From Ulota crispa (lineage: Eukaryota; Streptophyta; Bryopsida; Orthotrichales; Orthotrichaceae), in NCBI GenBank assembly GCA_963920765.1, contig OY987245.1, forward strand, positions 21,406,727-21,470,726: a stretch of 64,000 nucleotides of DNA, written 5' to 3'. A model generated the notes under the pieces. That model saw nothing but the letters and a program-made list of their open reading frames with translations. It was not told the DNA's origin and did not search any database. Of the stretch, positions 1-64,000 are shown piece by piece. Each line of letters opens with the position of its first letter. The stretch's first letter is position 1. Both the position numbers and the translations under genes were made by a program.

Positions 1-1650
1 AGATATTTTAGGAGATATGATTAGATAGTCAAGAGTAGAGCAATTATTGCAAATGTCACAGTCACCTTGCAGTACTCATGATGTCATGGGTCATACTCTC
101 GGGGGGAGCACTATGTGAGGTGTTCATGGATCACGTGCGTTCAACCTCTTATTACTTGATAGCTATGTAAGTAAATTTTTAGAATTTATATAGGCCTTTA
201 ATTACCTAAACTTCTAAAGTACGGCTATTTTAGATACCCCATCTTTCATTATACGTAGAAATTCATTGTAATTGATTGTATGCTATATTCATTAGAAATT
301 AATTTAGAAAGTTTCCATGTTTAGGATAGACCAATTTCCATTTTCAAGGTTTAGGGGTTTAGCATACATATGGGTTTAGGGTTTAGGATTTAGGTAGGAA
401 GAAGGAAACATAAAATTAGGGTTTCAAGGATTTAGGCGCTCAACATTTGAAGTTCAAGGACCACAATTCATTCAAAACAATAGAAATGCAAAAACAGGAA
501 ACCAAAATTTTGAAAATCACAATATTCACAAGTTTTCAAAGAAATGACTACCATTTATCATTTTGGTTTAGGGTGTGTTTATAAACACATTACAAAGTGT
601 ATACAAAAAGATCTAGAAAAATAGTTTTAATGTTCACAAATCGCAATTGTAGCAAAAACAATAGTAACTCTTGTATGTACAATCCTAAAATTCCAAAAAC
701 CAATCCAAAATGTTGGAACTCAAGACACCTACAATGAGTAAGCAACAACTGTGAAAAAAAGTATGACTCAAGCATCTCAAAGCCTGGAATTTGAAAAAGT
801 CCTCACTAAACCCTAACAAATGCTATCTGCAAGCTCAAACTTCATCCTTAAGAAGCATTCATCCATGACCAGTAAAGAGAACACTAGGAGCATTAATTGG
901 GCTTCGGATCCTTTTGGCAAGTCCAACTGTTGGATTCTCTATTTTTGTTCTAATTTTTTCTTTTTAAAAATGCTATTGTAGAAAAAAAAAAAAAACCCAA
1001 ATTTGATTAATTTCTACTACCCTTCATTCTTTATAAAAAATATTCCCATTCTATTGAGGCTATTTTACTTCAAAACTTTTTCTAAAATCTAGGTGCCACA
1101 TAATTATAATACCCCTTCATTTGATCGCACGTTGCCAATATAAAAAAATGGAGTACGCCCCCCGGGGTCATACTATCAAATTTTAGGTTACATTGACTTG
1201 TGGTACTATCACCTCATAGGGAAATTGAACACCCCAATCACAATCTCGTCATTTCTAGATGTGAATTTCCCTAGTACACAGCAATAGTTTCAAAGAACCT
1301 CTCAAAACTATTTCTTCTCATCTCTTGCATTTCTTACGTACCAGAGCGACTGCACATCAATGTGTTTGGGCGTGCTGTTTGAAATTTTTACTTGAGAAGT
1401 AAAAAAAGCAAGAGAAGATGACTCTCTGTCACTAGGTTTTTGCCACCTCCTTTCCAATTTGCAGGTCATTGTTTCTGTTAAGATCGTATTTCATTAAGTC
1501 TGTTTTATTTTATATGTAGTACTTCTTGGAAATAATAATCGTTTAGGGCGTCAGGCTAAGTAGGGTATTGCAGTCACTAAATTTTTGTGTTTTGCATTAT
1601 GCATGCGTTTGAACCATCAGTCAATTAGTTCAAAGTCATTCAATTAAATA
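1..1650. other. AT-rich stretch without a recognisable gene
   Basis: No open frame here resembles a known protein and the longest are about 60 codons. The stretch contains telomere-like words (annotated separately). It is probably the 5' flank or outer part of the CACTA element that follows, but no terminal inverted repeat beginning CACTA could be placed with confidence. Confidence 0.5.
345..440 (+). repeat. interstitial telomere-like TTTAGGG words
   Basis: Two adjacent TTTAGGG-type units lie at 372-387, with degenerate single units around them (TTTAGGGG near 350, ATTTAGG near 390, ATTAGGG near 416). Similar isolated words occur near 2508 and 61380. The copies are few and imperfect, so this is a short interstitial patch and not a chromosome end. 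TTTAGGG is the usual plant telomere unit, which supports a plant source. Confidence 0.4.
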
Positions 1651-1656
1651 CAACCT

Positions 1657-1664
1657 TATAAAAA
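1657..1664 (+). promoter_or_regulatory. possible TATA box upstream of the CACTA transposase gene
   Basis: TATAAAAA is followed at once by a GC-rich word (GGAGCCGCGG), about 0.4 kb before the first recognisable transposase segment. The spacing fits a promoter, but TATA-like words are common in this AT-rich DNA, so this is a weak inference. Confidence 0.3.
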
Positions 1665-2094
1665 GGAGCCGCGGAGTTTACTGTATTGTATATCTCTAGA
1701 AGTGTTGTGCGTTAAGATATGAACCATATCGTACACCACAATTCAAGAGCACAATTGCTTTAATTGCAAGTAAGCATTTTCATACACAATGCTACTACAT
1801 GTTTCTGAAGCCGTTCCAATATTGAAAAAAGTTTTGTACACTAGATATTAACTAATCAAGTTTTGCTCCCTCAAGCACCTTAGGGTTTATCAATAATATT
1901 GGAAATTGTACTCCCATGCGGTTTGAAATTTGCTGGATTCCTTTACTTAATGAACCCTACAAATTGCTATGTCAACAAAAACATGTCATCTTCAATCGTA
2001 TTCATGAAGCTCACAAAAGTACTGCCCTCGTCAGTACAGGGTGCGACAGAAACAATACATTGGACAATCTATATCATTCACTTCATTGACTAGA

Positions 2095-2301
2095 TCAAGG
2101 ATGAGTATGAGGACTTACGAAGTAGGTGAAGCTTATCATATCAAGAAGGCAATTGCAGCTAGATTTGGCATTGCTTGCTATGCATGTGGCTGTGAGAAAT
2201 GTCATGGCTTCAAGATACAAACCTCAAAAACCATAGACTATCACCATAGATGGAACAGCCAAGATAGTCATTTGATAAACCCCCTCCTGGTACGTCAATA
2301 A
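2095..2301 (+). pseudogene. transposase-associated N-terminal segment of the CACTA gene
   Basis: The reading frame contains closely spaced cysteines (CYACGCEKCHGF), then a Tyr-His-His-Arg-Trp run about 15 residues on. This resembles the plant transposase-associated domain (cysteine-rich CxCxxC, then a conserved aromatic/His-Trp region). Position upstream of the Tnp2 core on the same strand supports the call. The match is partial, and it could be a chance cysteine-rich frame. Confidence 0.4.
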
Positions 2302-3414
2302 CCCCATTTCACCATTTGTATGTATGAGACTTGTATAAAGTATTTGTTGGCAGTACGTTGTGATTGTCAACTTGAAAATTGTATGAACATACATTGAATC
2401 TACGTTTTGACAATCTTATCATATAATATAAATAAACCTGCAAAGTATTAATATGATAATTTCAAAACATATAAAAAATTCAAAGAATAATTACAGGCAC
2501 CCTTAGTTTAGGGTTTAGGATGATGAAGATGAAAAATCCAACATTTTGTTCTACCATTGCAGATCTTGTTTCAACTTCATATGTTTAATATTCATTTCTT
2601 TGTACACTATCCTATTTTTCAAGTTTATGAAAAAGAAGTTTAGAGTGTTAGAAAGTATGTGTTAGCATCTCATTTTCAAACACTGTATTTATGGATGAAG
2701 AATGGCTAAACATGAATTTGAAAAAATGTTATTGAAAATTCTGAGTGCTGTTTGTTTTTCACCTTGATACCTCAAGTAACCAACATTTGCAGAAGTTCTC
2801 AACGTATTACCCTTGAAATATAACATTCCAAATAAGGAAGTTTGTGATCTCGCCCATACCAAATATCTATAATTGGCAGTAATATAATGACATATTTTGT
2901 AATGAACATATCATATCCAACACATTCACAAAACATATTTTTCAGAGAATAAAATGACATTTTCTTTTCCACACAGAACTGTTTAGCATACTTCAATAAT
3001 TTTAATGCATTTTTTTTTGCTTTGTGGCTATGTTTATTAATAGTGCACAATGGAAACGGATTGCAAGTATTGCTTGAAGGTGGTGGTGCTTACATGGAAA
3101 ACTCATCGGTGGCAAAGGATGCCCCGGGAATTGAAGTACAATTTGACGACTTTGAGGTTTTTGAAGGTCTTGAAGAAATTGAGTCCAACACCGCAATAAA
3201 TTATGAATCCATGGCTCACAATTTTTTCTCGCGTGTAGATGAGATTCATCAAAATGAAAGAGAAGAGGAGGATTCGATATTGGAATTTCAAGATCTTTCA
3301 TCTGCAGAAGATGAACCAGACTAGATCGACATGTTGCAGTACATATTTGAAGAGTCTAATTGACCTCTATATGCCGGCTCCACCGTTAGTAGACTACAAT
3401 TTAGCATAGTACTA

Positions 3415-4446
3415 ATGTCCTTGTATACTCTATTCTCCACAAGCCATTTTTTTCTTGATGAAATTCTAACCTTTCTTAGAGAAGATGTCCTTCCTAAACC
3501 AAATTGTTGCCCTAAGAACTCGTATGACTTAAAGACAATGCTAACAAAGCTTGGCCTCTCTCATGAAACCATACACTCCTGCCCCTGTGGGAAAATTCTC
3601 TATTGGAAGGAGAATTCTAACTTAGCACAGTGCCCGTTCTGTAACAAGTCTAGGTATATAGACGGTTCTTCTTCTGTCCCCTATAGGGTTTTATGCTACT
3701 TCTCTATTATCAGAAGCCTTCAACAAAAGTTTTGTTGCCCGCAAATTGCAAGGCATATGAGGTGGCATGCCAACATGTGAGAATAGGTATGTCCTTGGAT
3801 GGAATAAATCTCCACAATATACAATCCTCTAGACATTCAATTTGGCCATTGCTTACCATTTTCTACAACCTACCACCTTATTTAGTGACAAAAAAGTTCT
3901 TTATGGCATTTACTATGCTAAATACCCGGGCCAAAGTCTCCGTCAGATAAAACTATTGACATCTACCTCCAACCACTTATGCATGATCTGAAGAAATTAT
4001 GGGTGGGAGTAAGAGCAGTAGATATGTCCGAGCCAATCGAACAAAACCAGAATTTTCTTATGCGGGGTATGTTATTCTGGACGGTCAATGACTTTCTTGC
4101 TTATACTCTAGTATCTAGCCAAGTTGGTAAGGGATATGTAGGTTGCCCGGTGTGCGGTGATAACACATTGGCAGAGCACTCCAAAGAAGCTAACAAAATT
4201 GTCTATTTGCAAAATTGACATTGATTAACGAGTGACCATCTTTGGAGGTTTGCGAAGGCAGCATTTAATGGAAAAGAGGAGTTAAGCAAAACACCCATCT
4301 GTCAATCTAGAGCTACCATTGCTTGACATGGTGCAAGGAGGGAAGCATTTTTGCGGGACAGAGGGAGGTCGTATTCAGATAATGACCTTGTGAAAATCAC
4401 TTGAGTCAAGAGAGTTAGCAAACTATACAAATTGCCTTATTGGTCG
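3415..4446 (+). pseudogene. CACTA transposase core (Tnp2 / Transposase_21), frame-broken
   Basis: The first part reads LTKLGLSHETIHSCPCGK, then YWKENSNL and CPFCNKSRY. That is the family's pattern of a conserved Leu-Gly-Leu helix, a Cys-rich turn, a YWKE word and a CxxC. It continues with VPYRVLCYF and RHMRWHA, then in another frame GMSLDGINLHN and SIWPLLTIFYNLPPY, matching the usual SDG(F/I)NP and WP..L..YNLPP blocks. It ends with LMHDLKKLWVGV and MLFWTVNDFLAY, matching the L.PLi.ELk.LW.GV and llwTinDFPAY blocks, and a CPVC motif. Two frame changes (near 3775 and 3950) and a stop at 4216-4218 show it is inactive. A donor site at 4446/4447 follows the word LPYWS. Confidence 0.8.
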
Positions 4447-7001
4447 GTAAGTGTTTGCACTTTAAAATAATAATTGCATAATGAAAACCATTGATTCAGA
4501 AATTGCTATCATACTAGTATACAACATGCTTTTTGATTACACTCTCAACAAAGATGACGGCAATTGAACACTCATGAACTCCTTGTAGGTTAAACGTCTA
4601 AATTCTAAAATTTTAGACGTGAGCTTGTAGTAATATATGTATATATGACATTTTGATGTATGAATAACAATTTAATGTTTCCAGTTGTTATTGATATAGA
4701 AAAAGGCTATTTGTTTTTATTTAAATAATCTGATAACAAGATTTCATGAAGGGAATTATGATGATGTAGTAAATGAGAATAGAACAAGGTGTCCTTAATC
4801 ATGCAAGGGTTTATTATAATGTATATATGGAATTCCACATTTAAAATTTTGAGATTGAGAACTATGTATTTGAAAGGATAACTTGTTTGTTATATACAGT
4901 AATGATGAAGAACATTGAGTATTGAAGAACATAATTATAGTGTGGTCTGCTTTTATGATTGGTCATGTTCAAATGTAATGACAAAATTTTGTTGTTTTGC
5001 TGCCTTAAAAAACATATATATCTAAAACCACATTAAATTCTATGACATGCACCTCATTAAAATGGTTCTTATTTCCTACACTTCAGAACACTTACAACTG
5101 TACTATTCGTTAATGAATGAAATGGCTTTCACAACACCTATTCATAATTGAATATACATAATTTGTTAAGTGGATAAAAAAAAACAAGAATTTAAGTTGT
5201 TTGTTTACTTAGGTGAATTGAGCATATGTTGCATTCACATCTGTAAGCAATTCTAATTTTACTTTTGGTTCAATTGAGTTTCCATAAGTAACAAGAAAGA
5301 ACATCATTAGAAGTTTTGTTATCTGGTATGTACCATTGAAAATTCACCTTTATGTGTTCATATAAAGAACATGCCACAATCTATGAGTTTACTAATAAAG
5401 AAAGCAAATGTACATATTTTGTTAATATGTAGAAAAGTAAGACACACAGCTTCTACATATTCAGAAGTAACAGTATATGTAGGATACATGTTAATCTCAA
5501 AGGGGTGGCCCTCCATCAAATAACGTAAAGTGAAATGTAGAGGGCTTGTAATTTAAGAGAAATTGAAATACTAGAGAACAATACTAGCTGATTATGTCTG
5601 AAACAGAAGAGGATCAAAAAGTTATGGTTCATCAAGTAGCGGTAATTCAGAAGAAGTTGTACCATGCAAGTATTATTGTTTTTGATGTATGTATGGATGA
5701 ACTCCGTATTTGTTAGAACTTGTCATACAACCTTTTGTGTTTGATGTTCATCCCCTAACCAACTCACACTTTATATTTTTGAAAGAGTCAGAAATAGAAC
5801 AGTAAGATATTGATAGGTAATTACGGTTTGTGCTTTTATGATGAAAATGATAACCACCACATTTAAATCATAGGTACTTGTTTTGTATTGAATTTGGGGT
5901 TGTTTATCGAGATTTAAAATTTCTTCTAGAGTCTAATTATGTAAACAATTCACAATATTATTGTATTGCGATTACAGTAATAGCCCAAAGGTGGAAGATG
6001 GTTGATTTGACATTGTCACAGTTGTCGTCTTCACGTGAAAAACCCAAAATTTACATGTACATCTGCATCTGTTTCTAGCAAATTATTCTCTAAAATCAAG
6101 ATGCTGGTAAAATGCAACAAACCATTATTCAAAGATGTTCTAAAGTAACAGTGGCTTGCACAATAATACAAAGTACAGTGAATTTCTGGATGTCAACTGT
6201 CAATTCATGTGGATAGTTGATAATTTGTGCTCATTGCATGTTTCATGTTTTGAGCGTTTTGAAATCAAGTGTTGGTAGACATGTCATCCTTGAAACATGT
6301 AGTGCAAAATTCTATTTTCTGATGAAAGTTTGGTAGATAGTTTTGATCGCTGACCTACCTAATTCTACCCGGATGGTACAACTTCTTATGAAGATTCTTT
6401 AAACTTTGTTCACAGAATGTGCAGTAGACTAGTGCTAAGTCGTGGAAATGTTTGCATTCAATACATTCATATGTTAGTAGACTAAGCATGGAAGTCCACG
6501 TTTTTCTGCAAAAAAAGATTACATCCCATATTGTCATATGAGTCATCAAAAATATACTGAGTAACATATGTTGACATGTATATGCCCTACATGTCATTTG
6601 AAGCCCTAAGGTAGATGTATATTTTGATTACTAAATCATATTAGTTTCCTAGACATAGTCAAAACTTGATTGTAAGTCGTTGTTGTTATGTAATCTGTTT
6701 ATTAGTAGAATTCATTTTTTCTCCAATCTCAGAATATAAATTGCAAATCAAGCCTTTATAAATGCTTGATTTTTGTTGGATTTGTGAAATAATTAGTGAA
6801 TAGTAAAAATGTGATACCAACAAACTGGCCTTTTTAGTACATTAATTGGCAGTTCCTGCAAAGCCAAATCATGCAACATGACGGCATGGCTATATACGTT
6901 TAATGTCTTGAAAGCATACCTAGTCCCATATTTCCTTTGAGACTATGACTGTTATTCTCTCCAAGGTAACTAAACTTGTATTGGTATGTGTGATTTGCAA
7001 G
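4447..7001 (+). other. probable intron or insertion inside the CACTA gene
   Basis: This AT-rich stretch of about 2.55 kb has no protein-like reading frame. It starts GTAAGT and ends TTTGCAAG, and its two sides are in the same phase between adjacent parts of a CACTA transposase (LPYWS, then NFPSDTLDVMHIEKNV). An intron is the simplest reading. An old insertion is the alternative. Confidence 0.5.
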
Positions 7002-7894
7002 AACTTCCCATCAGACACATTAGATGTAATGCACATTGAAAAAAATGTGTGTGAGAATCTATTGAGAGTTCTGTTTGGAGAATCTGATGGTGTGAAGTCC
7101 CAAGAGGATTTGCGCGCAAGGGAGGTAAGACATCATCTGCACCTACAACCACAAGCAGATGGAGAGACTTTCTTCATGCCTGATGCTTCCTATGTATTGA
7201 CAAAGGCACATCAAGATATTTTCTTGACCACATTGAGGAAATTAAAGTTTCTGTCAAATTATGTATCACCCTTCAGCCATAAGATAGTGGATGGGAAATT
7301 GAAAGGCATGAAAACCCATGATTACCACATCCTAATGCAGCAAATACTACCTCTATGTTTAAGAGGAATTGGTAATGCTTCAATGGTAGGTGCAGTGATG
7401 CACATTTGTAGGATGTTTAAAAAAATTTGCTCAAAAGTTGTAGATGTGTCTCAAAAGCAGCAAATGCATGAGGACATGGCACAAACAATATGTTCTTTAG
7501 AGAAAGAGCTGCCACCGTCTGTGTTTGTGATAATGCTTCACCTACCTTTGCACTTGATAGTAGAGTTATTTGTATGTGGGCCCGTCCATACTAGGTGGAT
7601 GTACCCATTTGAGAGGTACATGAAAACATTAAAAAGTTATGTGAAGAATAAGTCAAAACTAGAGGGCAGTATGGCAAAGGGGTACATCTGAGATGAGTTC
7701 ATCAAGTTTCTAACAGAGTACCTAACTGAGTACACACCAACAACAAAATGGGCATGGGACAATGATGAGGAGCCCATAATGAAGGACAAGGTACTAGAAG
7801 GAGGGAAGCGCAATCGACCAATATCTCCTTCTTTTATGAAACTCATACATGACTTTGTACTGGGGAATACAATACATATGGAACCTTACCGCAG
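7002..7894 (+). pseudogene. CACTA transposase C-terminal region (DUF4218), nearly intact
   Basis: The frame opens with the family hallmark DVMHIEKNVCENLL and includes HDYHILMQQILPLCLRG, LEKELPPSVFVIMLHLPLHL and WMYPFERYMKTLKSYVKN. These are the conserved DUF4218 blocks (the kthD.H.ll...lP..lr, ..fPPsfFd.M.HL..HL and RWMYpfERyl..lK.yVrN words). One in-frame TGA at 7689-7691 interrupts it where relatives read EGYIAEE. The same frame continues to 7894 with DEFIKFLTEYL and further charged sequence, then a CAG|GTACTT donor. This is the best preserved part of the element and is less decayed than the core upstream. Confidence 0.85.
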
Positions 7895-10089
7895 GTACTT
7901 TTGATCCTTTGTTTCTGGTGTTATTGAATGCATGTAATCCCCCATGTAAAATAGAATTTAGTTTTCAGTGTCATAGTTTTATGGGAGAGTAAGAGTAGTG
8001 TTGTGTAAATCAAAGAACAAGATATGTCTGAGTAAATGAGGAAGGCATTTTTCTGAAAGCAATGAGGATGTGTATCTAAAATTTGTTTTGGGCAAATTCT
8101 TAGGAGATTCTGTTGAGATGATTGATTTAATGTAAATTTTTCCATTTTTTATTCATACATTTGTATGCAGACTTGATTGTAACAATGGGTCAGTAGGCAA
8201 GGGGGTTAGAACAACGTAAAGTTAATACCAAAACTATAGATGTTTTATGTGATGGGAATAAATAAAGTATTACATGATGAAGAAACTTGTCTTCAAAAAT
8301 AAAAATGCTTGGTGGAAATGCAATGGTGTTGAGAATGAAATTAATCATGTTGTGACATTACTGCGGACCTAACATTTTGACAAAATTTTGACATATATAT
8401 CAAGAAGACAAGGAATTCTTATAGGATTTATATCATTTGTATAGAAGGATTGCAGTGGATGAGTGATAGAAGTAGACTGCTGTGATTGAGTCAATGCTTG
8501 CATTGTTAACAATGATGTCATTGACGCAATCAACTACATTGTACATTTAATCAAAACCGGTAGGAGTCCAGTCATGTGATAATGATGGGAATTAATCTAA
8601 TAATAGGGTCCCATGTAAAAGATATCATGATACTAAGTAAATTATTAGGGAAAAAGAGTTTCAATAATTGGAGTTTGGGTTATGTAATCAGGCATGTTTG
8701 AAAATATTTTGGTATACAAAAGTGTTATTTTTCTAATGAATTGAATGTATTTCAGCACTGTTGAGAAATCATTATGCAAGCATTGAAAAAATCAATGAAT
8801 ATCACCAAGGAACTCTATGAAAAGGAGGGAATGAAAAGTCTGGGAAAGTGGATATTTCCATGAATTATAAATGAAATCATCAGTTATAAAGAGTTTAAAT
8901 ACAATGGTTAGGTGGGAATGCTTTTCCAATTGTAAAATTGGTCACCTTAAGGTAGGAGGCTCATAAATGGAGCATCTGAGGGCTGAAACTGAATTTTGGG
9001 TAGGTGAAACTCCTTGAAATGAGTTTTAGTAAACTTCCTTTGAAAGACAAGAAGAATTGACATCTAACCCAAGTTGTTTCATATTTATTGGAACTTTGTG
9101 GAATTAGTTATGAATATATGAAGTGGAAAGGCCGTAGGGCTCTAAAATGGAGCACCTCCTCAAATGTACATGACATGTACATTGTTGAAAGGTTATGAAA
9201 AACAACATGTACATAATGAGTACATTTGAGGAGGTGCTCCATTTTAGAGCGTGCTCCAAATTTGAGCCTCCTACCTTAGTAGGAGAGGGACACTCAAATT
9301 TGTATTTGCATATGTATTAAAGTTTTTATGAAAATGCAGAAGTACATGAAAAGAAAAACATGCATGGAGAGGATTATTGTGTATATTGTTTTGCAAGCAT
9401 TACTATCTTGATCTTATGGGTCATTATTCTCTATTCATTATTGTAATCTGTATATGAAATTGAGCCAGAAGATCTGTGGAACAACAAAAAGTCTGAAGGA
9501 AGCAATTGAAATGTTTTAATAGGTCAAGCAGAGTTACATTTCCAACTTCAAGCACAGAAGAGAGTCAGTGTAGTCAGTGAGTGCAGTTTAAGTGCTATAA
9601 TTGTGCAATTCTTGAGTGATGTATGGTTGTGTAAACATATGAAAGATTTTTAATTTCATGTATTGAGGAATTTCTGAAGCTTAAAATTTGAGCTAATATT
9701 CACAGTAGGTGGAAGTCATATATTAGGGGACTAGTGTATCATTAATTGTAATGAACAGGAAGTAACCGTGATGAATTTCATTCAAATATATGTGGTAGTC
9801 ATTTACTTCTCAACATGTTTTATTAGTGAATGGAAACTTGAGATCAATTCTATTATTATATGAAGGAATGAGTAGTAGTTGAACGTGGGCATTGTGGAAT
9901 GTCTGTTGTTGCAAAAACATGAAGGAGTTCTCAAGTAACATTAACCCTAACATGGCTATAGGGCCTAGTATTCATGTTGTCATTTCACTAGATTTTTCAT
10001 CCAATATGAATTTTGATTTTGGGATTATCAGTTGGTCACTAGAACAGACTTTAGTTTTTTTCCAACATCTATGATCATTTCTATTGTAG
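7895..10089 (+). other. probable second intron of the CACTA gene, containing a MITE
   Basis: This AT-rich DNA lies between a donor-like CAG|GTACTT and an acceptor-like CTATTGTAG in matching phase. No protein-like frame is present. It contains the TA-type MITE at 8948-9278. Reading it as an intron depends on the small exon called downstream and is tentative. Confidence 0.35.
8948..9278. mobile_element. TA-type MITE with AGGTAGGAGGCTC ends (copy A)
   Basis: Inverted ends AGGTAGGAGGCTC and GAGCCTCCTACCT are each flanked by TA, the target duplication expected of Tc1/mariner-type elements. The interior has no coding sequence. It contains a perfect 31-bp inverted repeat (9139-9169 against 9220-9250) that can fold into a hairpin. 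The interior matches the copies at 34414-34743 (reverse orientation, same length) and 63284-63642, which confirms a family. Confidence 0.75.
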
Positions 10090-10235
10090 GAAATGTCTGC
10101 ATCCATCCGAAGTAGAAGCACAATAGCTTGCAATGTATTGGTTGCACCGCTGTGATGAAACATACTGGAAAGAATGGATGACAGCTAGTTTTTCTGAATA
10201 TGTAATTTCTATGCATGGATTTTTATTCGTCATGA
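10090..10235 (+). pseudogene. possible last exon of the CACTA transposase
   Basis: Following an acceptor-like TTGTAG, the frame in phase with 7894 reads KCLHPSEVEAQ, a stop at 10124-10126, then LAMYWLHRCDETYWKEWM. A charged segment with a tryptophan-rich W..H...(Y/F)..W pattern is usual after DUF4218 in CACTA proteins. The resemblance is loose and the segment short, so this is a weak call. Confidence 0.25.
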
Positions 10236-11083
10236 ATTGGGATGATGTCCAAATTGTTGTGCCTAATTGCTAATGGAGCGCACGGTTCTATTTGGAGAAT
10301 TGATATGTATAGCAAAGCATTGCATGTGTTGTTGCTCACCCTCGGGGTGAGTGACATATTTTTACTAGCAAAAAGTTGATTTTGGGAGTTGAAATGAAGA
10401 TTTCCACATAGGGCTGCTAATTTATTTTATAGTGAAAGGAATGTTCTAATTAAACAACACTAAATTAAGAAGATTATAATTTTTACTGAACAAAAGTAAA
10501 TGTTATTTAGTTCCCTCCAGGTTGGAATACGGCAGATGATTTTGATAAATTAGAATGGTTTGTTGTGATTGTAGACTAAATAAAAGTGTCGTAGTCCATA
10601 TCTGACTGCAGAATCATGAAATCTAGCTTTTTGATGGTTGCAATCTTGAATATAGACCCAAGGGTTTTATAAAGTAGGACAATTGGTCTAGTACATATGG
10701 CAATGCCCTTAATCTTGCTCCAAAATGTAGATATATCTTGTGCCCATATTAAGAAATTGAGGTCTTCACTGATGATGTGGTAGTTTGTATGTGTGATAGC
10801 ATGCAGTAGATGATGTAATTCAATTGGTCACAGTCTGTAATGGCTGACTCTAGATGGGTTGTGCTCCATCCACAAGACACTTGTAGTGTACAACCTAGAG
10901 TGAAGTGATTTTTCCCTTGCATGCAAAGTACGGTATGATATATTGTAGTCAGTGCGTATGAAGTGGAAATGATTCTAAACTATGTGGCTATACTTTGAAA
11001 TCTTTGTAGATTCTGCAGCATATAGATTTCTCAAACTTGCTAATTTGGTGTAATTTTTTTACAGACTTGTATTTCCGTGAAAT
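10236..11083. other. AT-rich stretch without a recognisable gene
   Basis: No protein-like frame, repeat end or RNA gene could be supported between the CACTA remnant and the Gypsy fossil. Confidence 0.45.
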
Positions 11084-13199
11084 TGTTAGGGATGTTACAT
11101 CGGAACATTCCATTTTCTTTTACTTTCGACTTTAGAATATTTTTTACTTTAGATTTCTCTCACTTTAGATCATAGTATATATAGATGTTGAAGCTGAAGT
11201 GTTATTCAGACTTGACAATACATCTCTTGGAGCCATCGCTCACCTCTTTTTATATTTGTTTCTTCATCTTTGAATCCAAATTCATTCCTAGTTCTTATCG
11301 ATTATCTTTCTATTTCTATGTCCGTAACAGTTTGTTGAGTCTTACTTCACTTGAGTATCAGGGCCTTTGTTAAAGGTTGCAATTTACCTCCTCTAACCTG
11401 ATATCTCATTCATTACAATAGTTGTGTCTTGTTCTTTTTGTGAGAGCTGCAGACATCCCCTCTCTTTAAAGATTTGAAGGTTTAGAAATTGCGGTTTATC
11501 CCTTTTAAACCAATATTTTATTTTACTTTATATATCCTATTATTTTCCGTCTCTTAGTATGGCTGAATCTCAGAATTATGTCATGTCCGAAGCTATTGAT
11601 TCTAAATTAGAAGCCATCATTAATGCTATCACCACATTATTAAATCAAACCACAACAATTGAAGGAATTATTCGTGGTCTTCAATAAGGCCAGTTTTTCT
11701 TCAATTTGGAAAGAAGAACTCTACTTGTGGTTTGACAAGATCTACGACCACCACTACAACAAAAAAAACCTTGTGTTAGTCTTCCTGAAAAATTCGATGG
11801 CACGCGTTTCAAGTTTTGAGGGTTTATCAATCAGATTTGATTGATGATTGCCTTGCAATATGGATGCTATCCAACACAAGTATCACGAGTTGGATTGGTT
11901 GGAACTTTACTTCTAGGATAAGTTTTATCATGGTTTGCTCATTTGTTCGAGAAAGGCTCATCTATATTGAGCAATTTTGATACTTATTTTGAAGCTTTTG
12001 CGAAAGCATTTGGTGAACACGATAAGGTTCGTTGGGCAACTACAAAAAATTGGTCTTTACGACAAGGGACACGTTCTACATTGGCTTACGTCTTGAACTT
12101 TTAACAATTTGCGTGCAACATCAATTGGGATGAAGCAGCCTTCATAAGCCAATTTTATTGGAGATTGAAAGATTCTGTGAAATATTTACTTTTATCACAC
12201 CCTGATTTGCAAACATTGAATGAAGCAATTAGTCAAGCGGTTAAGTGCAATAACCGACTTTTCCAACACTGTCAAAATCAAATTCTACCAAAGGAATAAA
12301 CAACTTGTTCTACCTCATTTGTATCGACAAGTAATTTAATTTCGCATTTAAAGATTACAGATATACAAATCGACGTAATACATGTCAAGCATTTCACTCC
12401 AGAAGAAAAGAAGCGTCGCATAAAAGAGAACTATGCTTGTATTGTGGCGAAGGAGGCTACCGAGTTTTCTACTGCCCAAAGAAACCAAATTAATGTATTA
12501 TTAAGATCAGAGCTACCATCATCCAAGAAAACAAAGATACCTAGTTACAATAAAAATTGTGCGGCTGGATAATGCAATTTCACAACAACATTTAATTTCC
12601 TCCCTTTTCGCTCAATCTACCTCTTATTTTATCATTCCTTTATTTGTTGGTTTTTAGATTCTTAAAACCACTACTTTATTAGATTCAAAAATATCTGCTG
12701 TTTTTGAATGAAAAATTTATTAAAAGTCATAAATTCCTTTTAGTTCAAAAATTTCAGCCCATCAATGTAAAAGTGATAGATGGACAACATTTGTCTTCTG
12801 GTACTGTCACATACAAAACAATGCCTTTAGATGTGACATTTGAAAGCCATAATAGCCAAATAATCTTCAATGTCATCAAAATCCCATCAAAACCTTTTAT
12901 TTTTTGTTTTTTGTGGTTAGAAGAGTACTATCCATCAGTAAACTGGAAGTTACAAAATATGACTTTCTTTAAAAATCATCCAGTCAATAAAATTGTTATA
13001 CAACATCTTGAAAAATATATTAAGAAACATGTTAGCAAACAAATTAACAAACCGCAAGTAAAGAAGTCCATGTTTATTGGAACAAAGGCGTTTATAAAAA
13101 TGGCAAAACAAGATACACCATTTGTTATCTAAGCGGCTCTAACTAGTGAAAAAAAGATTACAACAACTAGTATTCCGGAGCAGTATAAAGATTTTGAAA

Positions 13200-14430
13200 A
13201 TGTCTTTTTGAAGAAGAATGCCGACATGCTACTGGAGCACCGACCATATAATTGTGCTATAGATTTGGAGGAAAGAGCACAATCTCATTTTTGTCCAATT
13301 TATAACTTATTACAAATGGAGTTAACAAAACTACGGAATTACATTGACAAGAATTTAGCCAAAAATCTCATTTGTCACTCCAAATCGTTTGTTGGAGCGT
13401 CTATTCTATTTGTAGAAAAAAATGATGGCTCTTTACAAATATGCATAGGTTTTTGAGGTCTCAATAAGATGACAAAAAAGAACCTCTATCTATTATCTTT
13501 GATCTCTAAATTTTTAGATCAATTTGGAAATGCAAAAGTCTTTACTAAAATTAACTTACACATTGCTTACAATCTTATAAAAATTAGAGAAGGAGATAAA
13601 TGGAAGATGGCATTTTATACAAGATATGGCTATTTTGCGTATAATATTATGCCTCAACAATCTTTCAGCATATGATGAATGACATCTTTTGAAAGCATCT
13701 TAACAACTTTACTGTTATTTACTTAAATGATATTTTGGTATTTTTCAAAAATGAAGAAGATCATGCAAAACACGTTTATTTAGTCTTTAAAAAACTACGC
13801 AAACGAGGACTCTATGTCAAATAAAAAAAGTGTTTATTTCACTAAATTAAAATGAAATTTTTAGGATTTATTGTAACTATTGAGAGCTTGAAGATAGATC
13901 CTAAGAAGGTGGAAACTATCTTATATTAGAAAATTCCACACACTATTAGAGATGTACAATGTTTTCTTTGTTTTGCTAACTTTTATCGAGTCTTCATCAA
14001 GAGCTATTTTCGAGTTGCTGCTTTACTCACTCGGTTCACTAATAAGGATAAACTTGACTAGAGACTATTAGTGGAGAAAGTTTTTCAGGATTTAAAGACC
14101 GCATTTACTGCTGCTTCTATTTCAATACATTCAAATTTTTCAAATGCATTTTATTTGAAAACCGATGCCTCAGATTTTGCTTTGAAAGCTATACTTTTGT
14201 AAATGGGAAAAGACAAGAAGCTTCATTCCATTGCCTTCTACTCTCAGAAATTTTCTGCTGCCAAGATCAACTATGAAATTCACGATAAAAAACTTCTTGC
14301 TATTATGGATTTCTTTCAGGAGTGGCGTCATTTCCTCGAAAGAGCTACGCACCCAATAACTATTTATACAGACCACAAGAATTTGGAATACTTTATGTCA
14401 TTCCATATTTTAAATCGGCGTCAAGCTTGA
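13200..14430 (+). pseudogene. Gypsy fossil: reverse transcriptase and RNase H remnant
   Basis: Recognisable words are HRPYNCAIDL, GASILFVEKNDGSL, a Leu-Asp-Gln region with GNAKVFTKINL, and an RNase H stretch with [12 protein letters not shown]. These match chromovirus RT and RNase H blocks. The region is broken and serves only to classify the element. Confidence 0.75.
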
Positions 14431-14436
14431 TGGAAT

Positions 14437-15573
14437 ATGTCTTTATCCCAGTTTGACTTTATTATCACCTATCGACCGGAGAAGCAACAAGGATTATCTG
14501 ATGTTTTATCAAAAAAATCATATTTTGCATCCAAGGTTAGAAAAACAGCATTTGATCAAGAACGTAGAATTTTGTTGAAACCAGAATTATTTTGTTTTTA
14601 TGCTACAGTTATACCATCACCTATAGATGAGGACTTCCTCAACCAAATGCGCGTTGCAACTATTGAAAATCGTGTAGTCTTTGATATCAAGCGTTGCATT
14701 GGTAAAAAAAAAAATTTTAAGGTGAATAGAGAATTTTTATATTTCAAAAAACATTGGTTTATCCTAGAAGGTCCAACACAACTTTGCTTTCTTCAATCCC
14801 ATTATGATTTTTCAACTACGAAACATTTTGGATACAATAAGATTTTGGAACTTATTTCTAGAGATTTTTTGTGTCCCCAAATGTGGAAAGATGTAAAAAA
14901 TTTTGTTACCTCTTGTGACATTTGTTCAAGATTCAAGAATCATTGGCATCACTTTTACGGACTTTTGCAACCGTTGTCTATTCCATGTCGATTGTGGTCT
15001 AAAGTTTTTATGGATTTTATCATAAATTTGCCGCCATCAAATTCATTCGACAGCATCTTTATTGTAAAGGATTGATTTACGAAAATGATACACTTTGTCT
15101 CTTGTAAGAAGACTTCATCAAGTGAAAATACGGCAAGACTATTTCTTGATAATGTATATCAATATCACGATTTACCAAACAATATTGTATTAGATTGAGA
15201 ACCTGAATTTGTATAAAAATTTTAGAGACATTTTTTCAAGATATTAAAAATAGAGATTAATCTCTCTTCAGCTTTCCATCTTTAAACTGACGGTTAAACA
15301 AAACGAGCCAATCAAATCTTTGAGCAATATTTACAATATAGTATCAATTATTAGCAAGACAACCGAACAACATATTTGCCGTTAACGGAGTTTGCATACA
15401 ACAACACTTTTCATGCTTCAATTCAACAAACACCATTTTATTCCAATTATAGCTATCCTCCAAAACTTGATTTGTTACGTTCATCAGCAAATAGTAATCC
15501 AGCAGCTAATGACTTTGCAAGGCAATTATCACAAATTAAAGATATTTTGAAGCTTCAATTACAATCCGCCTAA
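14437..15573 (+). pseudogene. Gypsy fossil: integrase remnant
   Basis: An H..H...C..C zinc-binding arrangement is visible (GYNKILELISRDF, then VTSCDICSRFKN). It is followed by the start of the integrase core (MDFIINLPPSNSFDSIF) and a later segment with LTEFAYNNTFHASIQQTPF, the usual end of the core. The gene is broken. Confidence 0.75.
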
Positions 15574-15869
15574 AAGTCTTACAAAACAACTGCAGACAAA
15601 TATCGCAATCAAGCACCTGATTTTCAAATCAAAGATAAAGTATGATTTATTCAACGAAATATTAAGACCAAGCGACCATGTGACAAGTTAAACTACCAAA
15701 AATTGGGACCATTTGTCATTCTAAAGCAGATCAATCCAGTGGCATACTGTTTGGAGCTACCAACTTCTATGAAAGTACATCCAGTTTTTCATATATATCT
15801 TTTAAAACTTTATTGACAGTCACATTTTTCAGAAAGAATATAACTCCGACCGCCAAGTGTTGAAATTGA

Positions 15870-15990
15870 GAACCACGATAAATATGAGGTAGAACAAGTA
15901 TTAGAAGTTTACAGAGACAGTGTTTAATTTGCAAGGAGGAAGAAAAGCATCTACTTTGAATTCATGTAACTTTCGGACAGTAGCTTAGAT
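15870..15990 (+). pseudogene. Gypsy fossil: chromodomain remnant
   Basis: The sequence after the integrase reads PPSVEIENHDKYEVEQVLE, matching the start of a chromodomain (an E.E.EYEVE.IL pattern). This is what places the element among chromoviruses, whose chromodomain is thought to direct integration into heterochromatin. The region is broken. Confidence 0.6.
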
Positions 15991-16589
15991 TGAGTTGAAA
16001 TTTAGTAATATTTTAGAAAGTTAGAAGAGCTTTCTAAATTGCTATTACACTTAGCATTTGGATCTTTGAGCCATTTGTAGCACTAGATAGAAGGTTGCAA
16101 CTTTTCTAGGACTTGTTATATGTGATTTTTTCCATTGTTTTTATTAAAACATGAAGACTTGAAGACATGAAGACCTGAAGATCTGTAGATATGAACACTT
16201 TAAGAGGAATGTTTTGGGTTTATTTTTTATGTATGTGTGGGATGTAGCTTTGTTATTCTTAGCCGGTTTTGGAGGCTTGTTTGTTAATTCATTTCTTTTT
16301 TGTTTTGTAAACCTTGTTGCGGACAGTTTGCATTAAACTAAATTTAACCCCATTTATTGTCGTGGTGACAAAGTGAGATTGATCACCCACATGGTCAAGA
16401 CTTGCTTTATTCTTACGATTTTGAGTTTTGGCTAGTAGATCATGAATTTGATTTTAGGATCCCTTCATACGGACAGCAGCTTATGTCTGCTGTCCCGATC
16501 TATCCGTTTCGTATCCAATGGATTCTTATTCCTACCTTCACTTTTATATATCTAGAGCTAGCTACAGGATAAGCCAACGGAAGACTAAA

Positions 16590-17351
16590 GATTTGAAGAG
16601 TGAAAATCAAGACCGACAACGATTTTAGTCAACAACGCACGATTGCAGCGAGACACCATGCGTGTTCCCTAGGCACGCTCCTCTCAACCCGACAGCGGAT
16701 GTAGTAGATGCACCTGGATGGAAAAGGGTTTTACAAAAGGAAGTGCACAAAAGAAGAGTACTACCTGGAGTGGAAGATGACAAAGAGATGGAGTTGTTGG
16801 GAATGGAAGAAAATTATCAATTCCAGGGGCTAATGCCAAAAAAGGATATTAGTGAAGAGCCTATTTTTGTATCATTGACAAGGCAAAACGTAAGGTTAAA
16901 AAAGCAACTTGTACCAGGGCGGTATAGATCATCTAGTTTACTTGGTACAAAAACAAGTAACAAAGGAAATAGTATGGGGATAGGTCATGAGAACAACAGC
17001 ACCAACGTGGTAAACAAAATTCGAAGAGGTCAGTCATCTGGGCAGGCAAAAAATGTCAATCATGGTAGACGTTATTTGAGTGTCATTTTTTGTAAAGTAG
17101 TCGGTGCTAGTGACGAAGACATCAAGGTAGAGCGTTGTCATTCGAGAAGGTCTGAACCACGTTTAAGTCAACAAACGGTAACAGAAGAAAGAACAAACAG
17201 TGATGACAGAATTGAGTGTTCAGATTATTGACAGAGACCGAGCCCTAACAACTATGAAGAAAATTTTGATTCAGGCAATAGTGCAGACAGTGAGTATACT
17301 TATTCTATTTCCAGTTATATAAGCAAATATGAGGGTAACTATACAAAAAGG
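16590..17351 (+). pseudogene. unrecognised hydrophilic exon ending at a splice donor
   Basis: An open frame (ATG at 16662, stop at 17229-17231) encodes 189 charged, Ser/Arg/Lys/Asn-rich residues with no hydrophobic core, signal peptide or motif I recognise. The same frame continues after the stop with acidic and Ser/Tyr-rich sequence to AAAAAG|GTAAGG at 17351/17352, a good donor. That suggests an exon broken by one stop. It lies just past the Gypsy fossil and could be the displaced disordered part of a transposon gene (for example the second CACTA product) or of a host gene. No function can be assigned. Confidence 0.35.
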
Positions 17352-20087
17352 TAAGGCTGCTAAATTATTTTTCATGTAGTATCGAAATGTCTGAATTTTG
17401 CAATCTCATGAGCAGAGTAATTTCGAAGTATTGCCTTAATCAGTGCAAAATGCAAGGATAACATATACGTATGTCATAGGTATAGAAAAATGTGTTGAAA
17501 GAAGGATTTATTACATTAGTTAAGATAGAAATAACAGTACATCTTGTGATAAATTAAATGTGCATGGAGTAATTTAGAACACAGACTCTTAAAAGCTGTA
17601 GAAGTGTACCTACATTGAATATTACGACTGTATTTTCCTACTGTGCTCTTTTGGAATATATTACAGAAAGTGTTAATAGAAGTAGTGCGTGAATCTTGCA
17701 GGAATAGCGGAGAGGAGGCATGAAAGTTTGAAGAGTGTGTGTGGAGGTATTGGTATATGTTTCAAGAGGAAAAGTGCTTGGACATTCAGACCATAGTGTG
17801 TATTTCAAATGAAGCATAGGTTTGTAGAGAAGGAAGGGCTGGGATTTCAATATAGCGTGCATCGCAATTGTAGAAGATTGCTTTGTAATTATGTAAGACC
17901 AGAAGCCCATGATGTTCTTGTTGGCTTTGTCTATTTTGTGTCAAATTGTGTAAGGTATTCAGAAATAGAGCATGTCTTTCTCATGGACATTGGTGACTTA
18001 GTTGAAATTGCCATGAGTTCCCTTATTGCGGGTCATGTGAGTTAAGTGTTGCGATTCTGTAAAAAACACACAATTGTTGCTGTGATTTTGATGATCTAAT
18101 TTAATTTAAACCTCCATATTGAGAATGAAGTCAAAAATGCGTCACTGCTGTATTTGAACTTGCAGAAGCATCGTTGAAGTAGATAATTATAAGTCTATGT
18201 AATAAACATGGGAATTGAAATTTTTGTTGAATAAATCTGAGAAAAGAATGTGGAAAAATACAAGCTAAAAGCCTGTACATGATGTAGAACAGAGACGGTC
18301 CAAAGAGTCGTCCAAACCCAGTCCAAAGTCATCTAGTCTTCTAGGACAAATGAATGATTTCCTCAGTTTATCATTTATCAACATTTATTGTTTGACTTTG
18401 TGTCATGTGTGGAAAAATGGAATGACGTGATTTGTTACTGATAAGTTAAGAGCAATTTAGACTGTACTATGGAAGAGAAGGTCATATTTAGCTCCTACGT
18501 GGACTTCTCATAAATATTTGGATCCTAGGATGTCAAAAAAGTATTCCATATAACTGGGGAGAACCAATTTTTTACAAGCATCTCAATTTTGAATCACTAT
18601 AAATAGTGAATCCATGCTTTACAGCACTCCAAGTCAACGTGGCCATGAGAGTCCATTATCATAATGAAAGCATTGGAAGAACATTCTACCCATGACCAAT
18701 AACCATGAAGTTTTGGGTGACAGTTTACGTTCTTGTCAAAACGGACATGAAACTATCAGATCTCTGTCATTTTTATACCCATTCCTTTGTGGTGTATCAT
18801 CTCTACAAATATTGGATTCAATCCAAGGGTTAGATTGGAAGATTATAACAAGAATGTAAAGGGTACTACAAGGAAACCAATATTTTGGAGTAGTTGAAAT
18901 TGTGCTTTGATTGGCTCTTTTGGACACATAACATTTCAAAAAGTTGGCATCTTATGCTCATTCTCAAGGTAACCAAAGTTCCACATGCATGGAAACTAGT
19001 CTTGTATTTATAAGATTAAAAATGAATGAAAATACGGTCTTGCAATATAGTGATCACTTCACTATTAAATTTCAAAAATTGCGAGTAAAATTGATGATTT
19101 TCACAAATCTAAAGCCAAAATACAACATTACAACTCCAAGACCACCCATGGTTTGAAATTTTTTGTAAATTCAACAGTGACTCTTCTTCTAAATTTGAAA
19201 ACACCACTACATAGCTAACTTGTTTCTCTTTCAAATGAGCCAAAGTTCAAATGACTCTTTACATTCCTAAGTTCATAAATGGCCATTTTCAAAAACAATC
19301 AACCCATTTTGGGTTGCTGAAAATTTTAAGGATTAATCAATAAGATTTGGATTTCTTCACTTCAAAATTTCAATTCATATGTGCTGCTATTTTGTGTTGA
19401 GTCTTCAATGAGACAAGATTGTATCTACACACCACATATGATAATAGACTATGTCAAAATCCTCCATTCATGCAAATCCAAATACAAATTTGATATACAA
19501 AATTGACCAACATCATGAAAACAACCAAGTTGTCCAACACAAAGGTTGCAAAAGCCAACCCAAGTTACAAACTCTTTGCTAAACAACTATGTTATTTTTT
19601 TTTGCCAAAATAATTCTAGCTAGATGTGAGAGCTAGAGTGCCCAGATTATATATTTACAAAATTTACAAATTTGTGACAATCTAATCACAACTCTAAACT
19701 TTTTTACAATTACAAGTAATCTCTCTTTGGTAGATGTATGTATGTAGGTAGAAAATAAGTCCCTTTTTTGGTTGCAAAGTATCATGGCCACATATGTAAT
19801 CTACATATTTACAAATAATAGAAGTTCCACATCCATATGAGTCACTCATCTTTTCACATGAATGACCAAATTCCAACCAATAAAGCATGTTTCACTCGTT
19901 TGCTTGTGAAATAGAAAGTATAACATTGTGCAACACAACAAGCTCTAAAAATGGAGTCAACTCATTTACTAATTGTTTCAATGCTAAAAATGACATTCAC
20001 GAGACTTTGTATTTAACATATGGTGAGTAGTATGCCATGTATTGGCTTCTATGACACTACTATACACATACTAAAGGGCTTGGCCCA
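17352..20087. other. AT-rich stretch without a recognisable gene
   Basis: Only short frames without similarity to known proteins are present, on either strand. No inverted-end element could be closed here. The 17638-17910 minus and 17809-18045 plus frames overlap each other and neither looks protein-like. Confidence 0.45.
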
Positions 20088-20827
20088 CTAAAAGTAATCA
20101 TCCCCTAGCAGCACTCGAGGCAGAATTCCATAGCGTTTGGATAACAACCACTAGTAAAAAAACAAGTCCTAAATGACTAAGTGACAATGACTGCAATGAC
20201 TATACAACAACTATAAAATGACTGTAAAATGACTGTACAGTCATGGTTTAGTCATTGTCACTTAGTCATTGAGGACTTGTTTTTTTACCTGTGAGCTCCT
20301 CCGCTCTTCTGCAGATCCCAAGGAAGCAAAATCATATGGCTTTACAAACCACCACCATTCTTTGCATAAGACTCTGTAGCAATCCAAAGATGTCAAGAGC
20401 TCACAATGCCAACCTTGTTCGAACGACTCCTCTACAGCAAGTAGCGGCACCAACAATACCATGACAAACCTTCCTGCGCTTCACCCTTGCGACCTAGGTC
20501 ACAATGGCCCTAGCCGTCCTTGACCTAATCCATACTCACCTCAACTCAGCCACTACTAGTCATTTACTCACGACTCGCTCCCAACGCAGCTACTTCTCAC
20601 CCAGGCTCATTTAGTCACTGCCCCACGCAGCAATGACAATCTAGCCTCTCTTCTATTTTATCCACTAGAGTAGAAGCAGCCAATTTTCATCCCTCACGAG
20701 GTTTCCGGCTTTTTCCCCTATTAAGGGGTTTTTTCATGTATTCCGTATCATTTCTTTATACGATGACCAACGTCTTGGGACGATCCCGGTTTCCTCCCAC
20801 GAGGACTTTTCCCTAAAAGTAATCATC
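20088..20827. mobile_element. GC-richer block bounded by 15-bp direct repeats
   Basis: CTAAAAGTAATCATC occurs exactly at 20088-20102 and again at 20813-20827. It bounds about 710 bp that is richer in G+C than its surroundings, as an insertion with a long target duplication would. The inside holds a CACTA-type foldback (20149-20293). Near the right end (20698-20760) there is a sequence reminiscent of the terminal hairpin of plant Ty1/Copia LTRs (TTCCGGC, CCCCTATTAAGGGG). The element type is uncertain: an old LTR fragment or a retroposed piece are both possible. Confidence 0.4.
20149..20293. mobile_element. short CACTA-type foldback MITE
   Basis: The block is almost entirely an inverted repeat. 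It begins CACTAGTAAAAAAACAAGTC and ends with the complement of CACAGGTAAAAAAACAAGTC, and the arms continue matching through the word AATGACTAAGTGACAATGAC. CAC...GTG ends and imperfect 3-bp flanks (AAC/AGC) fit the CACTA superfamily. There is no coding content. Confidence 0.5.
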
Positions 20828-21383
20828 AAATTGTTTGAACCATGTATTGACTATAAGAAATGGCAACACATCACTACCTAGCTACAAACAATTCACAATA
20901 ATCTACAAAGGGTGGAATTTGCCTTTAACCCAAAAAGTAACCAAAGTCTAAATAAAAGTAGAGGTAACAAACATATTTCATCTCCATCTAAAGCCATAGC
21001 TACAAATTCTGTGCAACAATATTCAAATGTCTCAAAAAACAAGTGAGGCCTCTCTCACGTGTCTCACTTAGCCAAGTGAGAGAGATTCAAAAAACCACTA
21101 AACAAAATAACCTGTAATGAATATGAACAAATATCTTTACAAAATTTTAATCATTGTCAATTTGAATCATTGAAATAATAAATTTGTCAAAAATGTGCTT
21201 AAATAACTCACTTGTGTTAAGTTAGGGAATATATTGAATTATAGAAACCTAGTATTTATTCTTTCAAGTTATAATAACTATGAGTTCAAATCTCTAAATC
21301 CTCAATTCTTTAATTTTATTCCTTGATTTAATTCTATAAAGTTTAGCCTTGGATTTTGGAACGTGTCCATGTGCATTTGGAAT
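20828..21383. other. AT-rich stretch without a recognisable gene
   Basis: I see no coding or repeat structure that can be supported here. Confidence 0.45.
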
Positions 21384-22196
21384 TTAACCCCTAAATGACC
21401 AAGCTTTTGTTTGTTTGTAAAAATCACTAAAAATGGCTGTTTTTAGTAGAATGAGTAGAAAGATAGGAAAAATAGGGTTTTTTTTAACCAACCATAAAAT
21501 CTTGCCCTAAACTACTGGAAATTATTTGTGAAAAACAAAAATCCTCACTTTAGATGAGGAGTGAGATATTGACATAAGAAGTAAAAAAACAAAAGTCTTT
21601 GACCACTCTCATAACAAAAAAATTGCTCTACACAATGTTGAAGTTTAATTGCTTTTCATAGATGACCAAGTTAGGTATGTGTGGAAGAATTTTCAAATGA
21701 ATTAGAAGTGTTCAACATATTTCAAAAAATCTTTGAATGCCAAAAAGTCATAAAATTACAAATACATTAGACAAAATTAGAGGATTTATGTAAAAATTGT
21801 AAACTTGAATCATACTACTCGAAAAGGTGAAACCAATGAATCTAAGCATACTGCAATTTGGAAAAACAAAAAAAATAAAATATACAAATTGCACAAAAAA
21901 ACTGTGTACCAAATTTTACAAGGGGCAAAAGAAATGGAAGGTTGGGAGTCTCTCAAGACAGTCCCCTATCATTACACTAGTCTACTCTCCTTTGTCCAAC
22001 TGGTCACACTTTGTACCCGTAAAGGCCAATTTCCATGGAGACTAGTGTCAGGTAGAGAGGAATACGCTTTGGAAATACGCAGGGTATTTGGCTGCAACTT
22101 AGTGTAGTTGGAGTTTTCAATTTTAAGTTCCAATAAGAGTTTTTGAGAACATTTGCTCTCCAGAATAGCTTCCAACTATTGCAGTCTCTCTATAAG

Positions 22197-22385
22197 ATTT
22201 CTAGAGACAATGTTCTCTCTAGAATAAGCACGATTGCCTACTGTAAATTCTAGATGGATATTCTAGAGACAATGTTGTTTCTAGAATAGGCGCGATCTAT
22301 ACTTCAAACTCTAAATGGAAATTTTAGAGATAATGTTGTTTCTAGAATGGACGCGTTTGTCTACTTCAATCAAAACCTCTAAATC
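22197..22385. repeat. three tandem units of about 61 bp
   Basis: Three consecutive units each begin TTYTAGAGAYAATGTT and contain TCTAGAAT, followed by a CGCG/ACGA-like word and an AAAYTCTA tail. The units are diverged by about a fifth. This lies inside the extra DNA within element H1. Confidence 0.65.
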
Positions 22386-22439
22386 TCACTTCAAACTATA
22401 CTATTATCCAAAATTAAAAGAAAATAAAATGAAGTTTCT

Positions 22440-23150
22440 TCTCCCTCTTAGGCAAACCAACCACTGTCTCTTTGAAGCTCTATAACTTTTGTATTATAGC
22501 TTTAAAATACAAGTGTGATAGCAATTTGAAAAGCTGATACTATCAAATACAACACGTAAAAATTTCACCAAAAATTAAGACTTTGTCTAAAAGTTATAGC
22601 AAATCAATGTTTGAATAGAGAAAACTACCTAACCTCTCAACTTCTACAAATTATAATTCTCTTGAAAATCTTTCAAATGATTTGATTGATAATAATTTGA
22701 AATTTTAATTTAATAAGCTAATACTTCTAAATTTTTCAAAAGAAAATTCCAAACAAGCCAAAAGTTATGGCTCATCAAAGTTGCGGCCTTCTTCTTGTAA
22801 AAAGATAAACTACCTCCAAACTTTTACTTAACATAACTTCTTCAATAATCCTTTAAATAACATGTGTAATATCAAATTGAAGAGACAATCTTACAAGCTA
22901 TTATCCCTACAAATTTCAAAAGAAAACATCAATTTCACAAGTAGTTATGACTCTTCAAAGTTACGGCCTCCTTTTCACCAAAGACATGCAACCTCTAAGC
23001 ATTTGCTCCTCCATATCTTCCTCTTCAAAGCTCCACTTTTCAAGTTTGATAGCTTTTTTGAAAGCTTATATAATGATCTTCACTTCCTAAAATTTTTGTA
23101 ATAAACTAACAAGTTGTCTAGTTTCTATGGTTGAACAAAATCTCCACCCT
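22440..23150. repeat. degenerate tandem array with a period near 180 bp
   Basis: Word pairs recur about 180 bp apart. AAAGTTGCGGCCTTC (near 22779) and AAAGTTACGGCCTCC (near 22959) are one pair. AACTACCTAACCTC (near 22624) and AACTACCTCCAAAC (near 22810) are another. Each unit also carries an AACTTYTxCAA...TTTGAAAA..CT region. About four diverged units are visible. There is no coding content. Confidence 0.5.
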
Positions 23151-24466
23151 TTCACATAGGAGGCAGCAAACCTTCCTCCATTCAAACAAGCACAACTTTT
23201 GAATGCTAACTCCAAATTAAGCAAACATACAATTTTTGGAAACCTCACACAAAGATGCACAAGTTCCACAAATCTCACTTCATAGTTCAACATATACAAT
23301 GAGTTATGGCTTCTGCCACATTCGGATCACTTCTCTCCACTCTCTACTACACTTGAAAAGATTTGGATACTTCCTAGGATGCCTTGGGCACATGGGTCAG
23401 CCCATACCCTTCTCACATGGGTGGACATATTCCCATTGGATCCCATAACTTACTCTTATCATTATCTTGAGGTTATTCTACCTCAAATTTTAGATTAAAG
23501 GCAAAATGTCTTAAGATTTCTCTCAAACTACTTCCACCAAAGATATCTACTTCATTTCCTTTTCCATTTCTTAATAAAAAACAAAGATAAAACAAATACC
23601 ACCGCAAAGTGGCTACCTGCCCTCATGGGCATACAAAAGCGCTAAAAGCTTATCTTCAGTCGCCAAGCCGTAGACTTGGTTGGCTGGAGAAGCAATGGTC
23701 TTTTTCCGCCACTTTTACCTCAACTCTTCATTTATTGAAATCAAAATCAAATTAGATATTAAATGTATATTTACATGATAGAAACATCTCTATCAAGACA
23801 TCGGAACTGGAGGGGACCTCTAAGCTAATTTCGAGCAGAGTCAAGGAAAATTTCTGAAATCTTTATTAGACATAGAATTTAGAAAAGAACCTCTAGTCAA
23901 GGATCTATGCTTCCAAGATTGCAAATCAACTTTTGCAGAATCAGAGGCTAGAGGTCTAGTCCAGACCCCTTCAGCCCCCCCATGGAAATTGGCTCTAAAT
24001 ACTAACTCTCTTTGGAGTTAACAGCCACTTACAAAGAAGTGGCCCTACCCAAACTGCCCCTTTTCCCCTAGTTTTGATAAGTTCCTGCTTAACTTTTTCA
24101 CCAAATATCATAATGAAAAAAAAAATTAGATGCCCACACAGGTTTTTTAATGCCACACATTCAATAGAAGTTTCAAAAATCTTACAAACTAGTACAATTG
24201 TAAATACATGCCCAAAATCTCATTTGTCCTCCAAGGGGATAATGTTCCTTTAGAGGTTAAATACTTGCAAGATTGTGTCCTAAAATAGTTGATTTCCCTA
24301 AACCATGCTTTTACAATTTAAAATATTTTTGCTATCTTTCATTTTGTTTAAACAATTGTAAGGAATATCAATTAGCATGTAGCTAAAATCATTGTTTTAT
24401 AGTACAATACCAAGCAAACATGAATTGTCTGATGTTGTTCAAAGAGCTTGGCATAATACATAGTAA

Positions 24467-25192
24467 AATTTGGATTTTGTTGTTTTGAATCATAGAGATT
24501 GATCCTTACGCAATCCCAACCAAGCATACCAAATTTTGATTCTAAAAAATCAAAAATCCTATTTTTGGTGAATTAATTTGAATTGAATCCATGATTTTAC
24601 ATGAAAACTGATTGAAGAAAATTGGTGACGAATTCTTGAGATCTAATTGCTTAGATGTACAGGAAACATCTATATGCACCTTTTTATGTTAAAACAAATA
24701 CCTCTAAGAAACAAAATTATGATTGACAAAAAGTTCATAGGTTGTGGTAGGACCACAATTTTAAAATAGATATTCTTGTTTTTAAACTAGCTTTTGGCTA
24801 AGTAAACACATTGTCATGTTCAAAGGTACAAACTTAGCCATAGTATATGAGCAAAGGAACAAAATTTGATTATCATATATAAACATTTACTTTACAAAAT
24901 TTGAACACATTCATCTGAACATTGAAATCATTATAAAAGGAGTTTAGGAGCATTTTCTGAAAATGCTTGTTAAAAAGACAGATGTGTGTATGAGTACCTA
25001 CACATCCATCCAATCAAATCTCAAAATTTCATCACAAATTTTCTTTAATCACTTTTCATGTAAATCATGAATTTAATACAAAATAATTCATCAAAAATAG
25101 GCTTTTGATTTTTTGGAATCAAAATTTGATATGCTTGATTGGGATTGCATTAGAATCAATTCTAAATAATTCAAAATAACAAAATACCAATT
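24467..25192. mobile_element. element with about 200-bp inverted arms
   Basis: The arms at about 24467-24668 and 24983-25192 are inverted copies of each other at roughly 80% identity. Shared words include GCAATCCCAAYCAAGCATAY and AAATTTTGATTC. A spacer of about 315 bp separates them. Long terminal inverted repeats are typical of Mutator-like non-autonomous elements, but no 9-bp target duplication could be recognised, so the family is open. Confidence 0.5.
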
Positions 25193-25362
25193 ACACTCCG
25201 GATTAACAAAGTTCTTAAAATGACATAACAGAGTGTTCGAGGACTTGTTGGAGGGTATACAGCACATCGATAAAAAAAATTGTAAAGCTATGAGAGCATG
25301 CTACATGGCAGGGGATGAAAGCTATCCCAAGAGCCGGCTCTTGCTTGCTCCCCCATGACCGT

Positions 25363-25394
25363 GGCACTACGGTACAGTACTGTACTGTAGTGCC
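25363..25394. repeat. 32-bp near-perfect palindrome
   Basis: A 16-bp arm reading GGCACTACGGTACAGT is followed directly by its inverted copy with a single mismatch. The surrounding sequence is GC-richer than average. Its role is unknown. Confidence 0.7.
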
Positions 25395-25494
25395 TACAAA
25401 CTTCGGAGCTTGTCACGGTATTTATTCAAAACTGTTGCCACGTGTCATTAGTGTGTATGCAAGAGAGGGGTTTTTTAAGTACATTTAACCCCTA

Positions 25495-26586
25495 AGCGTT
25501 GGGGTCACCATGGATACATATGGTTCAGTGTATCTGCGGGGACAAAAAATGTCTTTCTGGATGTTTAGAGGTTAATTCTTACAGGGTCAAATGTTCCCTC
25601 GACGGACAAATGGATTTTGGGCATGTACCTATAGCTAAACTAGTTTGTGTGATTTTTTAAAACTTTTATTGAAGGTGGAAGTTCCAAGACCTACGCGAGC
25701 ATCTAATTTTTTCTTCATTCTAACATTTCATGAAGAAGTTATGCAAGAATTTATGCTACTCGGGGGAGGGAGGGCAATCCACTTAGCCCAAAAACTTCTT
25801 TAAAATTTATGTTTTTTAAAATAAAAATCTGAAATTGGTTCTTTTGATTTTTTTTATATGTGGGAAGTTTTGAATCATTCATTTTCAATTAGTGAGATGA
25901 AAGTCATGAGATGTTTTAGTTTGTGGACAGTTACGGATCCTCTACTCTAAAATAAACTTTGAAGTCCTTTATTTCCACAATTATCAATATTTTGGAAAAA
26001 TAACTAAACCCAAGGAAGTAGATTGTATTAAAACATTATAAGTGTTGGGATTTGCATTTTTCATTTCAATCATTAAATTCTTAACAATTTAGTGTTTTGA
26101 CTCATTCTCTACTTCTTTTTACATACTATTTTTTCCCATGTGTTGTATAGTTCCAATTAATTTGAAAGTTCTCCCACACATACCTAACTTGGTCTTCTAC
26201 AAGGAAAAAATAAACCTCAACTTTGTGTGGAGCATTTTTTTTCATGTAAGAGTGGTCACAAGCTTTTGAATTTTTTGGACAACACGGAAAAAAACCTTTT
26301 TTTTCACTTCATATGTAAATATCTCCCTCCTCTCCATGTAGAATGACTTGATTTTTTTCCCACAAGTACCTCTTCTAGTCTAAGGTAAGATTTTACGATT
26401 GGATTTGCAAAACAAACTTTATTTCCTACTTTTCTACTTATTCCCCCCAAAGTGGCACTTTTCTATGACTTTCACAAAAAAAAGACTTGAACCTTTAGGA
26501 GTTAACCCTTAAGCACCAAAGGGGATAATTTTTGTCCCTGAGAATAAATGGGGCCCCCACCGTGACCCCCGGCGCTTGGGGATTAA
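25495..26586. mobile_element. TTAA-flanked palindromic MITE (G) split by element H3
   Basis: The outer ends are TTAA-CCCCTAAGCGTTGGGG and the complement of TTAA-TCCCCAAGCGCCGGGG. Without the nested element (25572-26505), what remains is two inverted arms of about 80 bp meeting at a central TTAA. The arms share GGGACAAAAA and GTCACC words. TTAA lies at both outer edges and at the inner joint, consistent with two successive TTAA-specific insertions. Confidence 0.65.
25572..26505 (-). mobile_element. TTAA-flanked element H3 (reverse copy of the H family)
   Basis: TTAA at 25572-25575 and 26502-26505 bound about 930 bp. Its reverse complement aligns along its length with 37838-38770 and with the outer parts of 21384-24260. 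Shared features include a CTCCTAAAGG-type left end, AAAGTCAY..AAA, ACCAAGTTAGGTATGTGTGG and GGGCATGTAC near the right end. It is inserted at the centre of the palindromic element G. No coding content. Confidence 0.7.
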
Positions 26587-26835
26587 GGTGATGGGTTAAG
26601 GTGATGTCAAAGCGTACTCATTGCCGTTGTTGGACACAAATTTAGTTGCTCTTTCACCGTGGAAGTGGTTATGGTAATGGGCGTCAAGGAAATGATCATT
26701 GATTTTAGGAGTTTTGGATAATGGATCTCATCTAATGGGAAATTCAGTTTTATGCTTTGCGATTGAAGAATAATCTACATGTGACCAAAGTATTTCTTTA
26801 CCTGTATAGACCTTGCCGTTTTGAGTAGTAGCCAT

Positions 26836-27166
26836 TACAAGGGATTTGGACCCGAGAAAGGGATGTGAGTTTTGATGTTTCCAATGCTGAGAACCAGCCA
26901 CTACTGGTCATCAAAAATACTCATATATATATATATATATATAAAATACAAAAGTCAAAAAAAGTTTAAAAAAGTTTAAAAAATGTTTTTTTTGTTCTTC
27001 TCCAAAAATAATAATTAAATATTAATGTCTGACGTGGTCACCCTAATGCCATGTCATACTGCTGCAGATTGCCTATGTGAAAGTGTTGTGAAAGTGTTGT
27101 GGAAGTGTTCCCAAAGTTCTCATAATTTTGGGGGAAGGGCCCATTCTTGGGTCCAAATCCCTTGTA
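26836..27166. mobile_element. TA-flanked MITE with CAAGGGATTTGGACCC ends
   Basis: Inverted ends CAAGGGATTTGGACCC, extended by a further GAGAAAGGG-like match, lie between TA and TA and enclose about 330 bp. It contains an (AT)n run of about 22 bp at 26922-26943 and a 5'-GTGAAAGTGTTGTG tandem near 27080. The TA duplication points to a Tc1/mariner-type family, distinct from the AGGTAGG family. Confidence 0.6.
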
Positions 27167-28061
27167 CTGGTAGAATGGCTTATCAACCCCTTTATTAAGG
27201 CTGGGCACCCATGTAAGAATTTAACATGTCTAGTTCACTTTGTGGTCACTTGTTCTTCTAAATTTCTCTTTTCGAGTGATGTTTTATAAAAATATATAGT
27301 TTTACACACAAATTGTTGAAATTTGAAATGACGCTCCAAAAGTCATCACAAAGTGATAACGTGAAAAAATTGCATTTATTCTTTAAAAATGCAATTTTCT
27401 ATCTCAAAGTGGCAATCTTTTACTTTTTTTTTTGCTATGCCAAAATTCAAAGTCACAATGCAAATTCATGTTTCCAATACTAGTCTTGCACAAATGTACT
27501 TGCATAAGTGCATCGAAGATCTCTAAATAAAGTTTGAAGTGGAGTTGATTTATATGAGATTTTGCTTCAAAAGAAATCTTTCACAAATGGCAAGATCTAC
27601 CAAAATCATCTTTTAAATTTTTATCAACATGGGTCAATCTTCATATAACACAATAATAGTCCCACCAATTTGCCATGCTTTTGACATATTCTTCTTCTCA
27701 TGCTCAAAGCATATTGTCTCAATATACTCTGGTGCTTGGGCCTTGCACATATTTTTTGTTTTTCTTTTCTCACGTGACTTATTCACATAAACTATTTGTG
27801 TTTCACATGACATGCCTTCCTTAAAATTGCTAGGCGAATATGCTTTGAAATCTAAATTAACAAAATAGATTCACCAACAATATTTAGTACATTGCATGTA
27901 CGTGTTGTAGAGCTGTGATAAAAAAAGGCTTAGCTTTTCATCTACTTACAGCCCTCTACATGTGTTACTCCTTGGGAGTAACTTCTTTAGTAACACTTGT
28001 AGGATGTTGACACCTTTATTGATGTCAAGTTTATAAAAATTAATATAAACATTCTCAAACT
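27167..28061. other. AT-rich stretch without a recognisable gene
   Basis: No protein-like frame and no closed repeat. A small TTACTCC/GGAGTAA inverted word lies near 27965. Confidence 0.4.
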
Positions 28062-28706
28062 TTAACCCCCAAATGCCCAAGGCACCCAGGTGCTTGCAAA
28101 ACTTTGAAGACGGATGAAATCTTATCAAATCACTATTTTTGGTATTTTCTTTTGAACACAAGTTTGTTTTGAAATCTACTTTCAGTATCAAAAATCTGAT
28201 TTTAAAAATGAATGTTCTTGATTTTTCTATTCAAGATTTTGTACAAGGGTGTCCACTGCAATCTTGAGTTTTCTAGTGTTGGAAGATCTTGAAAATGAGC
28301 CTCAAATACACTAGAGCTTGGAGAAAAATCTGCATTAGAAATTCATTTAGAGAAAATACATGAATAGATTTTGAAAGCCGTTAATTGGTTGAGGTTAAAC
28401 ATGTAATGACCTTAAACCTCATATTTTTTTGATGACCAACTTTTCAGATTTGACATGCAAAATGAGGATTAGAAGACTTTAAGTCACTTTTGCAGTTTTA
28501 ACACCCTCGTTCAGACATTATAATCTTTCAAACTATAAGTGATATTGTTGTGTTTCTTTTTCCATGTAATCTCTAACATGTCAAGTTTAAATTTGTACAG
28601 TTACAGTTAAAAAAAACTTGATGAGATTTATGAAAAGATTGGTTGATTGTTCACTTTCCTGAAAATGCCAAGAAGTTCAAAAAGGCCTTGGACATTTAGG
28701 GGTTAA
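28062..28706 (-). mobile_element. TTAA-flanked MITE, family F (copy 1)
   Basis: TTAA-CCCCCAAATGCCCAAGGC at the left and the complement of TTAA-CCCCTAAATGTCCAAGGC at the right enclose 637 bp without coding sequence. The interior, in reverse orientation, matches the copies at 39357-40017, 48328-48982 and the left part of 49040-49689. A shared word is CACAACAATATCACTTAT. TTAA duplication and CC-starting short inverted ends fit piggyBac-type non-autonomous elements. Confidence 0.75.
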
Positions 28707-30365
28707 CTTTTGGATATACACGTCATAATGAAAAATAGCACATATCAATAAATATCCACCTCTTTACTCAAAAAATCAAACCTTTATAACATGAAATGCA
28801 TTGACTATATTGTCAATCATGTAAAATATATAGAAAGAAAAAATATCTAAAAAGAATTGTCAAGATAAAGCTAAGCCCCAAGATCTCATTTCAATATTTA
28901 GTGTTTGGAGGCTTTTGATGAAAAGCATGATGTTTTTGAAATTTTGTTCAAGAAATTGGTTCAAAGAATCAATTGTAAAAATAGACTCAACAAATTCTTT
29001 CATTGGTGTTAGCTCAACTATATTCACATTACCTTTGTTTTCAATAGCGTCACTTTCATTAGGATTAAATATTGCTCATATATTGTCATTTCATTAGAAG
29101 AACTTGTGTTTTTTTTAAGGATTTATTTGGATGTTCACTAGTTTTTATGTTAACAATGACATTAAACATACCATTAAGATGTTAATTTTAACATCAATGA
29201 TAACCTAAAAAACAAGTAGACGTCCAAAAAAATCTGTCAAAAAAAACAGTGGTTTTAGCTACGAAGTTTCTTAGCTCATATGAAGTATTGAGATTGAATC
29301 CAAAATTATAATTGACAAATTCATGAGCATTTATGGTAGGCAATGTGTTTGAATTCTTCTCGAGGAATTCTTACATGATAGGAATAGAAGCTCTTTTAGC
29401 AACAATATATGTAATATATCTCATTTTTGCTTGATGCTTCGGATCTTGTGATTTACTTTGAATTAGCTCAAATAAAATTCTTGTATGCTTCCGACAATTT
29501 GCAATTGTCCAAAGGTTAACTCCTACTCTAAAGACCAAACCCATTTTTTCTCTAAAAATACTCAAGATTGTCATTTCTAGTTATGTGATCTTAGAAACAA
29601 GTTTTTTGTATTTTGCACAAATTTAATGGTATAATCTTGCATGAGATTTATGCAAGAAGATATGGTGAAAGTTTTGCAAAGTTTTACGTAATGGATTGAA
29701 AGATAGGATCATATGGAGTTAGTAAAGGAGTTTTATTGACCGCTTACCAAAACAATTAGGTTGCTTTGACAACATATTGTGGAATTTTTTTTGTGGTATG
29801 GGTGCTAAAGAGATTTGTCTAACGTGCTCCAAATCATATGAGGCATATCTCTACAAGTTTTCATGGCCAACAAAGACATGAAACACACCCTACATGGTCT
29901 TGCATTGCAAACATGTGCTTGAAGTTCACATTGCGTTGAGGTTTTTTTTGCAAACCAAATTTTTGAAGGGTATTTTTGGAAAAAAAAATCCAAGCCTTGG
30001 ATTGAGTTTTTTTAGTTTTTTCAACAGTTACCAAAAAAAACTTGGGGAAAAAATCATAGTTTTAGTAATTATTGTAACTTAAAAGTTAATGTATTTATCT
30101 AGTACACTATTTGTTTTGGATATACTCCAATGAAGGGTCATGCCTTCATTGGTTGCACTTTGGAAAAGTTAATGAAAAATGGTATGTCCAATTTGCCCCT
30201 TCAACTAAAATTCCTCTAAAATCTCCCATTAGTTTTTAACTTTAGTTTTGGTTTCAATGAAAATAATATTCCATTGCCACCCTTACAAACCTATCTCTAT
30301 TCTATAAAATAACTTTGGGTCCAACTTGTTTGTTAAGTTAATACTACCGGACTTACCGATGCTCG
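28707..30365. other. AT-rich stretch; possible decayed minus-strand frames
   Basis: Two short minus-strand frames (29371-29574 and 29805-29993) are somewhat rich in Cys, His, Trp and Met and could be scraps of one old transposon gene. I recognise no motif, so no family is named. Nothing else can be supported here. Confidence 0.3.
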
Positions 30366-30370
30366 TGGGA

Positions 30371-30470
30371 GACATGGGCGCATGGAGGACATGGGTGCAT
30401 GGGGGACATGGGCGCATGGAGGACATGGGCACATGGGCACATGGAGCACATGGGGCACATGAGGGCATGG
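30371..30470. repeat. GC-rich minisatellite with a 17-bp unit
   Basis: About six imperfect units of GACATGGGCGCATGGAG lie in tandem, the last ones shortened or shifted to GCACATGG. The frames read through it on both strands are repeats, not genes. Confidence 0.8.
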
Positions 30471-31357
30471 GATGGATTAAAAAAAATCTAAAAATCATGT
30501 TCAAGCCTGCATTTACCTTGGTAAATGAGTTTACGTGACTCGTACTTTAGAAAAAAACTCAAAAAAATTGGACAAGAATCTCAATAGTATAAGCGTGCAT
30601 AACAATTATTTTATCTCTTGTAGAAACTTTTCTCTTTTAGAGGTGAAGCATTTTCAATCATTATCACTAGCTCAAAAAGAAATGCTCCACACAAAATGTA
30701 TGATTTACATTATAAGAATGATCCACAAAAATCATGTTTTTGAGAAAAAAAGAAGATTTATCCTTGTCTACTAATTTTTAATGGATGGCAAATTTATCAT
30801 TGTTTAGATGACTTAATTAACCAAGTAAATTTTGTTTAAAAAACATTGACAATGAAACTACTTAACGCTTGACACTTCCAAGCACTATTTCTATTGTAGA
30901 ATTGAGAAATTAGAGGTTTTCATAACACATGTAAGGTTTTAACACTTAAAAAGGTCACACTTATAAAGGATTGATTGTATATATTGGTAGGGCCTTTATT
31001 TTACAAACAAGGGTAAAAGTAAGAATCGACATCTATTTTGTAGTTGGTCAGTTTTATCTCCTTTTGCCAAGTAGATTAATTAAGGACATATTTCCATGTT
31101 GCATTGCAAACGGCCCCAAGATTCAACATTTTTCAATTTTGGAAAACTGAAATCATTAGAATTTATGCATCTTGCAAGAAATTTGCCAGAACATTACTTC
31201 CAATTTTTGAGTTCGTTGTTTTCTAGCATTTTTATGTATGACTCTATAAGTCATTTGTTGTTTTTGCTATTTTTCAATTCCAATATTGTACGTCATAGAA
31301 GTTGGCCCTAAGATCCAACTCCCATGTTGGTCTTGGAATTAAAAAATCCAAAAAAAC

Positions 31358-32897
31358 TAAGGCAGGAGGCTTGCAAATGGAGCAGGTAAGGGTTTGTGTG
31401 CTTTTGTGAAAAATCAAGGAAACTTTGTAAAATGGAAACATTTTTGGTAAAAAGCCAAAGAAGAGACAGTTTTGTAGCCTTTTAATTTGAATTTTTTTGA
31501 GTTAGTATGAATTAACTACAATTTATCAAAGCAAAAGGTGCATAGGTAGCTATTCTTGATCATAAGTGGTAGCATTCATGATGCAAAGGCGGTTTGTAAA
31601 TGGAGCATATGAGTCTTAAAGGCAACTACTGCAAAGCCAAGAATGCTCCAATAAGGCTCTTAGAGCGTGCAAGCACCCATTCCACATTCTAATTTTCAAA
31701 TCATGATTGAGAAAGCGTTTTCATTTATTTTGGTATGACATGTATCTATGTTTTATTGAAAAACAAACCTGAACACAATTATGACCACTAAACACACTCA
31801 ACATTTGCTCATGTCACTCTCTTAAGTTCCTAAAACAATGCATATACAAGTACAATTTTTGAACATAGAAAATGTGACCCATTTAACCCTTTAGTGATTG
31901 TCAACCATTTGGGGGGCACCTCAAATTTTCACTATACGGTTTGCAAAACACATTCAAGGACAAAATTTGTGGTTCTAAAATCAAATCGGACCAGATATAT
32001 TGAACCTATCAACTTTGGCAATATGAATATATAAAAGAAGTTTGATCTATCAGAATAATTCCACGTGAGGACTGTGAGAAGCTTCATGATCCAAAAAAAC
32101 TTGTTGAGCAAAAACGTGAGACACTCTAACTAATTAGTATCATTTGTGCAATTGAAACTTTTGATGGTGGTGGGAATTGTAGAGGCTATTGCCTTGTTTT
32201 AGGTTACTGCATTTTTAAAAAAAACTACAAAATTTGAGTCAATCTGTGCATTTCACGGCATGATTTGTGAAATTGAGCATTGGAAGAATACAAACTTGGC
32301 CACACATATACGGTTGAATATAACATGCATGGAACACGTTTTCACAAAATCCAATTGGTCAATATTATCTACATTGGGTGTCAGTTGAGGTACAAGGTCC
32401 CACATTTAGCATTGCAAACCTTTGGAGCCTAAAAAATCATAGAATACACAGTGTTGTAGCTGAAATACGGCCACAGGTAGAACCTCTAAACAAACCATGC
32501 ATCTTTTGCACAATTGCTAGAGAGCTAGCATTGAATACTTTGGGTGGAATGTGTGGGCTTTGGGGCCACGTCACGGTTGCACTGAATTAGTATTTCATTT
32601 TTTATACCCATATGAGAGTCCTAGCTTCATATGTAAAACACGCATAGCTACGGCGTGTTTCTTGATGCCTTGCTTTGAAATTTGTTCTAGTAAAAGCACA
32701 AGTTGATGCTTCAACTCTGTTACGTTTTGTGTTTTTGCAAATTAAATGGAACAAAGACAACAAGAACCATGAAGTACCAAAATCAACCCAAAAGTGGTCA
32801 ACCGGTCACTAAAGGGTTAAGAACCTTTATGCATTGTTTTTGTGACCCCTATATGGTCCATTCAAAGTGCATGTTCAAATTAGAGCCTCCTACCTTA
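31358..32897. mobile_element. TA-type MITE with AGGCAGGAGGCTT ends (copy B), split by a TTAA element
   Basis: TA-AGGCAGGAGGCTTGCAAA at the left and the complement of TA-AGGTAGGAGGCTC at the right are the same ends as copy A. The interior matches copy D at 34913-35883 (shared words AGTATGAATTAACT and GGTTTGTAAATGGAGCA) but not copy A, so this is a second subfamily using the same ends. A 938-bp TTAA-flanked element sits inside. Without it this copy is about 600 bp. Confidence 0.7.
31883..32820. mobile_element. TTAA-flanked element I nested in copy B
   Basis: TTAA-CCCTTTAGTGATTGTCAACC at the left and the complement of TTAA-CCCTTTAGTGACCGGTTGAC at the right enclose about 930 bp without a protein-like frame. 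These ends match for 12 bp and then partly for about 8 more. They follow the common pattern of the other TTAA elements. Confidence 0.7.
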
Positions 32898-33258
32898 CAA
32901 GCAATTTTTTTTGTACAAAATTGCTTATTATTTCTAGATTTTTTTTGATTCCAAGGCCAACATGGAAATCTGCTCTAAATTATACTTTTTAAATTCAAAT
33001 ATGAACTTCAAATTCCCAAATTCAATCTATAGGTGGTAAAATTTGCAACTCCTTTATATTTTATAACCATTGAAAAAGCTAAAGTTTTCCAACTTGGTCC
33101 CACAAACATATACGTGGGCTAAGGTTAAATGGCATGCCGTTTGTAGGGCCAAAATGAAAAATCTCAACTTCTCTACGCGTCAAAAAAATGTAAGAGTCTA
33201 GATATTCATTATCAGATGGTTGAATTTTTTTTTGAATTCACATCTTGATTCATAGATC
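32898..33258. other. AT-rich stretch without a recognisable gene
   Basis: Nothing can be supported between the two mobile elements. Confidence 0.4.
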
Positions 33259-34038
33259 TTAACCCCTAAGTGTCCAAGCCGTTTTCACCAAAATCAGGGT
33301 TTTTGGAGACCCGCAACTTTGATGCATTGTATCTTGGTCAATCAAATGATTCACAAAAAGTGACCATTGAAATTAGTGGAACACCTACTTGGAAAATGGC
33401 TTGCAAATTTTGAGAACAATCCACTTCAAGAGATGGGAGATTATGACATTTGATCAAACATGTGATGAGAAAATCTCATGTTTTGATAGGTAGGTGCTAT
33501 TTGATGATTTTTACAAAATTCTATAAGCCCCGGATTCATCTCAAATTTTGTGAGCAACAAGATGATATGTGAATGCACACACTTGTAAATTATTGAAGAT
33601 TACAGTTCTTTTTATGTCAAGTTTTAGGGCTTCAAATGGCTATTGCACGAAAAACAATGACCAGTACAGCTAGTGACAATTGCCATAACAAGGGTCTAGA
33701 ACATGCTTGAACCTTGCCAGTAACTTTCCTGCTACCACAAAGCTTACACAAGGAAGCTTGCAAGGGATATTGACCGGTTGCAGCATGTAAAACACTACTT
33801 GCCACCATGCCTCGTACGGTGCCACCATGCTCCATATGGTGTTTTCACCTAATCAAATCTCTTGTAGCACTTGTACAACATTTGGCTTTCCCTCCCATTA
33901 CTCCATTGGCATGGACAACTGGAATGCCTTCAAAATTGTAGTTTATAGCAGGATCAAAAAGTTAGATCTCGTCCTTCAAAATAGGGTTTGAAAATATTAG
34001 GAGGCGATATATGGGGCGCTGGGGCACTCAAGGGTTAA
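33259..34038. mobile_element. TTAA-flanked element J
   Basis: TTAA-CCCCTAAGTGTCCAAGCC at the left and the complement of TTAA-CCCTTGAGTGCCCCAGCG at the right enclose about 770 bp. No coding content. The interior is unlike the F and H families, so only the ends and the TTAA duplication place it in the group. Confidence 0.6.
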
Positions 34039-34085
34039 TTTATGTCTTGAACCATGAAGGGGTACTAAATTGACCAATATGGTTA

Positions 34086-34141
34086 TGCTTGGATAAGGTC
34101 AACACTTCAGGCTAGGAAAAAGTGTTGACCTTAGCCAAGCA
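34086..34141. repeat. short hairpin of about 22-bp arms
   Basis: TGCTTGGATAAGGTCAACAC and its inverted near-copy lie about 12 bases apart. Related words recur at about 34300 and at 34394-34411, so this may be the start of a small inverted-end element between 34080 and 34412. Confidence 0.5.
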
Positions 34142-34413
34142 TTGATCATAAAAAAACACTCCCTTTGCATTACTTTCTCTAGTTTAGTGGTTGCAACTTT
34201 GGAGGTGCTTTCTCATCCATATTTTTGGTACACTAACCAAATGCATTTTTAACTGATAAGTCAAAATGGACATTGATGAAAAGAAAATGTTGACCATATG
34301 CAAGCACTTGACCTTAACCAAGCTCATAATATATGCTTTGGGCAAAAGGAGAGTGGGGTTGTGATGTTATCCAAACATTGCTATTACAAAGGTTGACGAT
34401 AATCAAGCACCTC

Positions 34414-34743
34414 TAAGGTCGGAGGCTCGAACTCCGTTAGGGCACTAATTTTGTTCACCTTCCCAAATGATCTCTGACAGTACATGTCTTATTCATAGCC
34501 TTTCCATAATGTATAGTGGATATACATTTGAGGAGGTGCACCATTTTAAAACCCTATGACCTTTCCACTTCAAAATTTCATAACTAATTCCACATTGCTC
34601 TAAAAAATACAAAATAACTTAAATTAGATGCCAATTCTTCTTGTCTTTCAAGCAAAATTTACTGAAAAATATCTCAAGAAGTTCCACCACCTTAAAATTC
34701 AGTTTCAGCTCTTAGATGGTCGATTTACGAGCCTCTTACCTTA
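34414..34743 (-). mobile_element. TA-type MITE with AGGTCGGAGGCTC ends (copy C)
   Basis: TA-AGGTCGGAGGCTC and the complement of TA-AGGTAAGAGGCTC enclose a 330-bp block. It is the reverse-orientation counterpart of copy A (331 bp), including the words ACATTTGAGGAGGTG and CTGAAACTGAATTTT. Only one arm of copy A's internal hairpin is well kept. Confidence 0.7.
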
Positions 34744-35055
34744 AATAGGAAGGCAGATAATTACAATTACCTTTGAAAAAGGTGAGATTTCTTGGCCCCA
34801 CAAAAATGGCATGCCACCTAACTCCAGCCGTATTCCAAGGCTCAATTTACTACGCATACATTGATGTGGGGCTAGGATAGAAAATTTCAGGTTTTTTTTC
34901 AAACAAGGGTAACAAGGTAGAAGGCTTGTAAACCAACCTTCTAAGCAAAAGATGACATATGTACTAAATAAAGCTAAATTAGCAAACTGGAAATATTTTT
35001 GGCATAAAGTTAAAGAAGAAACAGTTCTATGGCCATTTAATTTGAAATTTTTTAA

Positions 35056-35188
35056 CACAACAAGGAAACTATGGTCGAATCTACAAAAAGTTGACAAAGA
35101 TTGTGTGACCTAATCTACAGTATACTGTAGATTAGGTCACACAATCTTTGTAATTTTTTGTAGATTTGACCATAGTTTTCTTGTAGTG
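35056..35188. mobile_element. palindromic CACTA-type MITE nested in copy D
   Basis: Arms of 67 and 66 bp are nearly exact inverted copies meeting at CAGTA/TACTG. The right end complements CACTACAAGAAAACTATGG, the classic plant CACTA-type end, and the left end is CACAACAAGGAAACTATGG. Flanks are TAA and TGA. The corresponding place in copy B (31358-32897) reads an uninterrupted TGA, so the 3-bp duplication is supported by an empty site in this same window. Confidence 0.8.
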
Positions 35189-35350
35189 TGACTTAGTATG
35201 AATTAACTAAAATTTATCAAAGCAGAAGGTACATAGGTATCTATTCTTGATCATAGGTTGTATTGTTCATGATTCAGAGGCGGCTTGTAAATGGAGCACA
35301 TGAGTCCTAAAAGCAACCAGTACAAAACTAAAACCACTCAACTAAGTCTT

Positions 35351-35584
35351 TTAACCTTTAAACGTCCATAGGGCATAGTATATACGCTGATGTATAATTG
35401 TCATTTGCTACCAATAAGAAACTTCAATTTGGGATCTCAAGTAGCTCACTAGAACTGCATTGATCTATTCTCCAACATCTTTGTAGGTCTCAAATGTAGC
35501 AGAGGTGTCAATCCATTCCAAATACAAGAAAAATACCACATATTGTACTGGTCGGAGCAGCATGCTCAGACGTTTAGGGGTTAA
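35351..35584. mobile_element. TTAA-flanked MITE K nested in copy D
   Basis: TTAA-CCTTTAAACGTCC at the left and the complement of TTAA-CCCCTAAACGTCTGAGC at the right enclose 226 bp. It is the smallest complete TTAA element in the window. No coding content. Confidence 0.65.
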
Positions 35585-36001
35585 AGTGTGCAAGCACCCA
35601 TTCCATATTCCAATGCTCAAATTATAATTGATAACAAGTTTTCTTTTATTTTAGTATCACATATATCTATATTTTATTGAAAGACAAAACTCAACACAAT
35701 TATATATGGCCAATAAGCACACTTAATGGTAGCTCATGTCACTCTCTTGAAGTTCTAAAATAGTGCATGTACAAGTACAATTTTTTATTAAAGAAAGTGT
35801 CATCCATTTAGAAGGCTTGGTGCACCATTTTAGTGACCCTACTTGGGTTCAAAATGCTCACGCAATTAGAGCCTCCTACTTTAGTAATAATCTGCCCCCA
35901 TATTTTTTTGATATTTAATTGTATCCACCTTTAGGGTCCCACACTTAATTAGGGTCTCCAAATCCAAACATGAATTCAAACTTTTCAAATTCAATCTCCT
36001 A

Positions 36002-36718
36002 AGGGCATCTCCATTGGTGGCTTGGGCTTGCTCATAATGGATGAAAAGTGTCTTGGCCCCTCTCAAAACCCTCTCAAACTCTTTTATTTAGCAAGTCTAG
36101 CAAGCTTCTCTTCAAGCCACTATCCATGCACTATCCACCTTAAGTTTAGTGAGCTTTATATTCTGCTTCCCTGTAGGTGATCAACTCCTTATTTAAGGGG
36201 TGTGTTGGAGTGTAAGGCCACCTTTTCAAAGAGCATGGGTGGAGATTGAGAGCCTTTAAGGTGGAAGCACCCATTACCAATAACTTAAGTGATTCTACAG
36301 AAAACTACAAAGAATTTGAGGCAATTTTTTTCCCATGTAGGATGATAAGAAATATTGGGATTGCAAATTTTGCATAATTTTATTTGCAAAACAATTACTG
36401 TGAATTTTGGGAGTCAAAAAGTGTTCCACACCCATTGCCAATGTCTAAATGTATGTAATTCCGATACTAGCCAAACTAATTTCAGCTCATTACTTCCTAC
36501 CTCACTTTGGGGCATGTGGCATGACTTAAGTGGCCCCAACCTTTTAAAAGACAGAAAAATGCATTCCAAAGCTCCTATCCTTACTCATGGTGAAAATAGC
36601 ACACTTTACTAGTTGGGAATGGGGCGTTATCAGCAATGGGTGCTTCCACCTTAGGCTTTGCCAAACCATATACAAAACTTTGAACGAGCCTGAGGCCCTG
36701 GACAGGTGGAGATGCCCT
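36002..36718. mobile_element. MITE with AGGGCATCTCCA ends
   Basis: AGGGCATCTCCA at 36002-36013 is inverted at 36707-36718. The left flank is TA and the right flank GA, so a TA duplication is possible but not proven. Ends with GGCATCTCCA occur widely among plant MITEs. A second TA-flanked element (36257-36653) lies inside. Confidence 0.45.
36257..36653. mobile_element. TA-flanked MITE with AGGTGGAAGCACCCATT ends
   Basis: TA-AGGTGGAAGCACCCATT at the left and its inverted exact match at the right (with TA) enclose about 390 bp without coding content. It is nested within the AGGGCATCTCCA element. Confidence 0.65.
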
Positions 36719-37837
36719 GATAAATATCTAAACTCTCACATTTTCTGGCAGGTGAAATGACAGTGCATTTCCACCCTGTCCCCACATCGACGTAAGTGCA
36801 CTAAACAGAGCCGTATTCCAAGCCCTTCATTAGCCACCATTTGGACTGAATCGAAGGCTGCAGTGAGCTGACAATGTGGAAGTCATGTACAATGAATGTA
36901 GATACATGTTTGAGGCTATTTACTTTGTTTGCGCCAGAGTTGTTCTGTTACTTTTGTAAAGTATGGGAGTACGCTTTGGCGGTACTTGAACCCATTATGA
37001 GCATGCAATCATTACCTTGTTGTGCGATCATGCTTGTCATATAAATAAAAGGGGAAATTACAAATTGAGTAACAAAAAGGAAAGAAATTACAATTTAGGT
37101 AACGGTTTGAAAGTAATTACAATTTGGGTAACAGTTTGAAAGTATTTACAATTTGGGTTACAAAATCCAAATATTTCAACAAGTTTGGCAAGGGAATTGA
37201 TATATGTATTATCCTATTTCAACTATTCTACCACACCAATTATGTATGGTTAATATTTGCGACATTAAAGTAGGTGTGGAATAAGGAAAAAACATCACTA
37301 ATTTGAAAATACAGCTTGACATAGTCATTACAATTTTAATTTTTGAAAGTTAAATGTGGAAATAAAATAATATCAATTAGAATATGTATTAAAAAATTTG
37401 GAATTTCTACCATAAACGATTATTACAATGAGAAACATCTTTTTTTAGTTTAAATTTAAAATGTGTTTAAAGAGTAGAAAATATGAATGAAAAACACACC
37501 ATATTGTGTTATTTGGATTTTAACACGTGGAGCTTTCAATGGCAATAACTCTTTCAATTTTTGACATTTTTCAAAAAATATATATGGAATAGAAAGAAAA
37601 CTTATGAAGCTTCATTTTCTTAATTTGAGCCAAGTACCAAAAATTGATATTTTGAAAGTTACAATCAAGGTTGACCAGGGCGCATCCATGTTTTGGATGC
37701 ATGGACCTTAAAGGGTTAAGAAGTTGGGTTTCTTTGATGTACCTTCCTATTTGCCATTTTGTATTAGTTCATTTTTGCCATTTTTGGAAGCAATAAGTTG
37801 TTTATTCTCAAAAAATTTAGAAACATGATCTTTGTCC
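36719..37837. other. intergenic stretch with a tandem repeat and an orphan TTAA end
   Basis: 36719-37045 is slightly GC-richer and unrecognised. A tandem repeat follows (annotated separately). At 37716-37719 TTAA is preceded by TGGACCTTAAAGGG, which looks like the right end of a TTAA element whose left end I could not find. Confidence 0.4.
37055..37170. repeat. tandem repeat, about four units of 29-34 bp
   Basis: Units carry the word AATTACAATTTGGGTAACRG followed by GTTTGAAAGT. The first unit is the most diverged. The adjacent sequence is AT-rich and non-coding. Confidence 0.7.
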
Positions 37838-38770
37838 TTAACCCCTGAAAGGCCTAAGCCCTTTTCTTTGTGAAAGTCACTAAAACTGCTACTTTTGGGG
37901 GAATGAGTAAAATGGTAGGAATTTTTTTTTGGAAATCCAACCATAAGATCTTACCCTAGACAACGGGAGGTACATGTGAGAAAAAAATCAGCTCATTCTA
38001 AACGTAGAGGAGTGAGATATTGACATCAAAAGTGAAAAAAAAAAAAAAAAAAAAAATCCTTGCTGCCCAATTTCAAAAGCCTTTGATAGCTCCTATATCA
38101 AAGAAATTGCTCTACGCAAAGTTGAGGTTTATTTTTTTCCATGTAGAAAACCAAGTTAGGTAAGTGTGGGAGAATTTTCAAATGAATTGGAGGTTTGAAT
38201 CATACTTTGTAAAAGCTTGCAATGCCATAAGGCCATGAAATTTGCATATACACTAGGCAAAATTGGAGGATATAGATAAATTTAAAATTTTGAATTACTG
38301 TGATCCAAATGGTGAAAAATTGAGGAATCTTAGTTTACTACAACTTGGAAAAAAAAAACATAAAACAAATACACAAACCACTCAAAAAAGTAAAGCACCA
38401 AATTTTACAAGGAGCAAAAGGAATGGAGGTTTGGGTCTTTGGGAGTCCCATACCTACTAGCAAACTATAACTTTTCATAACTTTCATCTCATCAATCAAA
38501 ATTGTATGATTAAAAGCTTCCCACATATACATAAATCTAAAGAACTAGTTTCAAATTTTAATTTTAAAAAAATATAATTTTTTTTTGGGCTATCTGATTC
38601 TCCCCCATTTTTCAGTTATTCACGCATAACTTCTTCAATAATTTTTGGAATGAGGAAAAAATTAGATGCCTACATAGGTCTTTGTATTCCTTACCTTCAA
38701 TTAAAATTTTAGAAAATCACACAAAGTAGTTTAGCTGTAAGTACATGCCCAAAACCCCACTTGGGAAATC
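37838..38770 (+). mobile_element. TTAA-flanked element H2, right end decayed
   Basis: The left end is TTAA-CCCCTGAAAGGCCTAAGCC. The interior matches H3 (25572-26505, reverse) along its length up to the ACATGCCCAAAA word near 38742. The last 30-40 bp and the right TTAA are not recognisable. It contains an A run of about 24 at 38037-38056. No coding content. Confidence 0.55.
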
Positions 38771-39356
38771 ATGGTATCAAAGTTAGTCAATATCTTTTGC
38801 CAATAAGTTACACTCCTGTATACAAGCATCAAGCAACACAATTTTGCTTCCACACTTTATCAAAGCAAACCTTACACAAGAAACCCCTCCTCTTAATTTC
38901 ATTCACCAATGAGTGCTTGTTTCTTCTTCCTTTCAAACTTATTTACTTAAATTTGCAATTCCAGTAACTCACCCCACTTCTACAATACTAGTGTAGGGAA
39001 CTTATTGTAGGGAACATCCAGCAAGCATGATGCCATGGCCACACTAGCCAAAATAGTTGGTTTGGAATGGATGAAGAAGTAAATTGTATTTTTGATAAAT
39101 TGGGGGAGAGTCATTGCGTTCAAGGTTTCATATACTGTTTTACTAAACATGAACTTTTCATCATTCAAATGTAAGAGGTTGGAGAGTTGTGAACATACAA
39201 AACCGCCAACTTGGAGTGGACCAAAAAAATTGGGTGTAAGTATTGAAGAAATCCATATTTGCACAAAGAGGCAAATCCGCCACTTATTTTGCCAAATGTC
39301 AATTTTCAATGCCAATTTATTTTGGTATGGCCTGGCCTTGAATAATGATGTGAAGG
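38771..39356. other. unrecognised stretch
   Basis: A 111-codon minus-strand frame (38980-39315) overlaps a 91-codon plus-strand frame. Neither shows a motif, signal peptide or codon pattern like the LHCII genes. I treat both as chance. Confidence 0.35.
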
Positions 39357-40017
39357 TTAACTTCTAAATGTCCAAGGCCTTTTTTCAGCTTTTAGGAATT
39401 TGTTCTGAATTGAACAAAAAATTAACATTTTGATAAGTTGTATCAGTTTTTTTTAAATTGTAACCATACAGATTCAAATTCAAATTAGATATGTTAGACA
39501 TCACATAGGAAAAGAAAACACAACAATATCACTTATGGATTAAAAGATTATAATGTTTAATCAAGAGGGTGTTAAAAGTGCAAAAATGACTTCAAGTCTT
39601 TCAAGCCTCTTTTCACATGTCAAATCTATAATGTTGACCACCAAAAAAATATGAGGTCAAAGGAAATAACATACATAACTCCAATCCATTTATGGCTTTT
39701 CAAAATCTCTTTTACAATTTCTTAAAATGAATTTCTAGTGTGAATTCTTCTCCAAGATCTAGTGTATTTGAGGCTCATTTTCATGAGCTCTCAACACTAA
39801 AAAGGTCAAGAGTACAATGGACACCTTTGCACAAAATCTTGAATAGAAAATTTGCAATCAATAATTTCCAAAATCAGATTTTTGATACTAAAACTAGACT
39901 TCAAAAAAAACAATTCTAAAATATTAAAATCTAAAAATAACAGCTTAGTTAGGTTTTATTGAACTTCAAAATATTGTCGGCACCAAAAATGTGGTGCCTT
40001 GGGCATTTAGGGGTTAA
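39357..40017 (+). mobile_element. TTAA-flanked MITE, family F (copy 2), upstream of LHCII gene 1
   Basis: TTAA-CTTCTAAATGTCCAAGGCC at the left and the complement of TTAA-CCCCTAAATGCCCAAGGC at the right enclose 653 bp. The interior matches copy 1 (28062-28706) in the opposite orientation. Its right edge lies about 270 bp before the proposed TATA box of the first LHCII gene. Confidence 0.75.
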
Positions 40018-40210
40018 GTTGGGAGAATGGAGAATTGGGGACCATGCAAAATTTCTGGGCTGAGAGGGATCTGGGCAATGAGAACAAGCAAGGACACACA
40101 AGGAGAACATTCTGTTCCCAAGGCGGGGAATGAACTGGGGCCTGGCCGCCTGGGGGAATGAACCTCATCAAGTCTATCTTTTAGTGCAATCTGGTTGCAC
40201 TGCACCCCAC

Positions 40211-40297
40211 CCAATCACAGCTCCCCCTCCAATTGTCAGCTTGATATTCGCCGCACAGCTATCCTCCTGCTCCACTCTCTCCCTTCCCCTTATAATT
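40211..40297 (+). promoter_or_regulatory. core promoter of LHCII gene 1 (CCAAT and TATA)
   Basis: CCAAT at 40211-40215 and a TATAAT-type box at 40291-40296 lie about 80 bp apart, with the ATG about 120 bp past the TATA box. This is the usual spacing in light-regulated CAB promoters. A GATA word (near 40242) lies between them. The sites are seen directly. Light control is inferred from the gene family. Confidence 0.5.
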
Positions 40298-40418
40298 CCT
40301 CCGGTCTACCTCGATCACCAGTAGCACCGTGTTGCTTACCATTGCATTCCATCTCTAGAATTCCCTTCCCTTTCTATCTCCATCACCTCTGTGTATACTT
40401 CGCTCTTGTAGAGTCGCA

Positions 40419-41385
40419 ATGGCCGCCTCTACCGCATGCGCGTCCTCGGCTTTGGCTGGGCAGAGCCTGCTCAGGCCCATCAATGAGCTCGCCCGCCAGG
40501 TCGGCACCAACAATGCCCGCATCACCATGCGTAAGGCGGCTGCCAAGGGAGCCAGCGGCAGCATCTGGTATTGCACTCGCTGGCTTTTTTCTTACTTTCT
40601 GCACTTAAAATGGGACTAGTTTGTCATTCTTGAATTTATCGTGCCGAGTGTGGGGTCTTTGACATGTTCAGATTTCGGGTGTTTGTGTTTTCGTTTCGTT
40701 TACATTAGTTCTAAGATGTTGGGTTTGTTGCAGGTACGGTTCCGACCGACCCAAGTTCTTGGGCCCCTTCTCCGAGAACACCCCCTCATATCTGAACGGC
40801 GAGTTTCCCGGTGACTACGGCTGGGACACCGCCGGACTCTCGTCCGACCCCGAGACGTTCGCCCGCAACCGCGAGCTGGAGGTCATCCATGCCCGCTGGG
40901 CCATGCTCGGAGCCCTCGGGTGCCTGACCCCGGAGCTGCTCGCCAAGAGTGGCACCAAGTTCGGTGAAGCTGTCTGGTTCAAGGCTGGGTCCCAGATCTT
41001 CGCATCAGGAGGATTGGACTACCTGGGTAACTCGAGCCTCATCCACGCTCAGAGCATCCTGGCCATCTGGGCGACGCAGGTGATCTTGATGGGAGCCATC
41101 GAGGGGTACAGAGTAGCGGGAGGACCGTTGGGCGAGGTGACGGACCCCATCTACCCAGGGGGGTCATTCGACCCTTTGGGGTTGGCTGACGACCCCGACA
41201 CGTTCGCTGAGTTGAAGGTGAAGGAGATCAAGAACGGGCGACTGGCGATGTTCTCGATGTTCGGGTTCTTCGTGCAGGCCATCGTGACGGGCAAGGGCCC
41301 GTTGGAGAATCTGAGCGACCACTTGGCTGACCCCGTGGCGAACAACGCATGGGCGTACGCCACCAACTTCACCCCCGGGAGCTAG
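40419..41385 (+). CDS. LHCB: chlorophyll a/b-binding protein of LHCII, Lhcb1/2 type (gene 1)
   Basis: Two exons, 40419-40567 and 40734-41385, split by a 166-bp GT-AG intron inside a Trp codon, encode 266 residues. Residues 1 to about 37 form a Ser/Ala/Arg-rich chloroplast transit peptide. The mature protein has the trimerisation motif WYGSDR (50-55), a first membrane helix with [16 protein letters not shown] (97-112), a middle helix near 155-175 and a third with [20 protein letters not shown] (209-228) carrying the Glu/Asn/Arg chlorophyll ligands. HLADP lies near the end. Length, intron place and the [10 protein letters not shown] and ITMRK words fit Lhcb2-like proteins. It binds chlorophylls and carotenoids in the thylakoid and feeds energy to photosystem II. 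The mature N terminus reads RKAAAKG, with no Thr at the usual phosphosite. Start chosen as the first ATG after the TATA box. Identification is firm. Lhcb1 versus Lhcb2 is less so. Confidence 0.97.
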
Positions 41386-41491
41386 ATTATATATTGATTT
41401 GTTGAAACTTCTGTGATCCTGTTTGAAAATTCCAGCTTTGTTTTCTGGAGATTTTGATGTACTGTTGTTCTCTGTCGGCAATCTGAATGTA

Positions 41492-41497
41492 AATAAA
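41492..41497 (+). terminator. polyadenylation signal of LHCII gene 1
   Basis: AATAAA lies 107 bp after the stop codon, directly after a TGTAA word. Its position suits a 3' UTR of about 130 bp. Confidence 0.5.
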
Positions 41498-43035
41498 CTT
41501 GCGTTTTCGGCACGCTGTACCTTCTGAAACTTTTTTGCAGCATTGCTTCGATTTGATTGCTGTGCTCGTCGGTGCAAATTACACGCTTGCTCAAACTTTT
41601 ATTATCTTATATGTATTCATGTTTGTTTTAGCGTTTCTCTGTACTAAAGCAGGGCTGGTTGGTGAATTTGATTTGTGTAATTGTGAAATCTTCTCTCAAT
41701 ATGATAAGAATGGCACATGCACTTAAGTTTGTAAACACTGAAGTTCGATCTTATCCAAAATTGAATGTGGAGTATCGATGCAGCTGTCTTAATAAATGAC
41801 GGAATGCTATGATAAGTAGATCAGAGAAGTTTATATTAATTGATAGTGATCCTGACGTTCCAGTCTGATCTTTAATATGAAAGTTACTATCCATTGGTTA
41901 TAATTGAAGTTCGTGTAACAAGTGAAGACTACTTCACGTCTCTTTAGAAAGAAATAATCTGTAACAATAAAGATTTCGTTTTGAATTTCTTTCAAACCTT
42001 ATTTGTTATCCCAGAAGTTTATGTTCAGACTTAGTGTGAGGAGACATTAGCAACATGAATGTAGTCTGGAAGTGTCTTCGAATGTATCTACATTTCCTTT
42101 GCTACTATTACTCTTAACATCAAGTGAGAACATGCATCAAATATTTTAAATCTACAAAATCTAGCATGGAGTAGAACAGAATTAGAAATGTGGTCAGTAG
42201 TATTGTTTTGAAAAATTTACATTGAGTTTCTATATCAACGTTCGTCAAGGTATGAAGAGACATGGGAGTGGCAGCGGAGTGCTGCGTAATATGAACTCCA
42301 TTGAGCTTAAGAGGGCTGACTATGGTCCCCTCAGCTTTCATTTTTTCACTTCATATTGGATTGGTGCACATACCGTCCGGTGCAGAATGTGGAGCCACCA
42401 TGCATCGAGGTAGGTTCGGCCTCGGCGAAAAGCGTTCACATCCTTACGATGATTTTACAAGGCTAGGATCACGATCGATGGCATTCATTTACCAACTCTC
42501 CTGCTTGAAGGTCCAGCAGGACGGACTGAGTGCAATCGCCATCTTCTGCTTCACCAGATGTGTGCTGAACTTATGTGCATTGGAGAAGATGAATGAATCA
42601 TAACGGCCGACGAGAATGAATGCTTACTGAACTTCTCCCAGAAGCTTTGAAAATTTGGAACCAGAATATCCAAATGGCTGCATCAGACCATCGAGTCATA
42701 TGATTGCCGTCACAGCAGCAAACATGCTAAGAATCCTTCCATTCCAATCGAAAGCCCCGACCCCGGCGATGACATGATTGCGTCTCACATTCATTGACAG
42801 CATCATGAACCACTTGCCAAAAAGACGCTCAGCCAATCTGGCTCACCAATGCCCCATTGCGTTGTTTTAAAGTTAGCGGTTACGAGGATTCAGCCATCAC
42901 GGTGTCACCACATCCGTTCAAACGACGAAATGATTTGCAGCCTTTTCCGTTACCCGGCAATGCCAGATTCCGTGGCCACGACCAAGATCCGGAATGAGCT
43001 GGGGCTCGTATCGAAATCCAGAGTGCTGCAAATCG
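41498..43035. other. intergenic region between LHCII genes 1 and 2
   Basis: No gene recognised. 42240-43035 is GC-richer than the distant flanks and may be old duplicated promoter or unique DNA. Overlapping frames (42222-42413, 42301-42603, 42849-43076) show no known domain. Confidence 0.5.
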
Positions 43036-43115
43036 CCTTATCTTATCTGAGCTCTTTCTTCATCGACATCCTTTAGGTCATCGCCGCTTGGTAGATACAG
43101 CAACTGATTATAAAA
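43036..43115 (+). promoter_or_regulatory. core promoter of LHCII gene 2 (double I-box/GATA and TATA)
   Basis: CTTATCTTATC (43037-43047), two overlapping inverted GATAAG-type I-box words, lies about 60 bp before TTATAAAA (43108-43115), which is 105 bp before the ATG. GATA/I-box pairs upstream of TATA are characteristic of light-responsive CAB promoters. Confidence 0.55.
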
Positions 43116-43220
43116 TGGCCTTCCTAGTTCCTCCAACTCGGAACCCAGTTTGAAAGTCTTTCGCATACATTACTACATTATTGGTTGGGAGCCTGTTTCT
43201 GAGAGAATTGTTCTGCAGCC

Positions 43221-44225
43221 ATGGCCGCTGCTACCGCCATGCACTCTACCGCCTTGGCCGGGCAGAGCCTGCTCAGGCCCGTCAATGAGCTCGCCCGCAA
43301 GGTCGGCACCGCCGATGCCCGCATCACCATGCGCCGGACCGTCTCCAAATCTGCCGACAGCATCTGGTGAGCTCCTCCTGCCCTTTCTCTAAATTTACAG
43401 CATTGTCTTCATAAGCAGCATTTGCATCTGGGGAGTATGAGGTCTTGTCACTTTGACGAACACCTTCAATGCATTTGATCTGTCTATATTTTGTAGTCAG
43501 TGTGTGCTGGTTTCGATCGTTTTCCAAGATGCCTTGGACAATGCGCTTATGTTATGCGAACAATCCCTTGCAGGTATGGCGCCGACCGACTCAAGTTCTT
43601 GGGCCCCTTCTCCGAGAACACTCCCTCATACCTGAACGGTGAGTTCCCCGGTGACTACGGCTGGGACACCGCTGGACTCTCGTCCGACCCCGAGACATTC
43701 GCCCGCAACCGCGAGTTGGAGGTCATCCATGCCCGCTGGGCCATGCTTGGAGCCCTCGGGTGCCTGACCCCGGAGCTGCTCGCCAAGAGTGGCACCAAGT
43801 TCGGTGAAGCTGTCTGGTTCAAGGCTGGGTCCCAGATCTTCGCATCAGGAGGATTGGACTACTTGGGTAACTCGAGCCTCATCCACGCTCAGAGCATCCT
43901 GGCCATCTGGGCGACGCAGGTGATCTTGATGGGAGCCATCGAGGGGTACAGAGTAGCGGGAGGACCGTTGGGCGAGGTGACGGACCCCATCTACCCAGGG
44001 GGGTCATTCGACCCTTTGGGGTTGGCTGACGACCCCGACACGTTCGCTGAGTTGAAGGTGAAGGAGATCAAGAACGGGCGACTGGCGATGTTCTCGATGT
44101 TCGGGTTCTTCGTGCAGGCCATCGTGACGGGCAAGGGCCCGTTGGAGAATCTGAGCGACCACTTGGCAGACCCCGTGGCGAACAACGCATGGGCGTACGC
44201 CACCAACTTCACCCCCGGGAGCTAG
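43221..44225 (+). CDS. LHCB: chlorophyll a/b-binding protein of LHCII, Lhcb1/2 type (gene 2)
   Basis: Exons 43221-43366 and 43574-44225, with a 207-bp GT-AG intron at the same Trp codon as gene 1, encode 265 residues. The transit peptide ([10 protein letters not shown], then [19 protein letters not shown]) is followed by [18 protein letters not shown]. It keeps a Thr (residue 40) right after the Arg pair, the site phosphorylated in LHCII state transitions. The trimer motif and all three membrane helices match gene 1. Leu replaces Pro after the WYGADR motif. From about 43750 to the stop it differs from gene 1 at only two bases, while exon 1, the intron and the start of exon 2 are clearly diverged. 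That points to gene conversion. Same orientation as gene 1, 1.8 kb downstream, so a tandem duplicate. Thylakoid antenna role as for gene 1. Confidence 0.97.
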
Positions 44226-46726
44226 ATTTGTTTTGTTCTAGCTGAATCCATCAGTTCAGCTGCTGAACTGATGGCCAGTGGTTTAAGAAACTGAGAGCTT
44301 TTTGGCAGATTGTATTCTGGTTTCTCATGGTGAATTAGGTTTGTTGCTCTGGTTCCTTGTGAGATCACAGACATGTGAGTAACTTGCTGATCTTTCAATT
44401 CAAAGCAGCCTCTAGCAATCAATTTTTCTCGATTGGATGTTCGAACTTGTATGCTGTCGTATCTTGTTGTTACAAGCGGCTGATTTTCTAGCCATGTCGT
44501 CATAGTATCTAGGTTTTAGACAGGGCTTTGAGGTTTAGGAGTAGAGCTCGCCAGTCTGCGATTATCGAAGATGTTTCAATTTGGTCTGGCCTAATTTAAC
44601 TGCGTCCAGAACATATGCCCCCGAAAAGCTGAAATTCGGCCCCCACCTTGTGCAACTTTTTGAGTATGACGGTAATGAACCAACAAGGTAATGGCTCTAT
44701 TGTACGACTGACGGGAAATCTGCGTCATGATATGATGTTGCCGGAGCATGTCTTCACTGTAGCAACTGCAATGCTGTTAAGAGCAGAACGATCGATATCC
44801 GCTTGACCAAAACTGCTGCTAATTACGTGTGATCATATCTGGGGCACCTCGGAGGAAGTTGATCCACTTTGTTTGCTCGTATCTGTCATTGCAAGAGATC
44901 TGTCTCTTTAGACGACTCTGTCTTAATGATCGTTTTATTGTAAAGATCGTAGGGAATGTGATGCGCTGGCAGTTAAAACTCTTTGAAGTGGAACATGACA
45001 CGTCGGCTCATTTCGAGAAGGGTCCCTTGTCCTCAAATGAGTGTACGAGTCAGGGTTTATGGTTTGAGGATTTGAGGTTTAGTGTTCATTGTTTTGAATT
45101 CTAGGATTGAAGGTTTGGTGAATTTTATACAAATTATTTACTTTATTTGCGTAGCACGGATCTTTGAGAGGATATTTGATCACCTGGTGAGGTGTCCTGG
45201 AGGCCAAAGGATAACGATATGTCGGTTGTGGAATCCATTTGAGCTTTTTAGGACAAACACCAAGTCAACTGGATTTATCTTCCAGGAGGTTCTTGAAAGC
45301 ACTCCAAGAAGGATTGATTCTGGTCAATAAGGAGCATCTCCAGAGTCACCCTCACGTGGTGACTGTCCCAACTCTCAACCGGCTCAGAATATTGCACATA
45401 CCAAGTGACCAACAAGTGATCCAGGGGTGTTGATGTTTCGATTTTCGAATGTTCCAAGTGCAAGGAAAAAAACGGAAATGTGTATTATTAACTAAATACT
45501 GGCTCAATATACTCTACGAGCTCTTAAACTAAACTTCGGATATGAGCATAGACTAACCTATCAAAATTTGTAAAACTAATCTAGAAGCGGTCGATTGTAC
45601 AGTTCTGCGTTTGCAATTTTTCCTGAGATGAGTATTCGGAGCTGCACCCCCACACTTGCACTTCCTGGTACGTGCATTCCATTCTGAGCCAGCACAAGCT
45701 GTATAGTTAAGAACTCTGGTGCACTCATTAATCAGCAACGTTGAACGATGTACACTTGTACCACCGTTACTTGACTAGATGACATAAAATAACCTACAGA
45801 ATTATACGATGTTCTATTTTGTGAAAATTTCTGGACTCTACTATAGCGGATTTATCGGTGCTCCTCTATAGAAATTGATGCCAATACCAAACTTGGGTAG
45901 GATTCTGCTAAAATTGTCCCAGGGAACAGCAATTGGCGTGTAATCTGTTTGAGAAATTCATTCAGTAGTATAAAGAAGGGGGATATGGTATATATTCCCT
46001 GCCCGTTTTCTGCAAATTTTCTTGAATGGGAGTCACCAACTTGATCGGAACATTTAAGAGCACCAGTGTATTTTACGACTGGTATGAAAGTTTCACATAG
46101 AAAAACCGGAATTTTAGCAGAAAGCTTATTCAAGTCTAACAATTGACCGGAACTTGAAGAAGCAGTACATATTGCCATCAGTTTTTCAAAGATGTACCGT
46201 TGAAGAGAAAATTTACCGAGCCAGACGTAGTGAATGGGCAATGGACTTACAACATACAGATAAGGGTTGCCAACTGTCAACTTTCCAGTCTGCACCTTTG
46301 AGACTGTTGTAGGATGCAGTGTGATTTACCCATAAGCCGTTCGGCAATGCCCTACTGCAAGATCTTCTAAGAATTTCAAGAAATGTCCAGGCAGTGCTAG
46401 ATAAGGTACTCCTACACGCAAATTCTACATAAACCACGAATATACCTGAAAAGGCGAAGCATAGATAACTATTCGGAATGCATGGTAAACAAGATTACAC
46501 AAAGAATATAATGGTAGACAAATGCAGTCAATATAGTGCTCACAAATGACAACAACAGAGATTCGCCTGGGCGGTAGAACAAGTTCGGCAAGAAATTTGA
46601 CCAGTTCATTCATATGTAAGCATCATAGACAGAACTAATCATAAGCATAACAAACTATGCAACGACCGGCAACATACTCTCTAGTCACCCACCACCGACT
46701 ATCAGTTCAGCTAGTCCAGTACAAAT
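44226..46726. other. intergenic region between convergent LHCII genes 2 and 3
   Basis: Genes 2 and 3 face each other across 2.5 kb. The first part is the 3' UTR of gene 2, with a hairpin at 44248-44274. The last part is the 3' side of gene 3. No further gene is recognised. A 147-codon minus frame (45852-46295) has no familiar domain and is probably chance. Confidence 0.5.
44248..44274 (+). repeat. perfect 13-bp inverted repeat in the 3' UTR of LHCII gene 2
   Basis: CCATCAGTTCAGC and its exact inverted copy are separated by a single T, 23 bases after the stop codon. In RNA this would form a tight stem-loop. Only one arm-like word (CTGAACTGATAG) is present after the stop of gene 3, and none after gene 1. 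Confidence 0.7.
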
Positions 46727-47838
46727 CTAGCTCCCGGGGGTGAAGTTGGTGGCGTACGCCCACGCGTTGTTCGCCACGGGGTCTGCCAAGTGGTCGCTCA
46801 GATTCTCCAGGGGTCCCTTGCCGGTCACGATGGCCTGCACGAAGAACCCGAACATCGAGAACATCGCCAGTCGCCCGTTCTTGATCTCCTTCACCTTCAA
46901 CTCAGCGAACGTGTCGGGGTCGTCAGCCAACCCCAAAGGGTCGAATGATCCTCCCGGGTAGATGGGATCCGTCACCTCGCCCAACGGCCCTCCCGCCACT
47001 CTGTACCCCTCAATGGCTCCCATCAAGATCACCTGGGTTGCCCAGATGGCCAGGATGCTCTGGGCATGGATGAGGCTCGAGTTACCCAAGTAGTCCAATC
47101 CTCCCGACGCGAAGATCTGCGATCCGGCCTTGAACCAGACGGCTTCACCGAACTTGGTGCCACTCTTGGCGAGCAGCTCCGGGGTCAGACACCCGAGGGC
47201 TCCGAGCATGGCCCAGCGGGCATGGATGACCTCCAGCTCGCGGTTGCGGGCGAACGTCTCGGGGTCGGACGAGAGTCCGGCGGTGTCCCAGCCGTAGTCA
47301 CCGGCGAACTCGCCGTTGAGGTACGAGGGGGTGTTCTCGGAGAAGGGGCCCAAGAACTTGGGTCGGTCGGCGCCATACCTGATGCAATTCAGAGCCATCA
47401 ATACTCACAGCAGGCTGTGCTATCACTTGCACAGTCCTAAGAGACGCACATTGCAATGCAGACAAAGATACTCCACGCCTTATCTCTCCTAGTTCGGCCT
47501 CCATCCTTCCGAGAAAGGATGCAACGACATGCCAATAGTACACATTTATACCAAGCGACTACATCCGGCAGGACGTCAACGGCTACGCAATGCATTTCTA
47601 GAACGGACGCCAAGCAGGACAATGGTTCGAACCAGAAAGCTCGCAAAACACACAGAGACTAGAAAACAGCAACATTGCACAATGCTCACCAGATGCTGCC
47701 GCTGGCTCCCTTGGCAGCCGCCTTGCGCATGGTGATGCGAGCGTCATTGGTGCCCACCTGGCGGGCGAGCTCATTGACGGGCCTGAGCAGGCTCTGCCCA
47801 GCCAAAGCCGTCGAGTGCATGGCGGTCGCGGCGGCCAT
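46727..47838 (-). CDS. LHCB: chlorophyll a/b-binding protein of LHCII, Lhcb1/2 type (gene 3)
   Basis: On the minus strand, exon 1 is 47838-47690 and exon 2 is 47378-46727, with a 311-bp GT-AG intron at the same Trp codon. It encodes 266 residues. The N-terminal half of the transit peptide ([10 protein letters not shown], then [16 protein letters not shown]) is like gene 2. The rest ([20 protein letters not shown]) is like gene 1, a mosaic. The mature N terminus again lacks a Thr at the phosphosite. The trimer motif is WYGADR, and [10 protein letters not shown] has Ala where genes 1 and 2 have Pro. The remainder is identical in protein to genes 1 and 2 despite many silent changes, a sign of strong purifying selection. 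It lies in the opposite orientation to genes 1 and 2 and has the clearest light-type promoter. Role: LHCII antenna subunit in the thylakoid. Confidence 0.97.
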
Positions 47839-47943
47839 GGCTACGCAACAACAGCTCTGTGATCAACGCAAGCAAGTTCAAAGAGAGAGGTGAATGTAAA
47901 GAGTTCCGACTGTGGACTGTGGAGGGCAGGACGTTGAGCGATA

Positions 47944-48024
47944 GTTTATACTTGTACTGCAGTATCCAAAGGTGTGCCATCTCCAAGACAGAGTGACGCT
48001 TGGCTAGAGCGCTGATTGGATAAG
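47944..48024 (-). promoter_or_regulatory. core promoter of LHCII gene 3 (I-box fused to CCAAT, then TATA)
   Basis: On the minus strand CTTATCCAATC (I-box GGATAAG on plus, overlapping CCAATC; 48014-48024) lies about 65 bp before GTATAAAC (47944-47951), which is about 105 bp before the ATG. An I-box/GATA motif with CCAAT just upstream of TATA is the classical CAB promoter layout, so light-dependent expression is likely. Confidence 0.6.
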
Positions 48025-48327
48025 ATGAAGAGCAACAGCCTTTTCAGTCGACCTGGATGAACTGAAAACTCCATGCAGTCAACCCCCTTGGGAGCCAGCA
48101 TTTTCAGTGGGAATTTTACAAATACAGGTATGAAATCACAAAATAATTACAATTTTTTTACAAAATGATAACAAGGAGGGGCCAGTGATCCCAAATTTGA
48201 TGTTCACTTTCAGCACAAGTGGCTATAAACACTGCTAAAAAGCTAATATTTTCAAAATTAACATTGGAAAGTTTACATTTTTTAGCTGCATTAAAGTTTG
48301 TCAGCAATCCTACAAAATTTAGCCAGT

Positions 48328-48982
48328 TTAACCACTCAAGGACCATGCACTTTCCCGAGTATCTAAAGATCTATTCTTGGTTGAAAAAAATGTTAACATT
48401 TTGATAAGTTGCATTAATTTAAAAAAAATTGTAGTCATACAAATTCAAACAAGATATGTTAGAGAACACATAGGAAAAGAAAAAACAACAATATCACTTA
48501 TGGATTGAAAGATTATAACATTTGATCAAGAGAGTATTAAAACTATGAAAGTGATTTGAAGTTATCAATCCTCTTTTCACATCTCAAATTTAAAAATTGA
48601 GGATACCAAAAAAATATGAGTATGTAAAGTACAACATGTGTAACCCTAATCAATTTATGGCTTCTTAAAACCTACTCTACAACTTTTTAAATTAAGTTTC
48701 TAATGTGATTTTTTCTCCAAGTTCTAGTGTACTTGAGGCTAATTTCCAAGAGCTCTCAACACTAGAAAGTGAAGATTTGCAATGGACACCCTTGCACAAA
48801 ATCTTAAATAGAAAAATCATAATTAGTCATTTTCAAAATCAAACTTTTGATACTAAAACAAGACTTCAACAAGAATTTTAAAATAATAATAATCATTGTA
48901 ATTAATCATGAAGAAAATTTAGGCATCCCAAATTACAAATAAGGAAGGACGGTTTTGGTACCCTTGGGCCTTGAGGGATTAA
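48328..48982 (+). mobile_element. TTAA-flanked MITE, family F (copy 3), upstream of LHCII gene 3
   Basis: TTAA-CCACTCAAGGACC at the left and the complement of TTAA-TCCCTCAAGGCCCAAGGG at the right enclose about 647 bp. The interior matches copy 2 in the same orientation (words TTAACATTTTGATAAGTTGC and CACAACAATATCACTTA-like). It lies about 300 bp beyond the gene 3 promoter motifs. Confidence 0.7.
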
Positions 48983-49039
48983 GAATGCTAGTAGGGGCAA
49001 AATTTGAATTAAATTAAAATAGGGGCATATGCTTAACCT

Positions 49040-49689
49040 TTAACTCCTAAATATCTAAGGCCTTTTTTGAGCTTCTAGGAATTTTCTTGAAATTGAACAA
49101 AAGTTAACATTTTGATAAGTTGTATCATTTTAAAAAAAATCGTAACCATTCAAATTCAAATTAGATATATCAAAAATCACATTAGATAAGAAAACACAAC
49201 AATATCACCCATGGATTGAAAGATCATAATGTTTGATCATGAGGGTGTTAAAATTGTGAAAATGACTTGAAGTCTTTAAATCCTCTTTTCACATGTCAAA
49301 TCTTAAAAATTGGTCACTAAAAAAACTTGAGGTCAAAGGACATAAGGGTTATCAAAAAAACACTTTGTAGGATGGAAAAAAACCAATTTTAATTTGATTT
49401 TTTTTAGAAGTGACCATGAAAACATAGTTTATTGTGGAAGGCAAAAAAAATATTCCAATTGAATGTACAAATGTTTTTTGGTAGCCCAAATTGTGAGAAG
49501 ATTTAGAGACACGGTGTTGGGTGCCATGCTGCATGTCTTGTAATTTTCATGAAGATAGCATTCATTGTTGATTTTTCAACTTTTGGAAATAGTCGTATAA
49601 AAGGTGGGCCCTTGCTACACCACTATAGGGCACTGTAGAGCAATTGTAGAGGGGCAACTATGATGACAAGCCTAAAATTTAGGGGTTAA
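49040..49689 (+). mobile_element. TTAA-flanked MITE, family F (copy 4), right half diverged
   Basis: TTAA-CTCCTAAATATCTAAGGCC begins the element and its left 300 bp match the other F copies. The right end is the complement of TTAA-CCCCTAAATTTTAGGC at 49686-49689. The total length, 650 bp, is typical of family F, but the right half is unlike the other copies, so either it was replaced or the right end belongs to another element. Confidence 0.5.
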
Positions 49690-49898
49690 TACCAATTGTT
49701 GGTGCCCTATCATATGGCAAGCTGTCCATATAGAAAAGTTTTGCCTTTCCAATAGCAAAAAAAAAAATGGTGCAATTCAAGGTGTCTATGAAAGTAATGT
49801 GAGAAGGGACTCAAATTTTGTACATGTGAGCAATGTTGTTAGTGAGGGGTTTTTAAAAGATGTAGTCCCAATTTTGTTTTTGTTTTTGACTAATTGCC

Positions 49899-50663
49899 TT
49901 AACCCCTAAAGGACCAAAGAGTCCAATATGGCCAAATAGGGTTATTGGAGGTGTAAAGGTAGATAGAAAAGGCATTGCATGCTCAAGTTTTGGTTTGCCA
50001 CTCAAGTCTAAATGGAGCTAAAAGTCCAACAAAACTTTTGGATCGGCTTGTTGTTCCTTTAAGCTTCTAGATTTTTCACCCAAACATTTGAATTTACTAT
50101 TTTTAATATTAAAACTATTAGTGGGAGTGTATATAGGCAGTGTACATTGCATTGTGGATGGAGGAATCTTGGATGGGATGGATTGGAAGTCCACACTTCC
50201 ATGTATAGGGGAGAAGGTTGGTGATGTGTCACTTTTTTTCTCTCAATTGGGCAAGGTTTTTGTAGCTCTAAAGTAGTGAGCCAGTTAGATCCACTTTCTT
50301 TGAATGACCATAAGTTTTGGAGTTATTTCCCATTTGGGGAGTTTTTTTCCATCAAGTATAGCTAGACATGGAATCAACCATTAGGTGAATTTTTTTTTGG
50401 GAAAAAATCAAATCAAAGTCCAAAATCCATATTGTGAACTGCTACCAAATTAATAAATATGAGATTCTCAACGGTGGGGATTTTGCAGATTTACTTGGAT
50501 TTGAAATCAGACTAGCCTTACACTTATGATTTATAGTTGGGTATAGAATGACTAGTTTGGATTGTGTGAATACTTGTTCAACTTTTTAAAAATTGAGGAA
50601 ATGTGCTGAAGGTTCCATATTGGAAGTATACTAGATTTTCTTAGCAAGACGCTTAGAGGTTAA
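49899..50663. mobile_element. TTAA-flanked element M
   Basis: TTAA-CCCCTAAAGGACC at the left and the complement of TTAA-CCTCTAAGCGTCTTGC at the right enclose about 757 bp of AT-rich non-coding DNA. The ends match each other only for about 7-8 bases, so this is one of the weaker members. Confidence 0.4.
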
Positions 50664-50965
50664 TGAAAAAAAATAGATCATCCAAAGTAGGTTCAATTTA
50701 GAACTAGTGTAAGAATTTGTGTCAATTTACCATGTAATGTAGAAAGGGCAATTAGTCTTACCAATTTTCAATAGATAACTATATTACCAAACAAACAGAC
50801 AAAGGAGTTAAGGAGGTTAAATAACTATCATAGGGAAGTAGTCTATATATTTAACATACCGCTCATTTTCAATTTGAGTTTGTAGTGATTACTTGTCTCC
50901 TTATCAATTTGATCTTATGTTTCTCTTTTGAATACATTTTTGTTTGACAGTTTATCTTTGTTGTA

Positions 50966-51160
50966 TGTATTAAGACATAGTCTAAGTCTAGTGACTCAGC
51001 TTAGCATCATTACAGAAGCTGTATAGTTGTGACTGTAGAATTAGACCTCATGACGTTTCATTAGACCATCTTTGTAGCTTCATGTTAAGCTGTAGCTTCA
51101 TATCAAGCTGTAGCTTCATTGCAATATTAATATATATAATACATTCTCTATTTCCACACA
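50966..51160 (+). repeat. 5' LTR of the Copia fossil
   Basis: The LTR runs from TGTATTAAG to CCACACA, next to the primer-binding site. It contains three copies of GTAGCTTCAT against two in the 3' LTR, an 18-bp tandem gain. The first few bases are slightly altered compared with the 3' LTR. Confidence 0.85.
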
Positions 51161-51172
51161 TGGTATCAAAGC
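51161..51172 (+). other. primer-binding site of the Copia fossil
   Basis: TGGTATCAAAGC directly follows the 5' LTR and differs by one base from the usual plant initiator-Met tRNA complement (TGGTATCAGAGC). Confidence 0.8.
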
Positions 51173-51500
51173 AAATCATAGATGCTTATCAATAAGCATC
51201 ATGTGCTTTCTTGTAATCCTGAGTGCTGAGTGCTCAGGTGTAGATGTTTTTGATCTATTTATTAATAATAACAAAAGAGCTGAAATAGAAAATCAGTTCC
51301 AAATCATCAATAGATTCTTTAATCTCAGAATAGACATAGTTCAACATGCACCTCCAGAAGAACATGAAGTAGAGGTGCAGCAAACTTGCCTTCAAGGTGG
51401 ATTCTTCCAAATTCCTATGGATCCTACATTGCAAAAACAAGGAGCTCCATATGAATTACAACAACAACAGTTTGAATTCACTTATGATGCATAGAAAATT

Positions 51501-52613
51501 TCACATGCACTTGCAAGCTTGATGAATGCACCTGGACAATTCAATGAAATAAATTCCCAATTTTTTGCAGACGACGTCTCTTTTGCCAAGCCTTCCCTTC
51601 ATTTTCAAGAACTCTGACTCAATTTATAATCATTTTACAGCTTTGTGCTTATGCTACAAACTTAACAATTATTAATCCAAGAACTTACACTAATTGCACC
51701 TTTATGTGCGACAAATTACTCCAACTAGAGTATCAAACTTGAAATGCTTCTGATTTGCTTTGAAATTTGGAGCATTGTTGATGGTTCAGAGGTTTCTCTT
51801 GCCACGACTAATGTCACTGCCATGGCAGCTTGGAAATTAAAATATTCCAAGGCACGATCTGAAATTCTTCTCCATTGCGGAGAAAAGCAGCTACTTTTGC
51901 TGAAACCTCTCTCTACTTCCAAAGTTGTATGGGACAAGCTAAAACAGCTTTATGAACGCTCAAACAAAGCGTCTCAAGTCAATTTGCATAAACAGCTATG
52001 TCATTTATCCATGACTAATAATGACAATGTTGTCAACTTTTTTGAAAACTGGCAATAAATTTTACAGGAAGCCGCCATTGCAGGTTGCAAATTTGACGAC
52101 GCACAATAAGTTATGCTGCTTCTTGCAGCATTACCAGATTCCTAGAGCGCTTTTGTTACAACACAAGGCAAAATTTCCACTCTTACCTTTACTGAGCTCG
52201 TCTCCAATATTTTACAACAAAGTGCTATTAATAGTTCCAAAATTGAATCTTCCAAAATCTCAGCCTTCTATGTTAAAGGTAAATTTCTTAAACCCCAAAA
52301 CAAGTCAAACCACTTTCAGAAGGCAAGTTCCTTGCTAGGCAAACCTGTTAACCAGCTCAGATGGCCAACTTCATTCCCGACCAACATCATCTCTTGCCAT
52401 TACTGTGGCAAGCCAAGCCATAAGTCGCTTGAATGCAGAAAGAAGAAACAAGACTTGGGTACCTCAACATCCCATCTTAACTCTGCTTCATCTGATGATC
52501 CTTTGTACATGTTTTGTGCCATAATTTTGGAGTCTTTATCCTCGATTTCCACATGTTGGTATTTGGACTCTGGTGCGAGTCAACACATGTCACCAATTCA
52601 ACTCTTATTTTGA
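51501..52613 (+). pseudogene. Copia fossil: Gag and protease remnant
   Basis: A helical Gag region (for example WDKLKQLYERSNKASQVNL) is followed by the CCHC zinc knuckle and then the aspartic protease word YLDSGASQHM. The region is broken. Confidence 0.75.
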
Positions 52614-53161
52614 GATTATCAAGAGCTTTCCAATTCCAAAACAATATTGCTAAGTGATAATAGCACCTACCATGCTCTTGATTTTGGTTCAATTCTCCTC
52701 AAACTCACCACATGTCAAAGTTTACTTATTAGAAATATACTTTATGTGCCTGGATTGGCCAAAAACTTACTCTTTGTGGCCCAAATTACAAGTACTAGAA
52801 ACACTATTGTCACCTTTACTCGTGATGAATGTGTTATTAAAACTACTTCTCCAACATCTCGTCAAACTATGCTCTTCATAGTTCCTAAAGATGGAAATCT
52901 ATTCTCTATGGGCATTGGAATTGATCTTTCTGGTCAAAGCTATTCAACAACCTCCAAAAGTGACCTTGATACACTTAAATGGCATTATTGCCAGGGGCAT
53001 CTTAATTTATGCTACTTGGAAACCATGCAGACTCATGACCTTGTCATTGGCCTACCTTCACTTCAATCACTCAATCATTGTGTATTGCTTGCACCTTTGG
53101 GAAGCAACACTGAAAACCGTTCCCCCCTGATAAGGTCACTCAAGCAACAAAACCACTAGCA

Positions 53162-54355
53162 TTGGTTCATACAAACTTGTGTGGTCCCATGAAGACTCTG
53201 TCCATTGGAGGTGCCTTATATTTTCTAATATTTATTGATGATTTCTCACAATATACTCATATATATTTCTTGCAAAAGAAATCAGCAATACTTTCTTACT
53301 TTACTCAATATAAGAGTTTAGTCAAGAATCATACTAGCAAAAAGATTCTAATTCTTCATTCTGACAACAAAGGAGAGTTTACCTCTAAATTTTTTAACAA
53401 AATCTATACAGATAGTGGCATTCAACACCACTTCACAAATCCGTATAATCCCTCCCAAACTAGTGTTTTTGAAAGCAAAAACAAAACACTTGTTGAATCT
53501 GCAAGAAATATGCTACATATAGCTCAATTACCTAATATGTATTGGGCTGAAGTAGTTTTCACTACTTGTTATTTACAAAACTGCTCCTATACTTCATCTT
53601 TGGACAATACTACTCCATTTACCAGCATAAAGCCTAATATAAGTTATTTAAGAATTTTTGGTTGCAAAAGATTTTCTCATATACCTGATGAGAAATGCAC
53701 AAAGCTTGAAATCATATCAACCCCCTATATATTTGTGGGCTATGGCGATCCTTACAACCCTGAAACTCAACAAATTTTCTCCAGCAGAGATGTGATATTC
53801 AAAGAAGACTCTTTACTTGCAAAGCAAACTTCCTCAACTCAAGACTCAAGCTCCTCAACCTTTACACTAGATACTTATTACTTGGTTTTTGAACCAGTTA
53901 ATCATCATCAGCCTCAGGCTCTAGCTCCTCAACACCAGCCAAACTTTCAACCACCTGTGCAACTCCCTGACTCTCCACTTGCAACCCCAATGACTCCTAG
54001 AGCTTCACCATCGCAGCCCTCGGCTTCAATGCCACCCACTCCAGCTTTGACTCAATTGACTCAGGGCCCACTTTTATCATCTCATATGATCTTTCACCTC
54101 AAGCAAAATTCACCATTGCACCTCTCTTCGTGTCAAAATTCTACCAGATCAACTAAAGGTCAACGGACAACCACAAAGTTCCATGATGAAAGTGCATATG
54201 TGAGTGTTTTTCTAACCCAATTATCAGAATCTCTTTCTATTGATGAAGCTCTTTCCAAGCCAAATTTTGCTCATTGGTGTACTACTATGGAAAACGAATG
54301 TGATTCTTTCATCAAGAATAATACCTCGACTTTAGTTGATTGTCCACCCAATTGA
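53162..54355 (+). pseudogene. Copia fossil: integrase remnant
   Basis: Integrase core words FLIFIDDFSQYTHIYFL, LHSDNKGEF and HHFTNPYNPSQTSVFE are visible in order. A Pro/Ser/Gln-rich linker to the reverse transcriptase follows. It is preceded by a GAG-pre-integrase segment (about 52700-53100). It is part of a broken element. Confidence 0.85.
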
Positions 54356-54359
54356 TCCA

Positions 54360-55341
54360 TAGTCAGTTCCAAATGGCTATTTTGCAAAAAATACAAATTT
54401 GATGGAAGTATTGATTGCTACAAAGCTCGCTTTGTGGCTTGTGAATTTTCACAATCAAAAGGTATGATTATTATGAAACCTTTTCTCTAGTTATCAAAAT
54501 GACTTCCCTTTGTGTCTTGTTGGCTCTTGCCACAATCCACAACTATTATGTGCACCAAATGGACGTTACGACAGCCTTCTTTAATGGTGTTCTTAATAAA
54601 GAGATTTATATTTCTCTGCCTCTTGGCTTTATAAATCTCGGCACAGCTTCAAAAGTTTGCCGTTTGCACAAGTCCCTTTATGGACTTAAACAAGCATCTC
54701 GTGTTTGGTATGAATTAATTGACACCTATCTATTAAGTCATGGTTTTTCCAAATGTGTTTCTAACACAAATGTTTACATCAAATCTTCTGACACCAATTT
54801 TATTTTATTGGGTTTCTACATTGATGACATAATACTTATCTCTAGGGATCTTACTTATTTAATTTCCCACAAAACTTTAATTTCTTAGCTTTTCTCAATG
54901 ATTGACAACAATGATATTGAATATATCTTTGGCATTCAAATTCAAAGATATCCTTCTAGTAAAACTCTTATCTTATCACAAGCTAAATATATTGAAACCA
55001 TCCTTACAAAATTTAATAAGGCCTCATGCAAACATGTTGCTACTCCTTTAGAAGCACGTATTTGCTACTCCAAAATTCAAGCAAATGATCTTTCTCCAGA
55101 TGACATACAATATATGACTACAGTTCTATATTCACAAATACTAGGCTGTCTTCAATATTTGGTAACCTGTACTAGATTCGACCTTGCTTATTTGGTCAAT
55201 CATCTTGCACAGTTCATGTCAACACCAACACTTGTGCACTGGATTGCTCTTAAACGACTCCTGCGATATCTTCAAAAGACCTCCCATTCTAGCCTCCTTT
55301 ACAGTGGCTCTTCTTCAAGTTCTTCTCTTACCTATGGGTAG
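54360..55341 (+). pseudogene. Copia fossil: reverse transcriptase remnant
   Basis: The words QMDVTTAFFNGVLNKEIY, LYGLKQASRVWYE and FYIDDIILIS (the catalytic YxDD-type motif reads YIDD) identify Ty1/Copia RT. The sequence continues to the start of RNase H, where the 735-bp element interrupts it. It is broken. Confidence 0.85.
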
Positions 55342-56071
55342 TTGCAAGAATGACCTGCCAGTTTTGTCTCAAACACCCATAAGATTGGTAGTACTATGTA
55401 GTACTATGAGCTCTTGAAATAAATTTTTTAAAATAAAATAAAACATGTACAATTTGTAAAGCACTTAAAATAGCATACTTGTGAAAATTCAGATCTAGCA
55501 AAATTTCATTCTAAAAGTTATGCACAAAAATAGAGGGACAAAAATTACCAATAAAAAGCCAATTTCTTTCTTCCTTTTTAGTAAATATTAAAATAATTCA
55601 ATAAAATAAAATAAAAATAAGCCATTTGAGAACCCATTAAATACATTCACATGGTACAATTGCTTTGCTGAGGAATTTTTTTGTATTTTGTCAATGAAGG
55701 ATAGGATGCCCACTTTGAGACAATGTAGATGCCATGGAATTTATAATTTTGCAAAACCCTTCTACAAATGCATGTAAGCATGCTTCATAAACAACATCCC
55801 TGATTTATAGCCCTAGAAAAGCTTTTTTGGACCCAAAATAGTACTAAAACCTCCAAAATGGCCAAGGTAGACACCTATTTTGGGGTTGCTTAAAAATAGC
55901 AAAATAATTTCAAAAAATACCAAAAAATCATCAAACATCAATAACTTGCATGTTCATGTTACCCTAAAAGGAAAAGTCAATATGACTTCTTTTGCAAAAG
56001 TTACAAGCAAAAAATAAGCCGCAACAGGTGAGGGGGACACAATGTAGTACAGGTCATTCTTGCAATCACCC
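55337..56071. mobile_element. non-autonomous TIR element inserted in the Copia fossil
   Basis: GGGTAGTTGCAAGAATGACC at the left is matched by an inverted GGGTGATTGCAAGAATGACC at the right (22 bp, two mismatches). CTAT flanks both sides (55333-55336 and 56072-56075), a 4-bp (possibly 5-bp, CCTAT) duplication. The 735 bp between are AT-rich and non-coding. The superfamily is uncertain. Confidence 0.75.
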
Positions 56072-56564
56072 CTATAAGCTTGAAGGATGGTGCAATGCAG
56101 ATTGGGTAGGGGATATCAACGCCTGACAATTTGCGTCTAGATATTTATTTAAACTAAATGGCAATCTGCTATCTTGGCATAGTAAGAAGCAACAGGTTGT
56201 GGCCCTTTCCTCAACTGAGGCAAAATATGTTGCTGCAACTACAGCTACCAAAGAATTGGTGTGGCTACAAGCTTTGCTATCAAAGATTGGATATTCCATT
56301 CAAATGCCTTCCACAATTTTCAGTGATAATCAATCTTCTATTGCGCTTTCCAAGAATCCTCGATTTCATGAAAGATCCAAGCACATTGAAATTAAGTATC
56401 ATTTTCTGCGAGAGAAAGTCAAGACCAATGTCTTACAATTGGAATACATCCCAATTGGTGTTTTGTGGGCGGACATCCTAACCAAGAGCCTGCCCAAACC
56501 AAAACATGACGCATGTGCTGCTGCTAATGGTCTAACTGGATTCTCAACTAAATTTGACACTTGA
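56072..56564 (+). pseudogene. Copia fossil: RNase H remnant
   Basis: The words VALSSTEAKYVAATTATKEL, FSDNQSSIALSKNP and HIEIKYHFLREKV are the standard end of Copia polyproteins. The tail ADILTKSLPKPKHDAC is also typical. It belongs to the same element as the upstream parts. Confidence 0.85.
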
Positions 56565-56588
56565 AGTAAAAGCTGATCGATGCAGCTG

Positions 56589-56597
56589 AAGGGCGGG
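56589..56597 (+). other. polypurine tract of the Copia fossil
   Basis: AAGGGCGGG lies directly before the TG of the 3' LTR. Confidence 0.7.
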
Positions 56598-56770
56598 TGT
56601 TAAGAGTCTAAGTCTAGTAACTCAGCTTAGCATCGTTACAGAAGTTGTATGGTCGTGACTATAGAATCAAACCTCATGATATTTCATTAGACCATCTCTG
56701 TAGCTTCATATTAAGATGTAGCTTCATTGTAATATTAATATATATATAATACATTCTCTATTTCCACACA
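56598..56770 (+). repeat. 3' LTR of the Copia fossil
   Basis: It runs from TGTTAAGAG to CCACACA and matches the 5' LTR at about 92% of aligned positions. Confidence 0.85.
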
Positions 56771-57862
56771 ATATGTAAGTCCGATGATTGGCATAATTTT
56801 TTTAGTTTCCTTTTGTGTTTTCTTTTGTGAAGAATAGCTAAGGTTTGTTGGAGTATTATGATTGCAATGGATGTGTTTAAGTGTTCAGAGTTTGATGAGT
56901 TGGTTGCATGAGAATGTTTTAAGAGAGAGATTATAAGTCTAGTGAACGGCAAGTCAACGCAGTGTTTGTAAGACCAGTGAATGGCAATTAGACAGAGTAT
57001 GTGAGAAAGTTCAACAAGTGACAGTGTTGAATGTGAAGACAAACGGATCTAATTAACGTGTGAAGCAAAGATAATTTGGCTAAACACAAAGCCAGTGAAT
57101 GGCAATGTATAAGCAAGGATAAGTAGTTAGCAACAATCTTTAAACTTCCTAAATTTTGCAGGGTTTCTACCAAAAAAAATATGCAATTACAAAGCTTGTG
57201 AACTTTACCTTATTAAATTTGAAATTTTTAGCTATTTAGCAATGTTTTTAGCCACTTGAGCTAACAGTGAAAATCATATTTGGAATCATTGGTAACCAGT
57301 GAGTAAGTGGAGTCCTGGAACTAATTGTCAGTATTGTTAATTTATGACAGTGAGACAAATTGATGAATCTAATTGATAATGAACAAGCCACAAGATTGTG
57401 ATTAAATCAATTGAGAGGAGAGATGTGTAAGTCTATAATTCTAGTGAAAGGCATGACAATTTGATAGGGCCAGATGTTGGTGCAAAAATTCAGAACATTG
57501 TAGACCAATTGATAAAAGGAACTTTATTTGGTTTAACCAGTGATTGGCATAACAAATAAACAAGTCTAATTGTTAAAAGTGAGTTCAAACTGAGTGAACT
57601 ATATCTTTGAATGTTTTAATGAGAGATTAAGATCAATTTATAAGTCCAAGTATTGGCGTATTTGTTTAAAGATAATTTGATTGTGATAGAGATTAAGAAT
57701 TAATGTGTGTTAACATGTGAGGGAATTTAAAACAAATGAATCTATTATTGATAATTGATAAATTGATCAAGTGGACTGATTGTTAAGAGAGCAGTCAAGT
57801 AGCTTTGTGATGTCAATTTGATACAAATTAAATTTGAAGTGAGAGATTGGTATATAAATGAT
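56771..57862. repeat. degenerate array built on a CCAGTGAATGGCA word
   Basis: Variants of CCAGTGAATGGCA recur near 56782, 56939, 56974, 57091, 57441, 57538 and 57650, often after TAAGTCTA or GTAAGACC. Spacing is irregular (35 to 350 bp). There is no coding content. It may be a decayed tandem repeat. Confidence 0.4.
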
Positions 57863-58560
57863 ATAATCCCTAAAGGCCTAAGCTAAGTTTTTCACCAAAA
57901 CCGCTCCAAAATTGTCATTTCTAGTACAAGTTTCAAATTTTACAAAAAAAAAATTTTTTAACACATATAACTGTAAAATATTGTACTATGCTAGTATCAA
58001 AAGATGTGAAAAAAAATCCAAAAAATTTCACAATGTAGATTGAAAGATGTTTGAGTTTGAATTGACAAAAAGCCATTTTTTGTCCGCAAAAATCCGAGCA
58101 GCTGCACTTCACAAGGTCATATTTGTATGAGAAAATTTCCAAAATGGTTGTAATTTTTGGATTTATTATTCAAAGCAAGTTGGGTACACCTTTGAAAACT
58201 TTCAAATCATTAGGAATTATACAACACATGGGAAAAAAATATTAAGAAAAAAACAACAGATAATGATCCAAACCACTAAATTGTTAAGAACTTCATTACG
58301 GAAATGAAAAATTCTAGTCCCAATGGTGGTAATGTTGTGATAAACAATTTGCATCCTTAGGTTTTGTTTTTTCTCCAAAATGACAGTATCATCAAGCACT
58401 TCAAAGTTTAGTTTAGAGTAGAGAATTTATAACCTGCCCGCAAACAAAAATTCCTCATAACTCTCATCTCATTGGTCAAAATGGAATGAGTCAAAGCTTT
58501 TCATGTACACATAAATTTCAAAAACCAATTTCAAAAAACAAAATTTGAAAATTGTAAATT
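57863..58560 (+). mobile_element. partial TTAA-type element, H family (H4)
   Basis: A left end TCCCTAAAGGCCTAAGC follows ATAA (an altered TTAA). The interior resembles H2 (37838-38770), including the TCATAACTYTCATCTCATY and AATTTCAAA words near 58455-58560. The right end is not found. Confidence 0.4.
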
Positions 58561-58769
58561 TTAAAGAAGTTTTCTCAGCTGCCCAAGTTACCTGTTGAGC
58601 AAAAAAACTACATATCATGCAACAACTTTTGAACCATGAAGTTAAAAGTTATGAAAATTGTTGGGCCTCAAAACTAATCCTTGGACACATCATGTGTGAA
58701 ATTGATTATAAAAACTCCTTGTTTGTAGGATTGTTATTTTACACAACAATAGCAAATGCGTTTGTCTTG

Positions 58770-59720
58770 GATTTTGTCTTTTTACAATTCTAAACTAGTA
58801 AATCTTTACAAATCCAAATGTACTTCAAAGTCCTTAGTTTTGTTAAAAACTTGCTCTCAATAGCTCAAATTTTGAGCACTAGAAGCACAATTATTACCAT
58901 TGCTTTTAATCAATCTATAATTAAGTCTAGTTCACTAACCAATCATCAACATATGACTTTTTGGAATTAAAAAGATGGTAGCTTTTCTTTTTGTTGGTAA
59001 TGATCCTTCTATTCATAACTATGTTGCCATTATAAAATCAAACATTTCTACATTAAAATGACACTATTACTTAGATCATCTTTGTTTTTATCATTAAATA
59101 CCGTGCAATCTCATGACTTGGTTATTAACTCACCACCACTCAAATCTTCCATGCCATTATGTACCAATTACATTTGCAACAAGTATCATCAAACAACTTA
59201 TTCATATGATTCAACCACTAGAGCCTTGGTACCTCTTACACTTATTCATATAAACTTGTGAGGTCCAATGAAGACTCCTTCACATTATGGCATTTTATAC
59301 TTTCTTATACGAGTGGGTGACTATACACAATACACGCATATTAATTTTCTGAAAAAATATTTTACAATTTTTTTCTTTTATTCAACACAAAAACTTAATA
59401 GAGAACTAAATGCCTTAAAATAATTTGATTCTTTATTTTGATAACAAGGGTAAAATTACGTTTTACAAATTTTACAAAGTTCATATTGATTTTGGCATTC
59501 AATGTCAATTTACAAACACATATAATCCAACACAGAATAGTGTTGCTAAATAAATGAATAGTGTATGCATTAGATTATGTAAAATCAAACTTTCTAACAC
59601 TTGCTGTCAAGTTGAAGCTTAACACATTGCTTGTTATTTGCAAATCTATTTTTACACCTTTGTATTGACAAATTCCACATCATTTACAATATGGACTTTA
59701 TTGTTTTCAATGTTGTTAGA
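58770..59720 (+). mobile_element. second Ty1/Copia fossil, internal fragment
   Basis: Scraps of the GAG-pre-integrase region (about 58850-59000) and integrase (about 59230-59700) appear in the same order as in the element at 50966-56770 and resemble it word for word in places (for example a Tyr-Asn-Pro-Thr-Gln region near 59525). It is heavily broken, with no LTRs seen, so it is older than the first or was truncated early. Confidence 0.6.
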
Positions 59721-61149
59721 ATTTGCCATAAAATTTAATTCTAAGCAAAGTAGCGATTAGAAAAACAAATTTAAGCTCAACTTTGCTCTAGATAATCTAC
59801 ACCCTCAAGGATTTTACACACAATAACTAAGCAATTCATTGGAAGACTTAAGATTATTTGGGAGCAAGGAATTTCTCTATATCTTTGTTGCATTTACTTG
59901 GGATCATTTTAAAAAAATGTGATTTTGTTGTTCATTGAGTTTGAAACATACTCATCTAAACACATATGCAGTTGGCACGCAATCAAAATACAATTGATAT
60001 AACGTAAAGAAAATTTTAATTTTGCAAATCTTTTTATGTATGTACATATATTAATATTTATTTATTTATTGATTGTGCCAAAGGTCCTCCATCAAGTCAT
60101 TTCATAGAGCAAGATATGTTTGATCAGTTTTGATTTTTCTAATGCCTTGGCCTAGCTCCCAAAATGTAAGCTCTCTTTATATGCTTCTTCCAACTATTGG
60201 CTTAATTGAAAAAAGGCTCCAACTCTTTCTTTTGTTTCACTATCAATGGTCATGTTGTATCAAATGATAAAGCACATTATTGTGTTGTTTATAAAGTTTG
60301 AATCCCACTATCTTATCAAAAAATTCAAGAAAGTTTTTTTTGCTTTCACCATATAAAGTAATAACTAGTTGCACAAACCAACTCCACTGCAACTGTATGG
60401 TGTCAGTGAATAAGTCATAATGAGTGTAAAGGTGGACATTAACTCTAAAAGTCATGTCATTCCTTTCACCTTGAAAAAGATTACAGCAAATTGCAATCAA
60501 TTTAACATTTTAATGTTGATGTTGCCTTTGGACAAACCAAAGAATGCTTACCTAATTTAAAAGGATTGGTCTCTAGTAGCTTCCAAGATCATACTACAAA
60601 AATTGTCTTTTATTTGGAACTAATCTTACCATGCCACTAAGCAATTTTCCACATCTAGTGTATGCAATCCAAGTTTACAAACATGCTAAGAAAACCTTTA
60701 GTAGTGTTTATTTGGATTTATTTTAGCTCATCCTCTCTAGTAGATTGATGCAAAAATATATTTCTAAAAAAAATCCAAATTGCAATAGTGCAATGTTTCA
60801 TTTACTCTTTAATAATAGTGTCTTTGATCCTATAATATTTGTCTATTGTGTTTACATGTATTTTTGTACAATACTATGCATATGGTAGCAATGCAGTTGC
60901 AACAACAACAATCCAGGTCTCTCCAACCTATTGCGTTTTGAATGAACTAATCGGGTCAAAATTAGAAATTTTTCATCCTAAACCATCAAATTTTGCATCC
61001 TCTGCAAAATAATCCTTATTTAATCATCAATTGCAATTTTACTTTACTTTAAAGGTGTACCTTCTTTGATGCAAGCTTCCACCAAGCTTGGACCTTATAT
61101 GTAGTTATTTACAAGTGCAATTTGGTGCAAAATCCAACCAAACACCTTG
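59721..61149. other. AT-rich stretch without a recognisable gene
   Basis: No supported feature. The minus frame 60243-60500 has no familiar motif. Confidence 0.4.
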
Positions 61150-61949
61150 TTAACCCTTGAGCACCCCACTAGCCAAAATATGGCCTCCCAAAATCAAACT
61201 TTCTACAATACTAGGTCCAAATTTAAAGGTGTACTACCTAGAAAACTGTGCTTGGTTTAGGATATGGTACTACTCTCATGTCACATAGTGGGCGATGAGG
61301 GTTTTACCACTTGTGCAAACACAGATTGTGCAAGTCAAGTATGACAATAGTAAGTTAGAACTTCATTTCATGTGGTTTAGGGTTTAGGTGCAAGGATAGA
61401 GACCACCTGCTATGGCCAATTCCATACCATTAGGGGTATTTTGGCACGCACGTCTCAGGCTAGAAAAGGATTTTGCAATTGTACCACAGGGAGCCCTGCC
61501 CTTGTGGAGGTCAAAGTTGTACATATACCCTGTCTATTGCCCACCATGCCGTCTAGGCCTTGCACTTTGGGCCTCTAAAAAAGCACCTTGCAGATGTTAG
61601 AACATCACCAAATTTGGAAGCAAGGAAGATACTTGTAAATTGCACCCCTTGTCTAAATTTCATCAAAAGGAGTCTCCTCTAAGGCATGAATTTTCGCATC
61701 CATAGCCATGGACCCCCCCTAAAATTGGCCGGTTGCCACATAGTTAACTGTACTTTGACTATTTTAATCTCCAAAATGGTGCGGTCAAAAGTTTTGCAAA
61801 TGTCTGATCGGGTGCATTAAGCACCTTTTTTGTTATTTTAGCAGTGAATCCTCCCCAATCTAATTTCCTAGCTTGGGGCGTAGAATGTTTTTGAGCATGG
61901 TCCCCCTGGCCTCATTTTCTGGATTTCACTGTAGGCGCTCAAGGGTTAA
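61150..61949. mobile_element. TTAA-flanked element L
   Basis: TTAA-CCCTTGAGCACCCC at the left and the complement of TTAA-CCCTTGAGCGCCTACAG at the right enclose about 792 bp. The interior is unlike the other TTAA elements and somewhat GC-richer, with a telomere-like TTTAGGG pair near 61380. No credible coding frame. Confidence 0.65.
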
Positions 61950-62527
61950 AGAGCTTCTTGTTCAAGTCTCCATCAAAATCTTCTAGGTCCTTGCTCATTA
62001 CTATTAAAAATTCCATTGCCATTCTTCCATTTTTGATGCTACTAAGGTAGACAGACCCATACTAGAGCGTTTAAGGGTTTGGGGTACCTCAAAGTCTCAA
62101 AAAATTCAATTTTTTTAGCAAGGTTAGCCTTTCAACAAGTTGTCCAAGAATGTAGTTTTTGTGAAAAGAAGTATTGTAGATTATTTTATATAAAATGGCA
62201 AAGTTGCAGCTCAGAGGGTTTATATTAGTGACTTTAGATTACCTTGGAAACTATTTGGATGTGTTCCTATACATGTACTTGACAGTCCCAATCCCAACCA
62301 TTTCATAGCAACTAAGCAAATATCAGAATTGGAAGACGCTCGGAGAACAAACCATCTACCTTAGCCTCTTCAACCATGGGTTTCCACATTGTTGGCAACT
62401 CCAAACAAGTGCAAAATTCAAGCATAGATTTCCTACATCTAAACGCAAATTAGGACCACGGACTATTTGGAAAGGTTGCTACAAGAATCACACACATAAC
62501 GAGGCTTTTTCTTTTACCATTTCTAAG
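61950..62527. other. unrecognised stretch
   Basis: A word GCGTTTAAGGG near 62068 resembles a TTAA-element right end but is followed by TTTG and has no partner. Nothing else is supported. Confidence 0.35.
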
Positions 62528-62723
62528 CATTAGTAGAAATTTGCGTTGGAACCCACTAAAAAATGTAAGGTAATTTATGTTAAGTTCCATGTTTCCCACG
62601 CAAAATCTTGTTGAACGATGCAAAATTTTACATTGTTAAGCAAAATTTTGCGTTGGAAACATGGAACTCAACATAAACTACCTTATATTTTTTAATGGAT
62701 TCTAACGTAGTTTTCTTCAGGTG
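62528..62723. mobile_element. foldback MITE with CACTA-like ends
   Basis: Arms of about 85 bp are inverted copies (AAGTTCCATGTTTCC and its complement are shared). The outer edges are CATTAGTAGAAA and the complement of CACCTGAAGAAAAC, loosely like CACTA ends. No clear target duplication. Confidence 0.5.
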
Positions 62724-62839
62724 AGAGTTTTTACTTATGCCGTAATTGTGGATGTCCTATTCTCCTTATACAAAGTGAACTTAATTATGAATGAAATAAA
62801 AACCCACTATTAGGTTTACCAATTAATAAACGTGTGACA

Positions 62840-63283
62840 TTAATCAAGGGATTTCGTTTCGGATTTTGCAAGTGGCTGTGAATTCCAGCTTTTACTTGCC
62901 AGTGGCTTGAATTCCAAACCTGAGTTCGGCTGACGGCTCACATTCATAAGTTTGGAAACACATTCAGCGGCCGTGAAGGCATTCAAAGGAAACACATTCA
63001 GCGACCATAAGCTTAGTTCTATTCCAGGACACGGATTTCCACTGCTTTCTGGCAGCGACACCTGCTCCGTGAAGAATGGTCCAGTTGACTCAAGTCCAGT
63101 AATTCTTCCACCAAAGCAAAGCAAGGCTTCGACGCTTTTTGCCAAGTGGATCCTGCATGTGTCAGTCCATGCAAATGAAGGCAGGACTTCTGCTCCACAT
63201 GGACCTTCATGCATTTCACTGTCGACATTCAGAATTTATGTGAAAGTTGGTTTCCGAGATGACCGGCATTCGCGGTCAGGTAG
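62840..63283. other. GC-richer unrecognised stretch
   Basis: Base composition rises clearly here. An open plus frame of about 116 codons (62952-63302) starts without ATG and runs into a MITE, and an opposite-strand frame of similar length exists (62840-63214). Neither shows a known domain. A direct repeat of GGAAACACATTCAGCG lies at about 62955 and 62990. It may be a remnant of a host exon. Confidence 0.3.
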
Positions 63284-63642
63284 TAAGGTAGGAGGCTCAT
63301 AAACCGACCATCTAAGGGCTGAAACTCAATTTTGGGGAGGTCAAACTTCTTCAGTAAATTTTTCTTGATAGATCAGCGGAATTGGTATCTAATCTAAGTT
63401 ATTTCATATTTTTTGGAGCTTTGTGAAATTAGTTGTGAAATTTTGAAGTTGAAGTAGTAATAGGGCTCTAAAACCACCTATCTCCTTAAATGTAGACTAC
63501 ACTGCTTGTACATTGTTGAAGACTGTGAAAAACAACAAGTACAAATGGAGTACATTTGAGAAGGTGGACGGTTTTAGAGTCTAAGCGCTTTTAGAGTCTA
63601 AGCGCTTTTAGAGTCTAAGCGCTTTTAGAGCCTCCTTTCTTA
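63284..63642. mobile_element. TA-type MITE with AGGTAGGAGGCTC ends (copy E)
   Basis: TA-AGGTAGGAGGCTCATAAA at the left and the complement of TA-AGAAAGGAGGCTC at the right enclose a 359-bp block of the copy A subfamily. It keeps the internal inverted arms (near 63465 and 63551) and has gained tandem 17-bp units next to its right end. Confidence 0.7.
63572..63630. repeat. 17-bp tandem repeat at the edge of MITE copy E
   Basis: TTTTAGAGTCTAAGCGC is repeated three times exactly, then partly, running into the terminal inverted repeat. Confidence 0.85.
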
Positions 63643-64000
63643 TGCTCTAATTGCAACCCTCTCATGTAAAGCATCCCATAGTGGGGTATTTTTTTGGCAA
63701 AAAGAAGCCAAATTGGCAACACATTTGATAGTTTGGGACAAATGTGAGTAGGTCCCTCTATTTATTTGTCTAGTGGCCTTTGGACATGTGTGATTTGGCA
63801 AAAAGTATAAGGTTGAAAAAAAATGCCATGTCCCATGGGTAGCTCAAGAATGGATTTGAAGTGGTTCTTGAATGGACCTCTTTAAGTCATAGAAGAAAAA
63901 ATGTATTCTATTACAAAAGCCAATCATATTCCTTGGTTTCACCTCATCTCTTTACAAGTTGAAGGGGAACAGTTTATGGGAGACATAAAATTACAAATAG
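63643..64000. other. AT-rich stretch to the window end
   Basis: No supported feature. Confidence 0.4.

Follow-up and report, generated by a model that had tools for sequence, protein, structure and literature searches.

TTAA-bounded elements and piggyBac-like transposase genes in a moss-like genome

Elements of the piggyBac superfamily are best known from animals and are scarcely reported from land plants. Excerpts of animal-focused papers mention 'plants' in general as hosts (PMC8086355, PMC10140906, PMC10813416), while the excerpted text of a review published in 2022 on the transposable elements of land plants gives six plant TIR superfamilies, piggyBac being absent from them (PMC9033089), and that of a 2008 grapevine study names five superfamilies for plants (PMC2528002). 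The piggyBac element of Trichoplusia ni works in rice and, according to an excerpt of PMC5505980, was untried in Physcomitrella as of 2017. Among the matches listed from the open-licence PMC literature, no paper was seen that describes native piggyBac elements in a bryophyte, and the one paper on a moss in the fuller set of matches contains the word 'piggybacking' (PMC10619864). The closest plant cases, angiosperm MITEs filed as PiggyBac (PMC10004981) and 1,230 repeats of the fern Ceratopteris labelled PiggyBac in a table (PMC6890710), are, like the elements described here, non-autonomous and hosted by plants. As excerpted, these sources give the MITEs as filed by their ends and duplication and the fern repeats as entries of a repeat table, both without transposase evidence, whereas many transposase lineages were found here between the same ends. 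The domesticated PGBD and PiggyMac proteins also have a piggyBac core, a cysteine-rich domain and an N-terminal extension, the extensions being likened to the domain found here by description only (excerpts of PMC8086355); they are host genes, whereas the genes studied here are repeated, decayed and accompanied by transposon ends.

A preliminary description of the window (the whole stretch of 64,000 nucleotides that was analysed) had proposed a dozen TTAA-flanked elements with common inverted ends. Such elements are real and more extensive than had been claimed, although the twelve proposed starts were only partly exact: TTAA is present at the given base in 11, followed by CC in only 8. The start at 25495 was misplaced by 10 bases, the TTAACCCCTAAGCG end sitting at 25485, and that at 25572 has a TTAA but no motif, a weak right end finishing at 25575. 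The following elements were delimited. Seven are supported at both ends: those starting at 28062, 31883, 33259, 39357, 48328 and 61150 by inverted ends matching at 11–14 of 16 positions, and that starting at 35351 by the uninterrupted repeat left on its removal.

21384..26505 (strand.): probable large composite family H element, 5122 bp, ends 12/16
28062..28706 (strand.): family F non-autonomous element, 645 bp, TTAA to TTAA
31883..32820 (strand.): non-autonomous element with CCCTTTAGTGACC-type ends, 938 bp, ends 12/16
33259..34038 (strand.): non-autonomous element, 780 bp, perfect motif at both ends, 12/16
35351..35584 (strand.): small non-autonomous element, 234 bp, motif 9/10 at each end
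37838..38763 (strand.): family H copy (left part), perfect motif
39357..40017 (strand.): family F element, 661 bp, in inverted orientation to 28062, ends 13/16
48328..48982 (strand.): element of 655 bp, interior resembling family F, ends of the CCCTCAAGG type, 12/16
49040..49689 (strand.): probable family F element with a weak right end, motif 7/10 at each end
49899..50663 (strand.): element with a perfect left end (motif 10/10) and a weak right end (8/10)
61150..61949 (strand.): relative (deletion type) of the L044 transposase element, 800 bp

Within family F, 39357..40017 is 75% identical to 28050-28710 across its full length, positions 49040-49345 match 39357-39669 at 83% from the TTAA onwards, and the interior of 48328..48982 resembles 28169-28597 and 39410-39931. 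At both termini of 21384..26505, which holds further ends inside, the alignment with other copies sets in precisely at TTAA; likewise, alignments of 37838..38763 with 21384, L030, L042, L044 and L045 begin at its TTAA, and the right end of this copy was not found. The inverted ends of 35351..35584 match less well than those of the other six two-ended elements.

The inverted ends are short and begin CC or CCC, as in the piggyBac superfamily. All nine perfect occurrences of the end motif in the window, and 16 of the 20 with no more than one mismatch in 10 positions, lie directly inside TTAA; 20 Markov-1 shuffles of the window gave a mean of 0.1 perfect motifs in total, none with TTAA, and a mean of 0.05 motifs of at least 9/10 with TTAA. 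This motif was derived from the window itself and the genome therefore serves as an independent test: TTAACCCYTNARNGNCC occurs 29,788 times genome-wide versus 3 times for the reversed control, which amounts to at least ~14,900 elements, and TTAA immediately precedes 1,660 of 1,964 exact 18-bp ends. Free counting of TTAA pairs with 16-bp inverted ends (10 in the window at ≤4 mismatches, shuffles giving a mean of 2.7 and a maximum of 10; 2 at ≤3 mismatches versus a shuffle mean of 0.23) was rejected as evidence, because AATT, AAAT or TTTT in place of TTAA give equal or higher counts (13–22 at ≤4 mismatches).

A piggyBac-like transposition in a plant genome had been suggested from the window alone. 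The host is indeed a plant, as chlorophyll-binding and PsaD genes are present, and probably a moss; the search for a piggyBac transposase gene (DDE_Tnp_1_7) lying between TTAA and the same ends was successful. The genome holds at least 120 DDE_Tnp_1_7 matches; of 528 candidates, 116 were scored, so that the list of cores is a minimum. Among the 20 loci read, matching TTAA-CCC ends around the gene were accepted in 8, delimiting elements of 5.0–6.8 kb that are larger than the T. ni element (2,472 bp in the excerpt of PMC10140906); 12 are without an accepted end pair. For L031 and L043 the end pairs were left out as too weak, and that of L045 (541-6830) was dropped because its left end is a family H end present in many loci. 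Searched against the PDB, the core profile matched only piggyBat (E 2.9e-49) and piggyBac (E 1.2e-41). As in T. ni piggyBac (PDB 6x67) and piggyBat (PDB 9c0f), the core is of the DDD type with four aligned aspartates: when aligned to 6x67, the positions of D268, D346, D447 and D450 carry Asp in 19, 15, 17 and 16 of the 20 loci, gaps included, and the loci lacking it at the first three have Asn or a gap. The TTAA target and the ends beginning CCC are also common to these two systems. A Cys/His pattern that may correspond to their C-terminal cysteine-rich domain was recognised in only 10 of the 20 loci; in that region many copies are frameshifted or cut short. Unlike those of the two systems, the coding regions found in this plant host are interrupted by introns or decayed; the transposase genes are mostly decayed and none was demonstrated to be intact. 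Structure prediction of the core from seven sequences reached a pLDDT of 39, and the model was discarded.

A further difference from T. ni piggyBac and piggyBat is a coding domain of ~100 amino acids located upstream of the core in 16 of the 20 loci, which has no credible match in Pfam, NCBIfam or the PDB; a Foldseek search with its model (pLDDT 68) gave a best E of 1.2. This domain might stand outside the transposase, either as a second, separate protein encoded by the element or as a gene derived from the host. Such an arrangement would agree with the domain and the core being in different ORFs, 1.5–4.5 kb apart, and with 64 of the 102 N-domain matches having no listed core downstream, a figure to be read against a core list that is a lower bound. 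It nevertheless appears rather doubtful, as 38 of the 102 matches have a core no more than 6 kb downstream on the same strand, versus 0.15 under random placement (a control with an assumed length for contig C11) and with one match in another arrangement, and as purifying selection is the same on the domain as on the core in two family pairs. The domain may belong to a single spliced transposase, as its position suggests.

The 20 transposase cores fall into about 11 lineages with 28–55% identity between them, and synonymous sites are near saturation between related families. The proposal that one transposase mobilises many unrelated cargoes is therefore unsupported. That a single lineage would move all of them through the common outer end pattern alone is improbable: every end subtype does fit one loose motif and several elements of the window have only their ends in common, but these elements match the ends of different transposase elements. 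Thus, 28062..28706 has 34 of 37 end bases in common with the L032 element (via the family F majority sequence), the last 49 bp of 31883..32820 match one end of the L033 element (78%) and the last 47 bp of 33259..34038 one end of the L030 element (79%). In addition, positions 1-152 (66%, E 2e-4) and 409-650 (64%, E 8e-4) of 61150..61949 align, in the same order, with the start and the interior of the L044 element. End similarity also tracks core similarity (Mantel test on 8 loci: r 0.48, p 0.007; p 0.054 and 0.10 on removal of one or two loci; on 9 loci with L045 included: r 0.52, p 0.001). Sharing of a transposase by the elements of one lineage is still likely.

All 17 copies of family F that were examined are bounded by TTAA and have unrelated flanks, homology between the aligned copies stopping at the TTAA. 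Uninterrupted related sites, which are diverged paralogues within the same genome, were found for nine insertions; they fit a single copy of a 4-bp target, and no duplication other than 4 bp was seen in any. The target reads TTAA in some relatives and TCAA, TTAG, CTAG or AAAA in others. For instance, 28062..28706 has an empty relative with one TTAA and 61150..61949 has one on C7 that reads AAAA, while 31883..32820 has empty relatives in L037 and at 35.7–35.9 kb of the window. When 35351..35584 is taken out, its flanks join into a repeat found without interruption in L037 and at 31.5–31.9 kb of the window. L040 was left out of this count owing to an ambiguous alignment of its relatives; a junction match of L017 was absent on a repeat search, and the matches of L042 and one window match overlap the query itself, so that none of these was counted. 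PIF/Harbinger-type elements (3-bp TTA/TAA duplication) or Tc1/mariner-type elements (2-bp TA; both from the excerpted text of PMC10004981) that happen to prefer TTAA are very improbable. MITEs of these types are frequent in plants, and TTA, TAA and TA are all contained in TTAA, but every one of these family F copies has the full TTAA outside both ends, and the inverted ends start with CCC symmetrically at either side. Moreover, the transposase found between such ends is DDE_Tnp_1_7, and the empty sites fit a 4-bp target, with no duplication of 3 bp or 2 bp only.

The blocks of the window are thus almost certainly non-autonomous members (MITEs as well as larger forms with deletions) of a piggyBac superfamily population that is large and diverse in this moss-like genome. 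By analogy with the superfamily and from the position of the genes, their lifecycle could be as follows. The transposase would bind the CCCYTNARNGNCC-type ends and cut the element out, probably seamlessly, and the element would then insert at a TTAA, which would be found afterwards on both flanks. Elements that keep the ends but have lost the gene would be moved in trans, the end subtypes largely following the transposase lineage, and the N-terminal domain might have some role in this process. More broadly, it can be envisioned that mosses carry an old, long-resident branch of piggyBac (about 11 lineages here). Its transposase would have acquired a helical domain at the N-terminus that is not known from elsewhere and might serve to recognise the ends or to target chromatin. 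The branch would have given rise to at least ~15,000 elements, so that piggyBac would rank among the major DNA-transposon superfamilies in a land plant; we consider this scenario about as likely as not.

A land-plant genome with several piggyBac transposase lineages and tens of thousands of ends changes the transposon repertoire to be expected in these organisms. It may provide plant-native starting material for seamless-excision tools, and it makes vertical descent versus horizontal transfer of piggyBac a testable matter.

The twelve element starts of the preliminary description were borne out at 11 positions for TTAA and at eight for TTAACC; 25495 has to be corrected to 25485, and 25572 lacks the motif. 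The end pattern of that description, written out as CCCYTNARNGNCC with 10 informative positions, occurs nine times without mismatch in the window, directly inside TTAA in 9/9 cases, and 20 times at ≥9/10 informative positions (16/20 inside TTAA). Markov-1 shuffles of the window (n = 20) gave a mean of 0.1 perfect matches overall and 0 with TTAA. Since the motif was taken from the window itself, the independent test is the whole genome (275 Mb, 157 contigs; window at C4:21406727-21470726). There, TTAACCCYTNARNGNCC was counted 14,936 + 14,852 times versus 3 for the reversed pattern and, with two ends per element, these 29,788 ends mean that the genome contains at least about 14,900 elements. TTAA directly precedes the exact 18-bp end CCCCTAAATGYCCAAGGC at 1,660 of its 1,964 places in the genome. 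A cruder test in the window, based on free 16-bp inverted-end pairs inside TTAA, is unconvincing alone. Several transposon ends crowd at 25485-26586, where two elements have the TTAA at 26502-26505 in common, as the right end of the first and the left end of the second; the insertions share TTAA and are either adjacent or nested.

The copies stop at TTAA. A genome search with the non-autonomous element 28062-28706 (645 bp), a member of family F, gave 40 scored matches (query included) from 4,722 first-look candidates. When 16 of the other copies, best-scoring ones, with 150-bp flanks were aligned with the window copy, TTAA was found at both ends in 17/17 copies and column conservation dropped from ~0.97 to ~0.45 at the element edge. 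The 16 copies have a mean pairwise identity of 93.4% (91.6–95.4) and are 95–97% identical to their own majority sequence, an age estimate skewed toward close copies because the sample consists of the best-scoring ones.

Sixty-seven joined flanks, derived from 68 candidate end pairs, were compared with the window and the other sequences retrieved, and those of two window elements, 28062-28706 and 61150-61949, with the whole genome. One repeat is present at three places: at 31.5–31.9 kb (split by 31883-32820), at 35.2–35.9 kb (split by 35351-35584) and, unsplit, in locus L037; deleting either element plus one TTAA restores its register. The target repeat of locus L053 is unsplit in six relatives, with TCAA as the site in 6/6. 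The empty relative of L023 lies at window 62074 (TTAA), those of L014 and L027 (TTAA) are the opposite arm of an inverted repeat within the same locus, and that of L061 carries CTAG. Unsplit genomic relatives of 28062-28706 and 61150-61949 carry TTAA and AAAA, respectively. Taken as a whole, nine insertions have an uninterrupted relative, and an extra flank copy or a duplication other than TTAA was seen in 0/9, all nine empty sites being diverged paralogues within one genome and not alleles.

The transposase that the preliminary description proposed to seek is represented in the genome, with at least 120 DDE_Tnp_1_7 matches (a lower bound; 116/528 candidates scored), and the same profile had no match in 14 named control genomes. 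Among 20 loci read with flanks of about 4 kb, eight have the gene flanked by matching TTAA-CCC ends that agree at 10–16/18 positions and delimit elements of 5.0–6.8 kb; no end pair was accepted for the remaining 12. A core profile built from seven translated stretches of six loci matched only piggyBat (2.9e-49) and piggyBac (1.2e-41) among 177,635 distinct PDB sequences. Asp is found at the positions of D268, D346, D447 and D450 in 19/20, 15/20, 17/20 and 16/20 loci, and a C-terminal Cys/His pattern follows the core in 10/20. The 20 cores fall into about 11 groups (identity 28–55% between groups, 57–81% within). Stops are present in 110/120 genome stretches, in L043 the residue corresponding to D447 is Asn and, on ORF reading, a frameshift splits the core of L038; no demonstrably intact copy was found among those judged.

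A domain of ~90–100 aa (N domain) lies upstream of the core, on the same strand, in 16/20 transposase loci: its profile was seeded from eight loci and found eight more, with no score better than E 0.67 in the window and the other loci. The N domain is protein-coding, as two family pairs show in-frame pS of 0.70–0.77 and pN of 0.22–0.25, a contrast lost in other frames; the closer pair L029–L037 shows little constraint, as expected of decaying copies. With one domain as query, 38/102 genome matches are followed, on their own strand and at no more than 6 kb, by a listed core, versus 0.15 expected from random placement (length of contig C11 assumed in this control), and 64/102 are not. Its position suggests that the N domain is spliced to the core. 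It had no credible match in Pfam, NCBIfam or PDB sequences, and its helical model (pLDDT 68) matched nothing in PDB structures better than E 1.2. Weak N-domain matches at C5:24268285, C1:34626427, C10:10241386 and elsewhere lie in open frames of 247–316 aa with no listed core nearby and may be either host genes or a subfamily that has decayed less.

The idea that one transposase mobilises all cargoes is spoken against, on small numbers, by two observations. Over its first 37 bases, the F majority sequence agrees at 34 with one end of the L032 transposase element. Parts of 61150-61949 are collinear with the start (66%) and the interior (64%) of the L044 element, and 31883-32820 and 33259-34038 match, over their final ~50 bp, an end of the L033 and of the L030 element, respectively; different window elements thus go with different transposase lineages. 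Furthermore, the similarity of the ends is correlated with that of the cores (r 0.48 and p 0.007 for n = 8; p 0.054 for n = 7 and 0.10 for n = 6). The stretch common to F and L032 beside the element end is CACCCAATTTGGGTG-like, lies at one end only and is a candidate subterminal transposase-binding site, for which the asymmetric ends of Trichoplusia ni piggyBac offer a model.

The window also carries the following features:
40663-47404, two on the + strand and one on the − strand: a chlorophyll a/b-binding protein gene and two near-copies, three ORFs 94.5–98% identical over about 660–676 bp
52146-56564, several frames: Copia-like retrotransposon pieces; the single ORF that was scanned has an integrase core and an SH3-like domain
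6924-7688 and 14431-15072: a DUF4218 ORF (a domain known from CACTA transposons) and a retroelement ORF with Integrase_H2C2

The chlorophyll a/b-binding ORFs sit in a GC-rich island (0.48–0.50 versus about 0.34) and look as if recently duplicated or homogenised. The best PDB matches of the gene are a long chain of 9vfj, then 8htu and 7xqp; those of a genomic PsaD exon are 9vfj, then 7ksq, 8htu and 6l35/7xqp (we take 8htu, 7xqp, 7ksq and 6l35 to be Physcomitrium patens structures). The host is thus probably a moss, and the at least eleven large contigs of its genome would be in keeping with one. Elsewhere, equal-scoring match pairs on opposite strands, about 15–110 kb apart (C7:18203169/18223004, C10:676128/785346, C2:36765124/36779670, C3:158669/186754), look like large inverted duplications in the genome or its assembly.

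The piggyBac superfamily itself is well known. For a land plant, no description of its abundance, lineage number, element size or upstream domain was found in the open-licence PMC literature, in the parts of the lists consulted. Within the sections consulted, one review of land-plant transposable elements leaves piggyBac out of the plant TIR superfamilies (PMC9033089), another counts it among angiosperm MITE superfamilies (PMC10004981), and a table of the fern Ceratopteris genome gives 1,230 repeats labelled PiggyBac (PMC6890710).

The data are best read as ordinary piggyBac cut-and-paste at TTAA: the transposase would excise and insert elements at TTAA in the usual piggyBac way, and very many non-autonomous elements would be moved in trans.
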